Shown here: positions 1 through 64,000 of the stretch, piece after piece
How the letters are laid out: each line of letters opens with the position of its first letter
Numbering within the stretch: the stretch's first letter is position 1
Origin: Synechococcus sp. CC9311
GTDB taxonomy: Bacteria; Cyanobacteriota; Cyanobacteriia; PCC-6307; Cyanobiaceae
Direction of reading: 5' to 3'
Length of the DNA: 64,000 nt
Assembly (NCBI RefSeq): GCF_000014585.1
Contig: NC_008319.1
Location: forward strand, 1,674,001-1,738,000
Program-made: the position numbers and the translations under genes
Notes under the pieces: model-generated
Told to the model about the DNA's origin: nothing
The model's database searches: none
The model's input: the letters and a program-made list of their open reading frames with translations, nothing else

Positions 1-465
1 ACGGCAGAAAAAGCTGATGCACTCCACAGACTGCAACTCGGCGTAATTGCCATTTAAAGAGCGCAGTAGAGGACTACCCCGCTTCATGTCTGCCACACCA
101 GCGAGCAACCAGGCAGGAATGCACTGTGCTGTGAGCGTTCCCTTTTGGGGGCTACCAACGCTAATGAACCGATGCGTTCGCTTGGCGCCACCAAACTCTT
201 GGAGCCAAGTCCGACCAATCACCCCGCCCATGGAAAACCCAAGCAAGTCAATCGGCGTTTCCGCTCCCCAACGTTCTTGAATCAAGCCATCCAGCTGTTG
301 AGCGAGCTTGCGTAGAGGAATTGCACCGAATCGATGGGGCAAATGGGGAGAAAATACTGCGCGATGCTGTCCTTCAAGACGACGTTCTAAGCAAGAGAAC
401 AAACGAGGCGTATCGAGAAGACCGTGGACCAAAACGAGGGGACGGGTGGCAGCTTCAGATTGCAT
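1..465 (-). CDS. Alpha/beta hydrolase, lipase-like (3' end beyond window)
   Basis: The reverse strand reads from an ATG at 465 through to base 1 without a stop, about 155 codons, so the C-terminus lies outside the window. An HG oxyanion-type motif is at residues 14-15 and the nucleophile elbow GFSMGG at 76-81 (Ser78), which is typical of lipases and acyl-ester hydrolases. The catalytic Asp and His are not in view. The start ATG shares one base with the folB stop (TGATG), which points to translational coupling and to a common transcript tamB-ROK-proA-folB-lipase. The substrate is unknown. The family is well supported, the exact function is not. Confidence 0.82.
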   Translation of the reverse strand, partial: MQSEAATRPLVLVHGLLDTPRLFSCLERRLEGQHRAVFSPHLPHRFGAIPLRKLAQQLDGLIQERWGAETPIDLLGFSMGGVIGRTWLQEFGGAKRTHRFISVGSPQKGTLTAQCIPAWLLAGVADMKRGSPLLRSLNGNYAELQSVECISFFCR

Positions 466-848
466 CAAAAGCCCTGCTGACCAGACCAGTTGCGCCGCCG
501 TTCAATGGCAACAGACCCCGTAAAACCTGCAATGGGAGGGTGGCACTTCTGCAAGACCAGATGCATTGGCAAAGGGCCGTAGAGACGTTCCAGCACCTCA
601 AAGACCTCCTCACTAAAACGTTCAATGGTGAGGCAACACAGCTCGCTCACCAACGTCTGAAGCGCCCCCACCGCCAGGCTGTAATCAGCGGTTGCGCTGA
701 GATCGTCGGACTTGGCCGATGCACGCAGATCCAAGCCCAGGGTGATGTCGAGTTGAAACCATTGACCATCCCGTCGTTCATGGTCCAGAACGCCGACATG
801 AGCCCAGAGTCGTAGATCATGGATATGAATCAAATCCAAAGGAATCAC
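465..848 (-). CDS. folB: Dihydroneopterin aldolase
   Basis: 127 residues, the usual length for FolB, which splits dihydroneopterin to hydroxymethyl-dihydropterin and glycolaldehyde in folate synthesis. Visible family features are the N-terminal [10 protein letters not shown] strand with Glu24 after it, Tyr56 in the TADYS segment, and Lys101 ahead of a [15 protein letters not shown] stretch that matches the C-terminal active-site strand. The start overlaps the proA stop by four bases (ATGA), and its own stop overlaps the lipase start by one base, so the three genes are probably translated from one message. The C-terminal tail after residue 118 is strain-like and uninformative. Confidence 0.9.
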
Positions 849-2167
849 TCCGTCCCGGTGGGTAGATCGCGATGGCTGAACTGTTCACGCCCCTCAGAAA
901 AATCAGCAGCAACATGCCCCTCACCGCGCAATCGGTAGCGATAGGTCACCAAACCTTCAAGCCCTACAGGCCCACGCGGCGGCAAGGTCTGGGTGCTGAT
1001 GCCAACTTCTGCGCCAAATCCATAGCGGAAACCATCAGCGAAACGGGTTGAGCAGTTGTGATAAACGCCGGCGCTATCCACTGCCCGCAAAAACCTTTCT
1101 GCGGTGTCGTGATTGACAGTTGCAATGGCTTCCGTATGGCGTGAGCCGTACATCCGTATATGTTCGAGCGCTTCGTCGAAATCCTTCACTACTCGCACAG
1201 CAAGCACGAGATCTAGGTATTCCTGACTCCAATCGTCGCTGGTGGCGACCTGCTCGACCCCTAAATCTCGACTGGCTTCATCACCGCGCAAACAAACACC
1301 AGCCTCTTGGAAGGCGGGAACAGCCTCTTTCAAAAAGATTGGCGCAATCTTTTCATGGACTAGAAGCGTCTCGATCGCATTGCAAGCCGCCGGGTACTGG
1401 GTCTTGCTATCGATCGCAATCCGCAAAGCTTGCGTGCAATCGACCTCTTGATCCACATACAAATGGCAAACACCATCGGCATGACCAAGGACTGGAATTC
1501 GGGTGTTGTCCTGAATAAAACGGACCAGCTCATTGCTACCCCGGGGAATAATCAAATCAACAAGACCATCGAGGCGCAGAAGAGCCAAGCTCTCCGCTCG
1601 GGTTGTTAGCAAATCCAACGCATCTACAGACACCGATGTGCCAGCCAAGCCCTCTTTCAGCGACTGCATCACAGCTTGATTGGTGCACTTGGCCTCGCTA
1701 CCACCCTTCAGGATTGCACCATTACCTGAACGAATCGCCAGTGCAGCGATTTGAATCACAGCGTCTGGCCTTGCCTCAAAAATCACCCCCAAGACCCCGA
1801 GCGGGACCGTAACGCGCTCCAAAACAAGGCCATCGGCCAGCTCGCGATGCAATTGCCTGGCACCCAGAGGATCCTGCAGGGACGACAATTGACGGACGCC
1901 ATCGATGGCTCCTGCCAATTTGCCCGCATCTAATTTGAGGCGTGCCACCAACGCAGGTGCCAAGCCATCAGCGGAGGCCTGAGCAAGATCCTCCGCATTG
2001 GCAGCAACGATGCGATCGGCATGGGCCTCCAGTGAGGCTGCCATTGCCATCAGCGCCTGTTGACGTTGTTGATTAGAACTCTGTCCCAAGACAACAGCAG
2101 CACGCCGAACCGCTGTAGCCAGGCTCAAAAGATCAGCTGATGGTTCTGGCACACCCTGACTGTTCAT
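845..2167 (-). CDS. proA: Gamma-glutamyl phosphate reductase
   Basis: 440 residues, full length for ProA, the NADPH-dependent second step of proline synthesis from glutamate. The catalytic cysteine lies in [13 protein letters not shown] (Cys262), preceded by the conserved nucleotide-binding regions FEARPDAV (130-137) and ILKGGSEA (152-159). It starts 40 bp downstream of the end of the ROK kinase on the same strand and overlaps folB by four bases. No proB is visible in the window. Nothing is truncated. Confidence 0.96.
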
Positions 2168-2207
2168 CGTCGCGCGCTTGTTCTTTGCTTCATCATCTCG
2201 TTTCGGG

Positions 2208-3101
2208 TTACGTCAAGCGTTCGATGGCCAGTCGGGCAGCCCCAAGACGGCCTGCACCGTTTCCTAGGGCACAGGCTTCAATCTGCAGACCTTGACGACT
2301 CACGGCCTGCACCCGTCGTTCAACTTCCTTACGAACAGAAGGCAGAAAATGGGACGCCGCTCCTGAAATTCCACCACCCACGAGGACCAGCTCTGGCGTG
2401 AACATGTACACCAACGAGCTGATTCCTACGCCAAGTGTGGTCCCATAACGGGACCACACTGCTTGGGCTTCCCCATCGCCATTTGCAGCCAAAGTTGCCA
2501 ATGCCGCTGGGTCTCCATCCCACAGCCGCCTCAAAGCAGAAATACAGGCGAACTGTTCGAGACTGCCCTGATTACCGCTGTTGCAGGGTGGGCCGTTGGG
2601 ATCGAGACCAATCAGCCCCGGTTCAGCCGCGGCCCCATTGTGACCGGTGAATAAACGGCCAGACAGCATCACGCCGCCACCCACACCCGTGCCGAGAGTG
2701 AGCATCACCACATCGGAATAACCCATGGCCGCTCCCTGCCATGCCTCTCCGACCAAGGCACAGTTGCCATCGTTGGCGAGGGTGACCCGACGTTGAAGAC
2801 GAGACTCCAGCCAATCAGCGAGAGGAATGTCCTCCCAGCCAGGCAGGTTGATGCAAACCCTGGCTACACGAGCCCCCACATCCATTGGACCCGGTAAACC
2901 AATCCCAACGATCAAGGCTCGGCGATCGGGATCTAAAGCTTCAATCGCCTCTACCAAAGCAATGCAAACCGCACCTGGAGTAGCAGGCTGAGGAGTCTGC
3001 ACCTGCTGTGTCTCAAGAAGGCAACCATCGGCCGAAAAGCGACCAAGCTTGATCGCCGTTCCACCCAAATCGATTCCGATGACCTCAGGGGAATTTATCA
3101 C
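2208..3101 (-). CDS. ROK-family sugar kinase (glucokinase-like)
   Basis: 297 residues. The N-terminal phosphate-binding loop [10 protein letters not shown] (11-20), the catalytic Asp in ANDGNCA (Asp111) and TLGTGVGGG (135-143) define a ROK kinase, in cyanobacteria usually glucokinase. The ROK zinc site CxCGxxGCxE is degraded: only Cys173 and Glu182 remain, with Ser175 and Ser180 where cysteines are expected. The start is a GTG that directly abuts the TAA of tamB, so it is probably translationally coupled. Sugar specificity cannot be read from the sequence; glucose is the default guess for this lineage. Confidence 0.85.
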
Positions 3102-6100
3102 TTAGAAGCGGAAGAAAAGCTGCAATTGACTTTGCCAAGTACCTTGCGAATCAACAGCACCAGAGATACTTAACTTTTGATTTATTTGATAACTAAGACT
3201 GCCCTGAGGAGGAATATCATTACGATTTGGCGCGGACTGGACAGACAAGTCAATGCGATCAGTAATGCTGATTCCCAGGTCAGTCACAATCGCCAACTGA
3301 GGAGGAACTTGACCCGAAACTCGCTCTCTATTGTTATCTACGTTAGGCGTTACATAAGTTGGGTACAAAGCAAATTGGAGTCTCTGATTAAAGGCATCAG
3401 TAAGCGTTCCCAATAAAGGGGAAAGCAAAGATTGGCCAACAACTGCTGCAAGAGCTGTTCCAGCTCCTGCTCCTGTCAACCCAGACAAGGAATTGCCTCC
3501 AACCAATCCAAGCAGCTGGGTCTGGGACATCGGAGGCGAACTTCGCAATCGAATGCTGTCAGCAAGGCGATTAGCAGGACCTTCAGCCTGGAGCATCACT
3601 TTCACCAAACGCAATTGACCTCCAGCACCGAGAGCACCTGTTCCATTCGTGTCAAAAATGGACGTATTCGAAGAATCACTACCAACCCCAGGGTTAACAC
3701 TATCCGAAACTCTTGTTTCCATCGCGACATCGACATAAGGGATCAGACCAAGCGAGGGAGTAAAAACTGCCACATTTGGAGATTTACGATCCAAATTAAA
3801 GGTGCTCGTAAATACCGACACACGCCCAGTAAGCAACTGCAGCACACCTCGCAGCTCAATACTTGGGTCTAAAGGACCATTTACAGTGATCAATCCCGCC
3901 GTCGTAAAGTTAGCGACAGGTTGCACTTGCACCTTTAAGCCAGGGCCAAACTGCACCCTAAAGTTGTCAAAGGCAATGAACGGCAAATTGGGCAGAGATG
4001 CCTTGAGGCTTTTATTTGGATCCTCCTGAACATTGGGTCCCAGCAAAACAAGTGGGTCCTTAAAATTCCAATCCTCTTCAAGCAGAGCATTCGCTGAGAC
4101 AAAAGATCTGGAAGGATCAACATTATTGGCGTTATTAGCACTATCCGCATTACTCGTTTTTGATCTTCTGAACAGAGATCGGTTCGGAGTAATCGCCCCT
4201 TCACTCAGCTGAAGATTGCCTCGAAAATCTGGACTCACAAGTGCTCCACTCACGCGAAGATCAGCAGCAATCGCCACATCAGCGTTGGGCATCTTGATTC
4301 GTGCCTTCTCAACGGTGATAGCCAAAGGAACGTCTTCAGGCGCAGGTTTAAACAACTTCAGAGCACCACTGGCCTGAATGGTTCCTGAGCGACCAATTCG
4401 ACCCTTGAGATCCTGCACCTCAAGGCGATCGAAATCGAACACAATGGAACTTTTAACCTTGCTAATTGCTTGGTCCCGAACAACAAATTCGCCATCGTTC
4501 ATCACGATGAATCCATTGGCCTCAGGGGCTAAAAGACTGCCGCCAATCAACAGTCTGAGATCGGTGTTCCCCTGATTCCAAGCAACCACATCTCTCGAGA
4601 AACCAGCCAGAAAATGAAGACCATCACCATGACTTTCAACCCTGACGTCCAAGGGGCGATCAGGCGTCAGGGGGACCTGCCCAATTACCGTCAGAGGCTC
4701 ATCAGCGCCCTCTGCCCGCAAAGCCAAATCAAGCTGCACCGTCTCGTTTGAAAGCAAAATCTGACCGCGATCGAGTGCAATCGGCACCTGACCCACGCGT
4801 GCCTTCTCCAGCACCAGCTCCGTTGTCAGTACTGGTGCCCCCTCACCCAAGCGATAGCTGCCCGTAAGACCCAAAGCCCCTTGCAGAGCTGGTGGAACCG
4901 GTGCCACCAGTGCCAAAAGACTGAACGGCAAATGAACCAGAGAAAAGCTGCCTTGACCAGATTGAAGGGGCCCCTTGATCTCAGCGATGAACGGTTTCAC
5001 CTGCAAGGCAATATCTTCGTCATCACCATCGATCCATAGGTGACCACGCGCTGTGAGATCAACCTCGAGGCGCTTGAGGCTTGGCCCCTGAAGGTCAACG
5101 ACAGCATCAACCTGCCCCCTTAGATCTTCAGGATGAAACGCTTCTTTCTCTCTGCGATCACGACGGGCATCTGCAATTGCCAATTGGGATCGTCTAAGCG
5201 CCTTCAACTGACCATCGAGTGATCCACCAAAGGTGTTCACCAGCAAGGTGCCTAAGTCGGTGGCATCGCCTTGATCAGGAGGAAGAGCCTGGGACAGCTG
5301 CGGGAGGCTGAGCGCACTGGCTGTCAGCCAGCGTGCACTAAGGCCACGGGCCTGAAGTGTGGCATTCAGTCCGGCATTCCGATATCCGTCAGCCTCAACG
5401 GTGATCTGCCCGCTATCGCGAGGCAGGAGTTCGCCGCTGATGTCATACCGATCATTTTTGTATTTGACCGTCATCAGAGCTTGGCCGAACTGAATGCCTA
5501 ACAATCCCGGTTGCGCGAGTTTGAGATCGGCCGACATGCTCCAAGGCTGCAAGCTCAAATCACCGGAACCACTCAAACGGCCATACACCCCTTCCCAACG
5601 CTGTTTCGGAGGCAAAACCAACTCCAAACCATCCACACTCAGGTCATTTGCTGTCCAGCGGTAAAGAGCAGGACTGCCACTGATCTGCAGCTCACCGTTC
5701 CTGCGCTGCAAGCGAACGGTTTCTGGCAACCAATTCCCCCCGAGTTGCGCATCCAAGGAGCCAGGAATCACAGCTCCAACGGATGCCATCTGGAGCTGTC
5801 CACCACCACCAGGGCGTCCTTTAAAGCCACCTTTCCACCTTTCAACCAGGCGAATAAACCCTGCACGAGGACTATCAACTTCGAGCTGAAGGTCAGGCTG
5901 CAATGACTGAAGAGGACCACGGACCTCCCCATCGGCGGCAATCGTGCCATCCATCACCGTCCCAAGAAGAGAACCGATCCTGCTGAGTGGATAGGCCCGT
6001 AAGCGCAAGTTGGATTGCAACGCGCCAACCTGCAGGCCACCCTTTCCGAGCTGAAGGGGCAATACAGCATCAGCATGGAGCTGAGGGCTGCTGAAGCGAT

Positions 6101-7529
6101 TGAGACTCAACAACCCCTGATCTGAGGACCATTCGGCCTGAAGAGACCAACGTTCAAGCAAAGGATTGCTGTCCTGATCAAGCGCCAACTGAAGTCGAGG
6201 CGTCAGGCTGGGCCCAGACAGACGCAACTCACCATTGAGAGGGGCTTTCGTCCCCAACAGCTCAGGAATCAAAGGCAGTCCCTTCCAGGCCTTCCCGACC
6301 AGTTGAAGCTGCTTCGTCTTGATATCCAGCAGCGGGTACAAGGCTCCCTGCGCCTTCACCGATACACCAGGAGCGTCTAAAGCAAGTGTTTCGAGCCTGG
6401 CTTTCCATGCCTTCGGGCGACGCCCATCTCCCCGCACTTGCAAATCAATCGCAACGGGTTGATCGAGGACCTTGGCTTCGGGGAAGCTCCATTGCCCTGA
6501 AAGCTTGAAACGGGGCTGAGACCAGTCACCATCAAGGCGCATAGCCAGCTGATTGTCCTGATTCAACTCCTTCAGAGTGGCGCTCAAATCAAAGCGCTGA
6601 TTCAGGTGGAACCGACCGCCCAAGCTGGCCCGATACGGGCCATAACGCCACTGACTGCGGGGAATCGTGAGGCGATCATCATCACAATGGAGACGCAGCT
6701 GTCGCGACTCAAGCGGGTGCTGAAGCGGCTGGCCGCTGACCTTAAAGCCCACGACAGAGAGACCACCACCACAGCTGGTTTGACCTCGATTCCATTCAAA
6801 TCTGAGATCACCACCCACTTGACCCCTCAGTTGGATGGGCTGCGCCATCGGGAGCAACCCTTGCAAGTTGTCCAGGCGTATCCGCTTCAGACGGGTCGTA
6901 AGCCGAAATTCAGGACGATCCCAGTGAGCCAGCCCTTTTAACTTCACCGAGCCTCGATCAGGGAGACCAACCTGAAAGACACCATCGGCCCATTTCTCAT
7001 TGAGACGGAGGCGCGCAGCTCCCGCCAAAGAAAGCTGAAGGTTGGCTGGCTCAACACGTATTTTGGCTGGATCGATGAGCCGAACTCGAAGGTCAACGCG
7101 ATGCAGAAATTCACCATCTGACCGAGGACCTGGCACCCAAAACTGCCCTTGCTGATTGCGTCTTAGGTTGACGTATGCCCCTTTCAGTCGGGCCACGACC
7201 ACCAGCCGCAAATGGCGAATGCTGGAGAGAGGGTCAATCCCCAAGCTGAGTTTTTGCACACGAAGTGATGAAGCATCCTTCGTTCCAGGACGAATCTTGA
7301 TCGGTCCAATCCCGATTCCATCAAAACCAAGTCCGCGATAAGGGCCGATCTCAATCGGATGCCCAAGCGGTACGGAAAGTTGCTGTTCGAGAGAGGGCCG
7401 CAGGCCATTCACAGCCTGTTCAAGCAAGCGGTCAGCAGTGAGCCAAACGGCAGCAGCAGCCACAACTGTGAAACCAAGTCCAGAGATCACTACTCGTGGA
7501 GCCATCGCGCCTTTGCCAGTGCTCCCCAT
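3102..7529 (-). CDS. tamB: TamB / DUF490 outer-membrane biogenesis protein
   Basis: 1475 residues, beginning with a short basic segment and one hydrophobic anchor (about residues 12-30), followed by a very long beta-rich region and a conserved C-terminal DUF490 domain. Such proteins span the periplasm and bridge inner and outer membranes, thought to carry lipids or help assemble outer-membrane proteins; cyanobacterial and plastid (TIC236) relatives are known. The far C-terminus, about residues 1350-1475, shows the alternating pattern of an amphipathic beta domain ending in an aromatic residue (QLFFRF). It is the first gene of the minus-strand operon. An alternative start is an in-frame ATG eight codons in. 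Confidence 0.9.
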   Translation of the reverse strand: MGSTGKGAMAPRVVISGLGFTVVAAAAVWLTADRLLEQAVNGLRPSLEQQLSVPLGHPIEIGPYRGLGFDGIGIGPIKIRPGTKDASSLRVQKLSLGIDPLSSIRHLRLVVVARLKGAYVNLRRNQQGQFWVPGPRSDGEFLHRVDLRVRLIDPAKIRVEPANLQLSLAGAARLRLNEKWADGVFQVGLPDRGSVKLKGLAHWDRPEFRLTTRLKRIRLDNLQGLLPMAQPIQLRGQVGGDLRFEWNRGQTSCGGGLSVVGFKVSGQPLQHPLESRQLRLHCDDDRLTIPRSQWRYGPYRASLGGRFHLNQRFDLSATLKELNQDNQLAMRLDGDWSQPRFKLSGQWSFPEAKVLDQPVAIDLQVRGDGRRPKAWKARLETLALDAPGVSVKAQGALYPLLDIKTKQLQLVGKAWKGLPLIPELLGTKAPLNGELRLSGPSLTPRLQLALDQDSNPLLERWSLQAEWSSDQGLLSLNRFSSPQLHADAVLPLQLGKGGLQVGALQSNLRLRAYPLSRIGSLLGTVMDGTIAADGEVRGPLQSLQPDLQLEVDSPRAGFIRLVERWKGGFKGRPGGGGQLQMASVGAVIPGSLDAQLGGNWLPETVRLQRRNGELQISGSPALYRWTANDLSVDGLELVLPPKQRWEGVYGRLSGSGDLSLQPWSMSADLKLAQPGLLGIQFGQALMTVKYKNDRYDISGELLPRDSGQITVEADGYRNAGLNATLQARGLSARWLTASALSLPQLSQALPPDQGDATDLGTLLVNTFGGSLDGQLKALRRSQLAIADARRDRREKEAFHPEDLRGQVDAVVDLQGPSLKRLEVDLTARGHLWIDGDDEDIALQVKPFIAEIKGPLQSGQGSFSLVHLPFSLLALVAPVPPALQGALGLTGSYRLGEGAPVLTTELVLEKARVGQVPIALDRGQILLSNETVQLDLALRAEGADEPLTVIGQVPLTPDRPLDVRVESHGDGLHFLAGFSRDVVAWNQGNTDLRLLIGGSLLAPEANGFIVMNDGEFVVRDQAISKVKSSIVFDFDRLEVQDLKGRIGRSGTIQASGALKLFKPAPEDVPLAITVEKARIKMPNADVAIAADLRVSGALVSPDFRGNLQLSEGAITPNRSLFRRSKTSNADSANNANNVDPSRSFVSANALLEEDWNFKDPLVLLGPNVQEDPNKSLKASLPNLPFIAFDNFRVQFGPGLKVQVQPVANFTTAGLITVNGPLDPSIELRGVLQLLTGRVSVFTSTFNLDRKSPNVAVFTPSLGLIPYVDVAMETRVSDSVNPGVGSDSSNTSIFDTNGTGALGAGGQLRLVKVMLQAEGPANRLADSIRLRSSPPMSQTQLLGLVGGNSLSGLTGAGAGTALAAVVGQSLLSPLLGTLTDAFNQRLQFALYPTYVTPNVDNNRERVSGQVPPQLAIVTDLGISITDRIDLSVQSAPNRNDIPPQGSLSYQINQKLSISGAVDSQGTWQSQLQLFFRF

Positions 7530-7593
7530 TGATGACCGTCATCCCAGCCAAGGTCGACGCAATATAGAGAGGAGATTTGTCCCTAACCAGCCC

Positions 7594-8028
7594 ATGCCGC
7601 TTCCGGAATTATTGGAGGTATCCAGCAAATGGCTGGCCTGGAGTGGCCTAGGCCTCTCTGTTCTGACCGTGATTGCCTTCGTAACCCGATGGGGACTGCG
7701 TTTTCGACTTGTTGGCGTCAGTAGTTTTACGTTCTTGTTATCAGTGAGTTGCTGGGCTTTTTCAATCAGTTATTCCCCCCCGGTGCGTGTGGAAGGAGCT
7801 CTGCAAGTGCCGATTGTGTTTGATAACGGCAGCGACCTTGTCGTGGCACAGGCTTCCAGTGATTTTGAACAAGGCGCCATCACACCCACGCTGAACCAGA
7901 TCGCTGCAAACCTCCGTCCCGGAGGTCGAAACATAGAAGTACGCGTTCGACTCCGGCAGATTCAGGCCGTGAGGGAAGGCACCTCCAGACCGGTAGTGCT
8001 GGGAGAAACCAAACGAAACTTCAGTTAG
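7594..8028 (+). CDS. Ycf51-family membrane protein
   Basis: 144 residues from ATG 7594; a longer reading from 7438 would run back over tamB and is unlikely. Two hydrophobic helices (about 15-33 and 40-62) precede a soluble domain with the VRVEGALQVPIVFDNGSD stretch, matching the cyanobacterial and algal-plastid Ycf51 family. Its function is unknown. It is divergent from tamB with 64 bp between the starts, and followed after 12 bp by the HhH gene, so these are likely co-transcribed. Confidence 0.8.
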   Translation: MPLPELLEVSSKWLAWSGLGLSVLTVIAFVTRWGLRFRLVGVSSFTFLLSVSCWAFSISYSPPVRVEGALQVPIVFDNGSDLVVAQASSDFEQGAITPTLNQIAANLRPGGRNIEVRVRLRQIQAVREGTSRPVVLGETKRNFS

Positions 8029-8040
8029 GAATGAGCGCAA

Positions 8041-8436
8041 ATGCTCCCTCTCCATTCTTTACCCCAAGGTTTTCGCGATGAAGAGCGTGATTTAAAACAA
8101 GCCGGCATTACCCACTGGGGGCAGCTACGCGATCTCACAGATCAAAACCTGAGTCGTCTTGTCGCAACAGGTCGATCCACAGCACGCAATCTCAAACGCC
8201 TCCGCGGCATAGCTGACTTGGTGTGCTGTTTGGAACTTGCCCCAGCCGATGCAGCCTTATTAATGCACGCAGGCTTTGCAACCGTCGCAGCTATCGCCAA
8301 CTCTTCCCCGCAGGAAATTACGAACCGCACCGGGCGTCTCGAACGGCAGTTAGGGAGTGGAAGACCTCCGGTTGTGGATCTTGCGATTGCCAAACACTGG
8401 ATCCTGCTGGCCAGAGCCAGGCAAACCACGAACTGA
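8041..8436 (+). CDS. DUF4332 protein, helix-hairpin-helix type
   Basis: 131 residues, soluble. Two consecutive short helical repeats (about 10-62 and 65-115) resemble the helix-hairpin-helix pairs of DUF4332: a DLKQAGITHWGQL segment, then STARNLKRLRGIADL, then a second HAGFATVAAIA unit. Related folds bind DNA or mediate protein contacts; here nothing more specific can be read. It starts 12 bp after the Ycf51 gene. Confidence 0.7.
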   Translation: MLPLHSLPQGFRDEERDLKQAGITHWGQLRDLTDQNLSRLVATGRSTARNLKRLRGIADLVCCLELAPADAALLMHAGFATVAAIANSSPQEITNRTGRLERQLGSGRPPVVDLAIAKHWILLARARQTTN

Positions 8437-8539
8437 CCGCTCCAAGCGGCAACCCTCGTCTTTCACCTTTGAAATAGTCAAAGTTATTCAAGGAGGAACC
8501 TTGCGTCCCCTCCAACAAGGTCTCGTCAAAACTTGGTCT

Positions 8540-8812
8540 ATGCGCCGCCTGACGATTCGATGCTTATCACTTTCATTGTTGATATCCTCTTCTGCAGGGT
8601 TTGCTCAATCCAGTCTTTTAGAGAGCGTTAAGCGCAACCCTGCGGAAGCCAAAGCGCTTTGCCAATCATTCAGAGCCATGAACAGCAATGGCCAGTCAGC
8701 ATTGTCATCTAAAGCCATCAATCAGCTGGCAAGCCAACGAAACCTGAGTCCGGGAAATGCAGAAATCCTGGCCACGTACGTGATCGGACTGCATTGCTCG
8801 GATGTTCGCTAA
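8540..8812 (+). CDS. Small exported protein of unknown function
   Basis: 90 residues from ATG 8540. The N-terminus MRRLTIRCLSLSLLISSSAGFAQ is a textbook signal peptide with a likely cut after FAQ, leaving a mature part of about 65 residues with two cysteines (one in AKALCQSF, one in GLHCSD) that could form a disulfide. The open frame continues upstream to 8357, but that part runs into the previous gene and lacks export features, so I chose the ATG in front of the signal peptide. I do not recognise the family. Confidence 0.62.
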   Translation: MRRLTIRCLSLSLLISSSAGFAQSSLLESVKRNPAEAKALCQSFRAMNSNGQSALSSKAINQLASQRNLSPGNAEILATYVIGLHCSDVR

Positions 8813-8817
8813 TTCGG

Positions 8818-10428
8818 ATGGTCGCTGATCAGACGTTTCGCCACCAGAGGTTCGCCGACGCGACATTGATCACCCCTGATGACGTGGCGTTGGTGTCGCG
8901 CATCTGGACTCCAAAAGGGGCTGGTCCATGGCCCACCCTGCTGATGAGACAGCCCTACGGCAGGGCCATTGCTTCCACCGTGACCCTCCCCCACCCGCTC
9001 TGGTGGACCGATCAAGATTTTGCGGTCGTTGTCCAAGACGTGCGCGGACAGGGAAGTTCTGAGGGAACGTTTCAAGGGTTCGGCCAAGAAGCTGCCGACA
9101 CCGCCGCGACCCTCACTTGGCTCCGCAAACGGCCTGAATGCAATGGCCGCATTGGCCTGTATGGATTGTCCTATCAAGGCCTCACCCAACTACTCGCACC
9201 AGCGGATTGCCCAGCTCCTGATTGCCTCGCGCCCGCCATGTGCGGTTTGGCTGAACGAGAGCATTGGAGTTGCGAAGGCGGCGCTCACTGGTGGCACCTC
9301 GGTCTTGGTTGGGGTTTGCAGCTTGCAGCACTGCAAGCCCAACGCCACAACGATTCCGTCGTCTGGAACGAAATCCAAAGCGCTTTGGTGGATGGTCGCT
9401 ATCTACGTGAGGGAATCGGGCTCTTGCAGCGACATGACCCCAAGGGAATGGCGTTGCGCTGGTTGCAACAACCTGCAGATCAGGCCGAAGGATGGACTCT
9501 CCATCGCCCAACCGAAGCCTGGCTCCGCAAACCCATGCTGCTGATCGGAGGCTGGTGGGATCCCCATCTGCGAGGCCTCCTCGACCTTCTCAAAATGGCC
9601 CGATCCAGTGGGGGCAATCCAGAACTCCATATCGGACCTGCTACCCATCTGCAGTGGTGGCCAGAAACCAACCAGCTTTTGCTGGATTTCTTCAATCAAC
9701 ACCTCAAAAGTCCCCCGAACCACAGCAAAGACAAAACAGCAGAGATCAGGCTTTGGGATCAAGGCGATGCCACCTGGTCTCGTCAGATTGGAAACGAGTG
9801 CTCCAGCGCCTGTTGGCACCTCAGCAGCCAAGGTTTGGCTTGCCTTGATCTCACCGATGGGCAATTGCTCGATGCAGCGATACCTGGATCAGGGACCTGT
9901 GTCATCGTCCATGATCCGTGGCGACCAGCACCGGCTATTGGTGGGCATTTGAGTCCCACAGCTGGTCCCTGCGATCGGAGGATTGTTGATCAACGTTCGG
10001 ACGTGGCCGCCTTTAGTTCCGAGCCGCTCCAAACAGCGCTCCAGCTATGTGGTCGCCCTCTCTTGAAATTAAAGGTGTCCGCCGATCAGCCAGCCTTTGA
10101 TCTCTGCGCTGCACTTTCCAGACTCCCCGCTGATCGCGATGAGGTGCAGCAACTCTCAACCGGTGTGTTGCGAGTGCGACGGTCCATGGACACGGAATAC
10201 GGCCACATCACACTGGAGATGCAGCCGCTGTTCGTGAGCTTCCAACCTGGAGATCGACTGCGACTCTCGCTGGCCGGAGCCTCATGGCCAGCCATTGGTG
10301 TCAATCCAGGAGATGGCGAGCAACGCTTTGGCCCTCCCAACAGCGATTGCCGCGTCATCACCCTCTACTTACAGCTAGATGAGGCGACACTGCAAATGGC
10401 GCCACTACTCGTTCCCCAAGACGGGTGA
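8818..10428 (+). CDS. CocE/NonD-family alpha/beta hydrolase (peptidase S15 like)
   Basis: 536 residues from ATG 8818, just after the stop of the preceding gene. The order of parts matches CocE/X-Pro dipeptidyl peptidase relatives: an N-terminal hydrolase core with QDVRGQGSSEG (oxyanion region) and the nucleophile elbow GLYGLSYQG, a helical cap, an Asp-containing GGWWDPH segment, a His-containing GPATHLQWW segment, and a C-terminal jelly-roll domain ending in the GDRLRLSLAGASWP region. Members hydrolyse esters or amides such as acyl-cocaine or X-Pro peptides; the substrate here is unknown. Confidence 0.88.
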   Translation: MVADQTFRHQRFADATLITPDDVALVSRIWTPKGAGPWPTLLMRQPYGRAIASTVTLPHPLWWTDQDFAVVVQDVRGQGSSEGTFQGFGQEAADTAATLTWLRKRPECNGRIGLYGLSYQGLTQLLAPADCPAPDCLAPAMCGLAEREHWSCEGGAHWWHLGLGWGLQLAALQAQRHNDSVVWNEIQSALVDGRYLREGIGLLQRHDPKGMALRWLQQPADQAEGWTLHRPTEAWLRKPMLLIGGWWDPHLRGLLDLLKMARSSGGNPELHIGPATHLQWWPETNQLLLDFFNQHLKSPPNHSKDKTAEIRLWDQGDATWSRQIGNECSSACWHLSSQGLACLDLTDGQLLDAAIPGSGTCVIVHDPWRPAPAIGGHLSPTAGPCDRRIVDQRSDVAAFSSEPLQTALQLCGRPLLKLKVSADQPAFDLCAALSRLPADRDEVQQLSTGVLRVRRSMDTEYGHITLEMQPLFVSFQPGDRLRLSLAGASWPAIGVNPGDGEQRFGPPNSDCRVITLYLQLDEATLQMAPLLVPQDG

Positions 10429-10464
10429 ACTCCGGCAAACTAACTCCATTGTTGCTCCACATTC

Positions 10465-11205
10465 ATGAAGCTCTCCTCCTGCCTTCTGGTCTGCGCTCTC
10501 GCGGCTCCGATGCTGCAGGCTTTCCCTGTGCCAGAGGCACGAGGAGAACAGCTTTTGGCCCAGGGAGCTTTGGCCCCACGTACTCCTTTGAGTGCCAGTC
10601 AAGCCAGCCAAGCGGCAGATTCATTACTAACGGCTCTACAAACCCGTAACGCCCAGGCTTTGTTTGATCGGCTGTCCACCCCCCTGCAAAACGCAACCAC
10701 TGTTGAAGCAGTGAAGGGGCGATTGAATCATGCGCATCGCATCCAATCCACACGTGTTGTGGCGATTTATCCAGGAATGGATGACACCACTGTGGATGTG
10801 ATTGCCCAAACCGAGAAGGGAAGCAAGGAGCTGCTGCTCGTTCTTGACGACGAAGGCAAGCTTGTGGCCTGGAAATGGCTAGGTGAAACGCTGCCGATCG
10901 AGACAACGGCTCTGAAATTTGTACGCGATCTCGATGCACAACGCTGGATTGCTGCTCGCTATTACCTTTCTCTCGATTTTCAAAAAGAAATTTCCCCAGA
11001 AGACCTGGAACGCAAGTGGAGCAAATTGAGCCGCGTCTTGGGTGGAGTGAAGCGGATCAAAAACGCTGTTGTTTCAAGCAGAGGAGCCGAACAACAACTG
11101 GTTTTGGTCACCATTGAATTTGGAACCGTGACCGACAACTTGTTCGTCATTTTCGATGCTCAAGGCCGGATCATCAACGTGGACTTCTCTGAGGATCTGG
11201 TCTGA
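10465..11205 (+). CDS. Exported protein with two DUF3887-like repeats
   Basis: 246 residues with an N-terminal signal peptide (cleavage near residue 20-27, around PVPEARG). The mature part looks like two copies of an about 90-residue alpha+beta unit (roughly 48-135 and 145-240), each starting with a helix and a residue run such as ALFDRLS or RWIAARYYLS and ending in a strand with a D-E/A-Q-G turn. This resembles DUF3887. The role is unknown. It lies 36 bp downstream of the hydrolase on the same strand, and 81 bp before glgB. Confidence 0.6.
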   Translation: MKLSSCLLVCALAAPMLQAFPVPEARGEQLLAQGALAPRTPLSASQASQAADSLLTALQTRNAQALFDRLSTPLQNATTVEAVKGRLNHAHRIQSTRVVAIYPGMDDTTVDVIAQTEKGSKELLLVLDDEGKLVAWKWLGETLPIETTALKFVRDLDAQRWIAARYYLSLDFQKEISPEDLERKWSKLSRVLGGVKRIKNAVVSSRGAEQQLVLVTIEFGTVTDNLFVIFDAQGRIINVDFSEDLV

Positions 11206-11286
11206 TCCCAAAAAGTCGGGGAAATCAATGGAGCCAGGGCGGGTTTTCCGCTTAAGCTCCCGGGCTAACGAAATCCATCCCCCTGC

Positions 11287-13584
11287 ATGACCAGCGCTGT
11301 TCTCGACTGGATGGTTCAGGACAGCCGGAGGCTGGCTGAATGCCGACACGATCATCCCTTCTCTCTTCTCGGGCCACAACAGCTGGAGTCGGGTCAATGG
11401 GTTGTTAGAGCTTGGGTTCCTGAAGCTGAAACCGTTGAACTAATCCTCGATGGCGAACGCCTATCGATGCAGACGCCTCATCACCCTTGGGTGTTTGAAG
11501 CCGAGTGCTCTAGGGATCCAGGGCATCACTACAAGTTGCAGATCCGCCGAGGCGGGATCGAGCACGAGCAATTCGATCCTTGGGCCTTCCGTCATGAATG
11601 GATGGGCGAGATGGATCGCCATCTGTTTGCAGAAGGCAATCACCATCACATTTGGCGTCGGATGGGAGCCCACCGATGCCAACAAGGTGGCATCCAGGGG
11701 GTGATGTTCTGCCTCTGGGCACCAAACGCACTAACCGTCAGCGTGATCGGCAATCTCAATTCATGGGATGGCCGATATCACCCCATGCAGCAGAGGCTGG
11801 GCGGCATCTGGGAGTTGTTCGTTCCCGAACTTGAAGAAGGACACTTTTACAAATACGAAATCCGCACCCAAGACGGCCACTGCTATCAGAAAGCTGACCC
11901 CTACGGCTTCCAGCATGAGGTCAGACCTGATACCAGCTCCATCGTTAGTCATCTCGACGGATTTCAGTGGAATGATGACGCCTGGATCAACAGCCGAGAT
12001 CGTCGTAACCCCCTCGATCAGCCGATCTCGGTTTACGAGATGCACCTCGGCAGCTGGATTCATGCCTCTGCTGACGATCCATTCATCGAAGCCGATGGAA
12101 CTCCGCGCCCACCGGTGCCTGCGGCCGACCTAAAGCCAGGTGCACGCCTGCTGACTTATCCAGAGCTTGCCGATCGTCTGATTCCCTATGTGAAAGAACA
12201 GGGGTTCAGCCACATCGAGTTGATGCCAATCACAGAGCATCCTTTTGATGGGTCATGGGGATACCAAGTCACTGGTTGGTATGCACCCACAAGCCGCTAC
12301 GGCACTCCCGACGAATTCCGCGCCTTCGTGGATCGCTGCCATGCCGAAGGCATCGGGGTGATCATCGATTGGGTGCCTGGTCACTTCCCCAAAGACAGTC
12401 ACGGGCTTGCTTTCTTCGATGGCTGCCACCTGTACGAACACGCCGACCCACGAATTGGCGAACACAAAGAATGGGGGACGCTGATCTTCAACTACAGCCG
12501 CAATGAAGTTAGAAACTTCTTAGTTGCCAATCTCGTCTTTTGGTTTGACCAATTCCATATCGATGGCATCCGGGTTGATGCCGTGGCATCGATGCTCTAC
12601 AGAGATTATTTACGACCCGATGGTGAGTGGTTAGCCAATGAACATGGCGGCAGAGAAAACACCGAAGCCGTCCGCTTTCTCCAACAAGCCAACCACGTTC
12701 TGTTTGAGCATTTCCCCGGCGCTCTTTCAATCGCTGAAGAATCCACAACCTGGCCGATGGTGACTCAGCCCACGGAGAACGGTGGACTGGGCTTCAATCT
12801 CAAATGGAACATGGGTTGGATGCACGACATGCTCGATTACTTCGAGCTGGATCCGTGGTTCCGCCAGTTTCATCAAAACAACATCACGTTTTCGATCTGG
12901 TACACCTACACCGAAAACTTCATGCTTGCCCTAAGTCACGACGAGGTCGTGCATGGCAAGAGTCATCTGCTTCACAAAATGCCTGGCGATGACTGGCAGA
13001 AATACGCCAACACGCGCGCCCTGCTTGCCTACATGTGGACGCATCCAGGCAAGAAAACGATCTTCATGGGCATGGAGTTCGGCCAACGCGCTGAATGGAA
13101 CGTGTGGGGAGATCTGCAGTGGGATTTGCTGAACTACGAGCCGCATGCAGGCGTTCATCGGATGGTGAAAGAACTGAATGCGCTCTACAAGCAAGAGCCT
13201 GCTCTCTGGCAAGACGATTTTGATCAGTACGGCTTCCAGTGGATCGATTGCAATGACAACCGGCACTCCGTGATCAGCTTTATGCGCCGAGAGAGCACAA
13301 GCGGCTCCTGGCTCGTGGTCGTGGCCAACTTCACTCCCCAAAGCCATTCCCATTACAAGGTTGGCGTTCCCATCTCTGGTTTCTACGAAGAAATTTTCAA
13401 CACGGATGCTGCCAAATATGGCGGAAGCAATCTGGGAAATCTTGGTGGAAAGCCCTCCGATGAGTGGGGCATCCATGGTTATGAGAACTCCCTGGATCTC
13501 TGTCTGCCACCGCTCAGCCTGATGGTGTTCAAGCATGACCCCAAAAAAAGTTTGGCCGAAGTCACCAACAAAGAGAGGGCCTAG
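11287..13584 (+). CDS. glgB: 1,4-alpha-glucan branching enzyme
   Basis: 765 residues. It makes alpha-1,6 branches in glycogen. There are two N-terminal CBM48-type beta domains (about 20-120 and 130-230), then the GH13 barrel with [13 protein letters not shown] (318-330), the nucleophile Asp431 in GIRVDAVAS, the acid/base Glu484 in SIAEEST and the [10 protein letters not shown] segment, then an all-beta C-terminal domain. Length and motifs fit GlgB of family GH13_9. It stands alone upstream of hemE and no other glg gene is nearby. Confidence 0.97.
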
Positions 13585-13680
13585 GTTCATGTGATGTGAC
13601 AAAACTGCCCGGATCGCCGTAAAACACAGCGTTTTGGTCAGTTTCGTCAGGTAGGTTGCCGCCTTGATCTGCACGCATTC

Positions 13681-14736
13681 ATGAGCGAGACCCTGCCCCT
13701 ACTGCTCCGTGCCGCCCGCGGAGAAACGGTAGAGCGTCCTCCTGTCTGGATGATGCGCCAAGCAGGGCGCTACATGAAGGTCTATCGCGACCTTCGCGAT
13801 CGCCACCCGAGCTTCCGAGAACGATCTGAGAACCCAGATCTCTCTTACGAGATCTCGATGCAGCCGTTCAAGGCGTTCCAGCCTGATGGAGTGATTCTGT
13901 TTTCGGACATCTTGACTCCACTCCCTGGCATGGGGATCGAGTTCGACATTGTTGAGAGCAAAGGCCCTCAAATTGGTGATCCGATCCGGAGCCTCAGTCA
14001 GGTGGAAGCTCTAAGACCTCTGCAGCCCGAAGAGAGCATGCCCTTTGTCGGCGAAGTGCTTGGACGCCTGCGCAGCAGTGTTGGCAATCAGGCCGCCGTC
14101 CTTGGCTTTGTAGGCGCTCCCTGGACCCTGGCGGCGTACGTCGTGGAAGGGAAAAGCAGCAAAAATTATGCGGTCATTAAAAAGATGGCCTTTCAGGAGC
14201 CAGAACTCCTGCACAAACTTCTCGATCACTTCGCGACGTCGATTGCCACTTACCTGCGGTATCAAATCGATTCCGGAGCGCAGGTGGTTCAGATGTTCGA
14301 CTCCTGGGCAGGGCAACTCAGCCCCGCCGATTACGACACGTTTGCAGCGCCGTATCAGAAAAAAGTTGTCGATCTCGTCAAACAAACCCATCCCGACACA
14401 CCTTTCATCCTTTACATCTCAGGAAGCGCAGGGGTCTTAGAACGAATGGGTCGCACTGGTGTCGACATCATTTCTCTGGATTGGACGGTCGACATGGCTG
14501 AGGGACTCGCCCGCCTACCTGACCACATCGGTGTGCAAGGCAACGTCGATCCAGGACTGCTCTTTGGCACACCAGAGGCCATTCGCGATCGCATCGATGA
14601 TTGTGTGCGCAAGGCCCGTGGTCGTCGCCACATTCTCAATCTGGGCCATGGCATTTTGCCTGGCACGCCTGAGGAGAACGGTCGCGCTTTCTTTGAAGCT
14701 GGCAAGACTGTGATGGATCGAATCGGGGGGGCCTGA
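13681..14736 (+). CDS. hemE: Uroporphyrinogen decarboxylase
   Basis: 351 residues, standard length. It decarboxylates uroporphyrinogen III to coproporphyrinogen III on the way to haem and chlorophyll. The signature [12 protein letters not shown] (21-32) supplies substrate-binding arginines, and FSDILTPL holds the key Asp76; the C-terminal [15 protein letters not shown] signature is intact. Its TGA is followed directly by the TTG start of the next gene, and a run of seven G (14725-14731) at the 3' end can act as the ribosome site for that gene. Confidence 0.97.
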
Positions 14737-15738
14737 TTGATCCAGACACCCGCACGAATCCTGATCACCGGCGCAAGTGGTTGCGTCGGCCAGTACACAG
14801 CGGCTTGGCTGCTTGAAAACTCTGATGCCGAGTTGCTGCTTTGGCTGCGTGATCCGGCCAAACTGACGGCGATCTCAACAGATCAACCGCGTGTTCGCCT
14901 GTTGGTGGGAGATCTACGTGAAACAGATCGATTTGCCAGCGAACTCTCGACTGTGACCCGAGTGATTCACACGGCCACCGCATGGGGAGATCCGGAGCGT
15001 GCCCACCAGGTCAATGTTGTAGCTGTTAAGAGGATGCTGGCCCTGTTGAATCCAGAAGTGGTTGAGCAGATCATCTATTTCTCCACCGCCAGCATTCTCG
15101 ATCGTTCCTTGCAGCCGCTTCAAGAAGCCCTGGCCTATGGCACCGAATACATCCAAACCAAAGCTCAATGCCTCAGGGAGCTTGAACAACACCCTTTAGC
15201 TGAGCGCATTGTGGCGGTGTTTCCAACACTGGTATTCGGCGGAAGGGTGGATGGAACCAGTTCGTTCCCAACCAGTTACTTAACGGAAGGCCTTGCGGAA
15301 GCAAGCAAATGGTTATGGCTTGCTCGCTGGCTGAGAGCCGACGCTAGCTTTCACTTCATTCATGCCGCTGACATTGCAGCAATCTGCGGACTTCTTGCGA
15401 CCAAGCCTCACCAACCCAATCCAGAGCCTGGCCAGGGACCGGTCCGCAAAATTGTGATGGGACAACCATCAATCAGCGTGAACGAGGCAGTTGCCACGCT
15501 CTGTCGCTGGAGAGGTGTTTCGCGAACCCCTGGGATCCCCCTTTGGAGCTGGCTGATTGAAGGCTTGATCAAAATCCTCCCGATCGAAATCAACGCATGG
15601 GATCGATTTTCAATTCACCAACGTCACTTCATCCATGATCCAGTTACCCAGCCCGAACGGTTCGGTGGTCAAAGCCATGGGCCGGACCTTGAAACAGTTC
15701 TGATGAATTCAGGACTTCCACATCGTGGAAGCATCTGA
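14737..15738 (+). CDS. NAD(P)-dependent epimerase/dehydratase-like SDR
   Basis: 333 residues with a TTG start that directly follows the hemE stop. The Rossmann signature TGASGCVGQ is at 10-18. The usual extended-SDR order follows: a DLR segment, an SxA segment (STASIL), a Tyr with a Lys four residues on (Y-I-Q-T-K), then a substrate domain ending in the HQRHFIHDP region. The family includes nucleotide-sugar epimerases and 3-beta-hydroxysteroid dehydrogenase relatives. The substrate is not evident. Co-transcription with hemE is likely from the abutting codons. Confidence 0.78.
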   Translation: MIQTPARILITGASGCVGQYTAAWLLENSDAELLLWLRDPAKLTAISTDQPRVRLLVGDLRETDRFASELSTVTRVIHTATAWGDPERAHQVNVVAVKRMLALLNPEVVEQIIYFSTASILDRSLQPLQEALAYGTEYIQTKAQCLRELEQHPLAERIVAVFPTLVFGGRVDGTSSFPTSYLTEGLAEASKWLWLARWLRADASFHFIHAADIAAICGLLATKPHQPNPEPGQGPVRKIVMGQPSISVNEAVATLCRWRGVSRTPGIPLWSWLIEGLIKILPIEINAWDRFSIHQRHFIHDPVTQPERFGGQSHGPDLETVLMNSGLPHRGSI

Positions 15739-15772
15739 ACAGCGTTAAACTGATCGAAATGTTTATGAGCTA

Positions 15773-16132
15773 ATGATCAGCCGTTTGCGTTCTCTCATTT
15801 CAGCCGCGATTGCCTTCGCTCTCGTTTTAGGCCTTGGTGTTGGCACAGCCAATGCAGCCACTGTTGAGGTGAAGCTCGGTACAGACTCCGGGATGCTGGC
15901 TTTCGAGCCAAACACTCTCAACATCAAGACCGGTGACACCGTCAAATTCGTCAATAACAAGCTGGCCCCTCACAACGCTGTGTTTGATGGCCATGACGAA
16001 CTCAGCCACAGCGATCTTGCCTTTGCTCCAGGTGAATCCTGGGAAGAGACCTTCACTGAGGCTGGCACCTTCGACTTCTACTGCGAGCCCCACCGTGGCG
16101 CTGGCATGGTCGGCAAAGTAATCGTTGAATGA
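15773..16132 (+). CDS. petE: Plastocyanin precursor
   Basis: 119 residues. The signal peptide ends at TANA (residue 28), which sends the protein to the thylakoid lumen. The copper ligands are all present: His67 (APHNAV), Cys104, His107 and Met112 in [11 protein letters not shown]. It carries electrons from cytochrome b6f to photosystem I or to the terminal oxidase. A strong intrinsic terminator (16160-16200) follows, and petJ for the iron carrier cytochrome c6 is next, so the two alternative carriers sit side by side but can be transcribed separately. Confidence 0.97.
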
Positions 16133-16159
16133 TCGTTTGATCAGCAGTTGAACACAAGT

Positions 16160-16200
16160 CCGGCGAGCGTTTTAACAGATGCTCACCGGGCTCTTTTTTT
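16160..16200 (+). terminator. Intrinsic terminator of petE
   Basis: A nine-pair stem with one mismatch, CCGGCGAGC (16160-16168) against GCTCACCGG (16181-16189), with a 12-base loop, is followed by a run of seven T at 16194-16200. It sits 27 bases after the petE stop and 38 bases before the petJ start, so it should limit read-through between the two genes. Confidence 0.85.
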
Positions 16201-16238
16201 GTCGACCGAAATGGATAGGGTTTAAGAAAGAGAAGCTG

Positions 16239-16613
16239 ATGGTGATGCTCAATCCCATTTCCCTGTTCGCCTTGATACTTTGCATCAGCCTCAACCTGTT
16301 AGGAGTCTCACCTGCCTCTGCGGCGAGCAGTCCCAGCGGTGACCTTGACCATGGTGGACAACTGTTTTCTGCAAATTGTGCTGCCTGCCATATGGGTGGA
16401 GGCAATGTGATCAGCGCATCCAGAACGTTGAGTCAGAGCGATCTGCAAGCACATCTCAACGAGTACGGCGACGACCACCTGGAAGCCATCGAACACCAAA
16501 TTGAGAAAGGTAAAAATGCAATGCCATCGTTCGTTGGGAAACTCAGCGAGCAAGACATTCTTGATGTCGCCGCTTACGTAGAACTAAAAGCTGAAAAAGG
16601 CTGGCAACGATGA
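16239..16613 (+). CDS. petJ: Cytochrome c6 precursor
   Basis: 124 residues from ATG 16239 (ATG 16245 is equally possible). A signal peptide ends at ASA (about residue 28). The haem site CAACH is at 47-51 and the axial methionine is Met95 in NAMPSF, as in cyanobacterial c6. It is a soluble lumenal carrier replacing plastocyanin, usually when copper is short. Its stop overlaps the start of a Nif11-type gene by four bases (ATGA), an unusual partner. Confidence 0.95.
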   Translation: MVMLNPISLFALILCISLNLLGVSPASAASSPSGDLDHGGQLFSANCAACHMGGGNVISASRTLSQSDLQAHLNEYGDDHLEAIEHQIEKGKNAMPSFVGKLSEQDILDVAAYVELKAEKGWQR

Positions 16614-16813
16614 GCCGAGAAGGGTGGAAAGACTTCTTGCATGCGGCAGAACGAAGTCCTGCTCTTCAGCGTGAGATCAACGCCTGTAGCGAAGCGCAAG
16701 ACATCATCGAGCTTGGCAAACGCCTTGGCTTTTCCTTGTGCCTAAACGATCTCAGCAGTGATGCCCAAGCGGAAACCATCAGCAAGTGGTTCGAGCAAAG
16801 CAGAATCCAATAA
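16610..16813 (+). CDS. Nif11-domain small protein
   Basis: 67 residues, hydrophilic. The pattern (aromatic-L-x-A-A-E near residue 9, SPALQREI, then DIIELGKRLGFSL followed by a helix) fits the Nif11 domain, known both from nitrogen-fixation loci and as leader part of ribosomal natural-product precursors. There is no double-glycine or cysteine/serine-rich core after it, so it is not an obvious peptide precursor. The four-base overlap with petJ suggests it is made together with cytochrome c6. Confidence 0.7.
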   Translation: MSREGWKDFLHAAERSPALQREINACSEAQDIIELGKRLGFSLCLNDLSSDAQAETISKWFEQSRIQ

Positions 16814-16902
16814 TCAAACAAAACCGCAGATCACGACCCGTAAATCGCAGCTTTAGCGTAGTGATCCACGACGAGCATCAGGTATTGATCAAAGCGAATG
16901 CC

Positions 16903-17133
16903 ATGGACAGCGAGCAGCTGGATCGAGTCATTGAGATGGCCTGGGAAGACCGCACTCCCTTTGAAGCCATTGAATATCAGTTCGGCCTAATGGAAAAAGA
17001 GGTGATCAGCTTGATGCGCCAATCATTGAAGCCTGGATCCTTCCGTTCTTGGCGTAAACGTGTCTCAGGACGCAAAACAAAGCATGCAGCAACGAGCAAT
17101 GCCGATCGATTCAAAGCGGCATGCCACAGTTAA
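16903..17133 (+). CDS. TIGR03643-family protein
   Basis: 76 residues from ATG 16903; the frame is open further upstream but overlaps the Nif11 gene and is not typical of the family. The block AWEDRTPFEAIEYQFGL followed by EVISLMRQSLKPGSFRSWRKRV is the hallmark of TIGR03643, a short helix-turn-helix-like family of unknown role widespread in cyanobacteria and marine bacteria. The C-terminal 20 residues are basic. Confidence 0.75.
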   Translation: MDSEQLDRVIEMAWEDRTPFEAIEYQFGLMEKEVISLMRQSLKPGSFRSWRKRVSGRKTKHAATSNADRFKAACHS

Positions 17134-17146
17134 ATAAATTTAAATT

Positions 17147-17353
17147 TTAATCGTCTGATTGCTTGCTTGAACGACTCGCAATCTTGGCATCTGCCCAACG
17201 TGAAAAAAAATAAACAGCAATAAACATCGGCAAGTAAGCGATCCACATGTTGTCAAGCTGTAGACCACTGTTATTGATGACGACCAATCCTCCGTAACCA
17301 ACCACAAAGTAAATACCAGCCCTTCGAAGAGCTCCGACCTGTTTGGGATTCAT
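17147..17353 (-). CDS. Small predicted membrane protein
   Basis: 68 residues from ATG 17353 (a longer frame opens at 17407). Two hydrophobic segments, around residues 12-29 and 35-50, separated by a short polar turn, then a charged tail with ADAKIASRS. I do not recognise a family. It is convergent with the TIGR03643 gene, 13 bp apart, and the longer start would add a polar leader that looks non-genic. Confidence 0.5.
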   Translation of the reverse strand: MNPKQVGALRRAGIYFVVGYGGLVVINNSGLQLDNMWIAYLPMFIAVYFFSRWADAKIASRSSKQSDD

Positions 17354-17737
17354 CGAAATCAACGACCTTTTGCTTACGCTAAGAGAGGACTCAACAGAAA
17401 GCATCATCTTCGCTCAGACCGATACATTCTTGATTGAACCAATTCGTTAGCCACAAACAAACTGGCAATCGAAGAGGCTTCAAAGCAGCTACATCAAAAC
17501 ATCCTAAAGGCATCTATGGACAATCCAATCACAATAACTACAAGAAAAATTTATCAAACCACATCCCAAAAACAAATCAGCATGACCTACAGATGCCAAT
17601 CAAAAGCACTCCAGCTACGGTCACGGTCATCCCAACAAAACCTGTAACAGCAAACACTAAGGAGGACTTCAAATGAATAGACAAATCTTTTTTTAGCAGT
17701 ATTTGATTAAGGTTGGCTAAGTGAGACCAAATGAGAA
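17354..17737. other. AT-rich stretch with no firm gene
   Basis: About 380 bases. The plus strand has an open frame at 17434-17676 (80 codons, very polar, rich in Asn/Lys/Thr, no family), whose TGA overlaps an ATG at 17673 that has a strong AAGGAGG (17659-17665) in front but codes only seven residues. The minus strand holds a short hydrophobic frame at 17577-17684. I cannot decide which, if any, is translated. Confidence 0.4.
17577..17684 (-). CDS. Possible tiny membrane protein
   Basis: From a TTG at 17684 (or TTG 17672) the frame codes about 35 residues: a short polar start, one hydrophobic helix (FAVTGFVGMTVTVAGVLLIG) and a Cys-containing end. The single-helix pattern is more protein-like than the polar frame opposite it. 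No ATG is available at the front and no Shine-Dalgarno site is clear, so this is only a candidate. Confidence 0.25.
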   Translation of the reverse strand: MSIHLKSSLVFAVTGFVGMTVTVAGVLLIGICRSC

Positions 17738-18043
17738 ATGACCGAACTCAACAATCGCCCAAGTCCAAGTGAAATGACTTATGCCCAAGCCTGGGAGGAA
17801 TATCAAATCAATGGCGAAGCTTGGAGAACGGAGCATGAAGAAGCTCTGCAGCAAGTGCGCTTAGAAATGCCCGAAGCTGGTTCTGGCGCACTGGTCGAAG
17901 CAGGACTCATCATGGCAGCCCGCCCTATTGGTCAACGCCAAGAAGCACTCAGCCGATGGCACGAATTTTTCGAGAGCGACAAACAGACGAATGCTGTGAA
18001 TGGTTATCCACCAGGACATCCAAAATCAAAGATTGAAAACTAA
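17738..18043 (+). CDS. Conserved-looking hypothetical protein
   Basis: 101 residues, acidic and soluble, with no signal peptide or membrane segment. It shows helices around AQAWEEYQINGEAWRTEHEEA and LVEAGLIMAARPIG, and a Pro-rich C-terminus. I do not recognise a named domain. Codon use and a start with usable spacing look genic. It is followed by a convergent small gene 48 bp on. Confidence 0.55.
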   Translation: MTELNNRPSPSEMTYAQAWEEYQINGEAWRTEHEEALQQVRLEMPEAGSGALVEAGLIMAARPIGQRQEALSRWHEFFESDKQTNAVNGYPPGHPKSKIEN

Positions 18044-18091
18044 ACAATCACGACTTAAGACGTCTTCATTCTGCTCCTAAGAGCCTTAAAA

Positions 18092-18289
18092 TTAATTTCG
18101 AACTGCCTCCAACACTGCAAGATAAAGATCCTCATCGATCTCTCGAATGTCGTATTCAGTCGGCATTGAACCATGGTGATGTTCGTGCACCACGGTCCAG
18201 CATTTGCGCTCTACATCACTGAGTGGAGCTCCATACACAGCGTGGACACGCTCAACGAGTGCTAACACCAAAGTTTGATCAGTTTCCAT
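18092..18289 (-). CDS. Small hypothetical protein
   Basis: 65 residues, acidic, no membrane segment. A central WTVVHEHHHG with four histidines in HEHHH could bind metal, but this is only an impression. No family is recognised. It starts 158 bp from clpB in the divergent direction, so its promoter and the clpB leader share the same intergenic region. Confidence 0.5.
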   Translation of the reverse strand: METDQTLVLALVERVHAVYGAPLSDVERKCWTVVHEHHHGSMPTEYDIREIDEDLYLAVLEAVRN

Positions 18290-18316
18290 TGTTATGACCC
18301 AGTCAACGTTAAGGAT

Positions 18317-18394
18317 CGGCTGACCCTACAAGTTCGGGTCGGTAAGCCGCAGACTGGCGCAAAGACCGACCGATCTGGATCGGTTCTCCGGTCT
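18317..18394 (+). promoter_or_regulatory. Two hairpins in the clpB 5' region
   Basis: First element: CGGCT (18317-18321) pairs with AGCCG (18345-18349), and directly inside it GACCC (18322-18326) pairs with GGGTC (18336-18340). Second element: AGACCG (18363-18368) pairs with CGGTCT (18389-18394) around a perfect ACCGATC/GATCGGT stem (18369-18375 with 18378-18384). No T run follows, so these are not classic terminators. They lie 54-131 bases before the clpB start and could be a leader structure or operators. CIRCE-type repeats are absent. Confidence 0.45.
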
Positions 18395-18447
18395 ACAAAT
18401 ACGAAACATCCAAATACGGTTCCAATCAATAAAACCTAAAGACAGCG

Positions 18448-21039
18448 ATGCAACCCACAGCAGAACAATTCACCGAAAAAGCCTGGTCCGCGATCACTTC
18501 AGCCCAGCAGCTAGCCCAGAACCGCCGGCATCAACAACTTGAAAGCGAACACCTCCTGAGAGCTTTGTTAGACCAAGAGGGCCTGGCAGGCCGAATCCTC
18601 GACAAGGCTGGGGTCTCTTCAACAGCTCTGCAAACGTCTGTAGACACCTTTCTCAGCCAGCAACCAGCACTGAGCAACGCCCCGGACTCAGTGTTTCTTG
18701 GCAAAGGCCTCAATGCTTTGCTCGATCGGGCTGAAACGCTGAAACAAAGTTATGGCGATAGCTTTATTTCGATTGAGCATCTGCTGCTGGCCCTCGCCGA
18801 CGATGGCCGCTGTGGCCGTCAGCTTCTTAGCCAAGCTGGCACGGATACCTCACGATTAAAAACCGCCATTAATGCCGTGCGTGGCAGTCAGAAAGTAACC
18901 GACCAAAACCCAGAGGGAACCTACGAATCTCTTGAAAAATATGGTCGCGATCTCACCAGCGCTGCCCGTGAGGGCAAGCTCGATCCCGTGATCGGTCGCG
19001 ATGAAGAAATCCGTAGAACCATTCAAATCCTCAGCCGACGCACCAAAAACAACCCTGTCCTGATCGGTGAACCAGGGGTGGGCAAGACAGCCATTGTGGA
19101 AGGGCTCGCCCAACGCATCGTGAATGGGGATGTGCCTCAAGCACTGCAAAATCGTCAGCTGATTGCCCTCGATATGGGAGCACTCATCGCTGGAGCAAAA
19201 TATCGCGGTGAATTCGAAGAACGATTAAAAGCCGTCCTTAAAGAGGTCACCAACTCCGAGGGACAGATTGTCTTGTTCATCGATGAAATCCATACCGTGG
19301 TGGGTGCGGGTGCCACCGGTGGCGCCATGGACGCCAGCAACCTGTTGAAGCCCATGCTTGCGCGAGGCGAACTGCGCTGCATCGGGGCCACCACCTTGGA
19401 TGAGCACAGGCAACACATTGAAAAAGACCCCGCTCTAGAGCGACGCTTTCAGCAAGTTCTGGTTGATCAACCGACCGTAGAAGACACCATTTCAATTTTA
19501 CGAGGCCTGAAAGAGCGCTACGAGGTTCATCACGGCGTACGCATTGCTGATAGTGCGCTTGTAGCAGCAGCAGTATTAAGTAGTCGATACATCGCCGATC
19601 GCTTCCTCCCCGACAAAGCGATCGATCTTGTGGATGAATCAGCCGCCAGGCTCAAGATGGAAATCACTTCCAAACCAGAGGAGATCGACGAGATCGACCG
19701 CAAAATTCTGCAACTGGAAATGGAGAAGCTTTCGTTAGGAAGAGAATCTGATGCAGCGAGTCAAGAGCGACTACAGCGACTCGAACGCGAGCTAGCAGAA
19801 TTATCCGAACAGCAGAGCACCCTCAATGCGCAATGGCAACAAGAGAAAGGTGCCATTGATGAGCTCTCTGCTTTAAAAGAAGAGATCGAACGTGTGCAGC
19901 TACAAGTTGAGCAAGCCAAGCGAAATTATGACCTCAACAAAGCTGCAGAGTTGGAATACGGAACCCTCGCGGGACTTCAAAAGCAACTTCTTGCGCAGGA
20001 ACAAGCATTAGTAGAGACCGATGACAACGCTGAAAAATCACTACTGAGAGAGGAGGTCAGCGAAGACGACATCGCCGAGGTGATTGCGAAGTGGACAGGA
20101 ATTCCTGTTGCCAAGCTTGTTCAATCGGAGATGGAAAAACTGCTCAAACTCGAGGATCAACTGCATCAACGCGTCGTGGGACAAAACCAGGCCGTTACCG
20201 CAGTAGCCGATGCCATCCAACGATCGAGAGCCGGGCTGAGCGATCCCAATCAACCAATCGCCAGTTTTTTATTTTTAGGTCCAACTGGAGTAGGGAAAAC
20301 GGAGCTGTCGAAAGCCTTGGCAGCCCAACTATTTGACAGCGAAGACGCCTTAGTTCGCATCGACATGTCGGAGTACATGGAGAAACACACGGTGAGCCGA
20401 TTAATCGGGGCTCCTCCTGGATATGTGGGTTATGAAGCGGGAGGACAGCTCACAGAAGCGGTGAGGCGCAGGCCTTACGCAGTGATCCTGTTCGATGAGG
20501 TGGAAAAAGCCCATCCGGACGTCTTCAATGTGATGCTCCAAATCCTCGATGATGGTCGTGTTACCGATGGCCAAGGCCGTACCGTTGATTTCACCAATGC
20601 GGTGCTGATTCTCACGAGCAACATCGGCAGTCAATCCATCCTTGATTTAGGAGGGGATGACTCTCAACATCAAGAGATGGAAAGCCGGGTGAATGAAGCT
20701 CTGCGCAACCACTTCCGCCCAGAATTTCTCAATCGAATCGACGACACGATTATTTTCCACAGCCTTCGTCGTGATGAACTTCGCCTGATTGTTGCTCTCC
20801 AGGTGGAACGGTTGAGAAAACGCCTCAGCGAGCGCAAGCTGGATCTCCACATCAGCGAAGAAGCGACTGACTGGTTAGCGAACGCTGGCTATGACCCTGT
20901 CTATGGAGCGAGACCCCTCAAACGTGCCATTCAGCGCGAACTGGAAACGCCCATTGCAAAAGCGATCCTTTCAGGTGCTTATGAAGAAGGAAGTAGCGTT
21001 CAAATTCAAGTCAAAGAAGAACGCCTAAACCTGCTCTAA
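18448..21039 (+). CDS. clpB: ATP-dependent disaggregase ClpB
   Basis: 863 residues, full length. Two N-terminal Clp repeats (about 8-145), the first AAA domain with Walker A GEPGVGKT (207-214), a long coiled-coil middle domain (about 405-525), and a second AAA domain with Walker A GPTGVGKT (611-618) and [10 protein letters not shown] in front. The middle domain distinguishes it from ClpA/ClpC. With DnaK it dissolves heat-damaged aggregates. It stands as a single gene behind a structured leader. Confidence 0.97.
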
Positions 21040-21092
21040 AACCACGCTTAATACTCTTCAATCTGCGAGAAAAATCAGCTCAAAGCAAAAAG

Positions 21093-21578
21093 TTAGCCCT
21101 TAAAGCTCAAAGACTCAAACCAATGCGGCACTGAGAAATATGTTGCCTCATTGCTAACATTTTCTCTTGCTTCTACTTTCCAGCAGCAAGTTCGACCACG
21201 ATCACGTTCTTTCAAGAGTTCATTCGCCCAGTTCCACAACAATTGTGCTGTACTTTCCATTCCTACATTTTTCATCACGCGAAGATCCAGGGCTCCCTGC
21301 GCATGAAGAGATCGCCATTGTTCCAGCAAAGGATCATCTTGGTTGACCAAAAAAGTGTGATCAAACTGATCTCTCAACTGTTTCTCTAAGGGACGCAAAC
21401 TTGAGAAATCCACCACAAAGCCACATGCATCCAGCTCGTTAGCAGCAAACCAAAAGGTGAAGCTTCGGCTGTAGCCATGGACGAAATGACAATGTCCTTC
21501 GTGTTGCCACTGCCTATGACAACAGGGATACCCCTCGAAATGCTTGCTGCAGGTGAAACCGGCGGGAGGCAGAAACAT
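21093..21578 (-). CDS. QueD / 6-pyruvoyl-tetrahydropterin synthase family protein
   Basis: 161 residues. The fold's markers are visible: CHRQWQHEGHCHFVHGYSRSF (Zn-ligand region, 20-40), a FVVDFSSLRPL strand-helix and DHTFLVNQDDPL, as in 6-carboxytetrahydropterin synthases of queuosine synthesis. The usual C-x3-H-G-H zinc motif here reads C30-x3-H34-G-Y36, so one expected histidine is tyrosine; other histidines nearby (21, 26, 29, 31) may take over. Divergent from hisIE with about 50 bp between starts. Family likely, exact reaction uncertain. Confidence 0.75.
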   Translation of the reverse strand: MFLPPAGFTCSKHFEGYPCCHRQWQHEGHCHFVHGYSRSFTFWFAANELDACGFVVDFSSLRPLEKQLRDQFDHTFLVNQDDPLLEQWRSLHAQGALDLRVMKNVGMESTAQLLWNWANELLKERDRGRTCCWKVEARENVSNEATYFSVPHWFESLSFKG

Positions 21579-21630
21579 CAGCTCGAAAGAAGGAGCACAC
21601 TGCGGGAGAATTGACCTTGTCTACATCTAC

Positions 21631-22314
21631 ATGCACCGAGGCCCAATGCCAGCCGCTGATGCCGCCTTCATTGATGAACTCCGCTTCAATGACAAGGGGC
21701 TAATTCCTGCAATCGCTCAAGACTGGCTAGACGGAGCGATCCTCATGCAAGCCTGGATGAATCGCGCAGCACTGGAGCTCACACTGAGCACGGGTGAAGT
21801 GCATTACTGGAGTCGGTCTCGACAAGAGATGTGGCATAAAGGAGCTACTAGTGGTCACATCCAACATCTCAAGGGCTTTCGCTACGACTGCGACGCGGAT
21901 GTGCTCCTACTCACCATCGAGCAAGACGGCGATGTGGCCTGTCACACAGGAGCTCGCAGCTGTTTTTATGACAATGGTCCAGTGCCTAGCGAAGGAGGGC
22001 ATGAGGCAGCCGCCCCTCCAGCCGATGCCTGCACCGAATTGATGCGAGTGATTGAGGATCGCCGCAACTGCCCCGATGAAGGCAGTTATACCAACCGATT
22101 ACTCGAAGGGGGAGACAATCAAATTCTCAAAAAAATCGGTGAAGAAAGCGCAGAATTTGTGATGGCATGCAAAGACAACAATGCCAACGAGATCGCAGGG
22201 GAAGCAGCTGATTTAATTTTTCATCTCCAAGTGGCTTTGGCTCATCACAACGTCAGTTGGAGGGATGTTCAGGCCGTACTTGCCAACCGCCGTGGAGCGC
22301 CAAGACGCTCCTAA
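21631..22314 (+). CDS. hisI: Bifunctional phosphoribosyl-AMP cyclohydrolase / phosphoribosyl-ATP pyrophosphatase
   Basis: 227 residues from ATG 21631 (the ATG at 21646 is also possible). The N-terminal HisI half carries the zinc/active-site cysteines in CDADVLLL and CHTGARSCF; the C-terminal HisE half begins near residue 130 and shows ILKKIGEESAEFVMA and EAADLIFHL, the pyrophosphohydrolase helices. It performs steps two and three of histidine synthesis; step one (hisG) is in this window at 56.8 kb but not linked. Its last four bases overlap the convergent protease gene. Confidence 0.95.
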   Translation: MHRGPMPAADAAFIDELRFNDKGLIPAIAQDWLDGAILMQAWMNRAALELTLSTGEVHYWSRSRQEMWHKGATSGHIQHLKGFRYDCDADVLLLTIEQDGDVACHTGARSCFYDNGPVPSEGGHEAAAPPADACTELMRVIEDRRNCPDEGSYTNRLLEGGDNQILKKIGEESAEFVMACKDNNANEIAGEAADLIFHLQVALAHHNVSWRDVQAVLANRRGAPRRS

Positions 22315-22949
22315 GGCGTCGGAGACAAAGGCAAGCCAAATTGACTCGGCTGCTGGCGCATCCACTCCAGAGTGCGCTGGTCACGGGGCGACAGCTTCAA
22401 CACCGGCGAGGCTCCTTGGACAGGTGCCATCGCATCACTGGGCACCAAGCTATGGGCCCACAGCCCGAAAGCATGCCCTAACTCATGAAGTGCTGTGGCC
22501 TGTTGAGACTCGGCTCTCAACTCAGGTGACACCATCACGGTGACCTGGGGCTCAAGACGCCACACCCCCTGCCGTTGCACCTCCAACACCTGAAGCACGC
22601 TTCTGCCATTGCTTGCGCGCCATCCATCAGCAAGACGTCGCCGGGGCGGTCTGCGTCGCTCTACTCGAATATGGGCCCGCTCAGGATCATCAACACGGAT
22701 GATCGGCAACACAGCAGACCACTCATCAAGAGCACGATCGACAGCGCCGAACCATCGCCTTTCCCAACGATTGGGCTCAACGCTTTGAGCTGGCTGAACC
22801 CAGACGCACCAGCGCGGCAAAACGGGAAATCCAGATGAGCTAATCGCCAATCTGGAGCCATAGCCTGGGGCATTGGTCAGGTCACTACGGCGCAACGGAT
22901 CGGTTCTGATCTGCTGAGCCTGAACTGGAGGACAGGGGTCAACTTGCAT
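22311..22949 (-). CDS. Matrixin-like zinc metalloprotease
   Basis: 212 residues. The metzincin motif HELGHAFGLWAHS (HExxHxxGxxxH, near residues 156-167) is followed within about 6 residues by SDAM, which supplies the Met-turn. No clear signal peptide is seen, though the start may be mis-set; the N-terminal 30 residues are polar. Related proteins are secreted or lumenal zinc proteases. It is followed (upstream in transcription) by the DUF2214 gene at 8 bp, suggesting a two-gene operon. Confidence 0.78.
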   Translation of the reverse strand: MQVDPCPPVQAQQIRTDPLRRSDLTNAPGYGSRLAISSSGFPVLPRWCVWVQPAQSVEPNRWERRWFGAVDRALDEWSAVLPIIRVDDPERAHIRVERRRPPRRRLADGWRASNGRSVLQVLEVQRQGVWRLEPQVTVMVSPELRAESQQATALHELGHAFGLWAHSLVPSDAMAPVQGASPVLKLSPRDQRTLEWMRQQPSQFGLPLSPTP

Positions 22950-22957
22950 GGTTCAGA

Positions 22958-23449
22958 TCAAGACGCCGGCAAGCCCACACCACGAGCCATCAGCGTTGCC
23001 AACAAAGGCACAAGAGCAAAACCCGCAAGCTCAATATTGACAATCCAGCCCAGACGGGTGGCTAGAGCCTCAGACACTTTGGGGAGTTCACCCTTTCGCA
23101 GGGGAATCGCCCAGAGGATGTAGGTCACTGTGGGATACAACGACAAAGCACCCACGGACAGATACAGACCGACCTTCCACCAGAACAAGGGATTGGTTGT
23201 GTAGAAATCGCTGCCTTGCCCGAAATACAGGACACGAAAAATGCCACTGACCAGCAGTGCCAAAGCGGCGATTCCGTAAATGATGTCGGTGATCACCATG
23301 GCCGTAGCTGCCCGACGATCCGGATCAGGACGCAATAAGCGACGCTCCACGACAAGAGCGGCAAAGCAGAGCATGAAACTTAGGTAGTGCACATAGGCCA
23401 CACCAGCGCTTTTAGCGATCTCTGGGGTCAGCAAAGTGGCCAGCGGCAT
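22958..23449 (-). CDS. DUF2214 integral membrane protein
   Basis: 163 residues from ATG 23449; an ATG at 23524 would add 25 polar residues that do not fit the family start. Four hydrophobic helices (about 14-34, 53-75, 92-112, 135-155) with YVHYLSFMLCFAALVVER after the first turn match DUF2214 (predicted membrane proteins of cyanobacteria and proteobacteria). Function is unknown. The conserved His in AYVHYL could bind haem or metal, but this is a guess. Confidence 0.72.
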   Translation of the reverse strand: MPLATLLTPEIAKSAGVAYVHYLSFMLCFAALVVERRLLRPDPDRRAATAMVITDIIYGIAALALLVSGIFRVLYFGQGSDFYTTNPLFWWKVGLYLSVGALSLYPTVTYILWAIPLRKGELPKVSEALATRLGWIVNIELAGFALVPLLATLMARGVGLPAS

Positions 23450-23681
23450 AACAAATGATTCAGTGGGGGTGACCGTAGCTGCTGGCTCGCCACACTCGCC
23501 AAGACAAGAAGGGGCAGGGGTCACAGAGTCCTAGCGAACGCGCAACAAAAAGAGATAATGGAGCAATAATGAATAACGAAAAAAACATGAATTAAGCTAT
23601 AAACATAAATTCCGCAGTCTTTATTACGCAATCTGGATAGAAAGACTTTCGCCCTAAGTTCAAGAAAACCAGGAGTCACAG

Positions 23682-24608
23682 ATGGTGAGTTCTCTGAGTG
23701 CTTTTCTCGGCGAAATCGGTCGGCATCAACTGTTGACGCCGGAACAGGAATTAACTCTGGGCCGCAAGGTGCAGGCCATGGCAGCTCTCACTGAGCGCTG
23801 CACGATGGCTGGTGGCGAAGGTGATGCATGCGTTTACAGCGACGAAGAGAAGCGCACGATCAAGCGAGGAGAAAAGGCAAAAAATCAAATGATTACGGCC
23901 AATTTAAGGTTGGTCGTAAATCTTGCGAAGCGATATCAAGGCAAGGGACTTGATCTTCTCGACCTGATCCAAGAAGGCACCCTTGGACTGACCCGAGCCG
24001 TTGAAAAATACGATCCCACGCGAGGCCATCGGTTTTCCACCTACGCCTATTGGTGGATTCGTCAAGGCTTGAACCGTGCGCTTTCAACACAAAGTAGAAC
24101 CATTCGCATCCCCGTGAATGTCAATGAAAAACTGACGAGATTACGCGCTGCTAAAGCTCGACTCATGCAAAGCAATGGACTTGCCCCATCCGCCGAGCAA
24201 TTGGCCGAATGCATGAAGTTGCCAATTAGCGAAGTCGAGGACTTGTTGGGATGTGAACTTCGCAGCGTCACCGTGAGCTTGCAGGGTGTCGTGAAGTCAA
24301 AATCCGATCCGTCCGAACTGGTGGATGTCCTACCAAGCGATGAAATTCCACCGATGGAGCGGGCTGAAATCGCCGAGCGAACGGACTCCGCCTGGAATCT
24401 GCTCGACAATTCGAACCTGACTCCCAAAGAGAGAACCATCGTCATGCTGCGGTTTGGACTGGATGGCAGCCACGAGTGGCGCACCCTTGCCGAAGTCGCC
24501 CGACAGATGAATTGCAGCAGAGAATATTGCCGTCAGGTGGTGCAACGAGCTTTACGCAAACTGCGTAAAACCAGCATCCAGCACGGCTTAGTGGAACCCG
24601 CCCACTGA
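23682..24608 (+). CDS. Group 2 sigma-70 factor (SigB/RpoD-like)
   Basis: 308 residues. Region 1.2 (SLSAFLGEIGRHQLLTPEQE), region 2 with NLRLVVNLAKRYQGKGLDLLDLIQEG and FSTYAYWWIRQ, region 3, and region 4 with an HTH near the C-terminus (LAEVARQMNCSREYCRQVVQRAL) are all present. Region 1.1 is absent, as expected for non-essential group 2 sigma factors that adjust transcription to stress or nutrients. It is preceded by a 157 bp AT-rich gap. The exact Sig class is not assigned. Confidence 0.93.
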   Translation: MVSSLSAFLGEIGRHQLLTPEQELTLGRKVQAMAALTERCTMAGGEGDACVYSDEEKRTIKRGEKAKNQMITANLRLVVNLAKRYQGKGLDLLDLIQEGTLGLTRAVEKYDPTRGHRFSTYAYWWIRQGLNRALSTQSRTIRIPVNVNEKLTRLRAAKARLMQSNGLAPSAEQLAECMKLPISEVEDLLGCELRSVTVSLQGVVKSKSDPSELVDVLPSDEIPPMERAEIAERTDSAWNLLDNSNLTPKERTIVMLRFGLDGSHEWRTLAEVARQMNCSREYCRQVVQRALRKLRKTSIQHGLVEPAH

Positions 24609-24666
24609 AAAATCAGTGAATTAAGTGATAGTGGAGAGATCTTGAATACCCATCGCTGCATCGTTC

Positions 24667-25041
24667 ATGACTGATGCCTCTTCCTGCACTGATTCGGTTT
24701 TTGAAGCTGACGTGATCGAAAGCTCCGTCATCGATGAGGGAGTTTTCAAACGGCTATTAAGGCGCGCGGGAAGAACGATTGCAGCTCCAGCCCTCGAAGC
24801 CCTCGAAATGGTTCTGGATCAGACCACACCTCCTCAGGCCAGGCTCACAATGCTGGCAGCTCTGACCTACCTCCTCTTACCGACCGATCTCATCCCCGAC
24901 TTTTTGCCCGTCGCGGGTTTTAGCGATGACCTTGTTGCCCTGACAGCTGTGATCGGCTTGTGCAGCAAACACATCACACCGGACATTCGTCTGCGGGCAC
25001 AACGCAGACTGGATCGATGGTTCCCCCTCGGACGCTCATGA
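24667..25041 (+). CDS. DUF1232 (YkvA-like) protein
   Basis: 124 residues. The block LTMLAALTYLLLPTDLIPDFLPVAGFSDDLVAL (about 57-90, hydrophobic with PxDxIPD) is the DUF1232 signature, probably a membrane-associated helical hairpin. Function unknown. Its stop overlaps the start of the next gene by four bases (ATGA). Confidence 0.83.
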   Translation: MTDASSCTDSVFEADVIESSVIDEGVFKRLLRRAGRTIAAPALEALEMVLDQTTPPQARLTMLAALTYLLLPTDLIPDFLPVAGFSDDLVALTAVIGLCSKHITPDIRLRAQRRLDRWFPLGRS

Positions 25042-25367
25042 ACCCCTGGTCTCCCGATGTTGAGGAAGAGCTGGCCTCAGTTTTGAAGGATTGGCTAAAA
25101 CAGCAGGGTCGAACCCAAGCCGATCTTCGCCGAAGCCTCCGAGCAACCTCAACACGCATGCCCGCTTTGATGGAAGTGCTTGAACGAGAGCATCGGCTCG
25201 GAGGACTGCCCAGGCTCGCGGCGAAGCTCTGCAGCATCGAGGCTGATTGGATCAATAATGCTCCCGCCCATGCCAACGCTTCCGCAGGCGACTTAACGAC
25301 CGACACGGATCCATTTGGCCAACTCGATCTGCTTCTGCGCGAAATCCGCGACGATCGCGGCAACTGA
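25038..25367 (+). CDS. Conserved hypothetical protein, possibly HTH
   Basis: 109 residues from ATG 25038, four bases inside the DUF1232 gene. The region GRTQADLRRSLRATSTRMPALMEVLER (about 20-46) looks like a helix-turn-helix of the Cro type, and WINNA and the acidic tail follow. No firm family. The overlap implies translation together with DUF1232. Confidence 0.6.
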   Translation: MNPWSPDVEEELASVLKDWLKQQGRTQADLRRSLRATSTRMPALMEVLEREHRLGGLPRLAAKLCSIEADWINNAPAHANASAGDLTTDTDPFGQLDLLLREIRDDRGN

Positions 25368-25407
25368 ACGAAATCACAGGCAAAGTGGTTTTAGATGCCT
25401 TCCTGCC

Positions 25408-25665
25408 TTGCGTTTATCCGGTTCCCTCGTCTTCAGCATCGGACTCATGGCTGGTGCTGGTTTCTTTGTTTTTGCTCCCCAGATGGCGCAGGCTCAAACG
25501 GAAACATGGCTGCTTGGACCCAACAGCCGCTCGGGACAAGGCAGCACTGTGGTGCCAACTGATTGCGTCACGGGAGACGACGGTTCGATCACCTGTGATA
25601 CCAAGATCGAAAACCCTGCAGGTACGACCCCTGCCAAGCCTTACTACAACCCATTCACCAACTGA
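25408..25665 (+). CDS. Small exported protein of unknown function
   Basis: 85 residues from a TTG at 25408; the frame is open from 25315 but that start lies inside the previous gene. A hydrophobic signal segment (SGSLVFSIGLMAGAGFFVF) ends at AQAQ, leaving about 55 residues with a Cys pair in DCVTGDDGSITCD that may form a disulfide. An internal ATG at 25447 would cut the signal short. I do not recognise a family. Confidence 0.5.
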   Translation: MRLSGSLVFSIGLMAGAGFFVFAPQMAQAQTETWLLGPNSRSGQGSTVVPTDCVTGDDGSITCDTKIENPAGTTPAKPYYNPFTN

Positions 25666-25671
25666 TCAGCC

Positions 25672-26244
25672 GTGACTCAGGCCCGTCGCAAGCGTCGATC
25701 CTTCCTGCTGCTCGTTGACTCCGCAGAGCAACAAGTAGCCAAGCTGCTCACGGTCATCACAGCCGTGGTAATTGTGGCGGCCCTGATTCAACTCACGATT
25801 CGAGTCAGCCTTGCGCTGATTTATACCGATCGCAATTCCTATTGGCTCGGTGATGGGCTCATCAAAATTCTTGGAGATCTCCTAACCGTTCTGATTGCCC
25901 TTGAAGTTCTTCAGAACGTCACAAGCTACCTCAGGAAACATGTCATCCAGATTGAACTCGTTTTGGTAACAGCTTTAACGGCTGTTGCCCGAAAAGTGAT
26001 TGTTTTACCTGCAGGATCTGAAAACAAACCGCAACTTCTTATTGGGCTTGGTATCGCTTCGATTGCTCTTGCTGGCTCCTACTGGCTCGTCAAACGCTCA
26101 AGCCCTCTTGATTCAGCGGCAAGACAGGAGGACTGGAGTTCAGAGACCAATACAGAGCGAGCCATACAGTCCCAGGATGCGGATCTGTCCTCACCAGGCG
26201 GTGGCGACGATGGGCTGAAATCAAGAGCTGATCTCCAGCGCTGA
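25672..26244 (+). CDS. PsiE-like (phosphate-starvation-inducible E family) membrane protein
   Basis: 190 residues from GTG 25672, 6 bp after the previous stop. A basic start and four hydrophobic helices (about 25-48, 62-82, 95-118, 124-142), with EVLQNVTSYLRKHVIQIELVL between, match PsiE (PF06146). The last 45 residues are polar and low-complexity; they lie over the 3' end of the convergent Nif11-cupin gene (155 bases shared). The role is unknown. Confidence 0.75.
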   Translation: MTQARRKRRSFLLLVDSAEQQVAKLLTVITAVVIVAALIQLTIRVSLALIYTDRNSYWLGDGLIKILGDLLTVLIALEVLQNVTSYLRKHVIQIELVLVTALTAVARKVIVLPAGSENKPQLLIGLGIASIALAGSYWLVKRSSPLDSAARQEDWSSETNTERAIQSQDADLSSPGGGDDGLKSRADLQR

Positions 26245-26662
26245 GATCGACCCATTCATCGGGATCCTTGAATTGCAATCTGGCACTACCACGCATCAGG
26301 GTTAGCCACTCGTTTTCTGCCTGGTCGTACCAGAACTCCTTCGGGCTAGATGCCGCGCATGACTCAATCCGCATCAAACGCCAACCAAAACCTTGGCAAA
26401 GAATGCGCTCATGCTCCTCTCCAGGTTCCAAACCCTGACCGAGCAACAAGTTGTTAGGCCGCCTATCAATGACTGCTCCCTCTTCATCCCCCCAGCGCCG
26501 CGCGATCTCAAACCCCCAGGACCGGGCAAGTTGCACAACTGAGTTGTGATCGTCACAAGCAGCGAGCTGCTGACGTCGCTCAGGATGCTCGCGAAGTGAC
26601 TGAACCAAGCCATTCAGATGATTCACCTTCTGCAGGAATCGCTGAAGATCCTTTTCGGCCAA
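26090..26662 (-). CDS. Nif11-cupin fusion protein
   Basis: About 190 residues from a TTG at 26662 (a TTG at 26707 adds 15 residues; no ATG is in frame). The N-terminal 60 residues are Nif11-like: LQRFLQKVNHLNGLVQ, then SVVQLARSWGFEIA. The C-terminal part (about 110-180) is a small cupin: EFWYDQAENEWLTLMRGSARLQF, LSAGDQLLISAHRRHRL. The final 50 residues overlap the convergent PsiE-like gene. It is divergent from a c-type cytochrome gene, as the other Nif11 gene here is linked to petJ. Confidence 0.72.
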   Translation of the reverse strand: MAEKDLQRFLQKVNHLNGLVQSLREHPERRQQLAACDDHNSVVQLARSWGFEIARRWGDEEGAVIDRRPNNLLLGQGLEPGEEHERILCQGFGWRLMRIESCAASSPKEFWYDQAENEWLTLMRGSARLQFKDPDEWVDLSAGDQLLISAHRRHRLVRTDPHPGTVWLALYWSLNSSPPVLPLNQEGLSV

Positions 26663-26764
26663 CTGAAAATTCCATGAATTCTCTAATCCTGCCAACAATC
26701 GAGACAAGCATCAGCACACAGGCGAATAAGGAAGCAAACTATTGCTCTACCAGCATCTGTGAGC

Positions 26765-27091
26765 ATGATTCCACTCCTCTCATCAGTTCTGCTTGCCTTG
26801 ATGCTGTTTTTGCCATCCACTGCACTTGCAGTTGAGACAGGAGCCTCATTATTTCAAAACAATTGCGCTAGCTGCCACCCCAATGGCGAAAACATTATTC
26901 GTCGAGGGCGCACACTCAAGATGAAAGCATTGACAAAACGTGGACTCGATAGCAGCGAGGCCATCGCACAAGTTGCCCGAGAAGGAATCGGACAAATGAG
27001 TGGTTACGCCGATGCACTTGGTGAAGATGGAGATGTGTTTGTAGCCGAATGGGTTTGGCAACAAGCTCAAAAGGCTTGGACCCAGGGATAA
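26765..27091 (+). CDS. Small c-type cytochrome (class I, c6-like)
   Basis: 108 residues from ATG 26765 (a GTG two codons upstream is possible). A signal peptide ends near TALA (residue 22). One haem motif CASCH is at 34-38 and a likely axial Met78 is in GQMSGY. Overall this is a short monohaem cytochrome related to c6 but distinct from petJ, with a shorter C-terminal helix. It should act in the lumen or periplasm as an electron carrier. Partner unknown. Its 3' end overlaps the convergent YciI gene by 25 bases. Confidence 0.85.
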   Translation: MIPLLSSVLLALMLFLPSTALAVETGASLFQNNCASCHPNGENIIRRGRTLKMKALTKRGLDSSEAIAQVAREGIGQMSGYADALGEDGDVFVAEWVWQQAQKAWTQG

Positions 27092-27336
27092 ACATCCAGC
27101 TGAGTCCAAATCCCTTCACGCCAATACACGTCTTGTTCAAGCAGAGCACAAACGCTGGCTTTGCTGTCTGATTCAAAGATCCCAAAGACGTGAGTGCTTC
27201 CTTCCGTAGGGCCCAGAGTAATTAATGTTCCCTGTTCTTTAAGAGCACGCAGTCCAGCAAGATGCTCAGCTCGAAAAGGCTCACGCTTTTCAAGTGCGCC
27301 CTCGCAATATGTACCCCAAAGAACGAAGCGTGCCAT
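27067..27336 (-). CDS. YciI-family protein
   Basis: 89 residues. The pattern FVLWGTYCEGALEKREPFRAEHLAGLRALKEQGTL with a His at the end of the first helix and DVYWREGIW-x-DVYPW at the C-terminus fits the YciI ferredoxin-like fold. Some members are dehydrochlorinase or enzyme-like; most have no known reaction. Convergent with the cytochrome gene. Confidence 0.82.
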   Translation of the reverse strand: MARFVLWGTYCEGALEKREPFRAEHLAGLRALKEQGTLITLGPTEGSTHVFGIFESDSKASVCALLEQDVYWREGIWTQLDVYPWVQAF

Positions 27337-27497
27337 TGATCAATTCTCCCTTAGGCCTTTTGTTGACGATAGAATGAAATCTTTAAACTGCACAAATCTT
27401 TTGAATTGATTGAATCATTGTTGATAATTGCATTAAGAAGCCTCTAATTCGATTTCGATGTCCTTAGAACAACAACCTCTATAAGTAAGCCAGATCA

Positions 27498-28304
27498 TCA
27501 TCCAGCAGCATCCCGCAGTTGCCTGCAAAATTCTCCGGCCTCTAGTGCGGCTTTCCCGGGCGCTGCAGCCGCAATACGTTTCACCAGAGCACTGCCAACA
27601 ATCGCACCATCAGCTCCCCACTGTTTCACTTGCAAAACTTGTTCAGGACCAGAAATACCAAACCCAACAGCCACCGGACCGCTGTTACAAGCCTTTAAAT
27701 CGCTCACCAAAGACGCCACGCGATCTTGGAGCTTCACGCGCTCTCCGGTCACACCGGTCACACTCACCAAATAAGTGAAACCACGGCTGGATTCAGCAAT
27801 TCGCTGCATCCGATTTTGTGGTGTTGTCGGTGCAACGAGAAGCACCAAATCCAATCCAAACGTCGCAGCCAAAGGCGACAATCTCTCGGCTTCCTCCAAA
27901 GGAAGATCAGGCACCACTAAGCCTGCAGCACCAGCAGCAGCAGCTTCAGCAAAAAAGCGCTCCGGCCCTCGATTGAGTAGCGGGTTGGTGTAAGTAAACA
28001 GAATCACAGGCATGCTGAGCTGATCTTTCAACCCAGCCAACATCTCGATCACTTTCGCTGGCGTGGTCTTTTGCTCCAAAGCCCGAAAAGCAGCAGCCTG
28101 AATCACAGGACCATCAGCCAGTGGATCGGTGTAAGGGATACCCAGCTCAACAATGTCAGCACCATTGGCTTGAAGGCTCAGAAGCACTTCAGCAGTTGCG
28201 CTCAAATCTGGATCCCCTGCCATCAAAAATGGCATCAATGCCATGCGTTGTTCCTGAGCCGTACGGGAGAAAACCGCTTCAATCCTCGAAAGTTGATCCG
28301 TCAC
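27498..28304 (-). CDS. trpA: Tryptophan synthase alpha chain
   Basis: 268 residues, full length. It cleaves indole-3-glycerol phosphate to indole. The motif [20 protein letters not shown] holds the catalytic Glu and Asp, and PDLPLEEA, the GVTG loop and [10 protein letters not shown] (phosphate site) follow in order. It is 28 bp downstream of the DUF3007 gene and may share a message with ndhL and DUF3007. trpB is not in view. Confidence 0.97.
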
Positions 28305-28332
28305 AGAAAGCAGATGGTCTGATTAACGGAGC

Positions 28333-28680
28333 CTACGGTTTTGTGGTCTGTTCTGATTCGGACTCATCCAAATTGAGAGATGCGAGCAAGGCTTGCTGCT
28401 CATCAGGGCTTAAGGCATCAAAACGAGCCTGAAGCTGCTCCGTTGTGAGTTGGTCGTATTCCTTTCGGTAGCGGCGTCGCTGCTGCATGTACGTCATCTG
28501 TCCAGTCACAACCCTGAAGAGGTAGGAGCCTGTCCAACCCACAACAATCACCACCAACACAGCTTCAGCAGCGATTCCTGCTGAAAACCCCTCAAATCCT
28601 GCAGCCTTAAACAGCCAAAAACCAACACCCCCAGCAAGTAAGAGACCCAGACCAAGCTTGAGAACACCTGCACGCGTCAA
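28333..28680 (-). CDS. DUF3007 membrane protein
   Basis: 115 residues. Two adjacent hydrophobic helices (about 8-26 and 36-56) are followed by a basic-acidic helical tail: MTYMQQRRRYRKEYDQL and a LSPDEQQALL segment. This matches DUF3007, found next to ndhL in many cyanobacteria. It starts 5 bp after ndhL. A link to the NDH-1 complex is an inference from position only. Confidence 0.8.
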   Translation of the reverse strand: MTRAGVLKLGLGLLLAGGVGFWLFKAAGFEGFSAGIAAEAVLVVIVVGWTGSYLFRVVTGQMTYMQQRRRYRKEYDQLTTEQLQARFDALSPDEQQALLASLNLDESESEQTTKP

Positions 28681-28685
28681 TGGAC

Positions 28686-28937
28686 TTAAACCTCCCCTTG
28701 GCCACTGAGGCGGAGATTAAGGAATGGTGCGAACACAATCATTCCTGGGAAGAAGAAGAACACCAGCCCGTACACAGAGAAGCGCTCAATCTTCCCCATC
28801 ACATGCCAGCGCCAATTCATCCAAAAGAAGAGTAAGAGTGGCATCACAACTAGGTAGAGGCCACCCAAAGCCACATAGCCACCGATCACAAGCAGCGTGT
28901 CTAAGGAGACCGAAGACAGAAGATTCTCGATGGACAC
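28686..28937 (-). CDS. ndhL: NAD(P)H-quinone oxidoreductase subunit L
   Basis: 83 residues with two membrane helices (about 13-39 and 52-71), the [13 protein letters not shown] loop between them and a short polar end. This is the pattern of NdhL, a cyanobacteria/chloroplast-specific subunit of the NDH-1 complex used in cyclic electron flow and CO2 uptake. The order ndhL-DUF3007-trpA on the minus strand is close to that in other Synechococcus. Confidence 0.9.
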
Positions 28938-28994
28938 AGAAGACGACCTGGTTGGAGTGAATCTAAGATGTCGGAGCGAGCTTGCATGGCACGC

Positions 28995-29080
28995 GGGGGC
29001 GTGGCGGAATCGGTAGACGCACGCGACTTAAAATCGTTTGGGATGAAAATCCTGTGGGGGTTCAAGTCCCCCCGCCCCCA
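28995..29080 (+). tRNA. tRNA-Leu (UAA)
   Basis: 86 bases. The acceptor arms GGGGGCG (28995-29001) and CGCCCCC (29073-29079) pair fully, with discriminator A at 29080. Anticodon TAA is at 29029-29031 in a CTTAAAA loop. The long variable arm and the GGTTCAAGTCC T-loop (class II) fit leucine. CCA is not encoded, and the gene is uninterrupted, so it lacks the group I intron seen in many cyanobacterial tRNA-Leu(UAA) genes. Confidence 0.95.
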
Positions 29081-29147
29081 TTAGGTCTGACGTGGTCAAG
29101 GCCGAGCACACTTCCTAATTTGAGAGCTCGCACCGATCGGTCGAGTG

Positions 29148-31865
29148 ATGTCCAGTTCCGCCAACGCGCTCTCGACCCAAAAGCGGGAAGAACCGCCTCA
29201 TGAGATCCATCGCTGCAAAGAGCGTGAGTCTGGGAAGGTCGCATGGAATTTATGGGGGACCTACCTCAGCGACCGTCAATGGGGCACCGTTCGGGAGGAT
29301 TATTCCGCTGACGGCAATGCATGGGAGTCATTTCCCTTCGATCAGAGCCACCTACGCACCTACCGCTGGGGAGAGGATGGCTTACTGGGATTGAGCGACG
29401 TTGAGGGATTGGTCTGCTTCGCGCCTGCACTTTGGAACGGTCAGGATCCAATTCTCAAGGAACGATTGTTCGGTCTCGGGAATCCCGAAGGCAATCACGG
29501 TGAAGACATCAAGGACACGATGTATCACTTGGCAGGAACACCAACCTGCAGTTACGCAAAAGCCCTTTATCGCTACCCACAAGCAGCATTTCCCTATCAA
29601 CATCTTCGTGATGAAAACAGGCGTCGCTCCCGCGACGAAAAAGAATATGAGCTGGTCGATACAGGAATCTTTTCAGACAATCGCTTTTTCGACATGGAAG
29701 TCGAATATGCAAAAGCTGATGCCGAAGACATCTTCATTCGACTCACCATCACAAATCAAAGTGATGAATCATCCGAATTACATCTCTTACCTAGCCTTTG
29801 GTACCGCAACACCTGGTCCTGGGGAGATCGTGAGGCCAGTCGGCCAAGCCTGCATCTCCAAGGAAACAGTTTGATATCGGAGGCCATCGATGGCCTTGAT
29901 GCTTACGAACTGAACTGCAGTGAAAAGGGCACGTGGCTTTTCACAGAAAATGAAACCAATACTCAGGCTCTCTGGGGCAAAACCCTGACTCAGCCATACG
30001 TCAAAGATGCCTTCAACCGCTATCTAATCAACGGGGAAAAGAACGCCGTCAATCCAGCTCAGTGTGGCAGCAAAGCTGCTCTTCACCTCCATCACACTCT
30101 CGCCGCAGGAGAGTCTTGGGTTGTGCATTTACGACTATGTCGACGAAGCCACCAAGCAACTAACCAAACGCTCCCAATCTCTGCCGCAGAGAGCACACGT
30201 TTGGTTGAGATGCGATACCTGGAATGGAAGCATCACCAGCAATGGATTGCTCCAGGCCTCAACGACGAAGACCGTGCCATCCACTCCGCTGCAGGAGCAG
30301 GGTTGTTCTGGTGCAGAAAGTTTTACAACTGGAATGTCAGTCGCTGGCTAAGAGGAGACAACAACTCAACTCGACCCCCAAAACAACGCTGGCACACAGA
30401 AAACGCTTACTGGAAAACATTGCGCGCTAAAAATATTATTTCCATGCCAGATTGCTGGGAATACCCCTATTTCTGCCAATGGGATTTAATGTTTCATGCC
30501 GTAGCTTTTGCAGAGTTTGATGCTGCTGAAGCGAAGCAACAATGTCGAATGCTCAGACAGGCCTATTACACAGCAACAAATGGTCAATCCCCGGCCTACG
30601 AATGGGCACTTTCTGATGCCAATCCACCCATTGGTGCATGGGCAGCCCTACGAATCTTTCAGATCAGCCGCCGCCACACAGGAGAAGGAGACTATGCCTT
30701 CTTAAGGGCAAGCCTCCGAGAGTTGTTGCTCGAATATGGCTGGTGGACAAACAGAACCGATCGCAACGGAGACAACCTATTTGAGGGGGGGTTCCTAGGC
30801 CTCGACAATATTGCCATCTTCGATCGACGCTATCCTCTTAAAGACGGAAGTCGCATCGAACAATCAGACGGTACGGCCTGGATGGGGCTACTTAGCCTTA
30901 ACTTGCTAAAAACAACGGTGATTCTTGCAGAAGAAGATCGCGAGGAATATATCGAACTATGCTCACGTTTTGTTCGCGATTTTACTCGTCTAACTTATTC
31001 CCTAAATAGTTCTGTTGGCCGAGGATTTGTCAATTGGGATGATGAAGATGGTTTTTATTATGACGTTCTCAAGCGCCCTGATGGCTCTACTGATTATCTG
31101 CGTACTAGATCGATTAGTGGTCTGATCCCACTTTTAGCTGTCAATAGCTTTGCCGCCAGCAGCGTAAAAGCAATTCCTTCTCTAGATGTTGGTCTACAAC
31201 TCGCCCAGCTCGAAGAAGAACGGGGAGCACCTTTCGATGCAATCAGCCACCTTGGTTCCTGGAATCACGATCGCATTTTATTCTCCATCGTTCCACCTGA
31301 AAGGCTTAGGCGCATTCTTAAACGCGTTTTCGACGAAGAAGAATTCCTTTCCCCTTATGGAATCAGAAGCCTATCCAAAGCCTATGAAAACAACCCATAT
31401 TCATATCAACAGGGCGATGACTATGCTTCGATTAGCTACAGCCCCGCAGACAGTCCCGTAGCAATGTTCGGTGGAAATTCGAATTGGCGTGGTCCAGTGT
31501 GGATGCCAATTAATTTTCTATTAATTGAGGCTCTTCAAAAATTTGGGCACTTTTTTGGCGATGATTTCACAATGGAGTTCCCAACAGGTTCTGGACAAGA
31601 AATGAACCTCTGGGAAATTTCTCTTGAGCTAGAGAAGCGTCTTATTGGAATATTCAGACGGGATGAAAACCAACACAGAGCATTCAATGGTGATGTTGAA
31701 CTCTTCCAAAATGACCCCCTCTGGCGCGATTTATTCCTATTCAATGAATACTTTCATGGCTGCAATGGATCAGGGATTGGAGCAAGTCACCAAACAGGCT
31801 GGACCGCAATCGTCGCGAAAATGATAACGCAACTTCAGCGTTGGCAACCCAACAAGGAAAGCTGA
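29148..31865 (+). CDS. GH63-like glucosidase (MGH1-type glycoside hydrolase)
   Basis: 905 residues from ATG 29148 (a GTG precedes it). The N-terminal beta-sandwich carries LSDRQWGTVREDYSADGNAWE and ERLFGLGNPEGNHGEDIKD, and the C-terminal (alpha/alpha)6 barrel carries EYPYFCQWDLMFHAVAF, FEGGFLGLDNI and GNSNWRGPVWMPINF. This arrangement is that of bacterial GH63-like inverting alpha-glucosidases. There is no signal peptide, so it is probably cytoplasmic. Substrate could be a glucosylated compatible solute or an oligosaccharide. A GMC oxidoreductase follows 51 bp on. Confidence 0.82.
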   Translation: MSSSANALSTQKREEPPHEIHRCKERESGKVAWNLWGTYLSDRQWGTVREDYSADGNAWESFPFDQSHLRTYRWGEDGLLGLSDVEGLVCFAPALWNGQDPILKERLFGLGNPEGNHGEDIKDTMYHLAGTPTCSYAKALYRYPQAAFPYQHLRDENRRRSRDEKEYELVDTGIFSDNRFFDMEVEYAKADAEDIFIRLTITNQSDESSELHLLPSLWYRNTWSWGDREASRPSLHLQGNSLISEAIDGLDAYELNCSEKGTWLFTENETNTQALWGKTLTQPYVKDAFNRYLINGEKNAVNPAQCGSKAALHLHHTLAAGESWVVHLRLCRRSHQATNQTLPISAAESTRLVEMRYLEWKHHQQWIAPGLNDEDRAIHSAAGAGLFWCRKFYNWNVSRWLRGDNNSTRPPKQRWHTENAYWKTLRAKNIISMPDCWEYPYFCQWDLMFHAVAFAEFDAAEAKQQCRMLRQAYYTATNGQSPAYEWALSDANPPIGAWAALRIFQISRRHTGEGDYAFLRASLRELLLEYGWWTNRTDRNGDNLFEGGFLGLDNIAIFDRRYPLKDGSRIEQSDGTAWMGLLSLNLLKTTVILAEEDREEYIELCSRFVRDFTRLTYSLNSSVGRGFVNWDDEDGFYYDVLKRPDGSTDYLRTRSISGLIPLLAVNSFAASSVKAIPSLDVGLQLAQLEEERGAPFDAISHLGSWNHDRILFSIVPPERLRRILKRVFDEEEFLSPYGIRSLSKAYENNPYSYQQGDDYASISYSPADSPVAMFGGNSNWRGPVWMPINFLLIEALQKFGHFFGDDFTMEFPTGSGQEMNLWEISLELEKRLIGIFRRDENQHRAFNGDVELFQNDPLWRDLFLFNEYFHGCNGSGIGASHQTGWTAIVAKMITQLQRWQPNKES

Positions 31866-31916
31866 CGCAACGCACCAATCTGACTACCTTGAAAATGATT
31901 TTCCCAGATCAAGATC

Positions 31917-33518
31917 ATGGTTTGCTCCACCCGATCGACTGCGCGCTGTACGTCGATCGAACCTCAAGGAGAAGACTTTGACGTTGTGATCATCGGAAGT
32001 GGTGCTGGGGGTGGAACTCTGGCCAGGGCACTTGCCGATTCAGGCCATTCGATTCTGATCCTCGAACGAGGCGGATGGCTGCCAAGAGAACCTCAAAATT
32101 GGGATCCGGTTGAAGTGTTCCAAAACGATCGTTATGTCTCCAAGGATCTTTGGGAAGACAAAGAGGGAACATCCTTCCAACCAGGAAGCCATTACTTCGT
32201 AGGTGGTGCTTCAAAAATGTATGGAGCTGCTCACTTCAGGCTGCGTGAGCGTGACTTTGAATCGGTGATGCATGTGGATGGAGAGTCACCGGAATGGCCA
32301 ATCAAATATGACGTTTTTGAACCCTATTACCGCAAAGCAGAAGAGTGGTATCACGTGCATGGACTGAGGGGCGAAGACCCGTTTGAACCCCCTACATCAT
32401 CTCCTTACCCCTACGCACCGATTAGTCATGAACCACGAATGCAAAAGCTGGTCGATGACCTTCGATCTGCAGGACTAAGACCTTTTCATCAGCCCACAGG
32501 TGTTGCTCTCAACGAAACATCGCCAGCATTTAGTGACTGCGTGCGCTGTAACCGCTGCGATGGTTTTCCCTGTTTGGTGCATGCCAAAGGGGATGCTGAA
32601 GTCATGGGAGTGAGGCCAGCACTCGTTCATGACAACGTTTTTCTCCTAACCAATGCTGAGGTTGTTCGGCTCAACACCAACTCCACGGGACGTGAGGTTA
32701 GTGAAATAGTTGTGAATCACGAAGGCAAAGAACGGCGTTTCAAGGGAAGCATCGTTGTGGTCTCTGCAGGTGCCGCGAATTCTGCTCGTCTGCTTTTAAT
32801 GTCGGCTAATGAGGCGCACCCCCACGGATTAGCCAACAGCTCGGATCAGGTAGGAAGGAACTATATGTATCACAACTGCAAAGCAGTTGTGGCCTTAGCG
32901 CATGAGCCAAATCACACGGTGTTTCAAAAAACGGTAGCCATCAATGACTGGTACTTCGGAGACAACGATTTTGATTTTCCAATGGGTCATGTGCAAATGA
33001 CGGGCAAAACCAATGGGGCCATGATGAAAGGATATAAACCACGACTTACGGCCTTAGCCCCAACTTGGAGCATGGACAAACTCGCAGAGCATTCCCTGGA
33101 TTTTTGGATGCAAACAGAGGATCTACCTCGGTCATCCAATCGCGTCACAGTTAATCGTGAAGGGAAAATCCACCTGAACTACACCTCAACTAATAATCAA
33201 GCATCTCAGGAGTTAATCTCAAGGCTAGAAGGATTACTAGACAAGCTGTACCTAAATAATCACTTAGCAGAAAGGCAGGTGTACTTTGCATCAGCCATGG
33301 AGCTTGCTGCAGTAGGCCATCAATGCGGCACCTGTCGTTTTGGTCAAGACCCAAAGACCTCTGTTCTAGATCTGAATTGCCGCACTCATGATGTCGACAA
33401 CCTTTACGTTGTTGATACCAGCTTCTTTCCCAGCAGCGCAGCGGTGAATCCATCTCTCACCGCTATCGCCAATGCAATCCGCATCAGCGATCACCTGCGT
33501 GAGCGACTCAACGGTTAA
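31917..33518 (+). CDS. GMC-family flavin oxidoreductase with Cys cluster
   Basis: 533 residues. The FAD motif VVIIGSGAGGGTLARAL is near 23-39, the GMC block HYFVGGASKMYGAAH near 92-106, and the C-terminal VDTSFFPSSAAVNPSLT motif closes the FAD site. Between them sits C208-x2-C211-x2-C214-x4-C219 followed by AKGD, a cysteine group seen in a subset of bacterial GMC dehydrogenases; whether it binds a cluster is not known. The substrate may be a sugar or polyol. It follows the GH63-like gene by 51 bp and is convergent with the DoxX gene (4 bases shared). Confidence 0.85.
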   Translation: MVCSTRSTARCTSIEPQGEDFDVVIIGSGAGGGTLARALADSGHSILILERGGWLPREPQNWDPVEVFQNDRYVSKDLWEDKEGTSFQPGSHYFVGGASKMYGAAHFRLRERDFESVMHVDGESPEWPIKYDVFEPYYRKAEEWYHVHGLRGEDPFEPPTSSPYPYAPISHEPRMQKLVDDLRSAGLRPFHQPTGVALNETSPAFSDCVRCNRCDGFPCLVHAKGDAEVMGVRPALVHDNVFLLTNAEVVRLNTNSTGREVSEIVVNHEGKERRFKGSIVVVSAGAANSARLLLMSANEAHPHGLANSSDQVGRNYMYHNCKAVVALAHEPNHTVFQKTVAINDWYFGDNDFDFPMGHVQMTGKTNGAMMKGYKPRLTALAPTWSMDKLAEHSLDFWMQTEDLPRSSNRVTVNREGKIHLNYTSTNNQASQELISRLEGLLDKLYLNNHLAERQVYFASAMELAAVGHQCGTCRFGQDPKTSVLDLNCRTHDVDNLYVVDTSFFPSSAAVNPSLTAIANAIRISDHLRERLNG

Positions 33519-34006
33519 GCCAGAAACTGTTGCAAACGTGGAGCAACCCAAAGAAGATCAACACTGATTGGCCCTCCACCTGAAGTGATCAAAACTGAAC
33601 ACATCACCACATACATCGCGGCTTTTTCCCAACTGGGAGGCTCTCCAACTCCCATAGGGCCTGCGTAATCTCCCTGCGGGATTTGAAAGGGATCGGGTGC
33701 GATAAAGGGAAATCCATTGAGAAGCTCCAAGACAACGGCATAAAGCATCGACACAGCAATGGCCATCGCCGCTAATGGCGTGAGGAACCCAATCACTAAA
33801 GCAATGCCTCCGGCCCACATCGAAAAGGCCGAAAGAAAACAGAGCCAAGCGGGAGTTTTCATTGCATCAGCCCAAAGGCCAAGGTTGCTTAATTTCGTCC
33901 AGCCATGACGAATGAAAACCAAACCGGTAAAAAGGCGCAGCAAGATCAAACCACTGGATGCAAACCCCAAAGAGGAATCAGGAACCAAAAGAGAAACAAC
34001 GTCCAT
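33515..34006 (-). CDS. DoxX-family membrane protein
   Basis: 163 residues from ATG 34006; a TTG at 34027 adds seven residues. Four hydrophobic helices (about 16-36, 54-75, 78-98, 126-148) with LRLFTGLVFIRHGWTKLSN near the start match DoxX, a family that includes subunits of thiosulfate:quinone oxidoreductase and many uncharacterised proteins. Its last four bases overlap the GMC gene, and it lies 49 bp after the VOC gene on the same strand. Confidence 0.78.
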   Translation of the reverse strand: MDVVSLLVPDSSLGFASSGLILLRLFTGLVFIRHGWTKLSNLGLWADAMKTPAWLCFLSAFSMWAGGIALVIGFLTPLAAMAIAVSMLYAVVLELLNGFPFIAPDPFQIPQGDYAGPMGVGEPPSWEKAAMYVVMCSVLITSGGGPISVDLLWVAPRLQQFLA

Positions 34007-34055
34007 GAGTTTCACCACGATGCACAAACATTAGAAACAGTTGTCGTTGTAGTCA

Positions 34056-34886
34056 TCAAGGATGAAGCCATAGGCGATGACCATCAGGATCCACCAACAA
34101 TTGACCTGTCGCCAAGGTGGCGTCCTTTACCAGAATCTGAGCATAAAGAGCATCATGAGGCTGCAAATCAATGGAGGACGGTCCTATCGGTTCAGGCTGC
34201 ACGTAACGAAGAAACTCAACTCCACAACCAGACCTTCCTCCAACTCCATGAATCACAACCTCAGCGGAGTCCAAATCATCTAGCCGTTGCTGCTCCACAC
34301 CCTGGTTATAAGAGGCGTATCGCAACTCCAATCCCATCTCGCAAATATAGAAACGCAGGCTCCGATCCGAATCAGCAACTGCGATTGCACTGTGATCAAG
34401 CCCCTGAAATAAAGACTCGCCTGATTGATGCCAACGGGGATCGCCCATCCCCTCTGGGAAAAACAATAGTTCCATCGCATGGCCGCAAGCATTTCGGAAT
34501 TTCCAAGCTCCAACCCCATTCGGCAGATATTGAGGTGCAGCAGAAATGGGGGTCACAAAAGGCGCCAATTTCTCAACAGCCCTCAGCAAATCCCGCACCA
34601 CTATCGCGACATGTTGAAACCACAGCGTGTTCGACGGTCCTGGATCCACCTTGTGGCGTGGCGGTGCATCAGGGAAGTGAATGATTTCTATGCGCTCATG
34701 GCCCAACAAAAAAGGAGTGATCTCTGCCCGACCGGCGCTCGGTCCAAAACGCTGCGCAGCGGCCTCTTTCTCGAGACATTGCCGAGGTTGCGCTACAGCT
34801 CCGAGAGCATCGAGAAGGGGTGCTAGCGCTTCAGATTGAGGGGCTGAAAACGCCACACCCTCGATACGTCCAGATTGTGAAACCAT
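34056..34886 (-). CDS. Two-domain VOC (glyoxalase/dioxygenase-like) protein
   Basis: 276 residues. Two vicinal-oxygen-chelate halves are visible: the first (about 5-140) with LWFQHVAIVVRDLLRAVEKL and AMELLFFPEG, the second (about 160-275) with LDHSAIAVADSDRSLRFY, VEFLRYVQ and a final DPDGHRLWL. Conserved His and Glu at metal-site positions (QHVA, MELL, DHSA, VEFL) suggest a metal enzyme, perhaps a dioxygenase or lyase. The reaction is not known. It is divergent from the SDR gene. Confidence 0.72.
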   Translation of the reverse strand: MVSQSGRIEGVAFSAPQSEALAPLLDALGAVAQPRQCLEKEAAAQRFGPSAGRAEITPFLLGHERIEIIHFPDAPPRHKVDPGPSNTLWFQHVAIVVRDLLRAVEKLAPFVTPISAAPQYLPNGVGAWKFRNACGHAMELLFFPEGMGDPRWHQSGESLFQGLDHSAIAVADSDRSLRFYICEMGLELRYASYNQGVEQQRLDDLDSAEVVIHGVGGRSGCGVEFLRYVQPEPIGPSSIDLQPHDALYAQILVKDATLATGQLLVDPDGHRLWLHP

Positions 34887-34989
34887 CTATTTTCCTGGAA
34901 ACCTTTGTCTGTTGATAGCAACAAGGCTTACCGATTAACTGCCAGGACTGACAAAAGCGGCTAATTGAAGAGGAGATCTCAAAAGAGCC

Positions 34990-35787
34990 ATGACTCAGGT
35001 TCCCCACGCTTTAGCTTCCCTCTGTCTTCAGAACAAAGTCATTGTTGTCACTGGCGGAAATTCCGGCATTGGTAAAGCAATTGTTGAAGTGGTGGGAAGC
35101 CTGGGCGCCAAAGTTGTGATCGACTACCGCTCTCATCCTGAGCGGACTGAGGAATTGATCGAAGAAGTGGGCGAACTCGGTGGTCAATCGATTGGTGTTC
35201 AGGCTGATGTCAGCAAGCTCGTGGATCTACAACACTTAATCGATACCGCTGTACAAACATTCGGAAAGATTGATGTGATGGTAAACAATGCTGGTATCGA
35301 AACGCGTACATCGATTCTGGACACCTCTCCAGACGACTTTGACAAAGTCATGAATGTCAATTTACGCGGTGTTTTCTTCGCTACTCAATACGCAGCCAAA
35401 CAGATGATTAGCCAAGGAAGTGGTGGCCGAATCATCAACATCTCTTCAGTCCATGAAGATTGGCCTATGCCGAATAACACCCCATACTGCGTAGCCAAAG
35501 GCGGCGTTCGCATGCTCACACGCACGGCTGGAGTGGAACTCGCAGGCAAAGGCGTCTCCATCGTGAATGTAGGCCCCGGAGCAGTTGCAACGCCTATTAA
35601 TGACTCCACCATGAACGATCCAGAATTATTAGCCAAATTGAATGCAGCCATCCCGATTGGGCGTATGGCACAGCCAGCGGAAATCGCTTCAGTTGTTGCC
35701 TTTTTAGCCGGGAATGGAGCCAGCTACATGACAGCCACTAGCGTGTTCGCTGACGGCGGCATCATGATGAGCAGCCCTGGGCTCTGA
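34990..35787 (+). CDS. SDR-family glucose 1-dehydrogenase-like protein
   Basis: 265 residues. The classical SDR signs are all present: TGGNSGIG (21-28), NNAG (99-102), Ser152/Ser153, Tyr166 and Lys170 (Y-x3-K), and a C-terminal FADGGIMM. The HEDWPMPNNTPYCVAK stretch is characteristic of bacterial glucose 1-dehydrogenases. It would oxidise glucose (or a related sugar) to the lactone with NAD(P). A strong ribosome site GAGGAGA is at 34970-34976. Convergent SMP-30 lactonase lies 262 bp on. Confidence 0.85.
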   Translation: MTQVPHALASLCLQNKVIVVTGGNSGIGKAIVEVVGSLGAKVVIDYRSHPERTEELIEEVGELGGQSIGVQADVSKLVDLQHLIDTAVQTFGKIDVMVNNAGIETRTSILDTSPDDFDKVMNVNLRGVFFATQYAAKQMISQGSGGRIINISSVHEDWPMPNNTPYCVAKGGVRMLTRTAGVELAGKGVSIVNVGPGAVATPINDSTMNDPELLAKLNAAIPIGRMAQPAEIASVVAFLAGNGASYMTATSVFADGGIMMSSPGL

Positions 35788-35830
35788 TCTCGAAACCTTC
35801 GCAGTTCATCATTTGCATCGGATCAGGTCC

Positions 35831-35865
35831 ACTGAATGGACATCTTCCAAAGATGTCCATTCAGT
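35831..35865. terminator. Bidirectional hairpin between SDR and lactonase genes
   Basis: A perfect 16-pair inverted repeat, ACTGAATGGACATCTT (35831-35846) and AAGATGTCCATTCAGT (35850-35865), with a three-base loop. It lies 44 bases after the SDR stop, between convergent genes. There is no T run on either strand, so it may block transcription or protect 3' ends rather than act as a classic intrinsic terminator. Confidence 0.6.
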
Positions 35866-36049
35866 TCCATGCCGGCAGCAAGGGGCTCGAGGGGATCCGA
35901 CGAAAGCGTCAAAGTGGCTGATGCCTGATGCACCAGGATGACTACAGAACTGAACTAAAACCCCATCGTCTCCCCTATGCAGCAACTTGTTGAGTAATAC
36001 CTCCAGCTGAGAATTGCTGTTCATGGGATCGAAAGTTGCCCTTGATTCA

Positions 36050-36997
36050 TTAGGACAGAGCAGGGTGCTGCAGCCCCCTCGTGTTGACATAGATGGAATA
36101 CATGGTGTCCCAGCTGCACAAAAACAGCCGATTTCCATTCACACCACCGAAGCACAGGTTGCCGACCAGACGTGGTGTAGCAATCCGGCCCAGCAAAGTG
36201 CCATCTGGAGCAATGCAATGGACCCCGTTACCAGCACTGCTCCAGACATTGCCGATAGCGTCCACTCGAATTCCATCGGCATTGCCATTGTTAACTCGGT
36301 GGAAATCCCGGCGGCCGGAGAGCTTCGAACCGCCTTCCTCAACGTCGAACAGGTGAATCAGGTGATCCGGGGTCGAATCATCCGGGGCACATGTATCGAC
36401 GACATAAAGCATCGACTCATCAGGTGAAAAGGCAAGCCCATTTGGCCCTTTCACCTCGTCTGGAGAAGTCATGGCCTGGAGTGAGCGATCCGCCGGATCA
36501 AAGCGATAAATCACTGCTGGCTGAAATGAGTGCCGACGCCCTCCTTCGAAATCATTGACCAGCCCATAGAGAGGATCACTGAACCAGACAGTGCCATCAC
36601 TCTTGACCACAACATCATTGGGAGTGTTTAAAGGCTGGCCCTGATGAGAGTCCACTAACGAAACAACCTGACCGTTGTGTTCTGTTCGCAGCAAAGCACG
36701 ATGACCATGGCTGCAAGTCAGTAACCGTCCCTGACGATCCCTTGTTTGCCCATTAGGAAAGCCAGCGGAATGTCGAAAAATACGGAGACCATCGCTTTCA
36801 TCCCAAGACAAAATGCGATCGTTTGGGATGTCAGACACCAGTAGCCGCTGCTGATCACCGAACCACACCGGCCCCTCCAGCCACCGGCAACCGTCGAACA
36901 GTTTCTCCAACTGTGCGTTGAACAACACCAATGAGTGAAATCGAGGATCGACCACTTCGACACTGGTATCAACAAACTCACTGCGATACACGCTCAT
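36050..36997 (-). CDS. SMP-30/gluconolactonase-like protein
   Basis: 315 residues from ATG 36997 (the open frame reaches 37042 but overlaps the cupin gene). Beta-propeller signs: EGPVWFGDQQRLLVSDIPNDRI, PNGQTRDRQGRLLTC, NTPNDVVVKSDGTVWFSDPLYG and VKGPNGLAFSPDE, with NADGIRVDAIGNVW near the end. Glu, Asn and Asp at the metal positions of the family (LEGP, TPNDV, VVDT) are kept. Such enzymes open sugar lactones. Its place opposite a glucose-dehydrogenase-like SDR fits conversion of gluconolactone to gluconate. Confidence 0.85.
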   Translation of the reverse strand: MSVYRSEFVDTSVEVVDPRFHSLVLFNAQLEKLFDGCRWLEGPVWFGDQQRLLVSDIPNDRILSWDESDGLRIFRHSAGFPNGQTRDRQGRLLTCSHGHRALLRTEHNGQVVSLVDSHQGQPLNTPNDVVVKSDGTVWFSDPLYGLVNDFEGGRRHSFQPAVIYRFDPADRSLQAMTSPDEVKGPNGLAFSPDESMLYVVDTCAPDDSTPDHLIHLFDVEEGGSKLSGRRDFHRVNNGNADGIRVDAIGNVWSSAGNGVHCIAPDGTLLGRIATPRLVGNLCFGGVNGNRLFLCSWDTMYSIYVNTRGLQHPALS

Positions 36998-37008
36998 TGT
37001 TTGTCCTT

Positions 37009-37464
37009 TCAGCTGAATGATCCTGGAGGAAGATTTCTCCAAGCTTGATCATTGCGCTGGATAATCAGTTGCACGCAGGGTTCATCACCAACCTGCGCAG
37101 AAAGATGTCCAGTGCGTCCATCTGGCGTAATGATGCAACCCTGATCCCCGCCGTATGAATATTCGCCGGCTTTCATCAATGCAATCTGCCCGTCCATACT
37201 TGTCACAGACCAGGCGCCACGCAACACATAAATCCATTTCGGCTCAGGATTCTCATGCCAAGGACCCACCCAGCCGACCGGCAGATAAGTGACAAACGCA
37301 TTGCCATCCTTCATCAGACCTCTTGAAAATTGAGGTGAATTGCGCTCTCCCAGGCGACCAAGAGTGAACTGACTAATCTTGCAACTCTCTTGCCGGCTAA
37401 TTCCATCGGCATCCGTCCAGAGATGCCAATAGTTTTCAGCAGCAGGTGCCTGAGGGGCGCTCAT
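37009..37464 (-). CDS. Cupin-domain protein
   Basis: 151 residues. A single cupin barrel with motif 1 residues around GWVGPWHENPEPKWIYVLRGAWSV (His in PWHEN, Glu in PEPKW) and a second motif around GDQGCIITPDGRTGHLS. A metal site is likely. Role unknown. It is 31 bp downstream of pyrC and 11 bp upstream of the SMP-30 gene, so all three are probably co-transcribed. Confidence 0.75.
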   Translation of the reverse strand: MSAPQAPAAENYWHLWTDADGISRQESCKISQFTLGRLGERNSPQFSRGLMKDGNAFVTYLPVGWVGPWHENPEPKWIYVLRGAWSVTSMDGQIALMKAGEYSYGGDQGCIITPDGRTGHLSAQVGDEPCVQLIIQRNDQAWRNLPPGSFS

Positions 37465-37495
37465 GATCTCGCACGATCTCCTGGCAGAACCTTAT

Positions 37496-38608
37496 TCAGT
37501 TTGCGCCGGAGTGCCCATTCATTTCCACACACCAGGCGAGTGTTTCCCCGGCATGAAAAAGCAAAGGCCACTCAGACTCAGGCAAGGTGTCATCCCCAGA
37601 CCGTGCTGAGTGGGGTGGCAACAATCGAGAGGGTATGGGCTGATCCCTCCGAACCAACGTAACGGTGTCGGTATTCAGGGACAGACCGTAAAAGTGCGGA
37701 CCGTACTCACTGGCAAAGCCCTCAAGGCGATCCAGTGCTCCTTCCTGTTCAAAGACGGTGGCATAACTCTCCAGCGCATGGAACGCATTGAAGATGCCTG
37801 CACATCCGCACGCTGATTCCTTACCTGAGCGGGGGTGTGGTGCCGAGTCCGTACCTAAGAAGAAACAAGGAAGACCACTGGTGGCAGCCTGAACCAAAGC
37901 CCTTCGGTGGCATTCTCGTTTCACAACAGGAAGACAGTAGAAGTCACTGCGCAGACCACCGACAAACATCGCATTTCGATTGAGGTGAAGATGATGCGGT
38001 GTGATCGTGGCGGCGATGCGTTCATCACCGCCCTGATAAGAGTCACGGATATAGGTCACAGCTTCCTCAGTGGTGATGTGCTCGAGGATGATGCGCAGCC
38101 TGGGATGACGCTCACGCAAAGGCTTCAAGTGCCGCTGAATGAACAGGGCTTCCCGATCAAACACATCCACATCGGGGTCGGTGACCTCGCCATGTATCAG
38201 CAGGGGCATATCAATAGCCTCCATACGCTCCAGCACCGCTGAAATGTTCTGGAGATCGCTCACACCAGCTGCTGAATTAGTGGTGGCGTTAGCGGGGTAA
38301 AGCTTGGCTGCACTGAACACTCCCTGATGGAATCCCCGGTCCAATTCCCAAGGATCGATAGCGTCGGTGAGATAAGCAGTCATCAGAGGTTGAAAGCTGA
38401 CTCCCTCGGGAAGAGCCGCAAGAATCCTGGCGCGATAAGCGACTGCCTCCTCCACCGACGTCACAGGTGGACGCAAATTGGGCATCACGATGGCCCGGGC
38501 AAAGGTTCTGGCAGTGGCAGGAAGCACAGCCTTCAACATGGCGCCATCCCTCAGATGCACATGCCAGTCATCCGGACGACGCAAGACCAGACGATCTGAG
38601 GAGGTCAT
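37496..38608 (-). CDS. pyrC: Dihydroorotase (class II, PyrC)
   Basis: 370 residues. It closes N-carbamoyl-aspartate to dihydroorotate in pyrimidine synthesis. RRPDDWHVHLRDG gives the first zinc histidines, AAKLYPANATTNSAAGV the carboxylated lysine (K), LIHGE and LEHITT the further His ligands, and GTDSAPH the catalytic Asp. It begins directly after the stop of the bicA gene (TAGATG), so both share a message. No other pyr gene is in view. Confidence 0.96.
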   Translation of the reverse strand: MTSSDRLVLRRPDDWHVHLRDGAMLKAVLPATARTFARAIVMPNLRPPVTSVEEAVAYRARILAALPEGVSFQPLMTAYLTDAIDPWELDRGFHQGVFSAAKLYPANATTNSAAGVSDLQNISAVLERMEAIDMPLLIHGEVTDPDVDVFDREALFIQRHLKPLRERHPRLRIILEHITTEEAVTYIRDSYQGGDERIAATITPHHLHLNRNAMFVGGLRSDFYCLPVVKRECHRRALVQAATSGLPCFFLGTDSAPHPRSGKESACGCAGIFNAFHALESYATVFEQEGALDRLEGFASEYGPHFYGLSLNTDTVTLVRRDQPIPSRLLPPHSARSGDDTLPESEWPLLFHAGETLAWCVEMNGHSGAN

Positions 38609-40285
38609 CTAAGAAGAGAGCTTCTGGAGCGTAGGCAATTGATTCACCGCATTCAGCAACACCTCATGGCGATTTGCGCTGACGTGATTCTCAGGAAGAA
38701 GATCAAGCAACTTCAGTTTCTCTAAACGCCTACGAGTTGCGCCTGGCAAAACCACCAAATACACCGAACGACCAACCTCAATAGCCTCCTTGATCGCATT
38801 TTCAAGCGCTAGTGAGGCGGTTACACCAAGGTGAGAGACTTCGCTGAGATCAAACAACACAGCTTCACAGTCCTCAATAGCATTGTGCTCACGATTGATG
38901 GTTTTGGCGACACCAAAAATCATTGGACCTGTGAGCTGAAAGAGCAACAATCGTCCCGAAGCTTGATCGAGTAATGATTGTTCTTCAAGCGGAAGAGTTA
39001 CATCATCATCGGTCGTGCTAATCGTCTTCACTCCCTTGGACTGAAGGGCCGTCATACGTTCAATCGTTAAAACATTGGCGACAAACACTCCGATGAATAC
39101 AGCCCAAATCAAATCCACAAGAACAGTCAGACCAATTACCCCATAAGTGATGCATGCCGCCTTCATCGATAGATGATGAGCACGCATTAAAAAACTCCAG
39201 TCGATAATGTCAAATCCAACCTTGAGAGCAATGCCAGCCAGTACTGCTAGGGGAATCAGCGATGCCAGAGGTGCTGCCAGCAAAATGACAAGCATCAAAA
39301 TCAGTGCTCGAACAATTCCGGACAAGGCCGAACGCCCTCCAGCCTGAATATTGACAACCGTTCCCATCGTGGCGCCAGCCCCAGGCAGGCCACCAAACAA
39401 ACCAGACACCAAATTCCCTAGACCCTGTCCAATTAATTCTTTATTAGAGTTATGTTCTGTACGTGTCAGGCTGTCTGCCACAACAGATGTAAGCAGGGCA
39501 TCAATACAACCGAGCATCCCCAATACAGCTCCATTCACCACCATCAGCCGCAGCAAATCTGGAGTAACGCCAGAAAAAGTAGGTGGTTGGAAACTGGGAA
39601 ACTCAGCTGAAAACTCAGGAATTCGGCTTAACCCCACATCCGCAAATACTGTGAGTGATAGAACTGTTCCAACAATTAAAGCGAGAAGCTGAGGAGGACA
39701 AAAACGCTTCCAGCTCTCAGGAGTAAACCAAAGAATTAATAACGTGATCAGTGCGAGTAAAAACTCAAGAGGTTGTGCACCGGAAATCAACTGGGGAAGA
39801 CTGGACAAGGTGCCGATCACACCACCGGTTGGACTGGTCTGCCCTAGGAACGGAGCCAGCTGAAGGATCACCAGAATCACACCGATTCCAGACATAAAGC
39901 CTGAAATCACTGTGTAAGGCATCATCGTGATGTAGCGACCTAGTCGACAAAGTCCAAACAGGATCTGGAAAAGACCTGCCAGCATCACCACCATGAAAGC
40001 CAGAGCGAGTGCTGTTCCTCGGTCGGGGATTTGACTGGTGAAATTAAGAATCACCGCAGTGAACACCACCGTCATGGGACCGGTGGGTTCAGAAATCAGC
40101 GTGGACGTACCGCCGAAAAGAGCAGCTACCAAACCGATAATCACAGCACCCCAGAGACCTGCAGCTGCGCCAGCACCAGAGGCCACTCCAAAAGCCAATG
40201 CCATCGGAAGTGCAACCACAGCTGCGGTTAGCCCGCCAAAAGCATCCCCCCGGATGTTGCGGGTGCTGATGTAATTCAGGAGCAC
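38609..40285 (-). CDS. bicA: SulP-family bicarbonate transporter, BicA type
   Basis: 558 residues from a GTG at 40285. SulP transmembrane region (about residues 10-410) with LISEPTGPMTVVFTAV, GFMSGIGVILVILQLAPFLGQ, the LTRTEHNSNKELIGQGLGN segment and GAGATMGTVVNIQAGG, then a C-terminal STAS domain (about 440-550). This closely recalls BicA, the Na+-dependent low-affinity bicarbonate carrier of marine cyanobacteria, which supplies the carboxysome. Sulfate transport is the alternative for SulP members. It leads the operon bicA-pyrC-cupin-SMP30. Confidence 0.85.
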   Translation of the reverse strand: MLLNYISTRNIRGDAFGGLTAAVVALPMALAFGVASGAGAAAGLWGAVIIGLVAALFGGTSTLISEPTGPMTVVFTAVILNFTSQIPDRGTALALAFMVVMLAGLFQILFGLCRLGRYITMMPYTVISGFMSGIGVILVILQLAPFLGQTSPTGGVIGTLSSLPQLISGAQPLEFLLALITLLILWFTPESWKRFCPPQLLALIVGTVLSLTVFADVGLSRIPEFSAEFPSFQPPTFSGVTPDLLRLMVVNGAVLGMLGCIDALLTSVVADSLTRTEHNSNKELIGQGLGNLVSGLFGGLPGAGATMGTVVNIQAGGRSALSGIVRALILMLVILLAAPLASLIPLAVLAGIALKVGFDIIDWSFLMRAHHLSMKAACITYGVIGLTVLVDLIWAVFIGVFVANVLTIERMTALQSKGVKTISTTDDDVTLPLEEQSLLDQASGRLLLFQLTGPMIFGVAKTINREHNAIEDCEAVLFDLSEVSHLGVTASLALENAIKEAIEVGRSVYLVVLPGATRRRLEKLKLLDLLPENHVSANRHEVLLNAVNQLPTLQKLSS

Positions 40286-40383
40286 CAGAGACTCGTCATT
40301 GAAGTTGAATGATGTTAAGCCTCTTCACCCATAGAGCCGTTGAGGCTGACAAGGAAAATGGTCGCTAAACAAGCACGGAGTCG

Positions 40384-41487
40384 ATGCCTGACTTTCTGAT
40401 CTCTACCCTCGAGCTCTTGGTGGGAATCGGACTCCTATTCGGAGGAGGAGAATTATTCGTTCAAGGTGCGGTGATTCTTGCCGTCATCCTCGGCGTCCCT
40501 CAGCTGGTCATTGGCCTGACAGTTGTTTCGCTTGGAACGAGCGCGCCAGAGTTTTTTGTCAGTATCAGTTCTGTGGTTCAAGGGGCTGATGCGCTCGCCG
40601 TCAGCAACGTGGTGGGAAGCAACATTTTCAATGTATTGGTCGTACTCGGCTGCAGTGCCCTCGTTCTTCCTCTGAAAGTGGAAAGCCGCCTAGTGAGAAG
40701 GGATGTCCCACTTCTCTTAGCCGTCTCGGCGGCGGCTTGGGGAATGGCTTCGGCCGGACGTGTGACCTGGCAATCTGGCGTCGCTCTCTTGCTGGGTCTT
40801 GTCATCAACACTGTCTGGGAAATCCGAACCGCACGGGAGGAACCAGAGGAGATGGAGCCTGCCGAACCAGAGATTGACTTGGGAACCGCCCAACAGGGCT
40901 GGATCAAAGCCATGGTTCAACTCTTGGTGGGCATTGTTGTCCTTGGCTGCGGAGCTCACCTGCTGGTGAAAGGAGCCAGCTCCGTTGCCTTAAGCCTGGG
41001 CGTGAGTGAAGCCGTGATCGGACTCACCATTGTTTCGGCCGGCACCTCCATGCCTGAATTGATTACCTCTCTGGTCGCTGCATTACGAGGGAGAACAGAT
41101 CTCGCCATCGGCAACGTCGTTGGTAGCTGTCTCTTGAATCTTCTACTTGTCCTTGCTGGAGGTGCCATGGCGGCAGGAGCAAGAGGTCTGAATGTCACTC
41201 CGGATTTAATCCATGACGACATGCCTGTGATGATCCTGACCAGCTTGGCTTGCCTACCAATCTTCTGGACAAAAGGGCGAATTACCAGACTTGAAGGTGG
41301 ATTACTAGTCGGCTTATACGTTCTTTACATCACCGACAATGTTCTACCCCGAACAGGCCTTTCCTCTTGGTCTGATGAATTTCGTCTCATCATGCTTTGC
41401 GTTGTGCTGCCAGCCGTTGTCGTCCTGATCATCGTGCAGGCAGCTCGCTATTGGAGACAGCTCAAACGCAAAGGGCTCTCAAACTAA
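40384..41487 (+). CDS. Calcium/cation antiporter (CaCA family)
   Basis: 367 residues with about ten hydrophobic segments. Two alpha-repeats carry the family signature: LTVVSLGTSAPEFFVSI (about 43-59) with VSNVVGSNIFN after it, and LTIVSAGTSMPELITSL (about 216-232) with AIGNVVGSCLLN. Both Glu/Asn residues of the ion path are kept. A polar loop with many Glu (EEPEEMEPAEPEID) divides the halves. It exports Ca2+ (or Na+) against Na+/H+. It is divergent from bicA. Confidence 0.9.
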   Translation: MPDFLISTLELLVGIGLLFGGGELFVQGAVILAVILGVPQLVIGLTVVSLGTSAPEFFVSISSVVQGADALAVSNVVGSNIFNVLVVLGCSALVLPLKVESRLVRRDVPLLLAVSAAAWGMASAGRVTWQSGVALLLGLVINTVWEIRTAREEPEEMEPAEPEIDLGTAQQGWIKAMVQLLVGIVVLGCGAHLLVKGASSVALSLGVSEAVIGLTIVSAGTSMPELITSLVAALRGRTDLAIGNVVGSCLLNLLLVLAGGAMAAGARGLNVTPDLIHDDMPVMILTSLACLPIFWTKGRITRLEGGLLVGLYVLYITDNVLPRTGLSSWSDEFRLIMLCVVLPAVVVLIIVQAARYWRQLKRKGLSN

Positions 41488-41568
41488 ACAAAGACTTCTG
41501 CTTGCATTCCGTTATGGAGGGGTGACTGCAGAGCGAAAGATGTACATGCTTAAAGGGCATCAGTCGGC

Positions 41569-42075
41569 ATGCAGATGATTGGGCTGCTCCCCCCGCTCAA
41601 CGACAAAAATCTCCCCTGGCTGGATGTCATTCATCCAATCGTGGTGCATTTCGTGATTGCGATGGCGCTGATCACTGTGGTATTTGACCTAATTGGAGTG
41701 ATCACTCGCCGCCGCAATCTGTTTGAGGTGAGCTTCTGGAACTTAGTGGTAGCGACCGTTGCAATCTTCGTCGCCATCATCTTTGGCCAAATTGAAGCAG
41801 GCTTAGCCACTCCTTACGGAGCTTCAAGAGACATTTTGAATTATCACAGCACCCTTGGCTGGTCTCTCGCTGCAATTCTCAGCCTGCTCACGGGCTGGCG
41901 ATACGTTGCAAGACAAAAAGACCCAACAGTTCTGCCTAGAGGGTTTCTGATCATTGATTCCGTTCTTGCCGTTCTGGTGTTCTGCCAGGTTTACCTAGGC
42001 GACAAACTCGTTTGGGTTTATGGCCTCCATACGGTCCCGGTTGTCGAAGCCGTCCGTAGTGGAGCCCTGTCATGA
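41569..42075 (+). CDS. DUF2231 membrane protein, first of two
   Basis: 168 residues with four hydrophobic helices (about 23-45, 55-76, 92-112, 128-150). LDVIHPIVVHFVIAMALITVVFDLIG is the DUF2231 entry, with two His in the first helix that could bind haem. The last His is in GLHTVPV. Its stop overlaps the start of the second DUF2231 gene by four bases (ATGA). It opens the alternative-oxidase operon. Confidence 0.82.
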   Translation: MQMIGLLPPLNDKNLPWLDVIHPIVVHFVIAMALITVVFDLIGVITRRRNLFEVSFWNLVVATVAIFVAIIFGQIEAGLATPYGASRDILNYHSTLGWSLAAILSLLTGWRYVARQKDPTVLPRGFLIIDSVLAVLVFCQVYLGDKLVWVYGLHTVPVVEAVRSGALS

Positions 42076-42692
42076 ATTTCATCAGCACCATTCTCTCCCC
42101 GGTGAATGAAATTGCCGACAAACTGGGTGCGAATGATCTCCCCTACTCGATCCCGATTCATCCCAATTTGGTGCACTTCACCATTGGCCTATTTGCTATC
42201 GGAATCGCCTTTGATTTTGCAGGAGCGTTTTATCCACTAGAAAAACGTTTGTTTCGCTTCCTGGCACTACCTGTGACACGAAGCGGTTTTCACGATGTCG
42301 GCTGGTACAACGTGCTTGCTTGCAGCGTGATCACTTTTTTCACCGTAGCAGCTGGCTTTTACGAAATGATCTTGGCTGTTCCACTGCCAGGGATTCGCAG
42401 CATCATTGGCCAAAATGCAATCGACACCATGCTTTGGCATGCGATCGGTGGGGTCGCATTACTACTGATCATTGTGGTGATGACCATCTGGCGAGGGTTT
42501 CAGCGATTTTTTTGGCGTAAAGATTACGGCCGTCAGGTGAGCTGGCTCTATCTCGGATGCGGAGCTTCAGTGCTCCTGCTGATGGGCCTTCATGGAAGCC
42601 TTGGTGCCTGGCTTGCGAGTGAATTTGGCGTTCACATCACAGCGGATCAACTCCTGGCTGCCGGAGCCGACCTTAATGAGGTCCTGCCATGA
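42072..42692 (+). CDS. DUF2231 membrane protein, second of two
   Basis: 206 residues with four hydrophobic helices (about 30-54, 77-100, 118-142, 155-178). IPIHPNLVHFTIGLFAIGIAFDFAGA resembles the first helix of the preceding gene; His in HPNLVHF and LWHAIGG are candidates for haem ligands. The ends overlap on both sides by four bases (ATGA), so the four membrane genes are surely translated from one message. A role as an extra subunit of the oxidase is likely but not shown. Confidence 0.83.
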   Translation: MNFISTILSPVNEIADKLGANDLPYSIPIHPNLVHFTIGLFAIGIAFDFAGAFYPLEKRLFRFLALPVTRSGFHDVGWYNVLACSVITFFTVAAGFYEMILAVPLPGIRSIIGQNAIDTMLWHAIGGVALLLIIVVMTIWRGFQRFFWRKDYGRQVSWLYLGCGASVLLLMGLHGSLGAWLASEFGVHITADQLLAAGADLNEVLP

Positions 42693-43624
42693 CCACAACG
42701 ACTCCCAAGAAGGGACCAAACATCAGAGCGATTGTGATCATCACAGTGGCCATCGCGATCAATCTGGTCATCGCCAAACTGATGGCGACCTGGTCTCTTA
42801 ATTGGTTTCCACCCCAAGCCTCCAGTGCCGCTCCTTACGTCGACAATCTTTTTGCACTCGAAACGGGGATCGGCTCATTCATCTTTTTTGGTTGTACCGG
42901 TTTCATTGGCTGGGTGCTGCTATTTAACCGAGCTGGAAAGTACGACGAAAGTGATGGGGCGCCAATCGAGGGCAATACCAAATTAGAAATCACCTGGACG
43001 ATCATTCCCCTGGTGACGGTCTTCCTGATCGCGACCTATTCAATGAACGTCAATATGAAGCTTCAAACCCTTGGGCCGAAGCACAAATACGCCGTAGGAA
43101 CTGACCCGACCGTACTGATGGAGGCAGACCCAATTGCTGATGTAGGACCGATCGATGTCATTGCCCGTCAGTGGAGCTGGGAGTTTGTTTACCCCGATGG
43201 AGTTCGCAGCTCGGAGTTGCATCTACCGATTGATCAGCGCGTGAATTTCCGGATGATCTCTGAGGACGTACTCCATAGTTTCTTTGTGCCGGCCTTCCGT
43301 CTCAAGCAAGACATCATCCCCGGAAGCATCATTTCGTACAGCCTGACTCCCACAAAGGAAGGGCGATTCAGGCTTCGGGACGCCATGTTTAGCGGCGCCT
43401 ACTTCTCCCAGAACCAGACAGACGTCATTGTTGAAACCAAACAGGCTTACGCCGAATGGTTAAAGACAACGGCAGGACAACCGCTGCAAGAGGGTCTTGA
43501 CCCAAGTCGCACCCTCTATGACCGCCGCATCGCCCGCGGTGACAAAGGCTGGGCCACGGTGCCTCCCTCTCCAGCACCGATGGTGAACGACCCCGGTGAT
43601 CCTTCTATCCCTCACGACGCCTGA
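42689..43624 (+). CDS. ctaC: Haem-copper oxidase subunit II without CuA site
   Basis: 311 residues. Two N-terminal helices (about 13-35 and 62-80), then a periplasmic cupredoxin domain with QWSWEFVYPDGV (161-172) and VLHSFFVPAFRLKQDIIPG (194-212). In CuA-containing subunits the later stretch carries two Cys, Glu, His and Met; here it reads FRLRDAMFSGAYFSQNQTD (227-245) and has none of the cysteines. Only His196 remains. As with the cyanobacterial ARTO, this should be a quinol oxidase. It overlaps the preceding gene by four bases. Confidence 0.92.
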   Translation: MTTTTPKKGPNIRAIVIITVAIAINLVIAKLMATWSLNWFPPQASSAAPYVDNLFALETGIGSFIFFGCTGFIGWVLLFNRAGKYDESDGAPIEGNTKLEITWTIIPLVTVFLIATYSMNVNMKLQTLGPKHKYAVGTDPTVLMEADPIADVGPIDVIARQWSWEFVYPDGVRSSELHLPIDQRVNFRMISEDVLHSFFVPAFRLKQDIIPGSIISYSLTPTKEGRFRLRDAMFSGAYFSQNQTDVIVETKQAYAEWLKTTAGQPLQEGLDPSRTLYDRRIARGDKGWATVPPSPAPMVNDPGDPSIPHDA

Positions 43625-43632
43625 GACGTGCC

Positions 43633-45327
43633 ATGACCATGCAAAGCAAAACATACGACCTACGCATTCTCAAGGCACCTCATCCAGTTCCTGGAGCACC
43701 GGACAACTGGAAACGCTTCTTCAGTTTCAACACCGACGCCAAAGTGATTGGAATCCAATACATCGCTACAGCGATGTTGTTCCTACTAGTAGGCGGACTT
43801 TTAGCGATGATCGTACGAGGCGAACTGATCACGCCTCCGGCCGATCTTGTCGATCCAAGTGTTTATAACGGCCTTTACACCATGCACGGAACAGTGATGC
43901 TGTTCCTATTTTTATTCCCAATTCTCAACGGCTTCAACAACCTGTTGATCCCAACGATGATCGGGGCACCAGATATGGCATTTCCAAAACTTAATGCCGC
44001 TGCTTTCTGGCTTGTGCCTGTGTTCTCCATTGTCTTAATGGGAAGCTTTTTCGCCCCCGGCGGTCCCGCATCATCGGGATGGTGGTCGTATCCGCCAATG
44101 AGTCTGCAAAATCCGCTCGGCCATTTCATCAATGGAGAGTTTCTATGGATTCTTGCGGTGGCACTTTCCGGTATCTCCTCGATCATGGGAGCAATCAACT
44201 TCGTGACGACCATCATCCGGATGAGGGCCCCAGGGATGGGTTTCTTCAGAATGCCAGTTTTTGTTTGGACAGCATGGGCTGCCCAGACCATCCAGCTGAT
44301 AGGACTGCCCGCTCTCACTGGTGGTGCGGTGATGCTTCTGTTTGACCTGAGCTTCGGCACCAGCTTTTTTCGACCAGAGGGTGGTGGCGATCCAGTGTTA
44401 TTTCAGCACTTTTTTTGGTTCTATTCCCACCCAGCCGTATATGTGCTGGTTTTACCTGTGTTCGGTATTTTTTCTGAGCTCTTTCCGGTATATGCACGCA
44501 AACCACTATTTGGCTATCGCTTTGTAGCAATTGCCTCATTCGGAATCACTTTTCTCAGCCTAATTGTGTGGGCCCACCATATGTTTTACACGGGCACACC
44601 AAACTGGATGCGTCATATCTTCATGTTCACTACGATGCTCATTGCCATACCCACTGGAGTGAAAGTTTTCGCCTGGCTGGGAACACTTTGGGCAGGCAAT
44701 TTAAGGTTAAATACACCGATGTTGTTCTGCATCGGCGGACTTATCAATTTTATTTTTGCGGGAATCACTGGAGTCATGCTGGCCACAGTGCCAATCGATA
44801 TTCACGTCGGCAACACCTACTTCGTCGTAGCCCACTTCCACTATGTGATCTTCAACACGATTGTGTTCGGTGTTTTCGCCGGCATTTATCACTGGTTCCC
44901 AAAGTTCACAGGGAAGATGTACTACGAAGGCCTTGGAAAAGTCCATTTCGTGCTCACCTTCATCGGCGCCACGCTCAATTGGCTACCACTCCACTGGGCT
45001 GGATTGCTGGGCATGCCCAGGCGCGTTGCCTCCTACGACCCAGAATTCGCCATCTGGAATGTCATTGCCAGCATCGGCGCTTTCATGCTTGGCGTTGCCT
45101 CAATCCCCTTCATCCTCAACATTGTGAGCTCATGGGCTCGCGGGCCCAAGGCTCCACCCAACCCCTGGCGAGCGATTGGCCTGGAGTGGCTGTTGCCATC
45201 TCCACCACCTGCCGAAAACTTTGAAGACGACATTCCAACGGTGATTAGTGAGCCTTACGGCTATGGATTGAACAAACCCTTGGTTGAAGACCAGGACTAT
45301 TACATCCGTCGCTCTATGGAGGCTTGA
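43633..45327 (+). CDS. ctaD: Haem-copper oxidase subunit I
   Basis: 564 residues, twelve helices. Ligands: His85 (YTMHGTV) and His403 for the low-spin haem, His266 with the cross-linked Tyr270 in SHPAVYV, His315-His316 for CuB and His401 in AHFHYV for the high-spin haem. It reduces O2 to water and pumps protons. It follows ctaC by 8 bp. No second subunit I set is visible here, so a separate aa3-type operon must lie elsewhere if present. Confidence 0.97.
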   Translation: MTMQSKTYDLRILKAPHPVPGAPDNWKRFFSFNTDAKVIGIQYIATAMLFLLVGGLLAMIVRGELITPPADLVDPSVYNGLYTMHGTVMLFLFLFPILNGFNNLLIPTMIGAPDMAFPKLNAAAFWLVPVFSIVLMGSFFAPGGPASSGWWSYPPMSLQNPLGHFINGEFLWILAVALSGISSIMGAINFVTTIIRMRAPGMGFFRMPVFVWTAWAAQTIQLIGLPALTGGAVMLLFDLSFGTSFFRPEGGGDPVLFQHFFWFYSHPAVYVLVLPVFGIFSELFPVYARKPLFGYRFVAIASFGITFLSLIVWAHHMFYTGTPNWMRHIFMFTTMLIAIPTGVKVFAWLGTLWAGNLRLNTPMLFCIGGLINFIFAGITGVMLATVPIDIHVGNTYFVVAHFHYVIFNTIVFGVFAGIYHWFPKFTGKMYYEGLGKVHFVLTFIGATLNWLPLHWAGLLGMPRRVASYDPEFAIWNVIASIGAFMLGVASIPFILNIVSSWARGPKAPPNPWRAIGLEWLLPSPPPAENFEDDIPTVISEPYGYGLNKPLVEDQDYYIRRSMEA

Positions 45328-45331
45328 GACA

Positions 45332-45937
45332 ATGACCACAACCAATCAAGACTTACCCCTCAATCATCAACCCGGCCACATCAAACATGATGGGCACAAC
45401 ATCACAGGTTTTATCATTTTCCTGTGTTCAGAAAGCATCATTTTTCTAGCCTTTTTTACTGGCTTTGCAGTTCTGAAAATCACCGCTCCAGAGTGGCTCC
45501 CTGAAGGCGTTGAAGGGTTGGAGACACGGATGCCTCTGATCAACACGGTCATCTTGGTTAGCTCAAGCTTTGTGGCCTACTTCGCAGAGCGATATTTACA
45601 TCAAAAAAACCTTTGGGGCTTTCGAGCTTTGTGGCTTCTCACGATGGCGATGGGAACCTACTTCGTTTATGGACAATATGTGGAATGGTCCGAACTTCAG
45701 TTCAGCCTTAGCAGTGGAGTCTTTGGAGGTACATTTTTTCTACTCACAGGATTTCATGGCCTGCATGTAATCACAGGCATTCTGTTGATGGGATTGATGC
45801 TACTTCGATCTTTCAGACCAAATAATTACGAGAAAGGTGATATGGGCGTCACCTCAGTCAGCCTTTTTTGGCATTTCGTTGATGTTATTTGGATCATTCT
45901 TTACCTCTTAATTTACGTCTGGCAACGCACAACCTGA
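45332..45937 (+). CDS. ctaE: Haem-copper oxidase subunit III
   Basis: 201 residues from ATG 45332, with a GGAGG at 45318-45322; an upstream in-frame ATG at 45284 lies in ctaD and is not used. About five helices, typical of short cyanobacterial CtaE, with LTGFHGLHVITGI and LFWHFVDVIWIILYLLIYVW marking the core subunit III sequences. The start lies 4 bp after the ctaD stop. A GMC gene follows 39 bp on with no clear terminator between. Confidence 0.93.
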   Translation: MTTTNQDLPLNHQPGHIKHDGHNITGFIIFLCSESIIFLAFFTGFAVLKITAPEWLPEGVEGLETRMPLINTVILVSSSFVAYFAERYLHQKNLWGFRALWLLTMAMGTYFVYGQYVEWSELQFSLSSGVFGGTFFLLTGFHGLHVITGILLMGLMLLRSFRPNNYEKGDMGVTSVSLFWHFVDVIWIILYLLIYVWQRTT

Positions 45938-45976
45938 ACCATCTGATTTTTTAGATCGGCCTTCATTCTTTCCATC

Positions 45977-47494
45977 ATGATCATCGACGACCGCCATTAC
46001 GACGTAATCATCATCGGCAGTGGTGCCGGTGGTGGAACTCTTGCTGGTGCCCTGAGCCGTAAAGGTCACTCCGTGCTCATGCTCGAGCGAGGAGAGGCCA
46101 TGGCTCTCGAAGATCAAAATGTGGCCGATGTGGATCTGTTTCGTAAAGATCGTTATCACCCCAGGAATGAACGCTGGTTTGGGCCCGACGGTGATCCGTT
46201 TGCACCACAAACCACCTATTCGCTCGGCGGCAACACCAAAATCTGGGGCGCAGTCCTGGAACGCATGCGCGAAAAGGATTTTGGTGACGTCCCGTTGCAA
46301 GAAGGGATTTCACCGTCTTGGCCCATGAACTACGACCAGTTAGCTCCTTATTACTCAGCAGCAGAAACGCTGTACCGCGTCCATGGTCGAGCTGGAATCG
46401 ACCCAACCGAACCAGCCCGTTCTGCACCTTTTGAGTATGAGCCAAAACCATTGGTTCCCTTTCTTGAGCCTCTGCGAGAAGCTCTCAAACGCCAGGGATG
46501 TCAGCCCTATGACCTACCGCTGAGCTGGTCCACGAGCCAGGACGATCCGAGTGGAGATTCCCAGCTGTATGGCATCGATCATGCCAATCGTTCCAAGTTA
46601 GAAATCCGAACGCAAGCCACCGTGAAGCGGTTGCACGTGAATCCACTCGGCAGCTCCGTCAAAGGTGTTGAAGCTGACGTAGCAGGAGAAACATGGCTGT
46701 TCAAAGCGGATCTCATCGTGCTGGCCGCAGGAGCCATCAACTCTCCGGCAATCCTGCTGCGATCGCATTCAAGCCATCACCCCCGCGGACTCAACAACGG
46801 ATCCGATCAGGTTGGTCGCAACCTGATGAATCTCCAACTCACCTCCATCCTGCAGCTCGCGACTGAACGCAACGACGGACGTTATTCGCGTTCACTCGGA
46901 ATCAATGACTACTACTGGGGAGACAAAAATGTCTCTTTCCCGCTCGGCCACATTCAGGCCGCGGGAGGCGTCTTGCAAGACGCCCTGTTTGCGGAGTCAC
47001 CGCCGGTGCTGTCCCTTGTCAGCAAAATGATTCCTGATTTTGGGCTGGAGCGACTGGCGTCCCGCTCGGTGGCTTGGTGGGCCATGTCTGAAGTCTTACC
47101 CGACACCCATAACAAGGTCTGGCTGAACAACGATCAGATCCGCATCAACTACATCCACAACAACCGCGAAGCCCATGATCGATTGGTCTACCGCTGGATT
47201 GACACCCTCAAAGCGATCGAAGCCGATCCACTCACTCGGGTCGTGAGTACAGCTCCGACCCACCCCCGGGGCGAAGCGCCCATAAGCGTTGTGGGCTACG
47301 CATGCGGAACCTGTTGCATGGGCATCGATCCAGCGGCTTCGGTGGTCGACGCGACAGGTAAATGTCATGAACTGGACAACCTTTACATTGCCGACACGAG
47401 CGTCTTTCCAAGTTGTCCCAGTGTTGGGCCGGGTCTGACCACCATCGCCTTAGCCCTGCGGCTAGCTGACACGCTCAGCCAGTGCATGAGCTAA
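45977..47494 (+). CDS. GMC-family flavin oxidoreductase, second copy
   Basis: 505 residues. FAD motif VIIIGSGAGGGTLAGAL (about 9-25), YSLGGNTKIWGAVLE (about 83-97), LAAGAINSPAIL, then the C-terminal CGTCCMGIDPAASVV and VFPSCPSVGPGLTTIA motifs. It is a sequence relative of the GMC protein at 31.9 kb but lacks that protein's central C-x2-C-x2-C cluster. Because it directly follows the quinol oxidase operon, it may pass electrons from its substrate to the quinone pool. The substrate is unknown. Confidence 0.86.
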   Translation: MIIDDRHYDVIIIGSGAGGGTLAGALSRKGHSVLMLERGEAMALEDQNVADVDLFRKDRYHPRNERWFGPDGDPFAPQTTYSLGGNTKIWGAVLERMREKDFGDVPLQEGISPSWPMNYDQLAPYYSAAETLYRVHGRAGIDPTEPARSAPFEYEPKPLVPFLEPLREALKRQGCQPYDLPLSWSTSQDDPSGDSQLYGIDHANRSKLEIRTQATVKRLHVNPLGSSVKGVEADVAGETWLFKADLIVLAAGAINSPAILLRSHSSHHPRGLNNGSDQVGRNLMNLQLTSILQLATERNDGRYSRSLGINDYYWGDKNVSFPLGHIQAAGGVLQDALFAESPPVLSLVSKMIPDFGLERLASRSVAWWAMSEVLPDTHNKVWLNNDQIRINYIHNNREAHDRLVYRWIDTLKAIEADPLTRVVSTAPTHPRGEAPISVVGYACGTCCMGIDPAASVVDATGKCHELDNLYIADTSVFPSCPSVGPGLTTIALALRLADTLSQCMS

Positions 47495-47516
47495 CCCAGC
47501 CCAAGAGCTGAAGGGG

Positions 47517-48878
47517 TCAGGCCATCGTTACAAACTCCTCAGAGACCGTCGGATGCAGGGCCATGGTGCGATCGAAATCGGCCTTGGTAGCCCCCATCCC
47601 CACGGCAATAGCAGCCATCTGAATAATTTCAGCGGCATGTTCACCAACCATGTGACATCCGAGCACCTTCTTGCTGCTGGCCTCCAAAACCAGCTTCAAC
47701 AAGCATCGAGGGCCTTGTTGAGGCAAAGCCTGAGCCATGGAGCGAAAACGCGCACGATGAACCACAACCTGATCCGCACCGAGCTTGGCGATGGCTTCCT
47801 CTTCCGATAACCCCACAGTGGCCAGCTCAGGCTGGCTGAACACAGCACTCGCCACTAAGTCGTAGTTCACCTGCCTCGGAGTGCTTCCAAACACACTGTC
47901 CGCAAAGGCACGCCCCTCATCCACCGCAACGGGGGTCAAGCAAATCCGATCCGTCACATCTCCCACAGCAAAAATGTGCGAGTGATTGGTGGCTAGATCT
48001 GCGTCGACTGGAATACGACGCCCCTCAACCACCACGCCAGCAGCATCGAGGCCCAGACCTGACAGAAATGGTTGACGACCAGTTGCCAACAGAACCCCGC
48101 CACAGGGAAGCCGATCGCCGCTCTTGGTGACGACAGTCAAATCCTTCGGTCGGCCCTCAATCGCAGCAAGGCCTTGTCCAAAGCGCAGGTTGATGCCCTT
48201 CTCCTGCATGCCCTCCAGCACAACTCCTGAAAGTTCGCTGTCAAAACCTCTCAAGAGCTGTTCACCCCGGACTAATTGGGTCACCCCTACACCAAGACCT
48301 CGCAGGATGCCAGCAAATTCACAAGCAATAAATCCTGCTCCAACCACCACAACCTGGTCTGGGAAACGCTCCTGCAAAAACATGTCGTCGCTGACCCACG
48401 CAAGCTCAGCCCCTGGAACGTCCGGCCGAACGGGGCGACCGCCCACTGAAATCATCACCCTCTTCGCCTGCAGCACCTGGTCGATCTCGCCCTCACGCTC
48501 TCTAGAGACACCAATGCGATGAGGGTCGAGGAAACGCCCCCAGCCTGTGACCAACTCCACTCCAGCTTTGGCCAAAAACTCGATATGACGAGCATTCAAG
48601 CGATCAACCTCATGACGCACATTGCGCAAAAGAACTGAAGTATCAAATCTTGCGCCCTCAACACTCACTCCATAACTGGACGCCCCCTCCAATTGTTCGG
48701 AGAGAAGAGAGCCGTACACCAGCAGCTTTTTCGGCACGCAGCCACGGATGACACAGGTCCCACCAACGCGATCTCCCTCCACAATCGCCACCTTCGCTCC
48801 ATAACTGGCAGCACGTTTGGCAGCGGCGAGACCTCCAGACCCAGCTCCTAGGACTACAAGATCAAAGCTTTGTTCCAT
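47517..48878 (-). CDS. gor: Glutathione-disulfide reductase
   Basis: 453 residues from ATG 48878 (a GTG three codons upstream is an option). FAD motif VVLGAGSGGLAAAKRA, redox pair Cys42/Cys47 in GGTCVIRGCVPKK, NAD(P) motif VVVVGAGFIACEFAGILRGLG, and the C-terminal HPTVSEEFVTM with the catalytic His. It keeps glutathione reduced with NADPH in the cytoplasm. The gene is convergent with the GMC gene and 22 bp apart. Confidence 0.95.
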   Translation of the reverse strand: MEQSFDLVVLGAGSGGLAAAKRAASYGAKVAIVEGDRVGGTCVIRGCVPKKLLVYGSLLSEQLEGASSYGVSVEGARFDTSVLLRNVRHEVDRLNARHIEFLAKAGVELVTGWGRFLDPHRIGVSREREGEIDQVLQAKRVMISVGGRPVRPDVPGAELAWVSDDMFLQERFPDQVVVVGAGFIACEFAGILRGLGVGVTQLVRGEQLLRGFDSELSGVVLEGMQEKGINLRFGQGLAAIEGRPKDLTVVTKSGDRLPCGGVLLATGRQPFLSGLGLDAAGVVVEGRRIPVDADLATNHSHIFAVGDVTDRICLTPVAVDEGRAFADSVFGSTPRQVNYDLVASAVFSQPELATVGLSEEEAIAKLGADQVVVHRARFRSMAQALPQQGPRCLLKLVLEASSKKVLGCHMVGEHAAEIIQMAAIAVGMGATKADFDRTMALHPTVSEEFVTMA

Positions 48879-49088
48879 GGACTTCACTGTTTTCTGACAT
48901 TTTGGCCGCAGCCTTCAGTGCATGCACCCCACAACAATCGATGCCAATAGAGCTCAGGGATGATTGGCGAGTCAATTCACAACTCAACCTCGGCATAGTG
49001 GGGTGCATGCAGCGTTGAGATCTGCCCTCTGCATCTTCCTGAATACGCCCCCATCCCTGATCACACCAAAGGGTTCAAACTTTTTGAG

Positions 49089-49682
49089 GTGGCCGTTGCT
49101 GACCTTCAACCCACACAGATGTGTGTGGGGATGGCTGAGGTCTGGAATCGGCAACACGATTTCCATGAGGAAAGTGCCGAAGAACGTCGGCGTTATCTCA
49201 ATCGCAAGCCAGTGCCGTTGGTGCGCAATCAGCGCGGAAATCTTTGGATGGTGGATCGTCATCACCGCCTCCGAGCCTTGCTCGAAATGGTTCCAACGAT
49301 CACGACTTACGGCTACGTGATCGACGACCTAACCAGTGACACCAGGGAGGAGTCTCTCCAGGCCCTGCACGCCAAGGGTTGGCTCTATCTTCACGACGGT
49401 AGAGGCAATGGCCCGAGGCCAGCGAAAGATCTGCCGGCCACATTGCTTGGCCTCCAGGATGACCCTTACCGCAGCCTGGTTTGGAAACTGAAGCAGGAGG
49501 GGTTGATCAAGCCACAGCCCTTGATTCCATATCACGAATTTCGTTGGGGCCTCTGGTTGCGCACTCGGCCCATGCCTCCCTTCAGCTCCAAACATTTGGA
49601 TCCAGCCCTGCCTGCAGCACGCAGACTTGCTCGCTCATCAGCGGCATCTCACTTAGCGGGCTGGAAGGGCGGTCATCCTTAA
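49089..49682 (+). CDS. ParB-like (ParBc_2/Srx-type) protein
   Basis: 197 residues from GTG 49089. [20 protein letters not shown] followed by [24 protein letters not shown] is the core of ParB-like nuclease-superfamily domain (ParBc_2). It carries a DRHH motif that could coordinate nucleotide or metal. The frame is open upstream to 48990 with family-like GFKLFEV, so the real start may be non-standard and earlier. It is unlikely to be chromosome-partition ParB, as there is no HTH or parA. Its last four bases overlap dnaA. Confidence 0.72.
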
Positions 49683-51085
49683 CGACGACGTCGAGAGTCA
49701 ATCTGCAACAGATCCTTCACCCGTTGAACCTGACTAGCGAGTTGAGGGTCGGTCGCCAACTTCTTTTCCACTTGTTCAATGGCATAAATCACTGTGGTGT
49801 GATCCTTCCCTCCGAAGGTGTCGCCAATTCTCGGCAAACTCAAATCTGTGCCTTGCCGCATCAGGAACATCCCCACCTGACGAGCCTGACTCACCGCCCG
49901 ACGCCGGCTGCTGCTGCGCATATCATCCGCCGTGACGTCAAACACCTCCGACACCTTTTCGATCACTTGCTGCGGTGTGACATCAACACCCTGGCCGCTG
50001 GGATCGAGCATCGGCGCCACCGACTCGACGGTCATTGGGATTCCAGTGATCGAGGAAAATGCGACAGCCCTAGTAAGCGCTCCCTCAAGCTCGCGAATGT
50101 TGGAGGTGAAGCGGCCAGAGATGTATTGGATTAGGTCTCGAGGAAGCGCAACGCGCTCCTGCTCGGCTTTCTTCTGAAGAATCGCCATTCGAGTCTCCAG
50201 ATCAGGGGCCTGAATATCAGCGATTAATCCCATCGAGAATCGAGAGATTAATCGCTCCTGAAGCCGTGGAATCTGGCTGGGTGGCCTGTCGCTCGCAATC
50301 ACAATCTGTCTCCCAGCGTCATGCAAAGCATTGAAGGTATGAAAGAACTCCTCTTGGGTGTATTCCTTCCCTTCAATGAATTGAATGTCATCAACCAAAA
50401 TGAGATCCGCAGCCCGATAACGGTCACGGAAAGCCTGCATGCCGTCCTTACGAATCGCAGTGATCAGATCATTGGTAAACGTTTCGGTGGATACATAAAA
50501 CACGCGCGCTTCCGGATCAATCTCGAGGCGGTAATGCCCGATTGCCTGCATGAGATGGGTTTTACCTAGGCCCACACCTCCACAGATGAACAGCGGATTG
50601 AATTCACGACCTGGGGCCTCGGCTACTGCCAAAGCAGCCGCATGCGCCATGCGGCTGTTGGGTCCCACCACAAAACGATTGAACACATAGCGCATGTTCA
50701 AGCCGGGCAGCCGCCGAGGAGCAGTGCTTGGCGGTGCAGACACGGCTGCAGCAGCTTCAGCAGCCGTTGAGGCCAGCGGCTGGTTAGAGGTCGACACTCG
50801 CGACAGCGGAGTCGATCCAGACTCAGCGTCTTCATCGTCTTGAGCGAGCACGATTACCTCGATCGGATGACCGATGATCTCCTGCGCCACTTCAGCAATG
50901 GTGCTGGCGTAGTTCTTGCGCAGCCAATTGCTGGCGAAACTATTGGGAGCCTGCAGGGTGAGCATCCGATCCTGAAAGGAGCTGCACCGCGCAGGACGAA
51001 TCCACGTCTCGAAGGTGGGCTTACTGAGGTTGCTCTGAAGGGCGTGCTGCACCTTGTCCCACAGCTCACTGCCCGTCAGCTCCAC
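49679..51085 (-). CDS. dnaA: Chromosomal replication initiator DnaA
   Basis: 468 residues. The N-terminal [22 protein letters not shown] region, a variable linker (about 75-125), the AAA domain with Walker [16 protein letters not shown] and the [13 protein letters not shown] Walker B, then domain IV with [13 protein letters not shown] and the DnaA signature [16 protein letters not shown]. It opens the replication origin. No DnaA-box cluster is apparent in the flanking intergenic DNA, so oriC may not be here. Confidence 0.97.
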
Positions 51086-51112
51086 ATCCCACCTTCTGCG
51101 AATGCTGAATCT

Positions 51113-51137
51113 ACGCGCCTTATGCCGAGCGGCGCGT
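51113..51137. promoter_or_regulatory. Inverted repeat between dnaA and protease genes
   Basis: ACGCGCC (51113-51119) and GGCGCGT (51131-51137) form a perfect seven-base inverted repeat with an 11-base spacer, placed in the 86 bp between the divergent dnaA and HtrA genes. Its spacing and symmetry suit a repressor or activator site for either gene, but no known factor is recognised. Confidence 0.4.
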
Positions 51138-51171
51138 CTTTAATGAGACCAGTTTCAACACGTTTCTGTTC

Positions 51172-52329
51172 ATGGCAGCTGCCGTCTCCCGCCCCCTGGC
51201 ACGATCCCTGCCCTGGATCGGGATCGGTTTAGTCAGCTTGGCCATGGGAGGGTGTGGGTCGTCCTTGCGTCAACGTCTTGGCTTAGAGCCTGAAGCGAAG
51301 GCACCCGCAACCCTGCCCAAAGTGAGTGATGGGCCTCGTTCAGCCCCTTTGCAACCAGGTCGTAACGTCATCGTCCAAGCCGTTGAAAGGGTTGGTCCGT
51401 CGGTTGTACGCATCGACACCGTGAAACGAGTGTCCAATCCACTCGGCAACTTGTTTGGAGGTGGACCAACCACCCAAAAACAAGCCGGTCAAGGTTCAGG
51501 ATTCATCACACGCTCTGACGGCCTGATCTTCACGAATGCGCATGTGGTGGAAGGCGCTGACAAAGTTGCCGTCACCTTGCCTGACGGTCGCAGCTTCAGT
51601 GGACGCGTTCTCGGCGGCGACCCTTTGACGGATGTGGCCGTGGTGCGCGTGGTGGCTGAAAAGTTACCTGTCGCCCCCCTGGGAAACTCGAACGCACTCA
51701 AACCCGGGGAATGGGCCATCGCGATCGGCAATCCCCTTGGGCTCAACAACACGGTCACAGCAGGCATCATCAGCGCTGTGGATCGAACCAATGCCGTAGG
51801 GGAAGGTCAGCGTGTGCCTTACATCCAAACCGACGCTGCTGTGAATCCTGGAAACAGCGGTGGTCCCCTCATTAACGCCGCAGGACAGGTGATCGGAATC
51901 AACACAGCCATTCGCCAAGCGCCAGGCGCGGGATTGAGTTTTGCCATCCCGATCAATTTGGCCAAGCGCATTGCCCAACAAATCATCAGCACCGGGCAGG
52001 CCTCTCATCCCTTTATCGGTGTACGACTACAAAGCTTGACCCCCCAGTTAGCAAAGGAAATCAACGCCACGAGCAACCTTTGCACCGTGCCCGAACTCAA
52101 CGGCGTGCTCGTGATTGAAGTCGTGGTAGATAGCCCCGCAGCCAAGGCGGGGATTAAGCCTTGTGATTTGATCCGAAACGTGAATGGCTCCGCCGTCAAC
52201 GACCCCTCTGAAGTGCAGCTGGCTGTTGACCGAGGACAGGTAGGTCAGGCCATGCCGCTGATTGTGGAACGTGGTGGAGAACAGCAAACCCTGGAGGTCA
52301 TCCCAGAGGAGCTGCCACGCCAAAGATGA
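51172..52329 (+). CDS. HtrA/Deg-family serine protease, lipoprotein
   Basis: 385 residues. A hydrophobic start with lipobox MGGC (Cys28) suggests a lipid-anchored periplasmic protein. The trypsin-like domain has His124 (TNAHVVEG), Asp154 (PLTDVAVV) and Ser229 (NPGNSGGPL), followed by one PDZ domain (about 278-380). It resembles cyanobacterial HhoA/HhoB/HtrA quality-control proteases. Its stop overlaps the next gene by four bases. Confidence 0.94.
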   Translation: MAAAVSRPLARSLPWIGIGLVSLAMGGCGSSLRQRLGLEPEAKAPATLPKVSDGPRSAPLQPGRNVIVQAVERVGPSVVRIDTVKRVSNPLGNLFGGGPTTQKQAGQGSGFITRSDGLIFTNAHVVEGADKVAVTLPDGRSFSGRVLGGDPLTDVAVVRVVAEKLPVAPLGNSNALKPGEWAIAIGNPLGLNNTVTAGIISAVDRTNAVGEGQRVPYIQTDAAVNPGNSGGPLINAAGQVIGINTAIRQAPGAGLSFAIPINLAKRIAQQIISTGQASHPFIGVRLQSLTPQLAKEINATSNLCTVPELNGVLVIEVVVDSPAAKAGIKPCDLIRNVNGSAVNDPSEVQLAVDRGQVGQAMPLIVERGGEQQTLEVIPEELPRQR

Positions 52330-52964
52330 GTCAATCACCCATCCCAACACTCGTTGTGATGGCTCGCTGGCCAGCTAGCGGTCGCTGCAAACGTCGCCTT
52401 GGCGTCGACATCGGAAGCGAGAAGGCGGCCATCATTCAGCAACGCCTCACCGCCCATACCTTCGCTGTTGTTGAAGCTCTAACCAAACGGGCTGACGTGG
52501 ATGTACAGGTGGCCATGAGCGGAGTGAGTCTGCGATCAGCCCAACGCTCGCTGACCTCCTTACCGCCCTGCACCCTCGTGGATCAGGGTCGGGGATCCCT
52601 AGGGGCTCGCATGCTCCGCCAGATTCATCGTGCGCGCTTCGGGCAACGCCACAAGCCGGTGATTTTGATCGGCACCGATCTTGCAGATCTCTGCCAAAAC
52701 GATCTGCTCCAGGCGATCCAAAGGCTGCAAAACCATCCAATGGTGCTTGGCCCCTCTGCAGATGGTGGGTATTGGTTACTGGGCCTGGGCCCAGCATTAA
52801 CGCGGCTACAGCTCGATGCACTCTTTGCAGCCATGCCATGGGGAACCAACAAGGTGCTTGACATCACTTGTGCTCGCGCTCATGGGCTGGGGCTCATCCC
52901 CCATCGGCTCAGCAGGAAAAACGACATTGATTGTCTTGCTGATCTCAGTGCATGGCAGCGATGA
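52326..52964 (+). CDS. TIGR04282-family glycosyltransferase (DUF2064)
   Basis: 212 residues. VVMARWPASGRCKRRLG (9-25) is the nucleotide-binding N-terminus and GTDLADLC and LGPSADGGYWLLGL (with the metal Asp in TDL) the core; together they mark DUF2064/TIGR04282, linked to arsenosugar synthesis by genome context. The sequence overlaps the protease gene and the next glycosyltransferase (ATGA) by four bases each, so this is a tight three-gene unit. The donor and acceptor are unknown. Confidence 0.82.
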   Translation: MSQSPIPTLVVMARWPASGRCKRRLGVDIGSEKAAIIQQRLTAHTFAVVEALTKRADVDVQVAMSGVSLRSAQRSLTSLPPCTLVDQGRGSLGARMLRQIHRARFGQRHKPVILIGTDLADLCQNDLLQAIQRLQNHPMVLGPSADGGYWLLGLGPALTRLQLDALFAAMPWGTNKVLDITCARAHGLGLIPHRLSRKNDIDCLADLSAWQR

Positions 52965-53716
52965 GCACTAATACCCCAACTCTCAGCGTGGTGATTCCCT
53001 GCCTCAATGAGGCAGAACGTCTCCCGCTTCTCCTCGCTGACCTGCAACGCTGGCCTCTCCCGATCGAGATCACGGTTGTCGATGGTGGCAGCAACGATCA
53101 CAGCCATCGCATCAGCGCTCTTGCTGGTGGTCGTTGCATCACGGAGTATCCACCTGGTCGGGGTAGGCAACTTGCGGCAGGTGCCCGACACTCAATCCAG
53201 AAAAACAAAGGCGAATGGCTTCTCTTTCTCCATGCCGACAGCCGTCTACCAAGCCACTGGGGAAGCAGCGTGCTGGATCGGATTCGGCATCCTGATGCGC
53301 AACGATTCGCATGGTTTTTTGACCTGCGCATTCAACCCAGCACTCCAGCACGACGCCTGTTGGAAGCGGTGATCGCTCTTCGTAGCCGCTGGTGCCAACA
53401 ACCCTATGGAGATCAGGGACTCCTGATCCACAGGTCCCTCTATGAGCGCAGTAATGGCTATGCACCCTTGCCAATAATGGAAGATCTCGACCTTGTGCAG
53501 CGACTCAGCCCACTCACACGCTTGCGTGCTCTTGGCCTGGCAATCACCACCGATGGCCGGCGCTGGGAACGGCTGGGTGTGTTGCGTCGCAGCCTTGAAA
53601 ACGCCCTGTTGCGGCATCGCTGGCGACGTGGGGAATCACCAGCTCGCTTGGCAGCGGAGTACTACGGAAAGGTCATTTCAACCACTCAATTGGAGTACCA
53701 AAAACCACAACGATGA
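52961..53716 (+). CDS. TIGR04283-family glycosyltransferase
   Basis: 251 residues from ATG 52961. GT2 features: LSVVIPCLNEAERLPLLLADL (7-27), VVDGGSNDHS (with Asp for metal), LFLHADSRLP, and a C-terminal PLPIMEDLDLV. The family (TIGR04283) co-occurs with TIGR04282 and is tied to arsenosugar biosynthesis. No arsM-like methyltransferase is in the window. The last 31 bases overlap the convergent GNAT gene. Confidence 0.83.
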   Translation: MSTNTPTLSVVIPCLNEAERLPLLLADLQRWPLPIEITVVDGGSNDHSHRISALAGGRCITEYPPGRGRQLAAGARHSIQKNKGEWLLFLHADSRLPSHWGSSVLDRIRHPDAQRFAWFFDLRIQPSTPARRLLEAVIALRSRWCQQPYGDQGLLIHRSLYERSNGYAPLPIMEDLDLVQRLSPLTRLRALGLAITTDGRRWERLGVLRRSLENALLRHRWRRGESPARLAAEYYGKVISTTQLEYQKPQR

Positions 53717-54189
53717 CCATTGGGCTCTAAGTCCCAGCCAAGTCGGTCATAAAAAGGCAGCACCCCCGGATCTGCGAAGAGCGTGGCGCGCTCCGTTCCC
53801 ATCTCTCTCAGAGCCTCGAGGATGTAATCCATCAACTGACGCCCAAGCCCAGCGCCCTGATACAGGGGATGCACGGCCACATCCCAAATCGTGGCTTCAA
53901 GAACGCCATCTCCAGTGCAGCGTGCAAAGCCCACCAAGCGTGGAATGCGTGGGTCATGGCGCCATAGCCCCACCCTAAGCAAGCTGTTGTCGAGAGCCTT
54001 ACGAACGCGGCGAACAGGTCTGCGACTCCACCCCACCGCCTCTAAAAGCTGTTCCAGCTCTACCAAATCCATCGGACGAGATTGGCTAAACACCAGGCTG
54101 AGCTGCGTATTAGCCGTTTCACAGATCCGAGCCTCTTTCCCATAGGAATGAACCAAAATCTCTTGGGTGAGAGAGGAAGTGCTAGTCAC
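53686..54189 (-). CDS. GNAT-family N-acetyltransferase
   Basis: 167 residues from GTG 54189; a further upstream start would run into the divergent hydrolase gene. The acetyl-CoA site is seen in VAVHPLYQGAGLGRQLMDYIL (R/Q-x-x-G-x-G/A type), and GVLPFYDRLGWD closes the domain. Substrate unknown. A 31-base overlap exists at its 3' end with the glycosyltransferase gene. Confidence 0.8.
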   Translation of the reverse strand: MTSTSSLTQEILVHSYGKEARICETANTQLSLVFSQSRPMDLVELEQLLEAVGWSRRPVRRVRKALDNSLLRVGLWRHDPRIPRLVGFARCTGDGVLEATIWDVAVHPLYQGAGLGRQLMDYILEALREMGTERATLFADPGVLPFYDRLGWDLEPNGHRCGFWYSN

Positions 54190-54225
54190 CCTGTTCTGCG
54201 ACGATTCCTTAATCCTGACGTACCG

Positions 54226-54972
54226 ATGAGCTCTGATCTGCTGCTGATCGCCGTACACGGTTGGATGCTCAGCCGAAAGGTCTGGGCACCGTTTGAAGAA
54301 AGCTGGACTCGCTTAGCAACATCCATTCCTTTGTGGTGTCCTGATTTACCAGGATTTGGAGTGGAGTCTCGACCGCGCCAGCTTCGACCAACCTTGGCGT
54401 CCTACGGACAATGGCTTGCGGAGCAGATTCACGTTCAAGCCAAGGGTCGCCAAGTGGTCTTAATGGGCCACTCGCTGGGAGGAAGCATTGCCCTGCATGC
54501 GGAAACTTCACTACGTCGAAAATGGAATCAGCCACTCTCGGGCCTTGTGATGTTGGCGGCGGGAGGTGGGATCTACCAACCAAGACCGTTTCGACGTCTC
54601 AGATTTGGAGGGCAATTAATTTTGAAACTCCGTCCCACACAATGTCCTGGGCCCATCGGCAAATTGGGGCCATTTCAAGCGGAACAGCGTGCTGCACTGG
54701 GGCTTCTGGTGAACAGCACAACCCGAGGAGCTGTCAAACAGATTCCAAACCTGGTTGCGGGATTGAAAGCCGAAAACCTATGGATTAGTGGTGAACAAGA
54801 CCGTGTGATGGAACCCGGCTATGTGCAACACCTTGCTGAATACAGCGACAAACATTGCCTAAAAGAACTGAAGAAGTGCGGACATCTGGCAATGCAGAGC
54901 CATCCCGACCTGCTTGCAAAAACCATCCATCACTGGCTCATCAATCAAAGTCTGGCGAGCCCTCGCTCCTGA
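54226..54972 (+). CDS. Alpha/beta hydrolase
   Basis: 248 residues from ATG 54226 (the frame is open to 54082 but overlaps the GNAT gene). Nucleophile elbow GHSLGGS, an early VHGWMLS oxyanion segment, Asp in ISGEQDRVM and His in KKCGHLAMQSHPD, so the triad is complete. The substrate is not evident. Its last 28 bases overlap the convergent ABC exporter gene. A 36 bp gap separates it from the divergent GNAT start. Confidence 0.83.
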   Translation: MSSDLLLIAVHGWMLSRKVWAPFEESWTRLATSIPLWCPDLPGFGVESRPRQLRPTLASYGQWLAEQIHVQAKGRQVVLMGHSLGGSIALHAETSLRRKWNQPLSGLVMLAAGGGIYQPRPFRRLRFGGQLILKLRPTQCPGPIGKLGPFQAEQRAALGLLVNSTTRGAVKQIPNLVAGLKAENLWISGEQDRVMEPGYVQHLAEYSDKHCLKELKKCGHLAMQSHPDLLAKTIHHWLINQSLASPRS

Positions 54973-56783
54973 AGATCCGCAAGTTCGGCATACAAACCGC
55001 CACTGGCCCTCAATTGAAGATGGGTGCCCTGTTCGATCAGGCTTCCTCGGCGAAGTACCAAAATTCGATCAGCCGCCTCGACAGTAGCGAGCCGGTGGGC
55101 AATTACCACTGCGGTGCGGCGGTTGAGAAGACGATCTAAGTCCCGCTGAAGGGTGGCTTCCGTGGAGGGATCCATAAACGCAGTGGCTTCATCCATCACC
55201 AGGACCGTTGGGTTGCGAATCGCCACCCTGGCCACAGCAAGCAGCTGTCTTTCTCCAGAGCTGAGATTTCCGCCCCGCTCTCTCAATTCGGTTTCCAAGC
55301 CTTCGGGCAATCGACCTAACAGGGGATCCAGGCCGAGATCACGGCAAACCTCCTGCAATTTCTGGTCATCGAGGGGGCGATCCAAACGCAAGTTGTCAGC
55401 CACCGTTCCACTGAAGAGAAAGGTGTCTTGAAGCACCACACCCAACTGACGACGCAGCTCTTGCAAAGGCAAAGTGCGAATGTCCTGGCCATCAAGAAGG
55501 ATTCGTCCCCGCTGGGGCTCGTACAACCTGCAGAGGAGCCGAATCACCGTGGTCTTGCCTGATCCGGTAGGTCCAACAAGCGCAACATGCTCACCGGGCG
55601 CAATCCGAAAACTCAGATTGCGAAGGATCGGCTCGTCTTGTCGGTAGGCAAAGTCCACCTCTTCAAAGATCACCTCACCACGGGATTGAGAGGATGAAGC
55701 GTTCTGGAGCAGCGTGGAACCAAAAGCGGAAGCAAGCGCTGAACCACGGGTTGCGCCATGGTCAACAATCTCGAGAGGTTCCTCCAATAGCTCTCCGATC
55801 CGTTCCACGGCGGTCAGTCCCCCCTGAATCTGTGTAAACCGCTCAGCCATTTGACGCAGAGGATCAAACAAACGCTGTGAATAGAGGATGAAGGTTGTGA
55901 GAGTGCCAAGGCCCATCGCTCCTGCTGTCACCATCCATCCGCCAAGAGCAAGCACTAGGGCAACAGCGCCTAAAGACACCCATTCCAAAAAAGCAGAGAT
56001 GCTGCTGTCAAAAAAGATCGTGCCATTCACTGCACTCCGATATGCCAACCCAGTTCTCTGAAACCGGTCTCCGTTGACAGCTTCACGGCGAAACATCTGC
56101 ACCACCTCAAGGCCCTGGAGGTTTTCCTGAAAATCAGCATTGAGTTGAGATAGCTCCTCTCTCACTCGATAATTGGCCCTGCGATATCGCCTCTGCAGCC
56201 AAACAATCACGAGTGTTACAGGCACTTGGGTCACCAACAGCAACAAACCCAAACGCCACTCGATCAGCAGCATCGAAACCGCAATGACCAACAGGCTGAC
56301 AAGGTCACCGAGCACACCGACGGCACCGCTCCCAAAAACTTCAGCCAATGCATCCACATCGCTAGTGAGGCGGGTCAGGAGCTTGCCCACAGGCATGCTG
56401 TCATGAAACCTCAAGGACAAACTCATCGCATGTGCAAACAAGTCCTTTCGGATTCGAGCGGTGAGACGCTGGCCGACGGCTTGAATATTGAACGTCTGGA
56501 CCCCCTGAAGTGCCAAGCGAACCAGAACGGAGCCCAGCAACATCAGAATGATCAGTCGGATCGCAACTGTGCTGTCGAGCCCCTGAAAGAGAGGGATCAC
56601 CGATTCGTTAGCGGCCCCACCAACACGCCGTAGAACGGCAATCGCCTGGCCGACCAACAGCGGCTGAATCGCGCCGGCAAGTGCCACCGGAATGAGCAGC
56701 ACCAACGTGAGCGTCAGCCGTCGTCGGTCTCGGCCCAAATAACGACCTAGCCGCTTGACCCTCTGAAAATCCGAACCAGCCAT
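54945..56783 (-). CDS. ABC exporter, fused permease-ATPase (MsbA-like)
   Basis: 612 residues. Six membrane helices (about 20-345) with the EFGSG coupling segment, then the ATPase with Walker A GPTGSGKTTVIRLL, Q-loop, the signature NLSSGERQLLAVARVA, and Walker B VLVMDEATAFMD. It is a half-transporter that works as a dimer, of the lipid/multidrug group. The start shares one base with the hisG stop (TGATG). Confidence 0.9.
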   Translation of the reverse strand: MAGSDFQRVKRLGRYLGRDRRRLTLTLVLLIPVALAGAIQPLLVGQAIAVLRRVGGAANESVIPLFQGLDSTVAIRLIILMLLGSVLVRLALQGVQTFNIQAVGQRLTARIRKDLFAHAMSLSLRFHDSMPVGKLLTRLTSDVDALAEVFGSGAVGVLGDLVSLLVIAVSMLLIEWRLGLLLLVTQVPVTLVIVWLQRRYRRANYRVREELSQLNADFQENLQGLEVVQMFRREAVNGDRFQRTGLAYRSAVNGTIFFDSSISAFLEWVSLGAVALVLALGGWMVTAGAMGLGTLTTFILYSQRLFDPLRQMAERFTQIQGGLTAVERIGELLEEPLEIVDHGATRGSALASAFGSTLLQNASSSQSRGEVIFEEVDFAYRQDEPILRNLSFRIAPGEHVALVGPTGSGKTTVIRLLCRLYEPQRGRILLDGQDIRTLPLQELRRQLGVVLQDTFLFSGTVADNLRLDRPLDDQKLQEVCRDLGLDPLLGRLPEGLETELRERGGNLSSGERQLLAVARVAIRNPTVLVMDEATAFMDPSTEATLQRDLDRLLNRRTAVVIAHRLATVEAADRILVLRRGSLIEQGTHLQLRASGGLYAELADLQERGLARL

Positions 56784-57436
56784 CAGCTGGCCACCTCGGA
56801 CACTGGTGTTGTGGACCGCATCGCTTCAACGATCTGACGCAAGTCGCCTTGATCAAGGCGCATTGAGAGGGGGTGACCCACCAGGCGAGCTGTTGTGTGG
56901 AAGAGATCTTCGATCGCGACTAAACCGTTGTCGCGAAGAGTCCTGCCCGTAGCCACCAAATCAACAATCGCCTCGGCGATTCCAGTGATCGGACCAAGCT
57001 CCACCGAACCAGTGAGGTGAACGAGCTCCACAGGTAAGTCGATGGCATCGAAGTGGTCGCGTGCACAACGGGTGAATTTGCTTGCCACTCGGCAATGGGG
57101 AGGAAGATCCGTCGCCCGTTGATATCCGCTGCTGGCCTTGACAGCCACTGCCATTCGGCAACCACCAAAGCCCAAGTCCACCAACTGCGCAACAGGCATC
57201 TGATGCTCACGCAAAACGTCGTAACCCACCACTCCAAGCTGTGCCTGGCCGTACGCCACGTAGACGGGAACATCTCCATTTCTCACAAGCAAAGCTCGGG
57301 CTCGCCCACACGCTGATGGAACCATCAGTTGCCTGTTATCCGGGTCGAGAACTGCCGAAAAGTCGAGCCCGGCCGCCGCAAAGCGGGCCACTGATTCTTT
57401 CAGAAGCGCTCCCTTGGCTAGGGCAACAGTGATCAT
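56783..57436 (-). CDS. hisG: ATP phosphoribosyltransferase, short form
   Basis: 217 residues from ATG 57436; the open frame reaches 57478 but the family starts with [12 protein letters not shown]. First step of histidine synthesis. The short form lacks the C-terminal regulatory domain and needs HisZ as partner, which is not in this window. The [10 protein letters not shown] and the P-loop-like [19 protein letters not shown] phosphoribosyl-binding stretches are kept. Coupled to the ABC exporter by a one-base overlap. Confidence 0.93.
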
Positions 57437-57465
57437 GGAATCAAGCTTTGAACAGAACTTTAACG

Positions 57466-58230
57466 ATGGCGATGGCATCCACGATTGATGGGATCCACCC
57501 GGTTGCTGTCCTCAACGACAACATCGTCTGGGTTTGGGTACGTGGGAATCAGGCCATCGTCATCGATCCTGCCGTTGCTGCCCCCATTCTCGACTGGCTC
57601 GACAGACGTGGATTGCAGCTCGTTGCAGTGCTTCAGACCCATCACCATTCCGACCATATCGGCGGCACCCCTGGGCTTCTTCAACGCTGGTCATCAGCTG
57701 AAGTCATCGCTGCCGCGGACGACAAAGAGCGCATTCCATTTCAGACTCTGTCCGTCCGCGATGGTGACGAAATCGAGCTCCTTGGCAGGCCAGTCAGGGT
57801 TATGGATGTAAGAGCCCACACACGAGCTCACATCGCTTACTGGTTGCCACAAGGAGAGATCTCAACCTCTCTAACGAGCGTGTTGTTTTGCGGCGACACC
57901 CTGTTTAGCGGCGGATGTGGACGACTCTTTGAGGGAACACCTGCCGATATGCATCGCGCCTTGCAAAGGCTGGGATCACTGCCGCCAGAAACCCTGGTCT
58001 GCTGCGCTCACGAATACACCGAAGCGAATCTGCGCTGGGCCGCGCAACAGGAGCCTGACGATGCCCTCATCACGAACCGACTAAGGGTGGTGGAAGCGAC
58101 ACGTCGGTCAGGATCCCTGACCCTTCCCAGCAGCATTGCCGAAGAGTGGCGCTCCAATTTATTTTTGCGGGCAACTAGCTCCGAAGAATTGGGACGTCTG
58201 CGTCAACACAAAGACAGCTGGAGAGGCTGA
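57466..58230 (+). CDS. gloB: Hydroxyacylglutathione hydrolase (glyoxalase II)
   Basis: 254 residues from ATG 57466 (the ATG two codons later is equally likely). The metallo-beta-lactamase motif [10 protein letters not shown] (residues 59-68) gives the two-metal site, with [28 protein letters not shown] and CAHEYT as the remaining ligands. The C-terminal glyoxalase II domain with a NPFLR-like segment NLFLR is present. It hydrolyses S-lactoylglutathione, finishing methylglyoxal detoxification. Divergent from hisG, 29 bp apart. Confidence 0.93.
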
Positions 58231-58235
58231 TCCAA

Positions 58236-59312
58236 TCAGCTCAAGACTTGAAGCGATAAGCATTGAGGGTGGAGCAGAACCTCACTGTTTTTTTGCAAAG
58301 AGAGCCTGCAGCGCAATCCCCTTTGATGGTCTTCAGCAAGGGGCCTGATCAGACGCAACTGCTGATCTCCGATCTGAATGCGATAGAGCCAAGAACGACC
58401 CAAAAATTCCCGCCCCATCACACAGGCATCTCCTGCAGGATCGGGGTGCAAATCAATTAACGCCGGATCAATTAAAACTGTGGCGTCATCCGGGAGCTCC
58501 ATGGACAACTGCTGTTCTGGAATCTCCAGATCACCGAGCAAACAGTGCAGCAACGACATCGATTCGTCCCTCCAGACCGGGAGCACATTGCGTTGAAGCA
58601 CAAACCGACCCACGAAAGGTGTTGCCGGAGCCTCAACCAGCTCTCGGGGAGTGGCGCATTGATGAAGATGGCCGTCGCGAAGAATGGCAACTCGCCCGCA
58701 GATAGCAAGGGCCTCTTCCGGATCGTGGGTCACCAGCAAACCACTGGCCCCACAAGCACTGAGAACTCCAGGCAGCTCACTACGCAAACGCAAACGCACT
58801 TCAACATCAAGGTTGGAGAAGGGTTCATCCAGCAACAAAACAGAGGGTGCGGGAGCAAGAGCTCTTGCCAGAGCCAAACGTTGACGTTGCCCCCCCGACA
58901 ATTCATGAGGGAAGCGTCCTTTCAGATCGGTCAGACCCAAAAGCTCAAGCAACCATGACGCGCGGCTGGTGTCCTGACCGCGACGAAGCCCAAAGCAAGT
59001 GTTGTCCCAAGCGTTGAGATGGGGGAAGAGTGCATAGTCCTGAAAGACCATGCCCACGCCGCGACGCTCTGGAGCAAGGCTCACACGTGACGACGCGACG
59101 TCATTCCCATGCAGACGAACCACTCCCTGGCTCGGATGTTCAAAACCAGCAATGAGGCGGAGAAGCGTGGTTTTTCCGCAACCTGACGGCCCAAGCAAAC
59201 CCACAAGCTCCCCCGTCTTCAGTTGAAGATTGATGTCTTTCAACGTCCACGTTCCCTCCTCGCCGCCATAGCGGTGCCAGAGACCATCAAGCTCAACCGG
59301 CCACGACTCCAT
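58236..59312 (-). CDS. ABC transporter ATPase, iron(III)/spermidine type (FutC/FbpC-like)
   Basis: 358 residues from ATG 59312; the longer frame to 59387 overlaps the divergent ridA gene. Walker A GPSGCGKTTL (41-50), LSGGQRQRLALARAL signature, Walker B VLLLDEPFSNLD, then a C-terminal regulatory extension (about 240-358) typical of FbpC/PotA-type importers. In cyanobacteria this group includes FutC of ferric uptake. No permease or binding protein lies beside it, so the substrate is a family guess. Confidence 0.82.
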   Translation of the reverse strand: MESWPVELDGLWHRYGGEEGTWTLKDINLQLKTGELVGLLGPSGCGKTTLLRLIAGFEHPSQGVVRLHGNDVASSRVSLAPERRGVGMVFQDYALFPHLNAWDNTCFGLRRGQDTSRASWLLELLGLTDLKGRFPHELSGGQRQRLALARALAPAPSVLLLDEPFSNLDVEVRLRLRSELPGVLSACGASGLLVTHDPEEALAICGRVAILRDGHLHQCATPRELVEAPATPFVGRFVLQRNVLPVWRDESMSLLHCLLGDLEIPEQQLSMELPDDATVLIDPALIDLHPDPAGDACVMGREFLGRSWLYRIQIGDQQLRLIRPLAEDHQRGLRCRLSLQKNSEVLLHPQCLSLQVLS

Positions 59313-59355
59313 CAGCACGGAACGCAAAAATGAAGCTTCATTCTGAGCCGTGACC

Positions 59356-59754
59356 ATGTCATCCACCCCACTCAAGGCTGTTATCACCCAAGAGGCACCA
59401 GCACCGGTGGGGCCTTATAACCAGGCTGTGATTGCCGGCGGTTGGCTGTATTGCTCCGGTCAAATTCCGCTTGATCCTGCGACTGGAACGATGGTGGGGG
59501 AGGGAAATGTGGAGGCTGAGACACGCCAAGTGCTCCGCAATTTAAAAGCTGTTCTCCTTGAGGCCGGTACCGACCCCACAAAAGTCGTGCGCACAACCGT
59601 GTTTCTCGTAGATCTCGGTGACTTCCAAGCCGTGAACGCAATTTATGCCGAAATGTTTGGTGACGGGATCAGTCCTGCCAGAGCTTGCGTTCAGGTTGCA
59701 GCTTTGCCGAAGGGCTCGAAAGTAGAAATTGATTGCATTGCATGGCTGAATTAA
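59356..59754 (+). CDS. ridA: RidA-family reactive imine deaminase
   Basis: 132 residues from ATG 59356 (a GTG two codons upstream is possible). The RidA signature APVGPYNQAVIAGG near the N-terminus, SGQIPLDPATG, the substrate Arg in FGDGISPARACVQVAALPKG and Glu near the end (VEIDCIA) are present. It clears 2-aminoacrylate and other enamines. Divergent from the ABC ATPase with 43 bp between starts. Confidence 0.93.
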   Translation: MSSTPLKAVITQEAPAPVGPYNQAVIAGGWLYCSGQIPLDPATGTMVGEGNVEAETRQVLRNLKAVLLEAGTDPTKVVRTTVFLVDLGDFQAVNAIYAEMFGDGISPARACVQVAALPKGSKVEIDCIAWLN

Positions 59755-59812
59755 GAATGGATTGGGTCCTTCTCCAGAGAGGGGGGGGGCCGCGGTTTCT
59801 TAGGTTGAGACG

Positions 59813-60055
59813 ATGCTGAGAGAACCTATGGCCCAAGCCAAGCTGACCATTGGCGAACTCGAAGCGGGCTATCCCCTGTACTGCAAAGCCTTACGCAGAC
59901 TTCTCAAAGAAGGACGAAGCATCAAGGACATTGAACGAACAGTTTGCTGGGGACACCTAGAAACGCTGAATCGCTGCCTGCCAGGGCGCTACAAAGCGCC
60001 TTCTTATTTGCTGGCATTGATTCGAAGAGATCTCGATCAACCCAAGCACTCATGA
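59813..60055 (+). CDS. DUF3136-type small cyanobacterial protein
   Basis: 80 residues (ATG 59828 is an alternative start). KLTIGELEAGYPLYCKALRRLLKEG followed by VCWGHLETLNRCLPGRYKAPSYL matches DUF3136, restricted to cyanobacteria. It may be a small DNA- or protein-binding helical protein, but no function is known. A G9 tract (59781-59789) lies 24-32 bases before its start. It is convergent with cbbX, 4 bp apart. Confidence 0.78.
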   Translation: MLREPMAQAKLTIGELEAGYPLYCKALRRLLKEGRSIKDIERTVCWGHLETLNRCLPGRYKAPSYLLALIRRDLDQPKHS

Positions 60056-60059
60056 CAGA

Positions 60060-60983
60060 TCAAGGAGCGTCAAAAGACGTTGTCAAAGGCTGAGAAGGAT
60101 CACGGCCCTCGATCTCACCCTGGAAGACACGACTTGCCAAGACATCCTCTGCTTCGATGGTGGTCAGATCATCGCGACTAAGAGATTGATCGAGGCGCGA
60201 AAATAAACGATTTGCTTGACGGAGTCTCAGACGATCAAGAGCATTTCGAATCGAACGAGCATTCGCAAAGAATGGCAGCTGACGCCTCCTCTTGATGTAA
60301 CGATAGAAGGCATCATGCGCTGATTCACTGAAGTGGTAATCCTGCTGATTCAGAAGAAGAAGGGCAATCGCCATGAGCTCCTCTTCGCTGTAATCAGGGA
60401 AATCAATATGGTGAGCAACACGTGAGGACAGACCAGGATTAGATTGATAAAAACTAGCCATTCGATCCTTGTAACCAGCAAAAATCACCACAAAATCTGA
60501 TCGCTTCTGCTCCATATCTTGCAATAGAATTTCAATAGCTTCTGCTCCATAATCACGCTCATTGTCTGACTTATAGAGATAATAAGCTTCATCTACAAAC
60601 AACACACCGCCCAATGCACGCTTAATCATCTCACGAGTCTTAGGTGCAGTATGTCCCACATATTGGCCCACAAGATCGTCACGAGTCACAGTCACAACAT
60701 GACCCTTTCGCAAATAGCCAAGCCGATGAAGTATTTGAGAAATTCGTTTAGCAACTGTAGTTTTCCCCGTACCAGGCTTACCAGTAAATGACATATGCAA
60801 ACCAGGGGCTGTGCTTTGCAAATCCAACTGTTGGCGTGCTCGATCAACCAGGAGCAAAGCCGCAATTTCACGAATGCGAGTCTTCACGGGGCGTAAGCCA
60901 ACTAACTCCTGGTCCAACTGCTCAAGAACCTCCGCAACACCTGAATCGGCATAAGCAGCAGCAAGATCAACAGAAGAGGGCAT
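60060..60983 (-). CDS. cbbX: CbbX, red-type Rubisco activase homologue
   Basis: 307 residues from ATG 60983 (the frame is open to an ATG at 61016, deeper in the upstream gene). Walker [11 protein letters not shown] (67-76), pore loop [13 protein letters not shown], Walker [12 protein letters not shown] and arginine-bearing sensor stretches place it in the CbbX AAA family. It removes inhibitory sugar phosphates from Rubisco. In alpha-cyanobacteria the gene usually stands near the carboxysome genes; none is visible here. It overlaps the acRAF-like gene at its front. Confidence 0.9.
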
Positions 60984-61218
60984 CAATCTCTGAAGCAAAG
61001 CAACGATCATCATCACTCAGCTGACTGTCACTGCCTTCAGCCTCTGGACGCAGAGTGATATTCACGTAGGTTCGGCCAAAACTAATATCAGGAAATCTTT
61101 GCTTAGCTTCACTGAAATCACCAAGCCGATCAAGGAAATCACGTGTAGCACTGTAGTCTTGAAATTCAAATCGGCGTTCAAGACAAACTGGCCTTTTGCG
61201 CTCATGCCACTGGTCCAT
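60967..61218 (-). CDS. acRAF-like (pterin carbinolamine dehydratase fold) protein
   Basis: 83 residues, small and acidic. [45 protein letters not shown] shows the fold of pterin-4a-carbinolamine dehydratase but not its three catalytic histidines, as in acRAF, the Rubisco assembly factor of alpha-cyanobacteria. It sits directly upstream of cbbX, overlapping by 17 bases, which supports a Rubisco role. Function is inferred from position and resemblance. Confidence 0.7.
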
Positions 61219-61589
61219 AAAACCATCCTTCCATCAGCAACAAACCTAGTAGAGAGCGCGCCGTAAACAAAACAAATAAGTTTTAAAACTAAACCCAAAC
61301 CTCAATAAAGACATGAAATTCAAATATCTCCGCAAAGAGAGAAACATGGCATAACCGAAAGCAGTAACAAGCAACAAATCCCTCCAAGTCCAAAAATGGC
61401 AACGAACTGACAATCGCCAAGGAAAGAAAACTGGACACAAAAAATCATGCCCCTCACCAAACAAGGCAAGTGGACGGACCAATATCATAGAAACAAAAAA
61501 TAGATACATAGCAACGATAACTATGATACGTAAAACAAGACACAGGCGAAGAGAATTGAAAGCATCAAACCGTAAGGTTAAAAAATTAA
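61219..61589. other. AT-rich stretch without a firm gene
   Basis: About 370 bases between the acRAF-like gene and the next small ORF. The minus strand has one open frame (61246-61659) coding a very hydrophobic run rich in Phe and Leu, which may only reflect poly-A-rich DNA read backwards. No RNA gene or hairpin with T run was found. Composition differs from the surrounding genes. Confidence 0.4.
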
Positions 61590-61659
61590 ATGGAAAACTT
61601 AGAGGCATTTCAACAATCACTTGAAAGCAGTCATAGAAAAAACGATGCAAACCAAACAA
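61246..61659 (-). CDS. Doubtful hydrophobic ORF
   Basis: 137 codons of Phe/Leu/Arg-rich sequence with perhaps three membrane segments. It overlaps the start of the plus-strand 61590 gene, and a start codon with a ribosome site is missing. Could be a short membrane protein, but a non-coding AT-rich region would give the same pattern. Confidence 0.15.
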   Translation of the reverse strand: MFGLHRFFYDCFQVIVEMPLSFPFNFLTLRFDAFNSLRLCLVLRIIVIVAMYLFFVSMILVRPLALFGEGHDFLCPVFFPWRLSVRCHFWTWRDLLLVTAFGYAMFLSLRRYLNFMSLLRFGFSFKTYLFCLRRALY

Positions 61660-61880
61660 TCAATGTAGTAGCCGTGAACCTTGGACGAGCAAAATCAGAA
61701 TTAAGCCAGGCGACAACATCTCTTGCTGACCTTATGGATATTGCAGACGAGGCAAACTGTAAGTCTTGCCTTGTATTTCTTGCAGAACTAAGAGCTACAG
61801 CAATTTCTGCCTACAACACGATTAAGTCAGCAGAGAATGAACTGCAAAACAGAGGCGGCTGTCAAAGCAGCGCAATCTAA
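61590..61880 (+). CDS. Small hypothetical protein, helical
   Basis: 96 residues, polar and mostly helical (NLGRAKSELSQATTSLADLMDIADEAN), with a Cys pair in ANCKSC. No export signal or membrane helix. No recognised family. No clear ribosome site upstream of the ATG. It is followed by another small ORF after 24 bp, with a GGAAAGGAA site between, suggesting the pair is real and co-transcribed. Confidence 0.4.
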   Translation: MENLEAFQQSLESSHRKNDANQTINVVAVNLGRAKSELSQATTSLADLMDIADEANCKSCLVFLAELRATAISAYNTIKSAENELQNRGGCQSSAI

Positions 61881-61904
61881 ACAGAACAAACAGGAAAGGA
61901 ACCC

Positions 61905-62090
61905 ATGAAGGAAACAAACATCAGACTGCTTGAATCATTTATTGAGACCATTGAGTCAAGCAGAATCAACAGAGAACGTTGGCTCAAAAAAGTTGGACAG
62001 ATCGGACTTGAGCAGGCGCTTGGAGAATACAACAAGTCAATACAAGTCAATCCAGCAACAGTATCAAATGATCAAAAGCAGAGAAATTAA
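61905..62090 (+). CDS. Small hypothetical protein
   Basis: 61 residues, polar: LLESFIETIESSRINRERWLKKVGQIGLEQALGEYNKS is one or two helices. An AGGAAAGGAA stretch just before the ATG is a good ribosome site. Unknown family. It may belong with the preceding small ORF. Confidence 0.42.
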   Translation: MKETNIRLLESFIETIESSRINRERWLKKVGQIGLEQALGEYNKSIQVNPATVSNDQKQRN

Positions 62091-62188
62091 TTAGACAATC
62101 AAATCGCAAGAATATACAGCAATAAGCACTCAGATGCACAAGGTTGGGAGGTGGAAACAACCAAAATAGATTGGTCTACGTTCAAGTC

Positions 62189-62698
62189 ATGGCCTACACA
62201 ATCTTTTTCGCAACTTCCACAGGAAAGACTGAAGATGTTGCCGACAAGCTCAAAGATCTATTACCAGGTACAGAAAGCAAAGATGTAGACAGCATCGGAT
62301 CTGCAGCAGAGCTAGCTGAAGCAGAGGCACTCATATGCTGTGTTCCTACATGGAATACAGGCGCAGATGAAGGTCGTTCTGGAACAGCTTGGGATACTTA
62401 TGCTGAAGAAATACCAAGTATGGATTTCAGTGGAAAATCAGTTGCAATAGTAGGACTTGGTGATTCATCATCCTATTCTGACTATTTCTGCGATGCAATG
62501 GAAGAGTTATACACAGCATTCGTACAAGCAGGTGCAAACCTAATCGGAAAAGTACCCACAGACGGGTACACTTTCGCAGAATCAAAAAGTGTCATTGATG
62601 GAAAGTTCTGTGGTTTGGCTATTGACGAAGACAATGAGTCAGATCTAACAGATCAACGACTCAGCGACTGGGTCAAACAAATCAATTCAGAAGCTTAA
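62189..62698 (+). CDS. isiB: Flavodoxin
   Basis: 169 residues from ATG 62189. The FMN phosphate loop FATSTGKTEDVADKL (7-21), the tryptophan loop VPTWNTGADEG and the VGLGDSSSYSDYFCDA tyrosine loop are intact, as in long-chain cyanobacterial flavodoxins. It replaces ferredoxin under iron shortage. A terminator shared with the convergent trxB-like gene follows. No clear Fur box was seen in front. Confidence 0.95.
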   Translation: MAYTIFFATSTGKTEDVADKLKDLLPGTESKDVDSIGSAAELAEAEALICCVPTWNTGADEGRSGTAWDTYAEEIPSMDFSGKSVAIVGLGDSSSYSDYFCDAMEELYTAFVQAGANLIGKVPTDGYTFAESKSVIDGKFCGLAIDEDNESDLTDQRLSDWVKQINSEA

Positions 62699-62710
62699 AA
62701 GCGAAATAAT

Positions 62711-62735
62711 AAAGCGCCCATAATGGGCGCTTTTT
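62711..62735. terminator. Bidirectional terminator of flavodoxin and TrxB-like genes
   Basis: AAAGCGCCCA (62711-62720) and TGGGCGCTTT (62724-62733) form a ten-pair stem with a TAA loop, flanked by T on one strand and A on the other (62731-62735 and 62711-62713), so it can end transcription from both convergent genes. It lies 12 bases after the flavodoxin stop. Confidence 0.85.
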
Positions 62736-62740
62736 GATGT

Positions 62741-63700
62741 CTATTTATGGACCCAGTCAACACGAAACTCAGTTCTAGAATTGAGAAATTTATCGATTGA
62801 CATTGCCGCAATACAACCATCTGAGCAGGCAACAACAGCCTGCTTAAAAGGGGTATTACGAATATCGCCAATGGCCCAAACTCCAGGAATAGAAGTCATC
62901 ATATTCTCATCCACATCAACTCCGCCATCGGCTCGCAGTGGAATCATTCCATGAAGGAAATCGGTGATAGGAAGCGTACCTGTAGAGTATAAAAATGCTC
63001 CAGTAACATCTAAGGAAAAAGTTTCCTTATCTCTAGTAGACTGAACTTTTGCAAAATTCAACCCGGAATCAGTTCCATGAATCGACAATAACTTCGTTCG
63101 CTCCCATTGTTTTACATTTGGAAGATCTGTGAGTAACTCAACCCGATTCGTAGATCGACTTGGCTTTCCACTTGTAACCCAATGAACTGTTTTGGCAAAT
63201 TTAGCGAGTACAAGTGCCTCATCAACAGCCTCTTGATTAGAGCCATAAACCAAGACATCTTCATCACGATAAAAAGCGGCATCGCAGGTAGCACAGTAAC
63301 TAACACCACGACCTAAAAATTCCTTTTCTCCAGGAAGGGTCGAAGTCCTTCCCATCGCGCCCGTCGCCAAAACAATCGTACGAGAACGAAAGACACCTTC
63401 CGGTGTATAAACAAGTTTTTGATCACCAGACAAATCTAAGCTGAATACCTGAGCACGCAGATAATTTGTTCCATAAGAAATGGCTTGATCTCGCATCATA
63501 TCTAGCAGATCAGAACCAGATATCTCATTAGAGACCCCAGGATAATTAGCTATTTTATGAGTAATAGCTAAAGCACCTACCGATTTGTTTTTGTCTAATA
63601 TATAGGTCTTTAATGATGACCTTGACGTATAAAGAGCACACGAGCAGCCTGCAGGACCACCTCCTATGATCAACACATCGGTATCAATATAATCTGTCAT
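62741..63700 (-). CDS. trxB: Thioredoxin-reductase-like flavoprotein, atypical nucleotide site
   Basis: 319 residues. FAD motif LIIGGGPAGCSCAL (10-23), redox pair Cys136-Ala-Thr-Cys139 in SYCATCDAAF and the C-terminal WAIGDIRNTPFKQA motif are as in thioredoxin reductase. The NADPH domain differs: where GGGDSAxEEA is expected the sequence reads VYGSNQEAVDEA (151-162), and the HRRxxxRA basic cluster is not found. This resembles the deeply rooted (DTR) or ferredoxin/flavodoxin-dependent reductases of cyanobacteria. Overlaps the next hydrolase gene by four bases. Confidence 0.85.
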   Translation of the reverse strand: MTDYIDTDVLIIGGGPAGCSCALYTSRSSLKTYILDKNKSVGALAITHKIANYPGVSNEISGSDLLDMMRDQAISYGTNYLRAQVFSLDLSGDQKLVYTPEGVFRSRTIVLATGAMGRTSTLPGEKEFLGRGVSYCATCDAAFYRDEDVLVYGSNQEAVDEALVLAKFAKTVHWVTSGKPSRSTNRVELLTDLPNVKQWERTKLLSIHGTDSGLNFAKVQSTRDKETFSLDVTGAFLYSTGTLPITDFLHGMIPLRADGGVDVDENMMTSIPGVWAIGDIRNTPFKQAVVACSDGCIAAMSIDKFLNSRTEFRVDWVHK

Positions 63701-64000
63701 AATGAAATCTTTCTCGAGAGTGAAGAGTGAAATTGATTAGGGAAGGCAGGTGAAAATGAATCTGGAATCATCTCGAGAAAAGAATTAATCAATCTTCCAT
63801 AAAATTTGGGCTGCGAAAAATGAGAGAAATGATGACCTCCTGGTAAAGAATAGAATCGATCCCCATTCTTTAGATGAGGCTTCCAACGGAGGGCAGAGTT
63901 CTGATCAATAACAAAATCATGAGAGCCATTGATGATCGACAAGGGAATGTCAATCGAAGAAAGGTTGGGAAGAAGAGAATGAGAAGCGATGGAACCAGGA
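63697..64000 (-). CDS. Alpha/beta hydrolase (5' part beyond window)
   Basis: An open frame runs from the window end to its TGA at 63697-63699, about 100 codons. NGSHDFVIDQ (Asp-bearing) and GGHHFSHF (His-bearing) are the last two thirds of a catalytic triad, so this is the C-terminal part of an alpha/beta hydrolase whose nucleophile lies outside. The four-base overlap with the trxB-like gene points to one message. Substrate unknown. Confidence 0.75.
   Translation of the reverse strand, partial: PGSIASHSLLPNLSSIDIPLSIINGSHDFVIDQNSALRWKPHLKNGDRFYSLPGGHHFSHFSQPKFYGRLINSFLEMIPDSFSPAFPNQFHSSLSRKISL

What the first reader, a model, noticed from the sequence alone, without database searches (positions are those of the whole stretch)
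29148..47494. Candidate glucose-oxidation and alternative-respiration module
Within 18 kb stand a GH63-like glucosidase, a glucose-1-dehydrogenase-like SDR, an SMP-30 lactonase, two GMC flavoproteins, a cupin and VOC protein, plus a quinol-type terminal oxidase whose operon ends at the second GMC gene. Sugar release, oxidation to lactone, ring opening and electron disposal can be read as one chain. Family assignments come from motifs seen here; the linkage is inference, since pyrC, bicA and a cation antiporter are interspersed.
Basis: partly seen in the sequence, partly recalled or inferred. Interest (0 to 1): 0.62.

Follow-up and report, generated by a model that had tools for sequence, protein, structure and literature searches.

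The report
Sugar-oxidation genes beside a quinol oxidase
Many cyanobacteria keep a set of sugar-oxidising genes together, and in Synechococcus-like picocyanobacteria it often sits next to a backup respiratory oxidase whose operon usually ends in a flavin protein that resembles a sugar dehydrogenase but lacks the usual catalytic residues.

Summary
There are two modules.

[quoted passage not shown] The six-gene order holds in 40 of 40 family regions; GMC2 follows ARTO in 97 of 118 loci class-wide. GMC2 and other ARTO-adjacent GMC proteins lack the catalytic Asn in 79 of 79 and 79 of 80 named loci; His is usually lost too. GMC2 is probably a flavin partner of the oxidase, not a sugar dehydrogenase.

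Module B (29145-37464) is GH63, GMC1, VOC, SDR, SMP-30, cupin. GMC1 keeps His-Asn (39 of 39) and best matches an FAD-glucose dehydrogenase. GH63 and GMC1 orthologues share 33 of 33 genomes of 131, all with GMC2. GMC1-GH63 neighbours without ARTO also carry the SDR (18 of 20).

pyrC, bicA and the antiporter look like bystanders. Substrates and the electron route are untested. My literature searches (open-licence PMC, no supplements) found no report of a GMC gene in the ARTO operon.

The parts
29145..31865 (+). GH63-family glycoside hydrolase, alpha-glucosidase-I-like (module B)
   Evidence: Pfam; Foldseek to 4j5t/8e3j E 5.6e-16 with a model of mean pLDDT 72.5; orthologues beside GMC1
31917..33518 (+). 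GMC1, FAD sugar-dehydrogenase-like protein with His468, Asn511 and Cys208/211/214/219 (module B)
   Evidence: Pfam; PDB 6a2u FAD-glucose dehydrogenase 1.8e-40; residues
34056..34886 (-). VOC/glyoxalase-superfamily protein (module B, often present)
   Evidence: Pfam Glyoxalase 2.3e-6; near GMC1 in 14 of 22 family regions
34990..35787 (+). SDR, glucose-1-dehydrogenase-like (module B)
   Evidence: PDB 1rwb 3.5e-63; NCBIfam NF006493 253.7 bits, below its cut-off of 420; neighbourhoods
36050..37042 (-). SMP-30/gluconolactonase-like protein (module B, optional)
   Evidence: Pfam SGL 6.6e-45; 5 of 22 family regions at 50% identity or more
37009..37464 (-). small cupin overlapping the SMP-30 gene (module B, optional)
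   Evidence: Pfam Cupin_2 1.9e-6; 5 of 22 family regions, the same five as SMP-30
41569..42075 (+). DUF2231 membrane protein a (module A)
   Evidence: Pfam 1.6e-37; order conserved
42072..42692 (+). DUF2231 membrane protein b (module A); His30, 35, 123, 188 invariant in both paralogues
   Evidence: Pfam 6.7e-39; alignment of 38 rows
42689..43624 (+). oxidase subunit II without CuA cysteines (ctaC2-like)
   Evidence: Pfam COX2, COX2_TM; 0 of 41 rows with Cys in the CuA stretch
43633..45327 (+). oxidase subunit I (ctaD2-like)
   Evidence: Pfam COX1 1.6e-153; distinct from a second subunit I gene at 51% identity elsewhere in the genome
45284..45937 (+). oxidase subunit III (ctaE2-like)
   Evidence: Pfam COX3 4.7e-35
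45977..47494 (+). GMC2, GMC-fold flavoprotein with Tyr441 and Gly484 in place of the catalytic His and Asn
   Evidence: Pfam; alignment to 6a2u; census; last gene of the ARTO operon

Best explanation
Two redox modules, separately evolved and joined in picocyanobacteria. Module B frees a sugar, probably glucose, from an alpha-glucoside in the cytosol (GH63) and oxidises it by the FAD enzyme GMC1, which keeps the catalytic His-Asn pair and a four-Cys segment that may hold an iron-sulphur site and would pass electrons to quinone, and by the SDR with NAD(P); SMP-30, where present, would open the lactone. Module A is ARTO, a quinol-type oxidase that drains the quinone pool. GMC2, its sixth gene product, is related to GMC1 but has lost the alcohol-oxidising pair while keeping the FAD motif and conserved residues of its own; it most likely works as a flavin redox or assembly partner of ARTO, not as a sugar dehydrogenase. 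Shown by sequence: gene content, order, co-occurrence, residue changes. Inferred: substrates, quinone as the link, the iron-sulphur site, the role of GMC2.
For: Order DUF2231-DUF2231-II-I-III-GMC2 in 40 of 40 family regions; GMC2 same strand 609-1846 bp after subunit I in 97 of 118 ARTO loci; ARTO in 54 and GMC2 in 55 of 131 family genomes, 54 shared. Catalytic Asn in 0 of 79 GMC2-class or ARTO-adjacent GMC proteins against 39 of 39 other GMC1-class proteins with His-Asn. FAD motif GxGxxG kept in 72 of 72 GMC2-class rows. GMC2-specific Gln78 73/73, His400 73/73, Tyr405 72/73, shared by 5 of 5 ARTO-adjacent intermediates. GH63 and GMC1 in the same 33 genomes. GMC1 closest to FAD-glucose and fructose dehydrogenases. 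Prochlorococcus HNLC1, HNLC2 and MIT 9107 keep GMC2 behind ARTO.
Against: 13 of 113 ARTO genomes have no GMC2 in the list used, 12 of them in one family, so ARTO can exist without it. One of 80 named loci has Asn and two have His; His is kept in 13 of 72. B. cepacia-type gamma subunit (PF13618) not found in the genome. No TIGR01313 gluconokinase. 22 of 55 family genomes with GMC2 lack module B, and outside the family the GMC1-GH63 regions fetched had no ARTO, so neither needs the other. Three GMC2-class genes lay without ARTO in the fetched DNA (L081, L094, L110).
Confidence: 0.5

Rival explanations
1. One chain: both GMC proteins oxidise sugar and feed ARTO directly.
For: Adjacency of all genes in the window and in other family genomes; His remains in 13 of 72 GMC2-class proteins.
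Against: Asn is absent from 79 of 79 and 79 of 80, and GMC2 occurs in 22 of 55 family genomes without GH63 and GMC1 and behind ARTO in streamlined Prochlorococcus regions where GH63 was not seen.
Confidence: 0.12
2. GMC2 is an enzyme with a different chemistry: the pocket was rebuilt (conserved His400 and Tyr405) for another substrate, as other GMC members have changed chemistry (fatty acid photodecarboxylase and hydroxynitrile lyase; precedent recalled).
For: GMC2-specific invariant residues; weak matches to photodecarboxylase entries, 3e-4, among many GMC entries.
Against: No candidate substrate; operon context points to the oxidase.
Confidence: 0.2
3. Modules A and B are neighbours for historical reasons only, and module B serves osmolyte or storage-glucoside turnover independent of respiration.
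For: Module B stands without ARTO in 20 of 20 GMC1-GH63 regions fetched outside the family and lies apart from ARTO in four family genomes (G037, G077, G108, G051). In the window it lies 4 kb from the operon.
Against: 33 of 33 family genomes with module B also have ARTO-GMC2 (not corrected for kinship), and the joined order recurs in many genera of the family.
Confidence: 0.18

Closest known systems
Alternative respiratory terminal oxidase (ARTO, ctaC2-D2-E2)
   Same: Subunits II, I, III, no CuA cysteines; PMC10119275 (passages seen) reports it in 85% of Synechococcus reference genomes and in low-iron Prochlorococcus.
   Different: The operon here also holds two DUF2231 genes and GMC2, which those passages do not mention.
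Burkholderia cepacia FAD-glucose dehydrogenase and Gluconobacter fructose dehydrogenase catalytic subunits (PDB 6a2u, 7w2j)
   Same: GMC1 is closest to them (1.8e-40, 3.7e-30), has His and Asn at the aligned places and several Cys in the same segment.
   Different: No PF13618 small subunit in the genome; no cytochrome subunit among the neighbours; Cys spacing differs.
GH63 alpha-glucosidases (eukaryotic glucosidase I, E. coli YgjK)
   Same: Pfam GH63 and MGH1-like hits; fold match over the whole chain.
   Different: About 12% identity in the structure match, so substrate cannot be carried over.
Bacillus glucose 1-dehydrogenase (SDR)
   Same: Best solved relative, 3.5e-63; best NCBIfam hit is a glucose-1-dehydrogenase subfamily.
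   Different: 253.7 bits against a cut-off of 420.
Mycofactocin dehydrogenase MftG
   Same: Best NCBIfam hit of both GMC proteins; recalled as a GMC protein linked to respiration.
   Different: 71 and 83 bits against a cut-off of 387.

Membership tests
ARTO (module A) | Adjacent genes for oxidase subunits II, I, III distinct from the main cytochrome c oxidase | tested here: met
   (second subunit I gene at 51% identity elsewhere)
ARTO (module A) | Subunit II without CuA ligands (quinol type) | tested here: met
   0 of 41 rows with Cys in the CuA stretch
ARTO (module A) | Oxidises quinol | not testable with these tools
   needs enzyme assay
Catalytically competent GMC oxidoreductase (GMC2) | Catalytic His and Asn (or His) near the flavin | tested here: not met
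   Tyr441 and Gly484 in the window; Asn in 0 of 79 and 1 of 80
Catalytically competent GMC oxidoreductase (GMC2) | FAD-binding GxGxxG and GMC domains | tested here: met
B. cepacia-type FAD-glucose dehydrogenase complex (GMC1) | Catalytic subunit with His-Asn | tested here: met
B. cepacia-type FAD-glucose dehydrogenase complex (GMC1) | Small gamma subunit (PF13618) | tested here: not met
   0 matches in the genome; control rings in 2 of 14 genomes
B. cepacia-type FAD-glucose dehydrogenase complex (GMC1) | Iron-sulphur cluster from a Cys segment | tested here: inconclusive
   four Cys conserved in 34 of 36 GMC1-class rows; spacing differs from 6a2u; metal not testable
GH63 glycoside hydrolase | GH63 catalytic domain | tested here: met
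   Pfam over cut-off; Foldseek
GH63 glycoside hydrolase | Acts on an alpha-glucoside | not testable with these tools
   needs assay
Glucose 1-dehydrogenase (SDR) | NCBIfam subfamily cut-off NF006493 | tested here: not met
   253.7 of 420 bits, so filed only as glucose-dehydrogenase-like SDR
Mycofactocin MftG | NCBIfam equivalog cut-off TIGR03970 | tested here: not met
   71.3 and 83 of 387 bits
Heme b membrane protein (DUF2231) | Fold of cytochrome b561 or similar with His ligands | tested here: inconclusive
   four invariant His in 38 rows; no Foldseek match with E under 1; VIA-align Z 12-13.7 to COX3 bundles and 10.7 to 4o6y (rmsd 4.0 over 145), within the range of common helical bundles

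The most novel reading that the evidence does not exclude
GMC2 and the DUF2231 pair are overlooked parts of ARTO: the DUF2231 proteins bind heme b through their four invariant histidines and anchor GMC2, a sugar dehydrogenase turned electron carrier, so that ARTO is a flavin-heme-quinol complex able to send electrons to oxygen or to Fe(III). That would tie the reported iron-reduction phenotype of ARTO mutants to the retention of GMC2 in iron-limited Prochlorococcus.
Probability: 0.18. Interest if true: 0.82.

Novelty: new variant of a known kind. Interest (0 to 1): 0.58.

Why it matters
ARTO has been linked to electron disposal and to Fe(III) reduction in iron-poor oceans (PMC10119275, passages), and what feeds it and what it consists of is open as far as I know. 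A sixth gene that nearly always follows it, encodes a flavin protein without the usual catalytic residues, and is kept in streamlined Prochlorococcus gives a direct handle on that question. The linked GH63-GMC1-SDR set suggests a route by which photosynthetic cells oxidise unphosphorylated sugar.

Tried and rejected
Considered and rejected: (1) pyrC, bicA and the antiporter as members: they flank ARTO in near relatives with the block (L034) and without it (L035, L036) and are not seen beside it in most other family regions. (2) ORFs 33905-34684+ and 35809-36138- as genes: no Pfam match and they overlap the VOC and SMP-30 genes. (3) A tRNA-targeted integrative element: no exact repeat of 12-29 bases of the tRNA 3' end was found up to base 40000, and no integrase search was made, so the block is described only as present or absent. 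(4) DUF2231 as a heme protein by fold: inconclusive. (5) PMC10100731 on glucose responses (passages found by terms only): nothing on GMC, terminal oxidase or glucosidase; its table lists glucose 1-dehydrogenase without a significant change. (6) A first regular expression for the FAD motif matched only 42 of 72 GMC2-class rows because it was too narrow; a wider one matched 71, and the last row has GSGPAG.

Limits: searches were computed from tables that I copied by hand into scripts. In one search the ARTO rows are those of 65% identity or more (plus one fragment of 71%); subunit I rows of 55-64% were left out, among them some without GMC2. The GMC2 rows there are full-length matches of 45% or more plus three fragments. 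The GH63 list was cut, so 33 of 84 is a lower bound. In one search GH63 and GMC1 orthologues were taken at about 55-64% identity or more, two GMC1 and some GH63 rows being fragments at contig ends; GH63 homologues of 40-51% (three further genomes) were not counted. In one search two divergent GMC1-class rows (L104, one of L103) were dropped. Of 55 family genomes with GMC2, regions were fetched for 40 others than the window and two more later. The GMC2 frame in L118 is broken. DUF2231 genes were not found in the fetched stretches of HNLC1 and HNLC2, where a run of 100 N lies just before subunit II. Synechocystis PCC 6803 and Anabaena PCC 7120 were not checked by name.

Literature: searches covered open-licence PMC only; supplements could not be read. 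Passages were seen of PMC10119275, PMC10100731 and PMC4734447 (it names an unspecified GMC oxidoreductase as marine-specific among Synechococcus, without oxidase context). Of other papers only listings and starts of abstracts were seen.
Full report
1. What is there. The window lies at 1674001-1738000 of a single-contig genome of 2,606,748 bases; I recall that size for Synechococcus sp. CC9311, but the name was not tested. The nearest named loci are marine Synechococcus. All genes in the finding exist and the family calls hold. Subunit II has no Cys in the CuA stretch in 41 of 41 rows, which fits the quinol-type label.

2. Module A, ARTO plus GMC2. In 40 of 40 family regions fetched around GMC2 the six genes have the same order and strand. 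These regions were chosen for having GMC2, so the fair test is the reverse one: in 131 family genomes GMC2 is in 55 and the ARTO-type subunit I in 54, and all 54 have GMC2; the odd one, G105, has a truncated GMC2 on a short contig. In 242 genomes of the class, 118 ARTO loci in 113 genomes were counted; 97 loci in 96 genomes have GMC2 on the same strand 609-1846 bp after subunit I. Of 104 GMC2 loci 97 are adjacent by that table, and two more (G136, G210) are adjacent in the fetched DNA. Against: of the 113 genomes 13 have no GMC2 in the list, 12 of them in one family, and four have GMC2 elsewhere; eight fetched regions of that family (L120-L124, L130-L132) show ARTO without GMC. Among the best 80 named loci, 76 have subunits I and III upstream, and in the other four GMC2 lies near a contig end. 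They include Prochlorococcus HNLC1, HNLC2 and MIT 9107; DUF2231 was not found in the HNLC1 and HNLC2 stretches, where a run of N precedes subunit II.

3. GMC2 is not an ordinary GMC dehydrogenase. Aligned to B. cepacia FAD-glucose dehydrogenase, GMC1 has His and Asn at the catalytic places and GMC2 has Tyr and Gly; that these are the catalytic places is recalled family knowledge. Among 108 GMC proteins, GMC1-class rows have His-Asn in 35 of 36 and four Cys in 34 of 36; GMC2-class rows have Asn in 0 of 72, His in 13 of 72, and no Cys segment. The one GMC1-class exception, L101, lies behind ARTO. Four more such proteins (L114, L115, L116, L119) lie behind ARTO, keep the four Cys, and have Asn-Ser in place of His-Asn. 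These five share GMC2-specific residues such as Gln78, His400 and Tyr405. So 79 GMC2-class or ARTO-adjacent proteins lack the Asn in 79 of 79 (three of them, L081, L094 and L110, without ARTO in the fetched DNA), and the 39 other GMC1-class proteins have His-Asn in 39 of 39. Among the 80 named loci one has Asn (with Phe at the His place) and two have His. The FAD motif GxGxxG is present in 72 of 72 GMC2-class rows. A quick tree separates the classes, with L101 at the split on the GMC1 side. The simplest reading is that a GMC1-like dehydrogenase was taken into the ARTO operon, lost the catalytic pair, and later lost the Cys segment; the order of events is inference.

4. Module B. The family genomes with the GH63 orthologue (33) and with GMC1 (33) are the same 33 of 131, and all have GMC2. 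The hypergeometric figure ignores kinship and is not relied on. On a tree of 41 GMC2 rows GH63 presence changes at least 7 times, and in 5 of 5 well-supported independent pairs GMC1 changes with it (p 0.0625, too few to be significant). In the 22 family regions with GMC1, GH63 lies next to it in 22, and SDR and VOC are in the region in 14 each (in L068, L069 and L071 on the far side of ARTO); in 17 regions without GMC1 neither was found; SMP-30 at 50% or more and cupin are in the same 5 of 22. In four family regions where GH63 and GMC1 lie apart from ARTO, VOC and SDR are with them in 4 of 4 (L126-L129). Outside the family 33 of 84 GMC1-type loci (29 of 64 genomes) have a GH63 homologue within 6 kb (lower bound). 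Of 20 such regions fetched, 18 also carry an SDR of 43-48% identity on the same strand and 6 a VOC, and none showed ARTO. As a contrast, in the 42 ARTO regions from outside the family no SDR of 40% identity or more was found.

5. The window's own arrangement. In the window and in L034 the block lies beside tRNA-Leu (28995-29080), about 4 kb before the oxidase operon, while in the other 21 GMC1 regions it follows GMC2. Same-genus L035 and L036 lack about 29098-37649. G+C of the block is 0.501 against 0.525 for the window. Gain, loss and relocation cannot be told apart from this.

6. Mechanism. Shown: content, order, co-occurrence, residues. Inferred from family knowledge: GH63 hydrolyses an alpha-glucoside (model of mean pLDDT 72.5); GMC1 and SDR oxidise the sugar, GMC1 with quinone as acceptor; ARTO oxidises quinol. 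A simple scan found no twin-arginine motif and no membrane segment in GH63, GMC1, SDR, SMP-30, cupin, VOC or GMC2, so the chemistry is placed in the cytosol. The fate of gluconate is open: no TIGR01313 kinase (other kinase families not searched). GMC2 is proposed as a flavin partner of ARTO. The DUF2231 pair has four histidines invariant in 38 rows of both paralogues, which would suit heme, but the fold comparison is inconclusive.

7. Known and new. ARTO in Synechococcus and low-iron Prochlorococcus, and its suggested role in Fe(III) reduction from a Synechocystis mutant, are in PMC10119275 (passages seen). Those passages do not mention GMC or DUF2231. Searches for GMC with ARTO, with terminal oxidases or with Synechococcus and for DUF2231 turned up no description of this arrangement; PMC4734447 names a marine-specific GMC oxidoreductase without oxidase context (passage). 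GH63 with glucose dehydrogenase in cyanobacteria gave no paper. Only open-licence papers without supplements were covered, so the claim of novelty is moderate.

8. Verdict.

Noticed in passing
window 28995-37649: An 8.5-kb block beside tRNA-Leu carries module B and is absent at the same place in two same-genus genomes (L035, L036).
   Followed up: partly
window 41569-42692: Two DUF2231 membrane proteins open the ARTO operon; four histidines are invariant across both paralogues, and the literature search for DUF2231 gave one unrelated database paper.
   Followed up: partly
L133 (G000:C1:1068000-1087900): A third, divergent GMC gene lies elsewhere in the same genome, about 24% identical to GMC1, with His-Ser at the catalytic places.
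   Followed up: no
L040, L042, L044, L166, L170, L173: A second GH63 homologue of about 48-50% identity (L040, L042, L044) follows GMC1, giving GMC2-GH63-GMC1-GH63.
   Followed up: no
L120-L124, L130-L132: One cyanobacterial family keeps ARTO with the DUF2231 pair but no GMC gene beside it, a natural test of what GMC2 adds.
   Followed up: partly
L174, L214: GMC2 relatives on records titled Hyphomonadaceae (MAG) and Microcystis elabens; the 73% and 64% identities to the window suggest mis-binning or misnaming of picocyanobacterial DNA.
   Followed up: no
window 47517-48887: A glutathione-reductase-like gene lies convergent to GMC2, 22 bp away, and stays beside it in near relatives such as L035-L039.
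   Followed up: no
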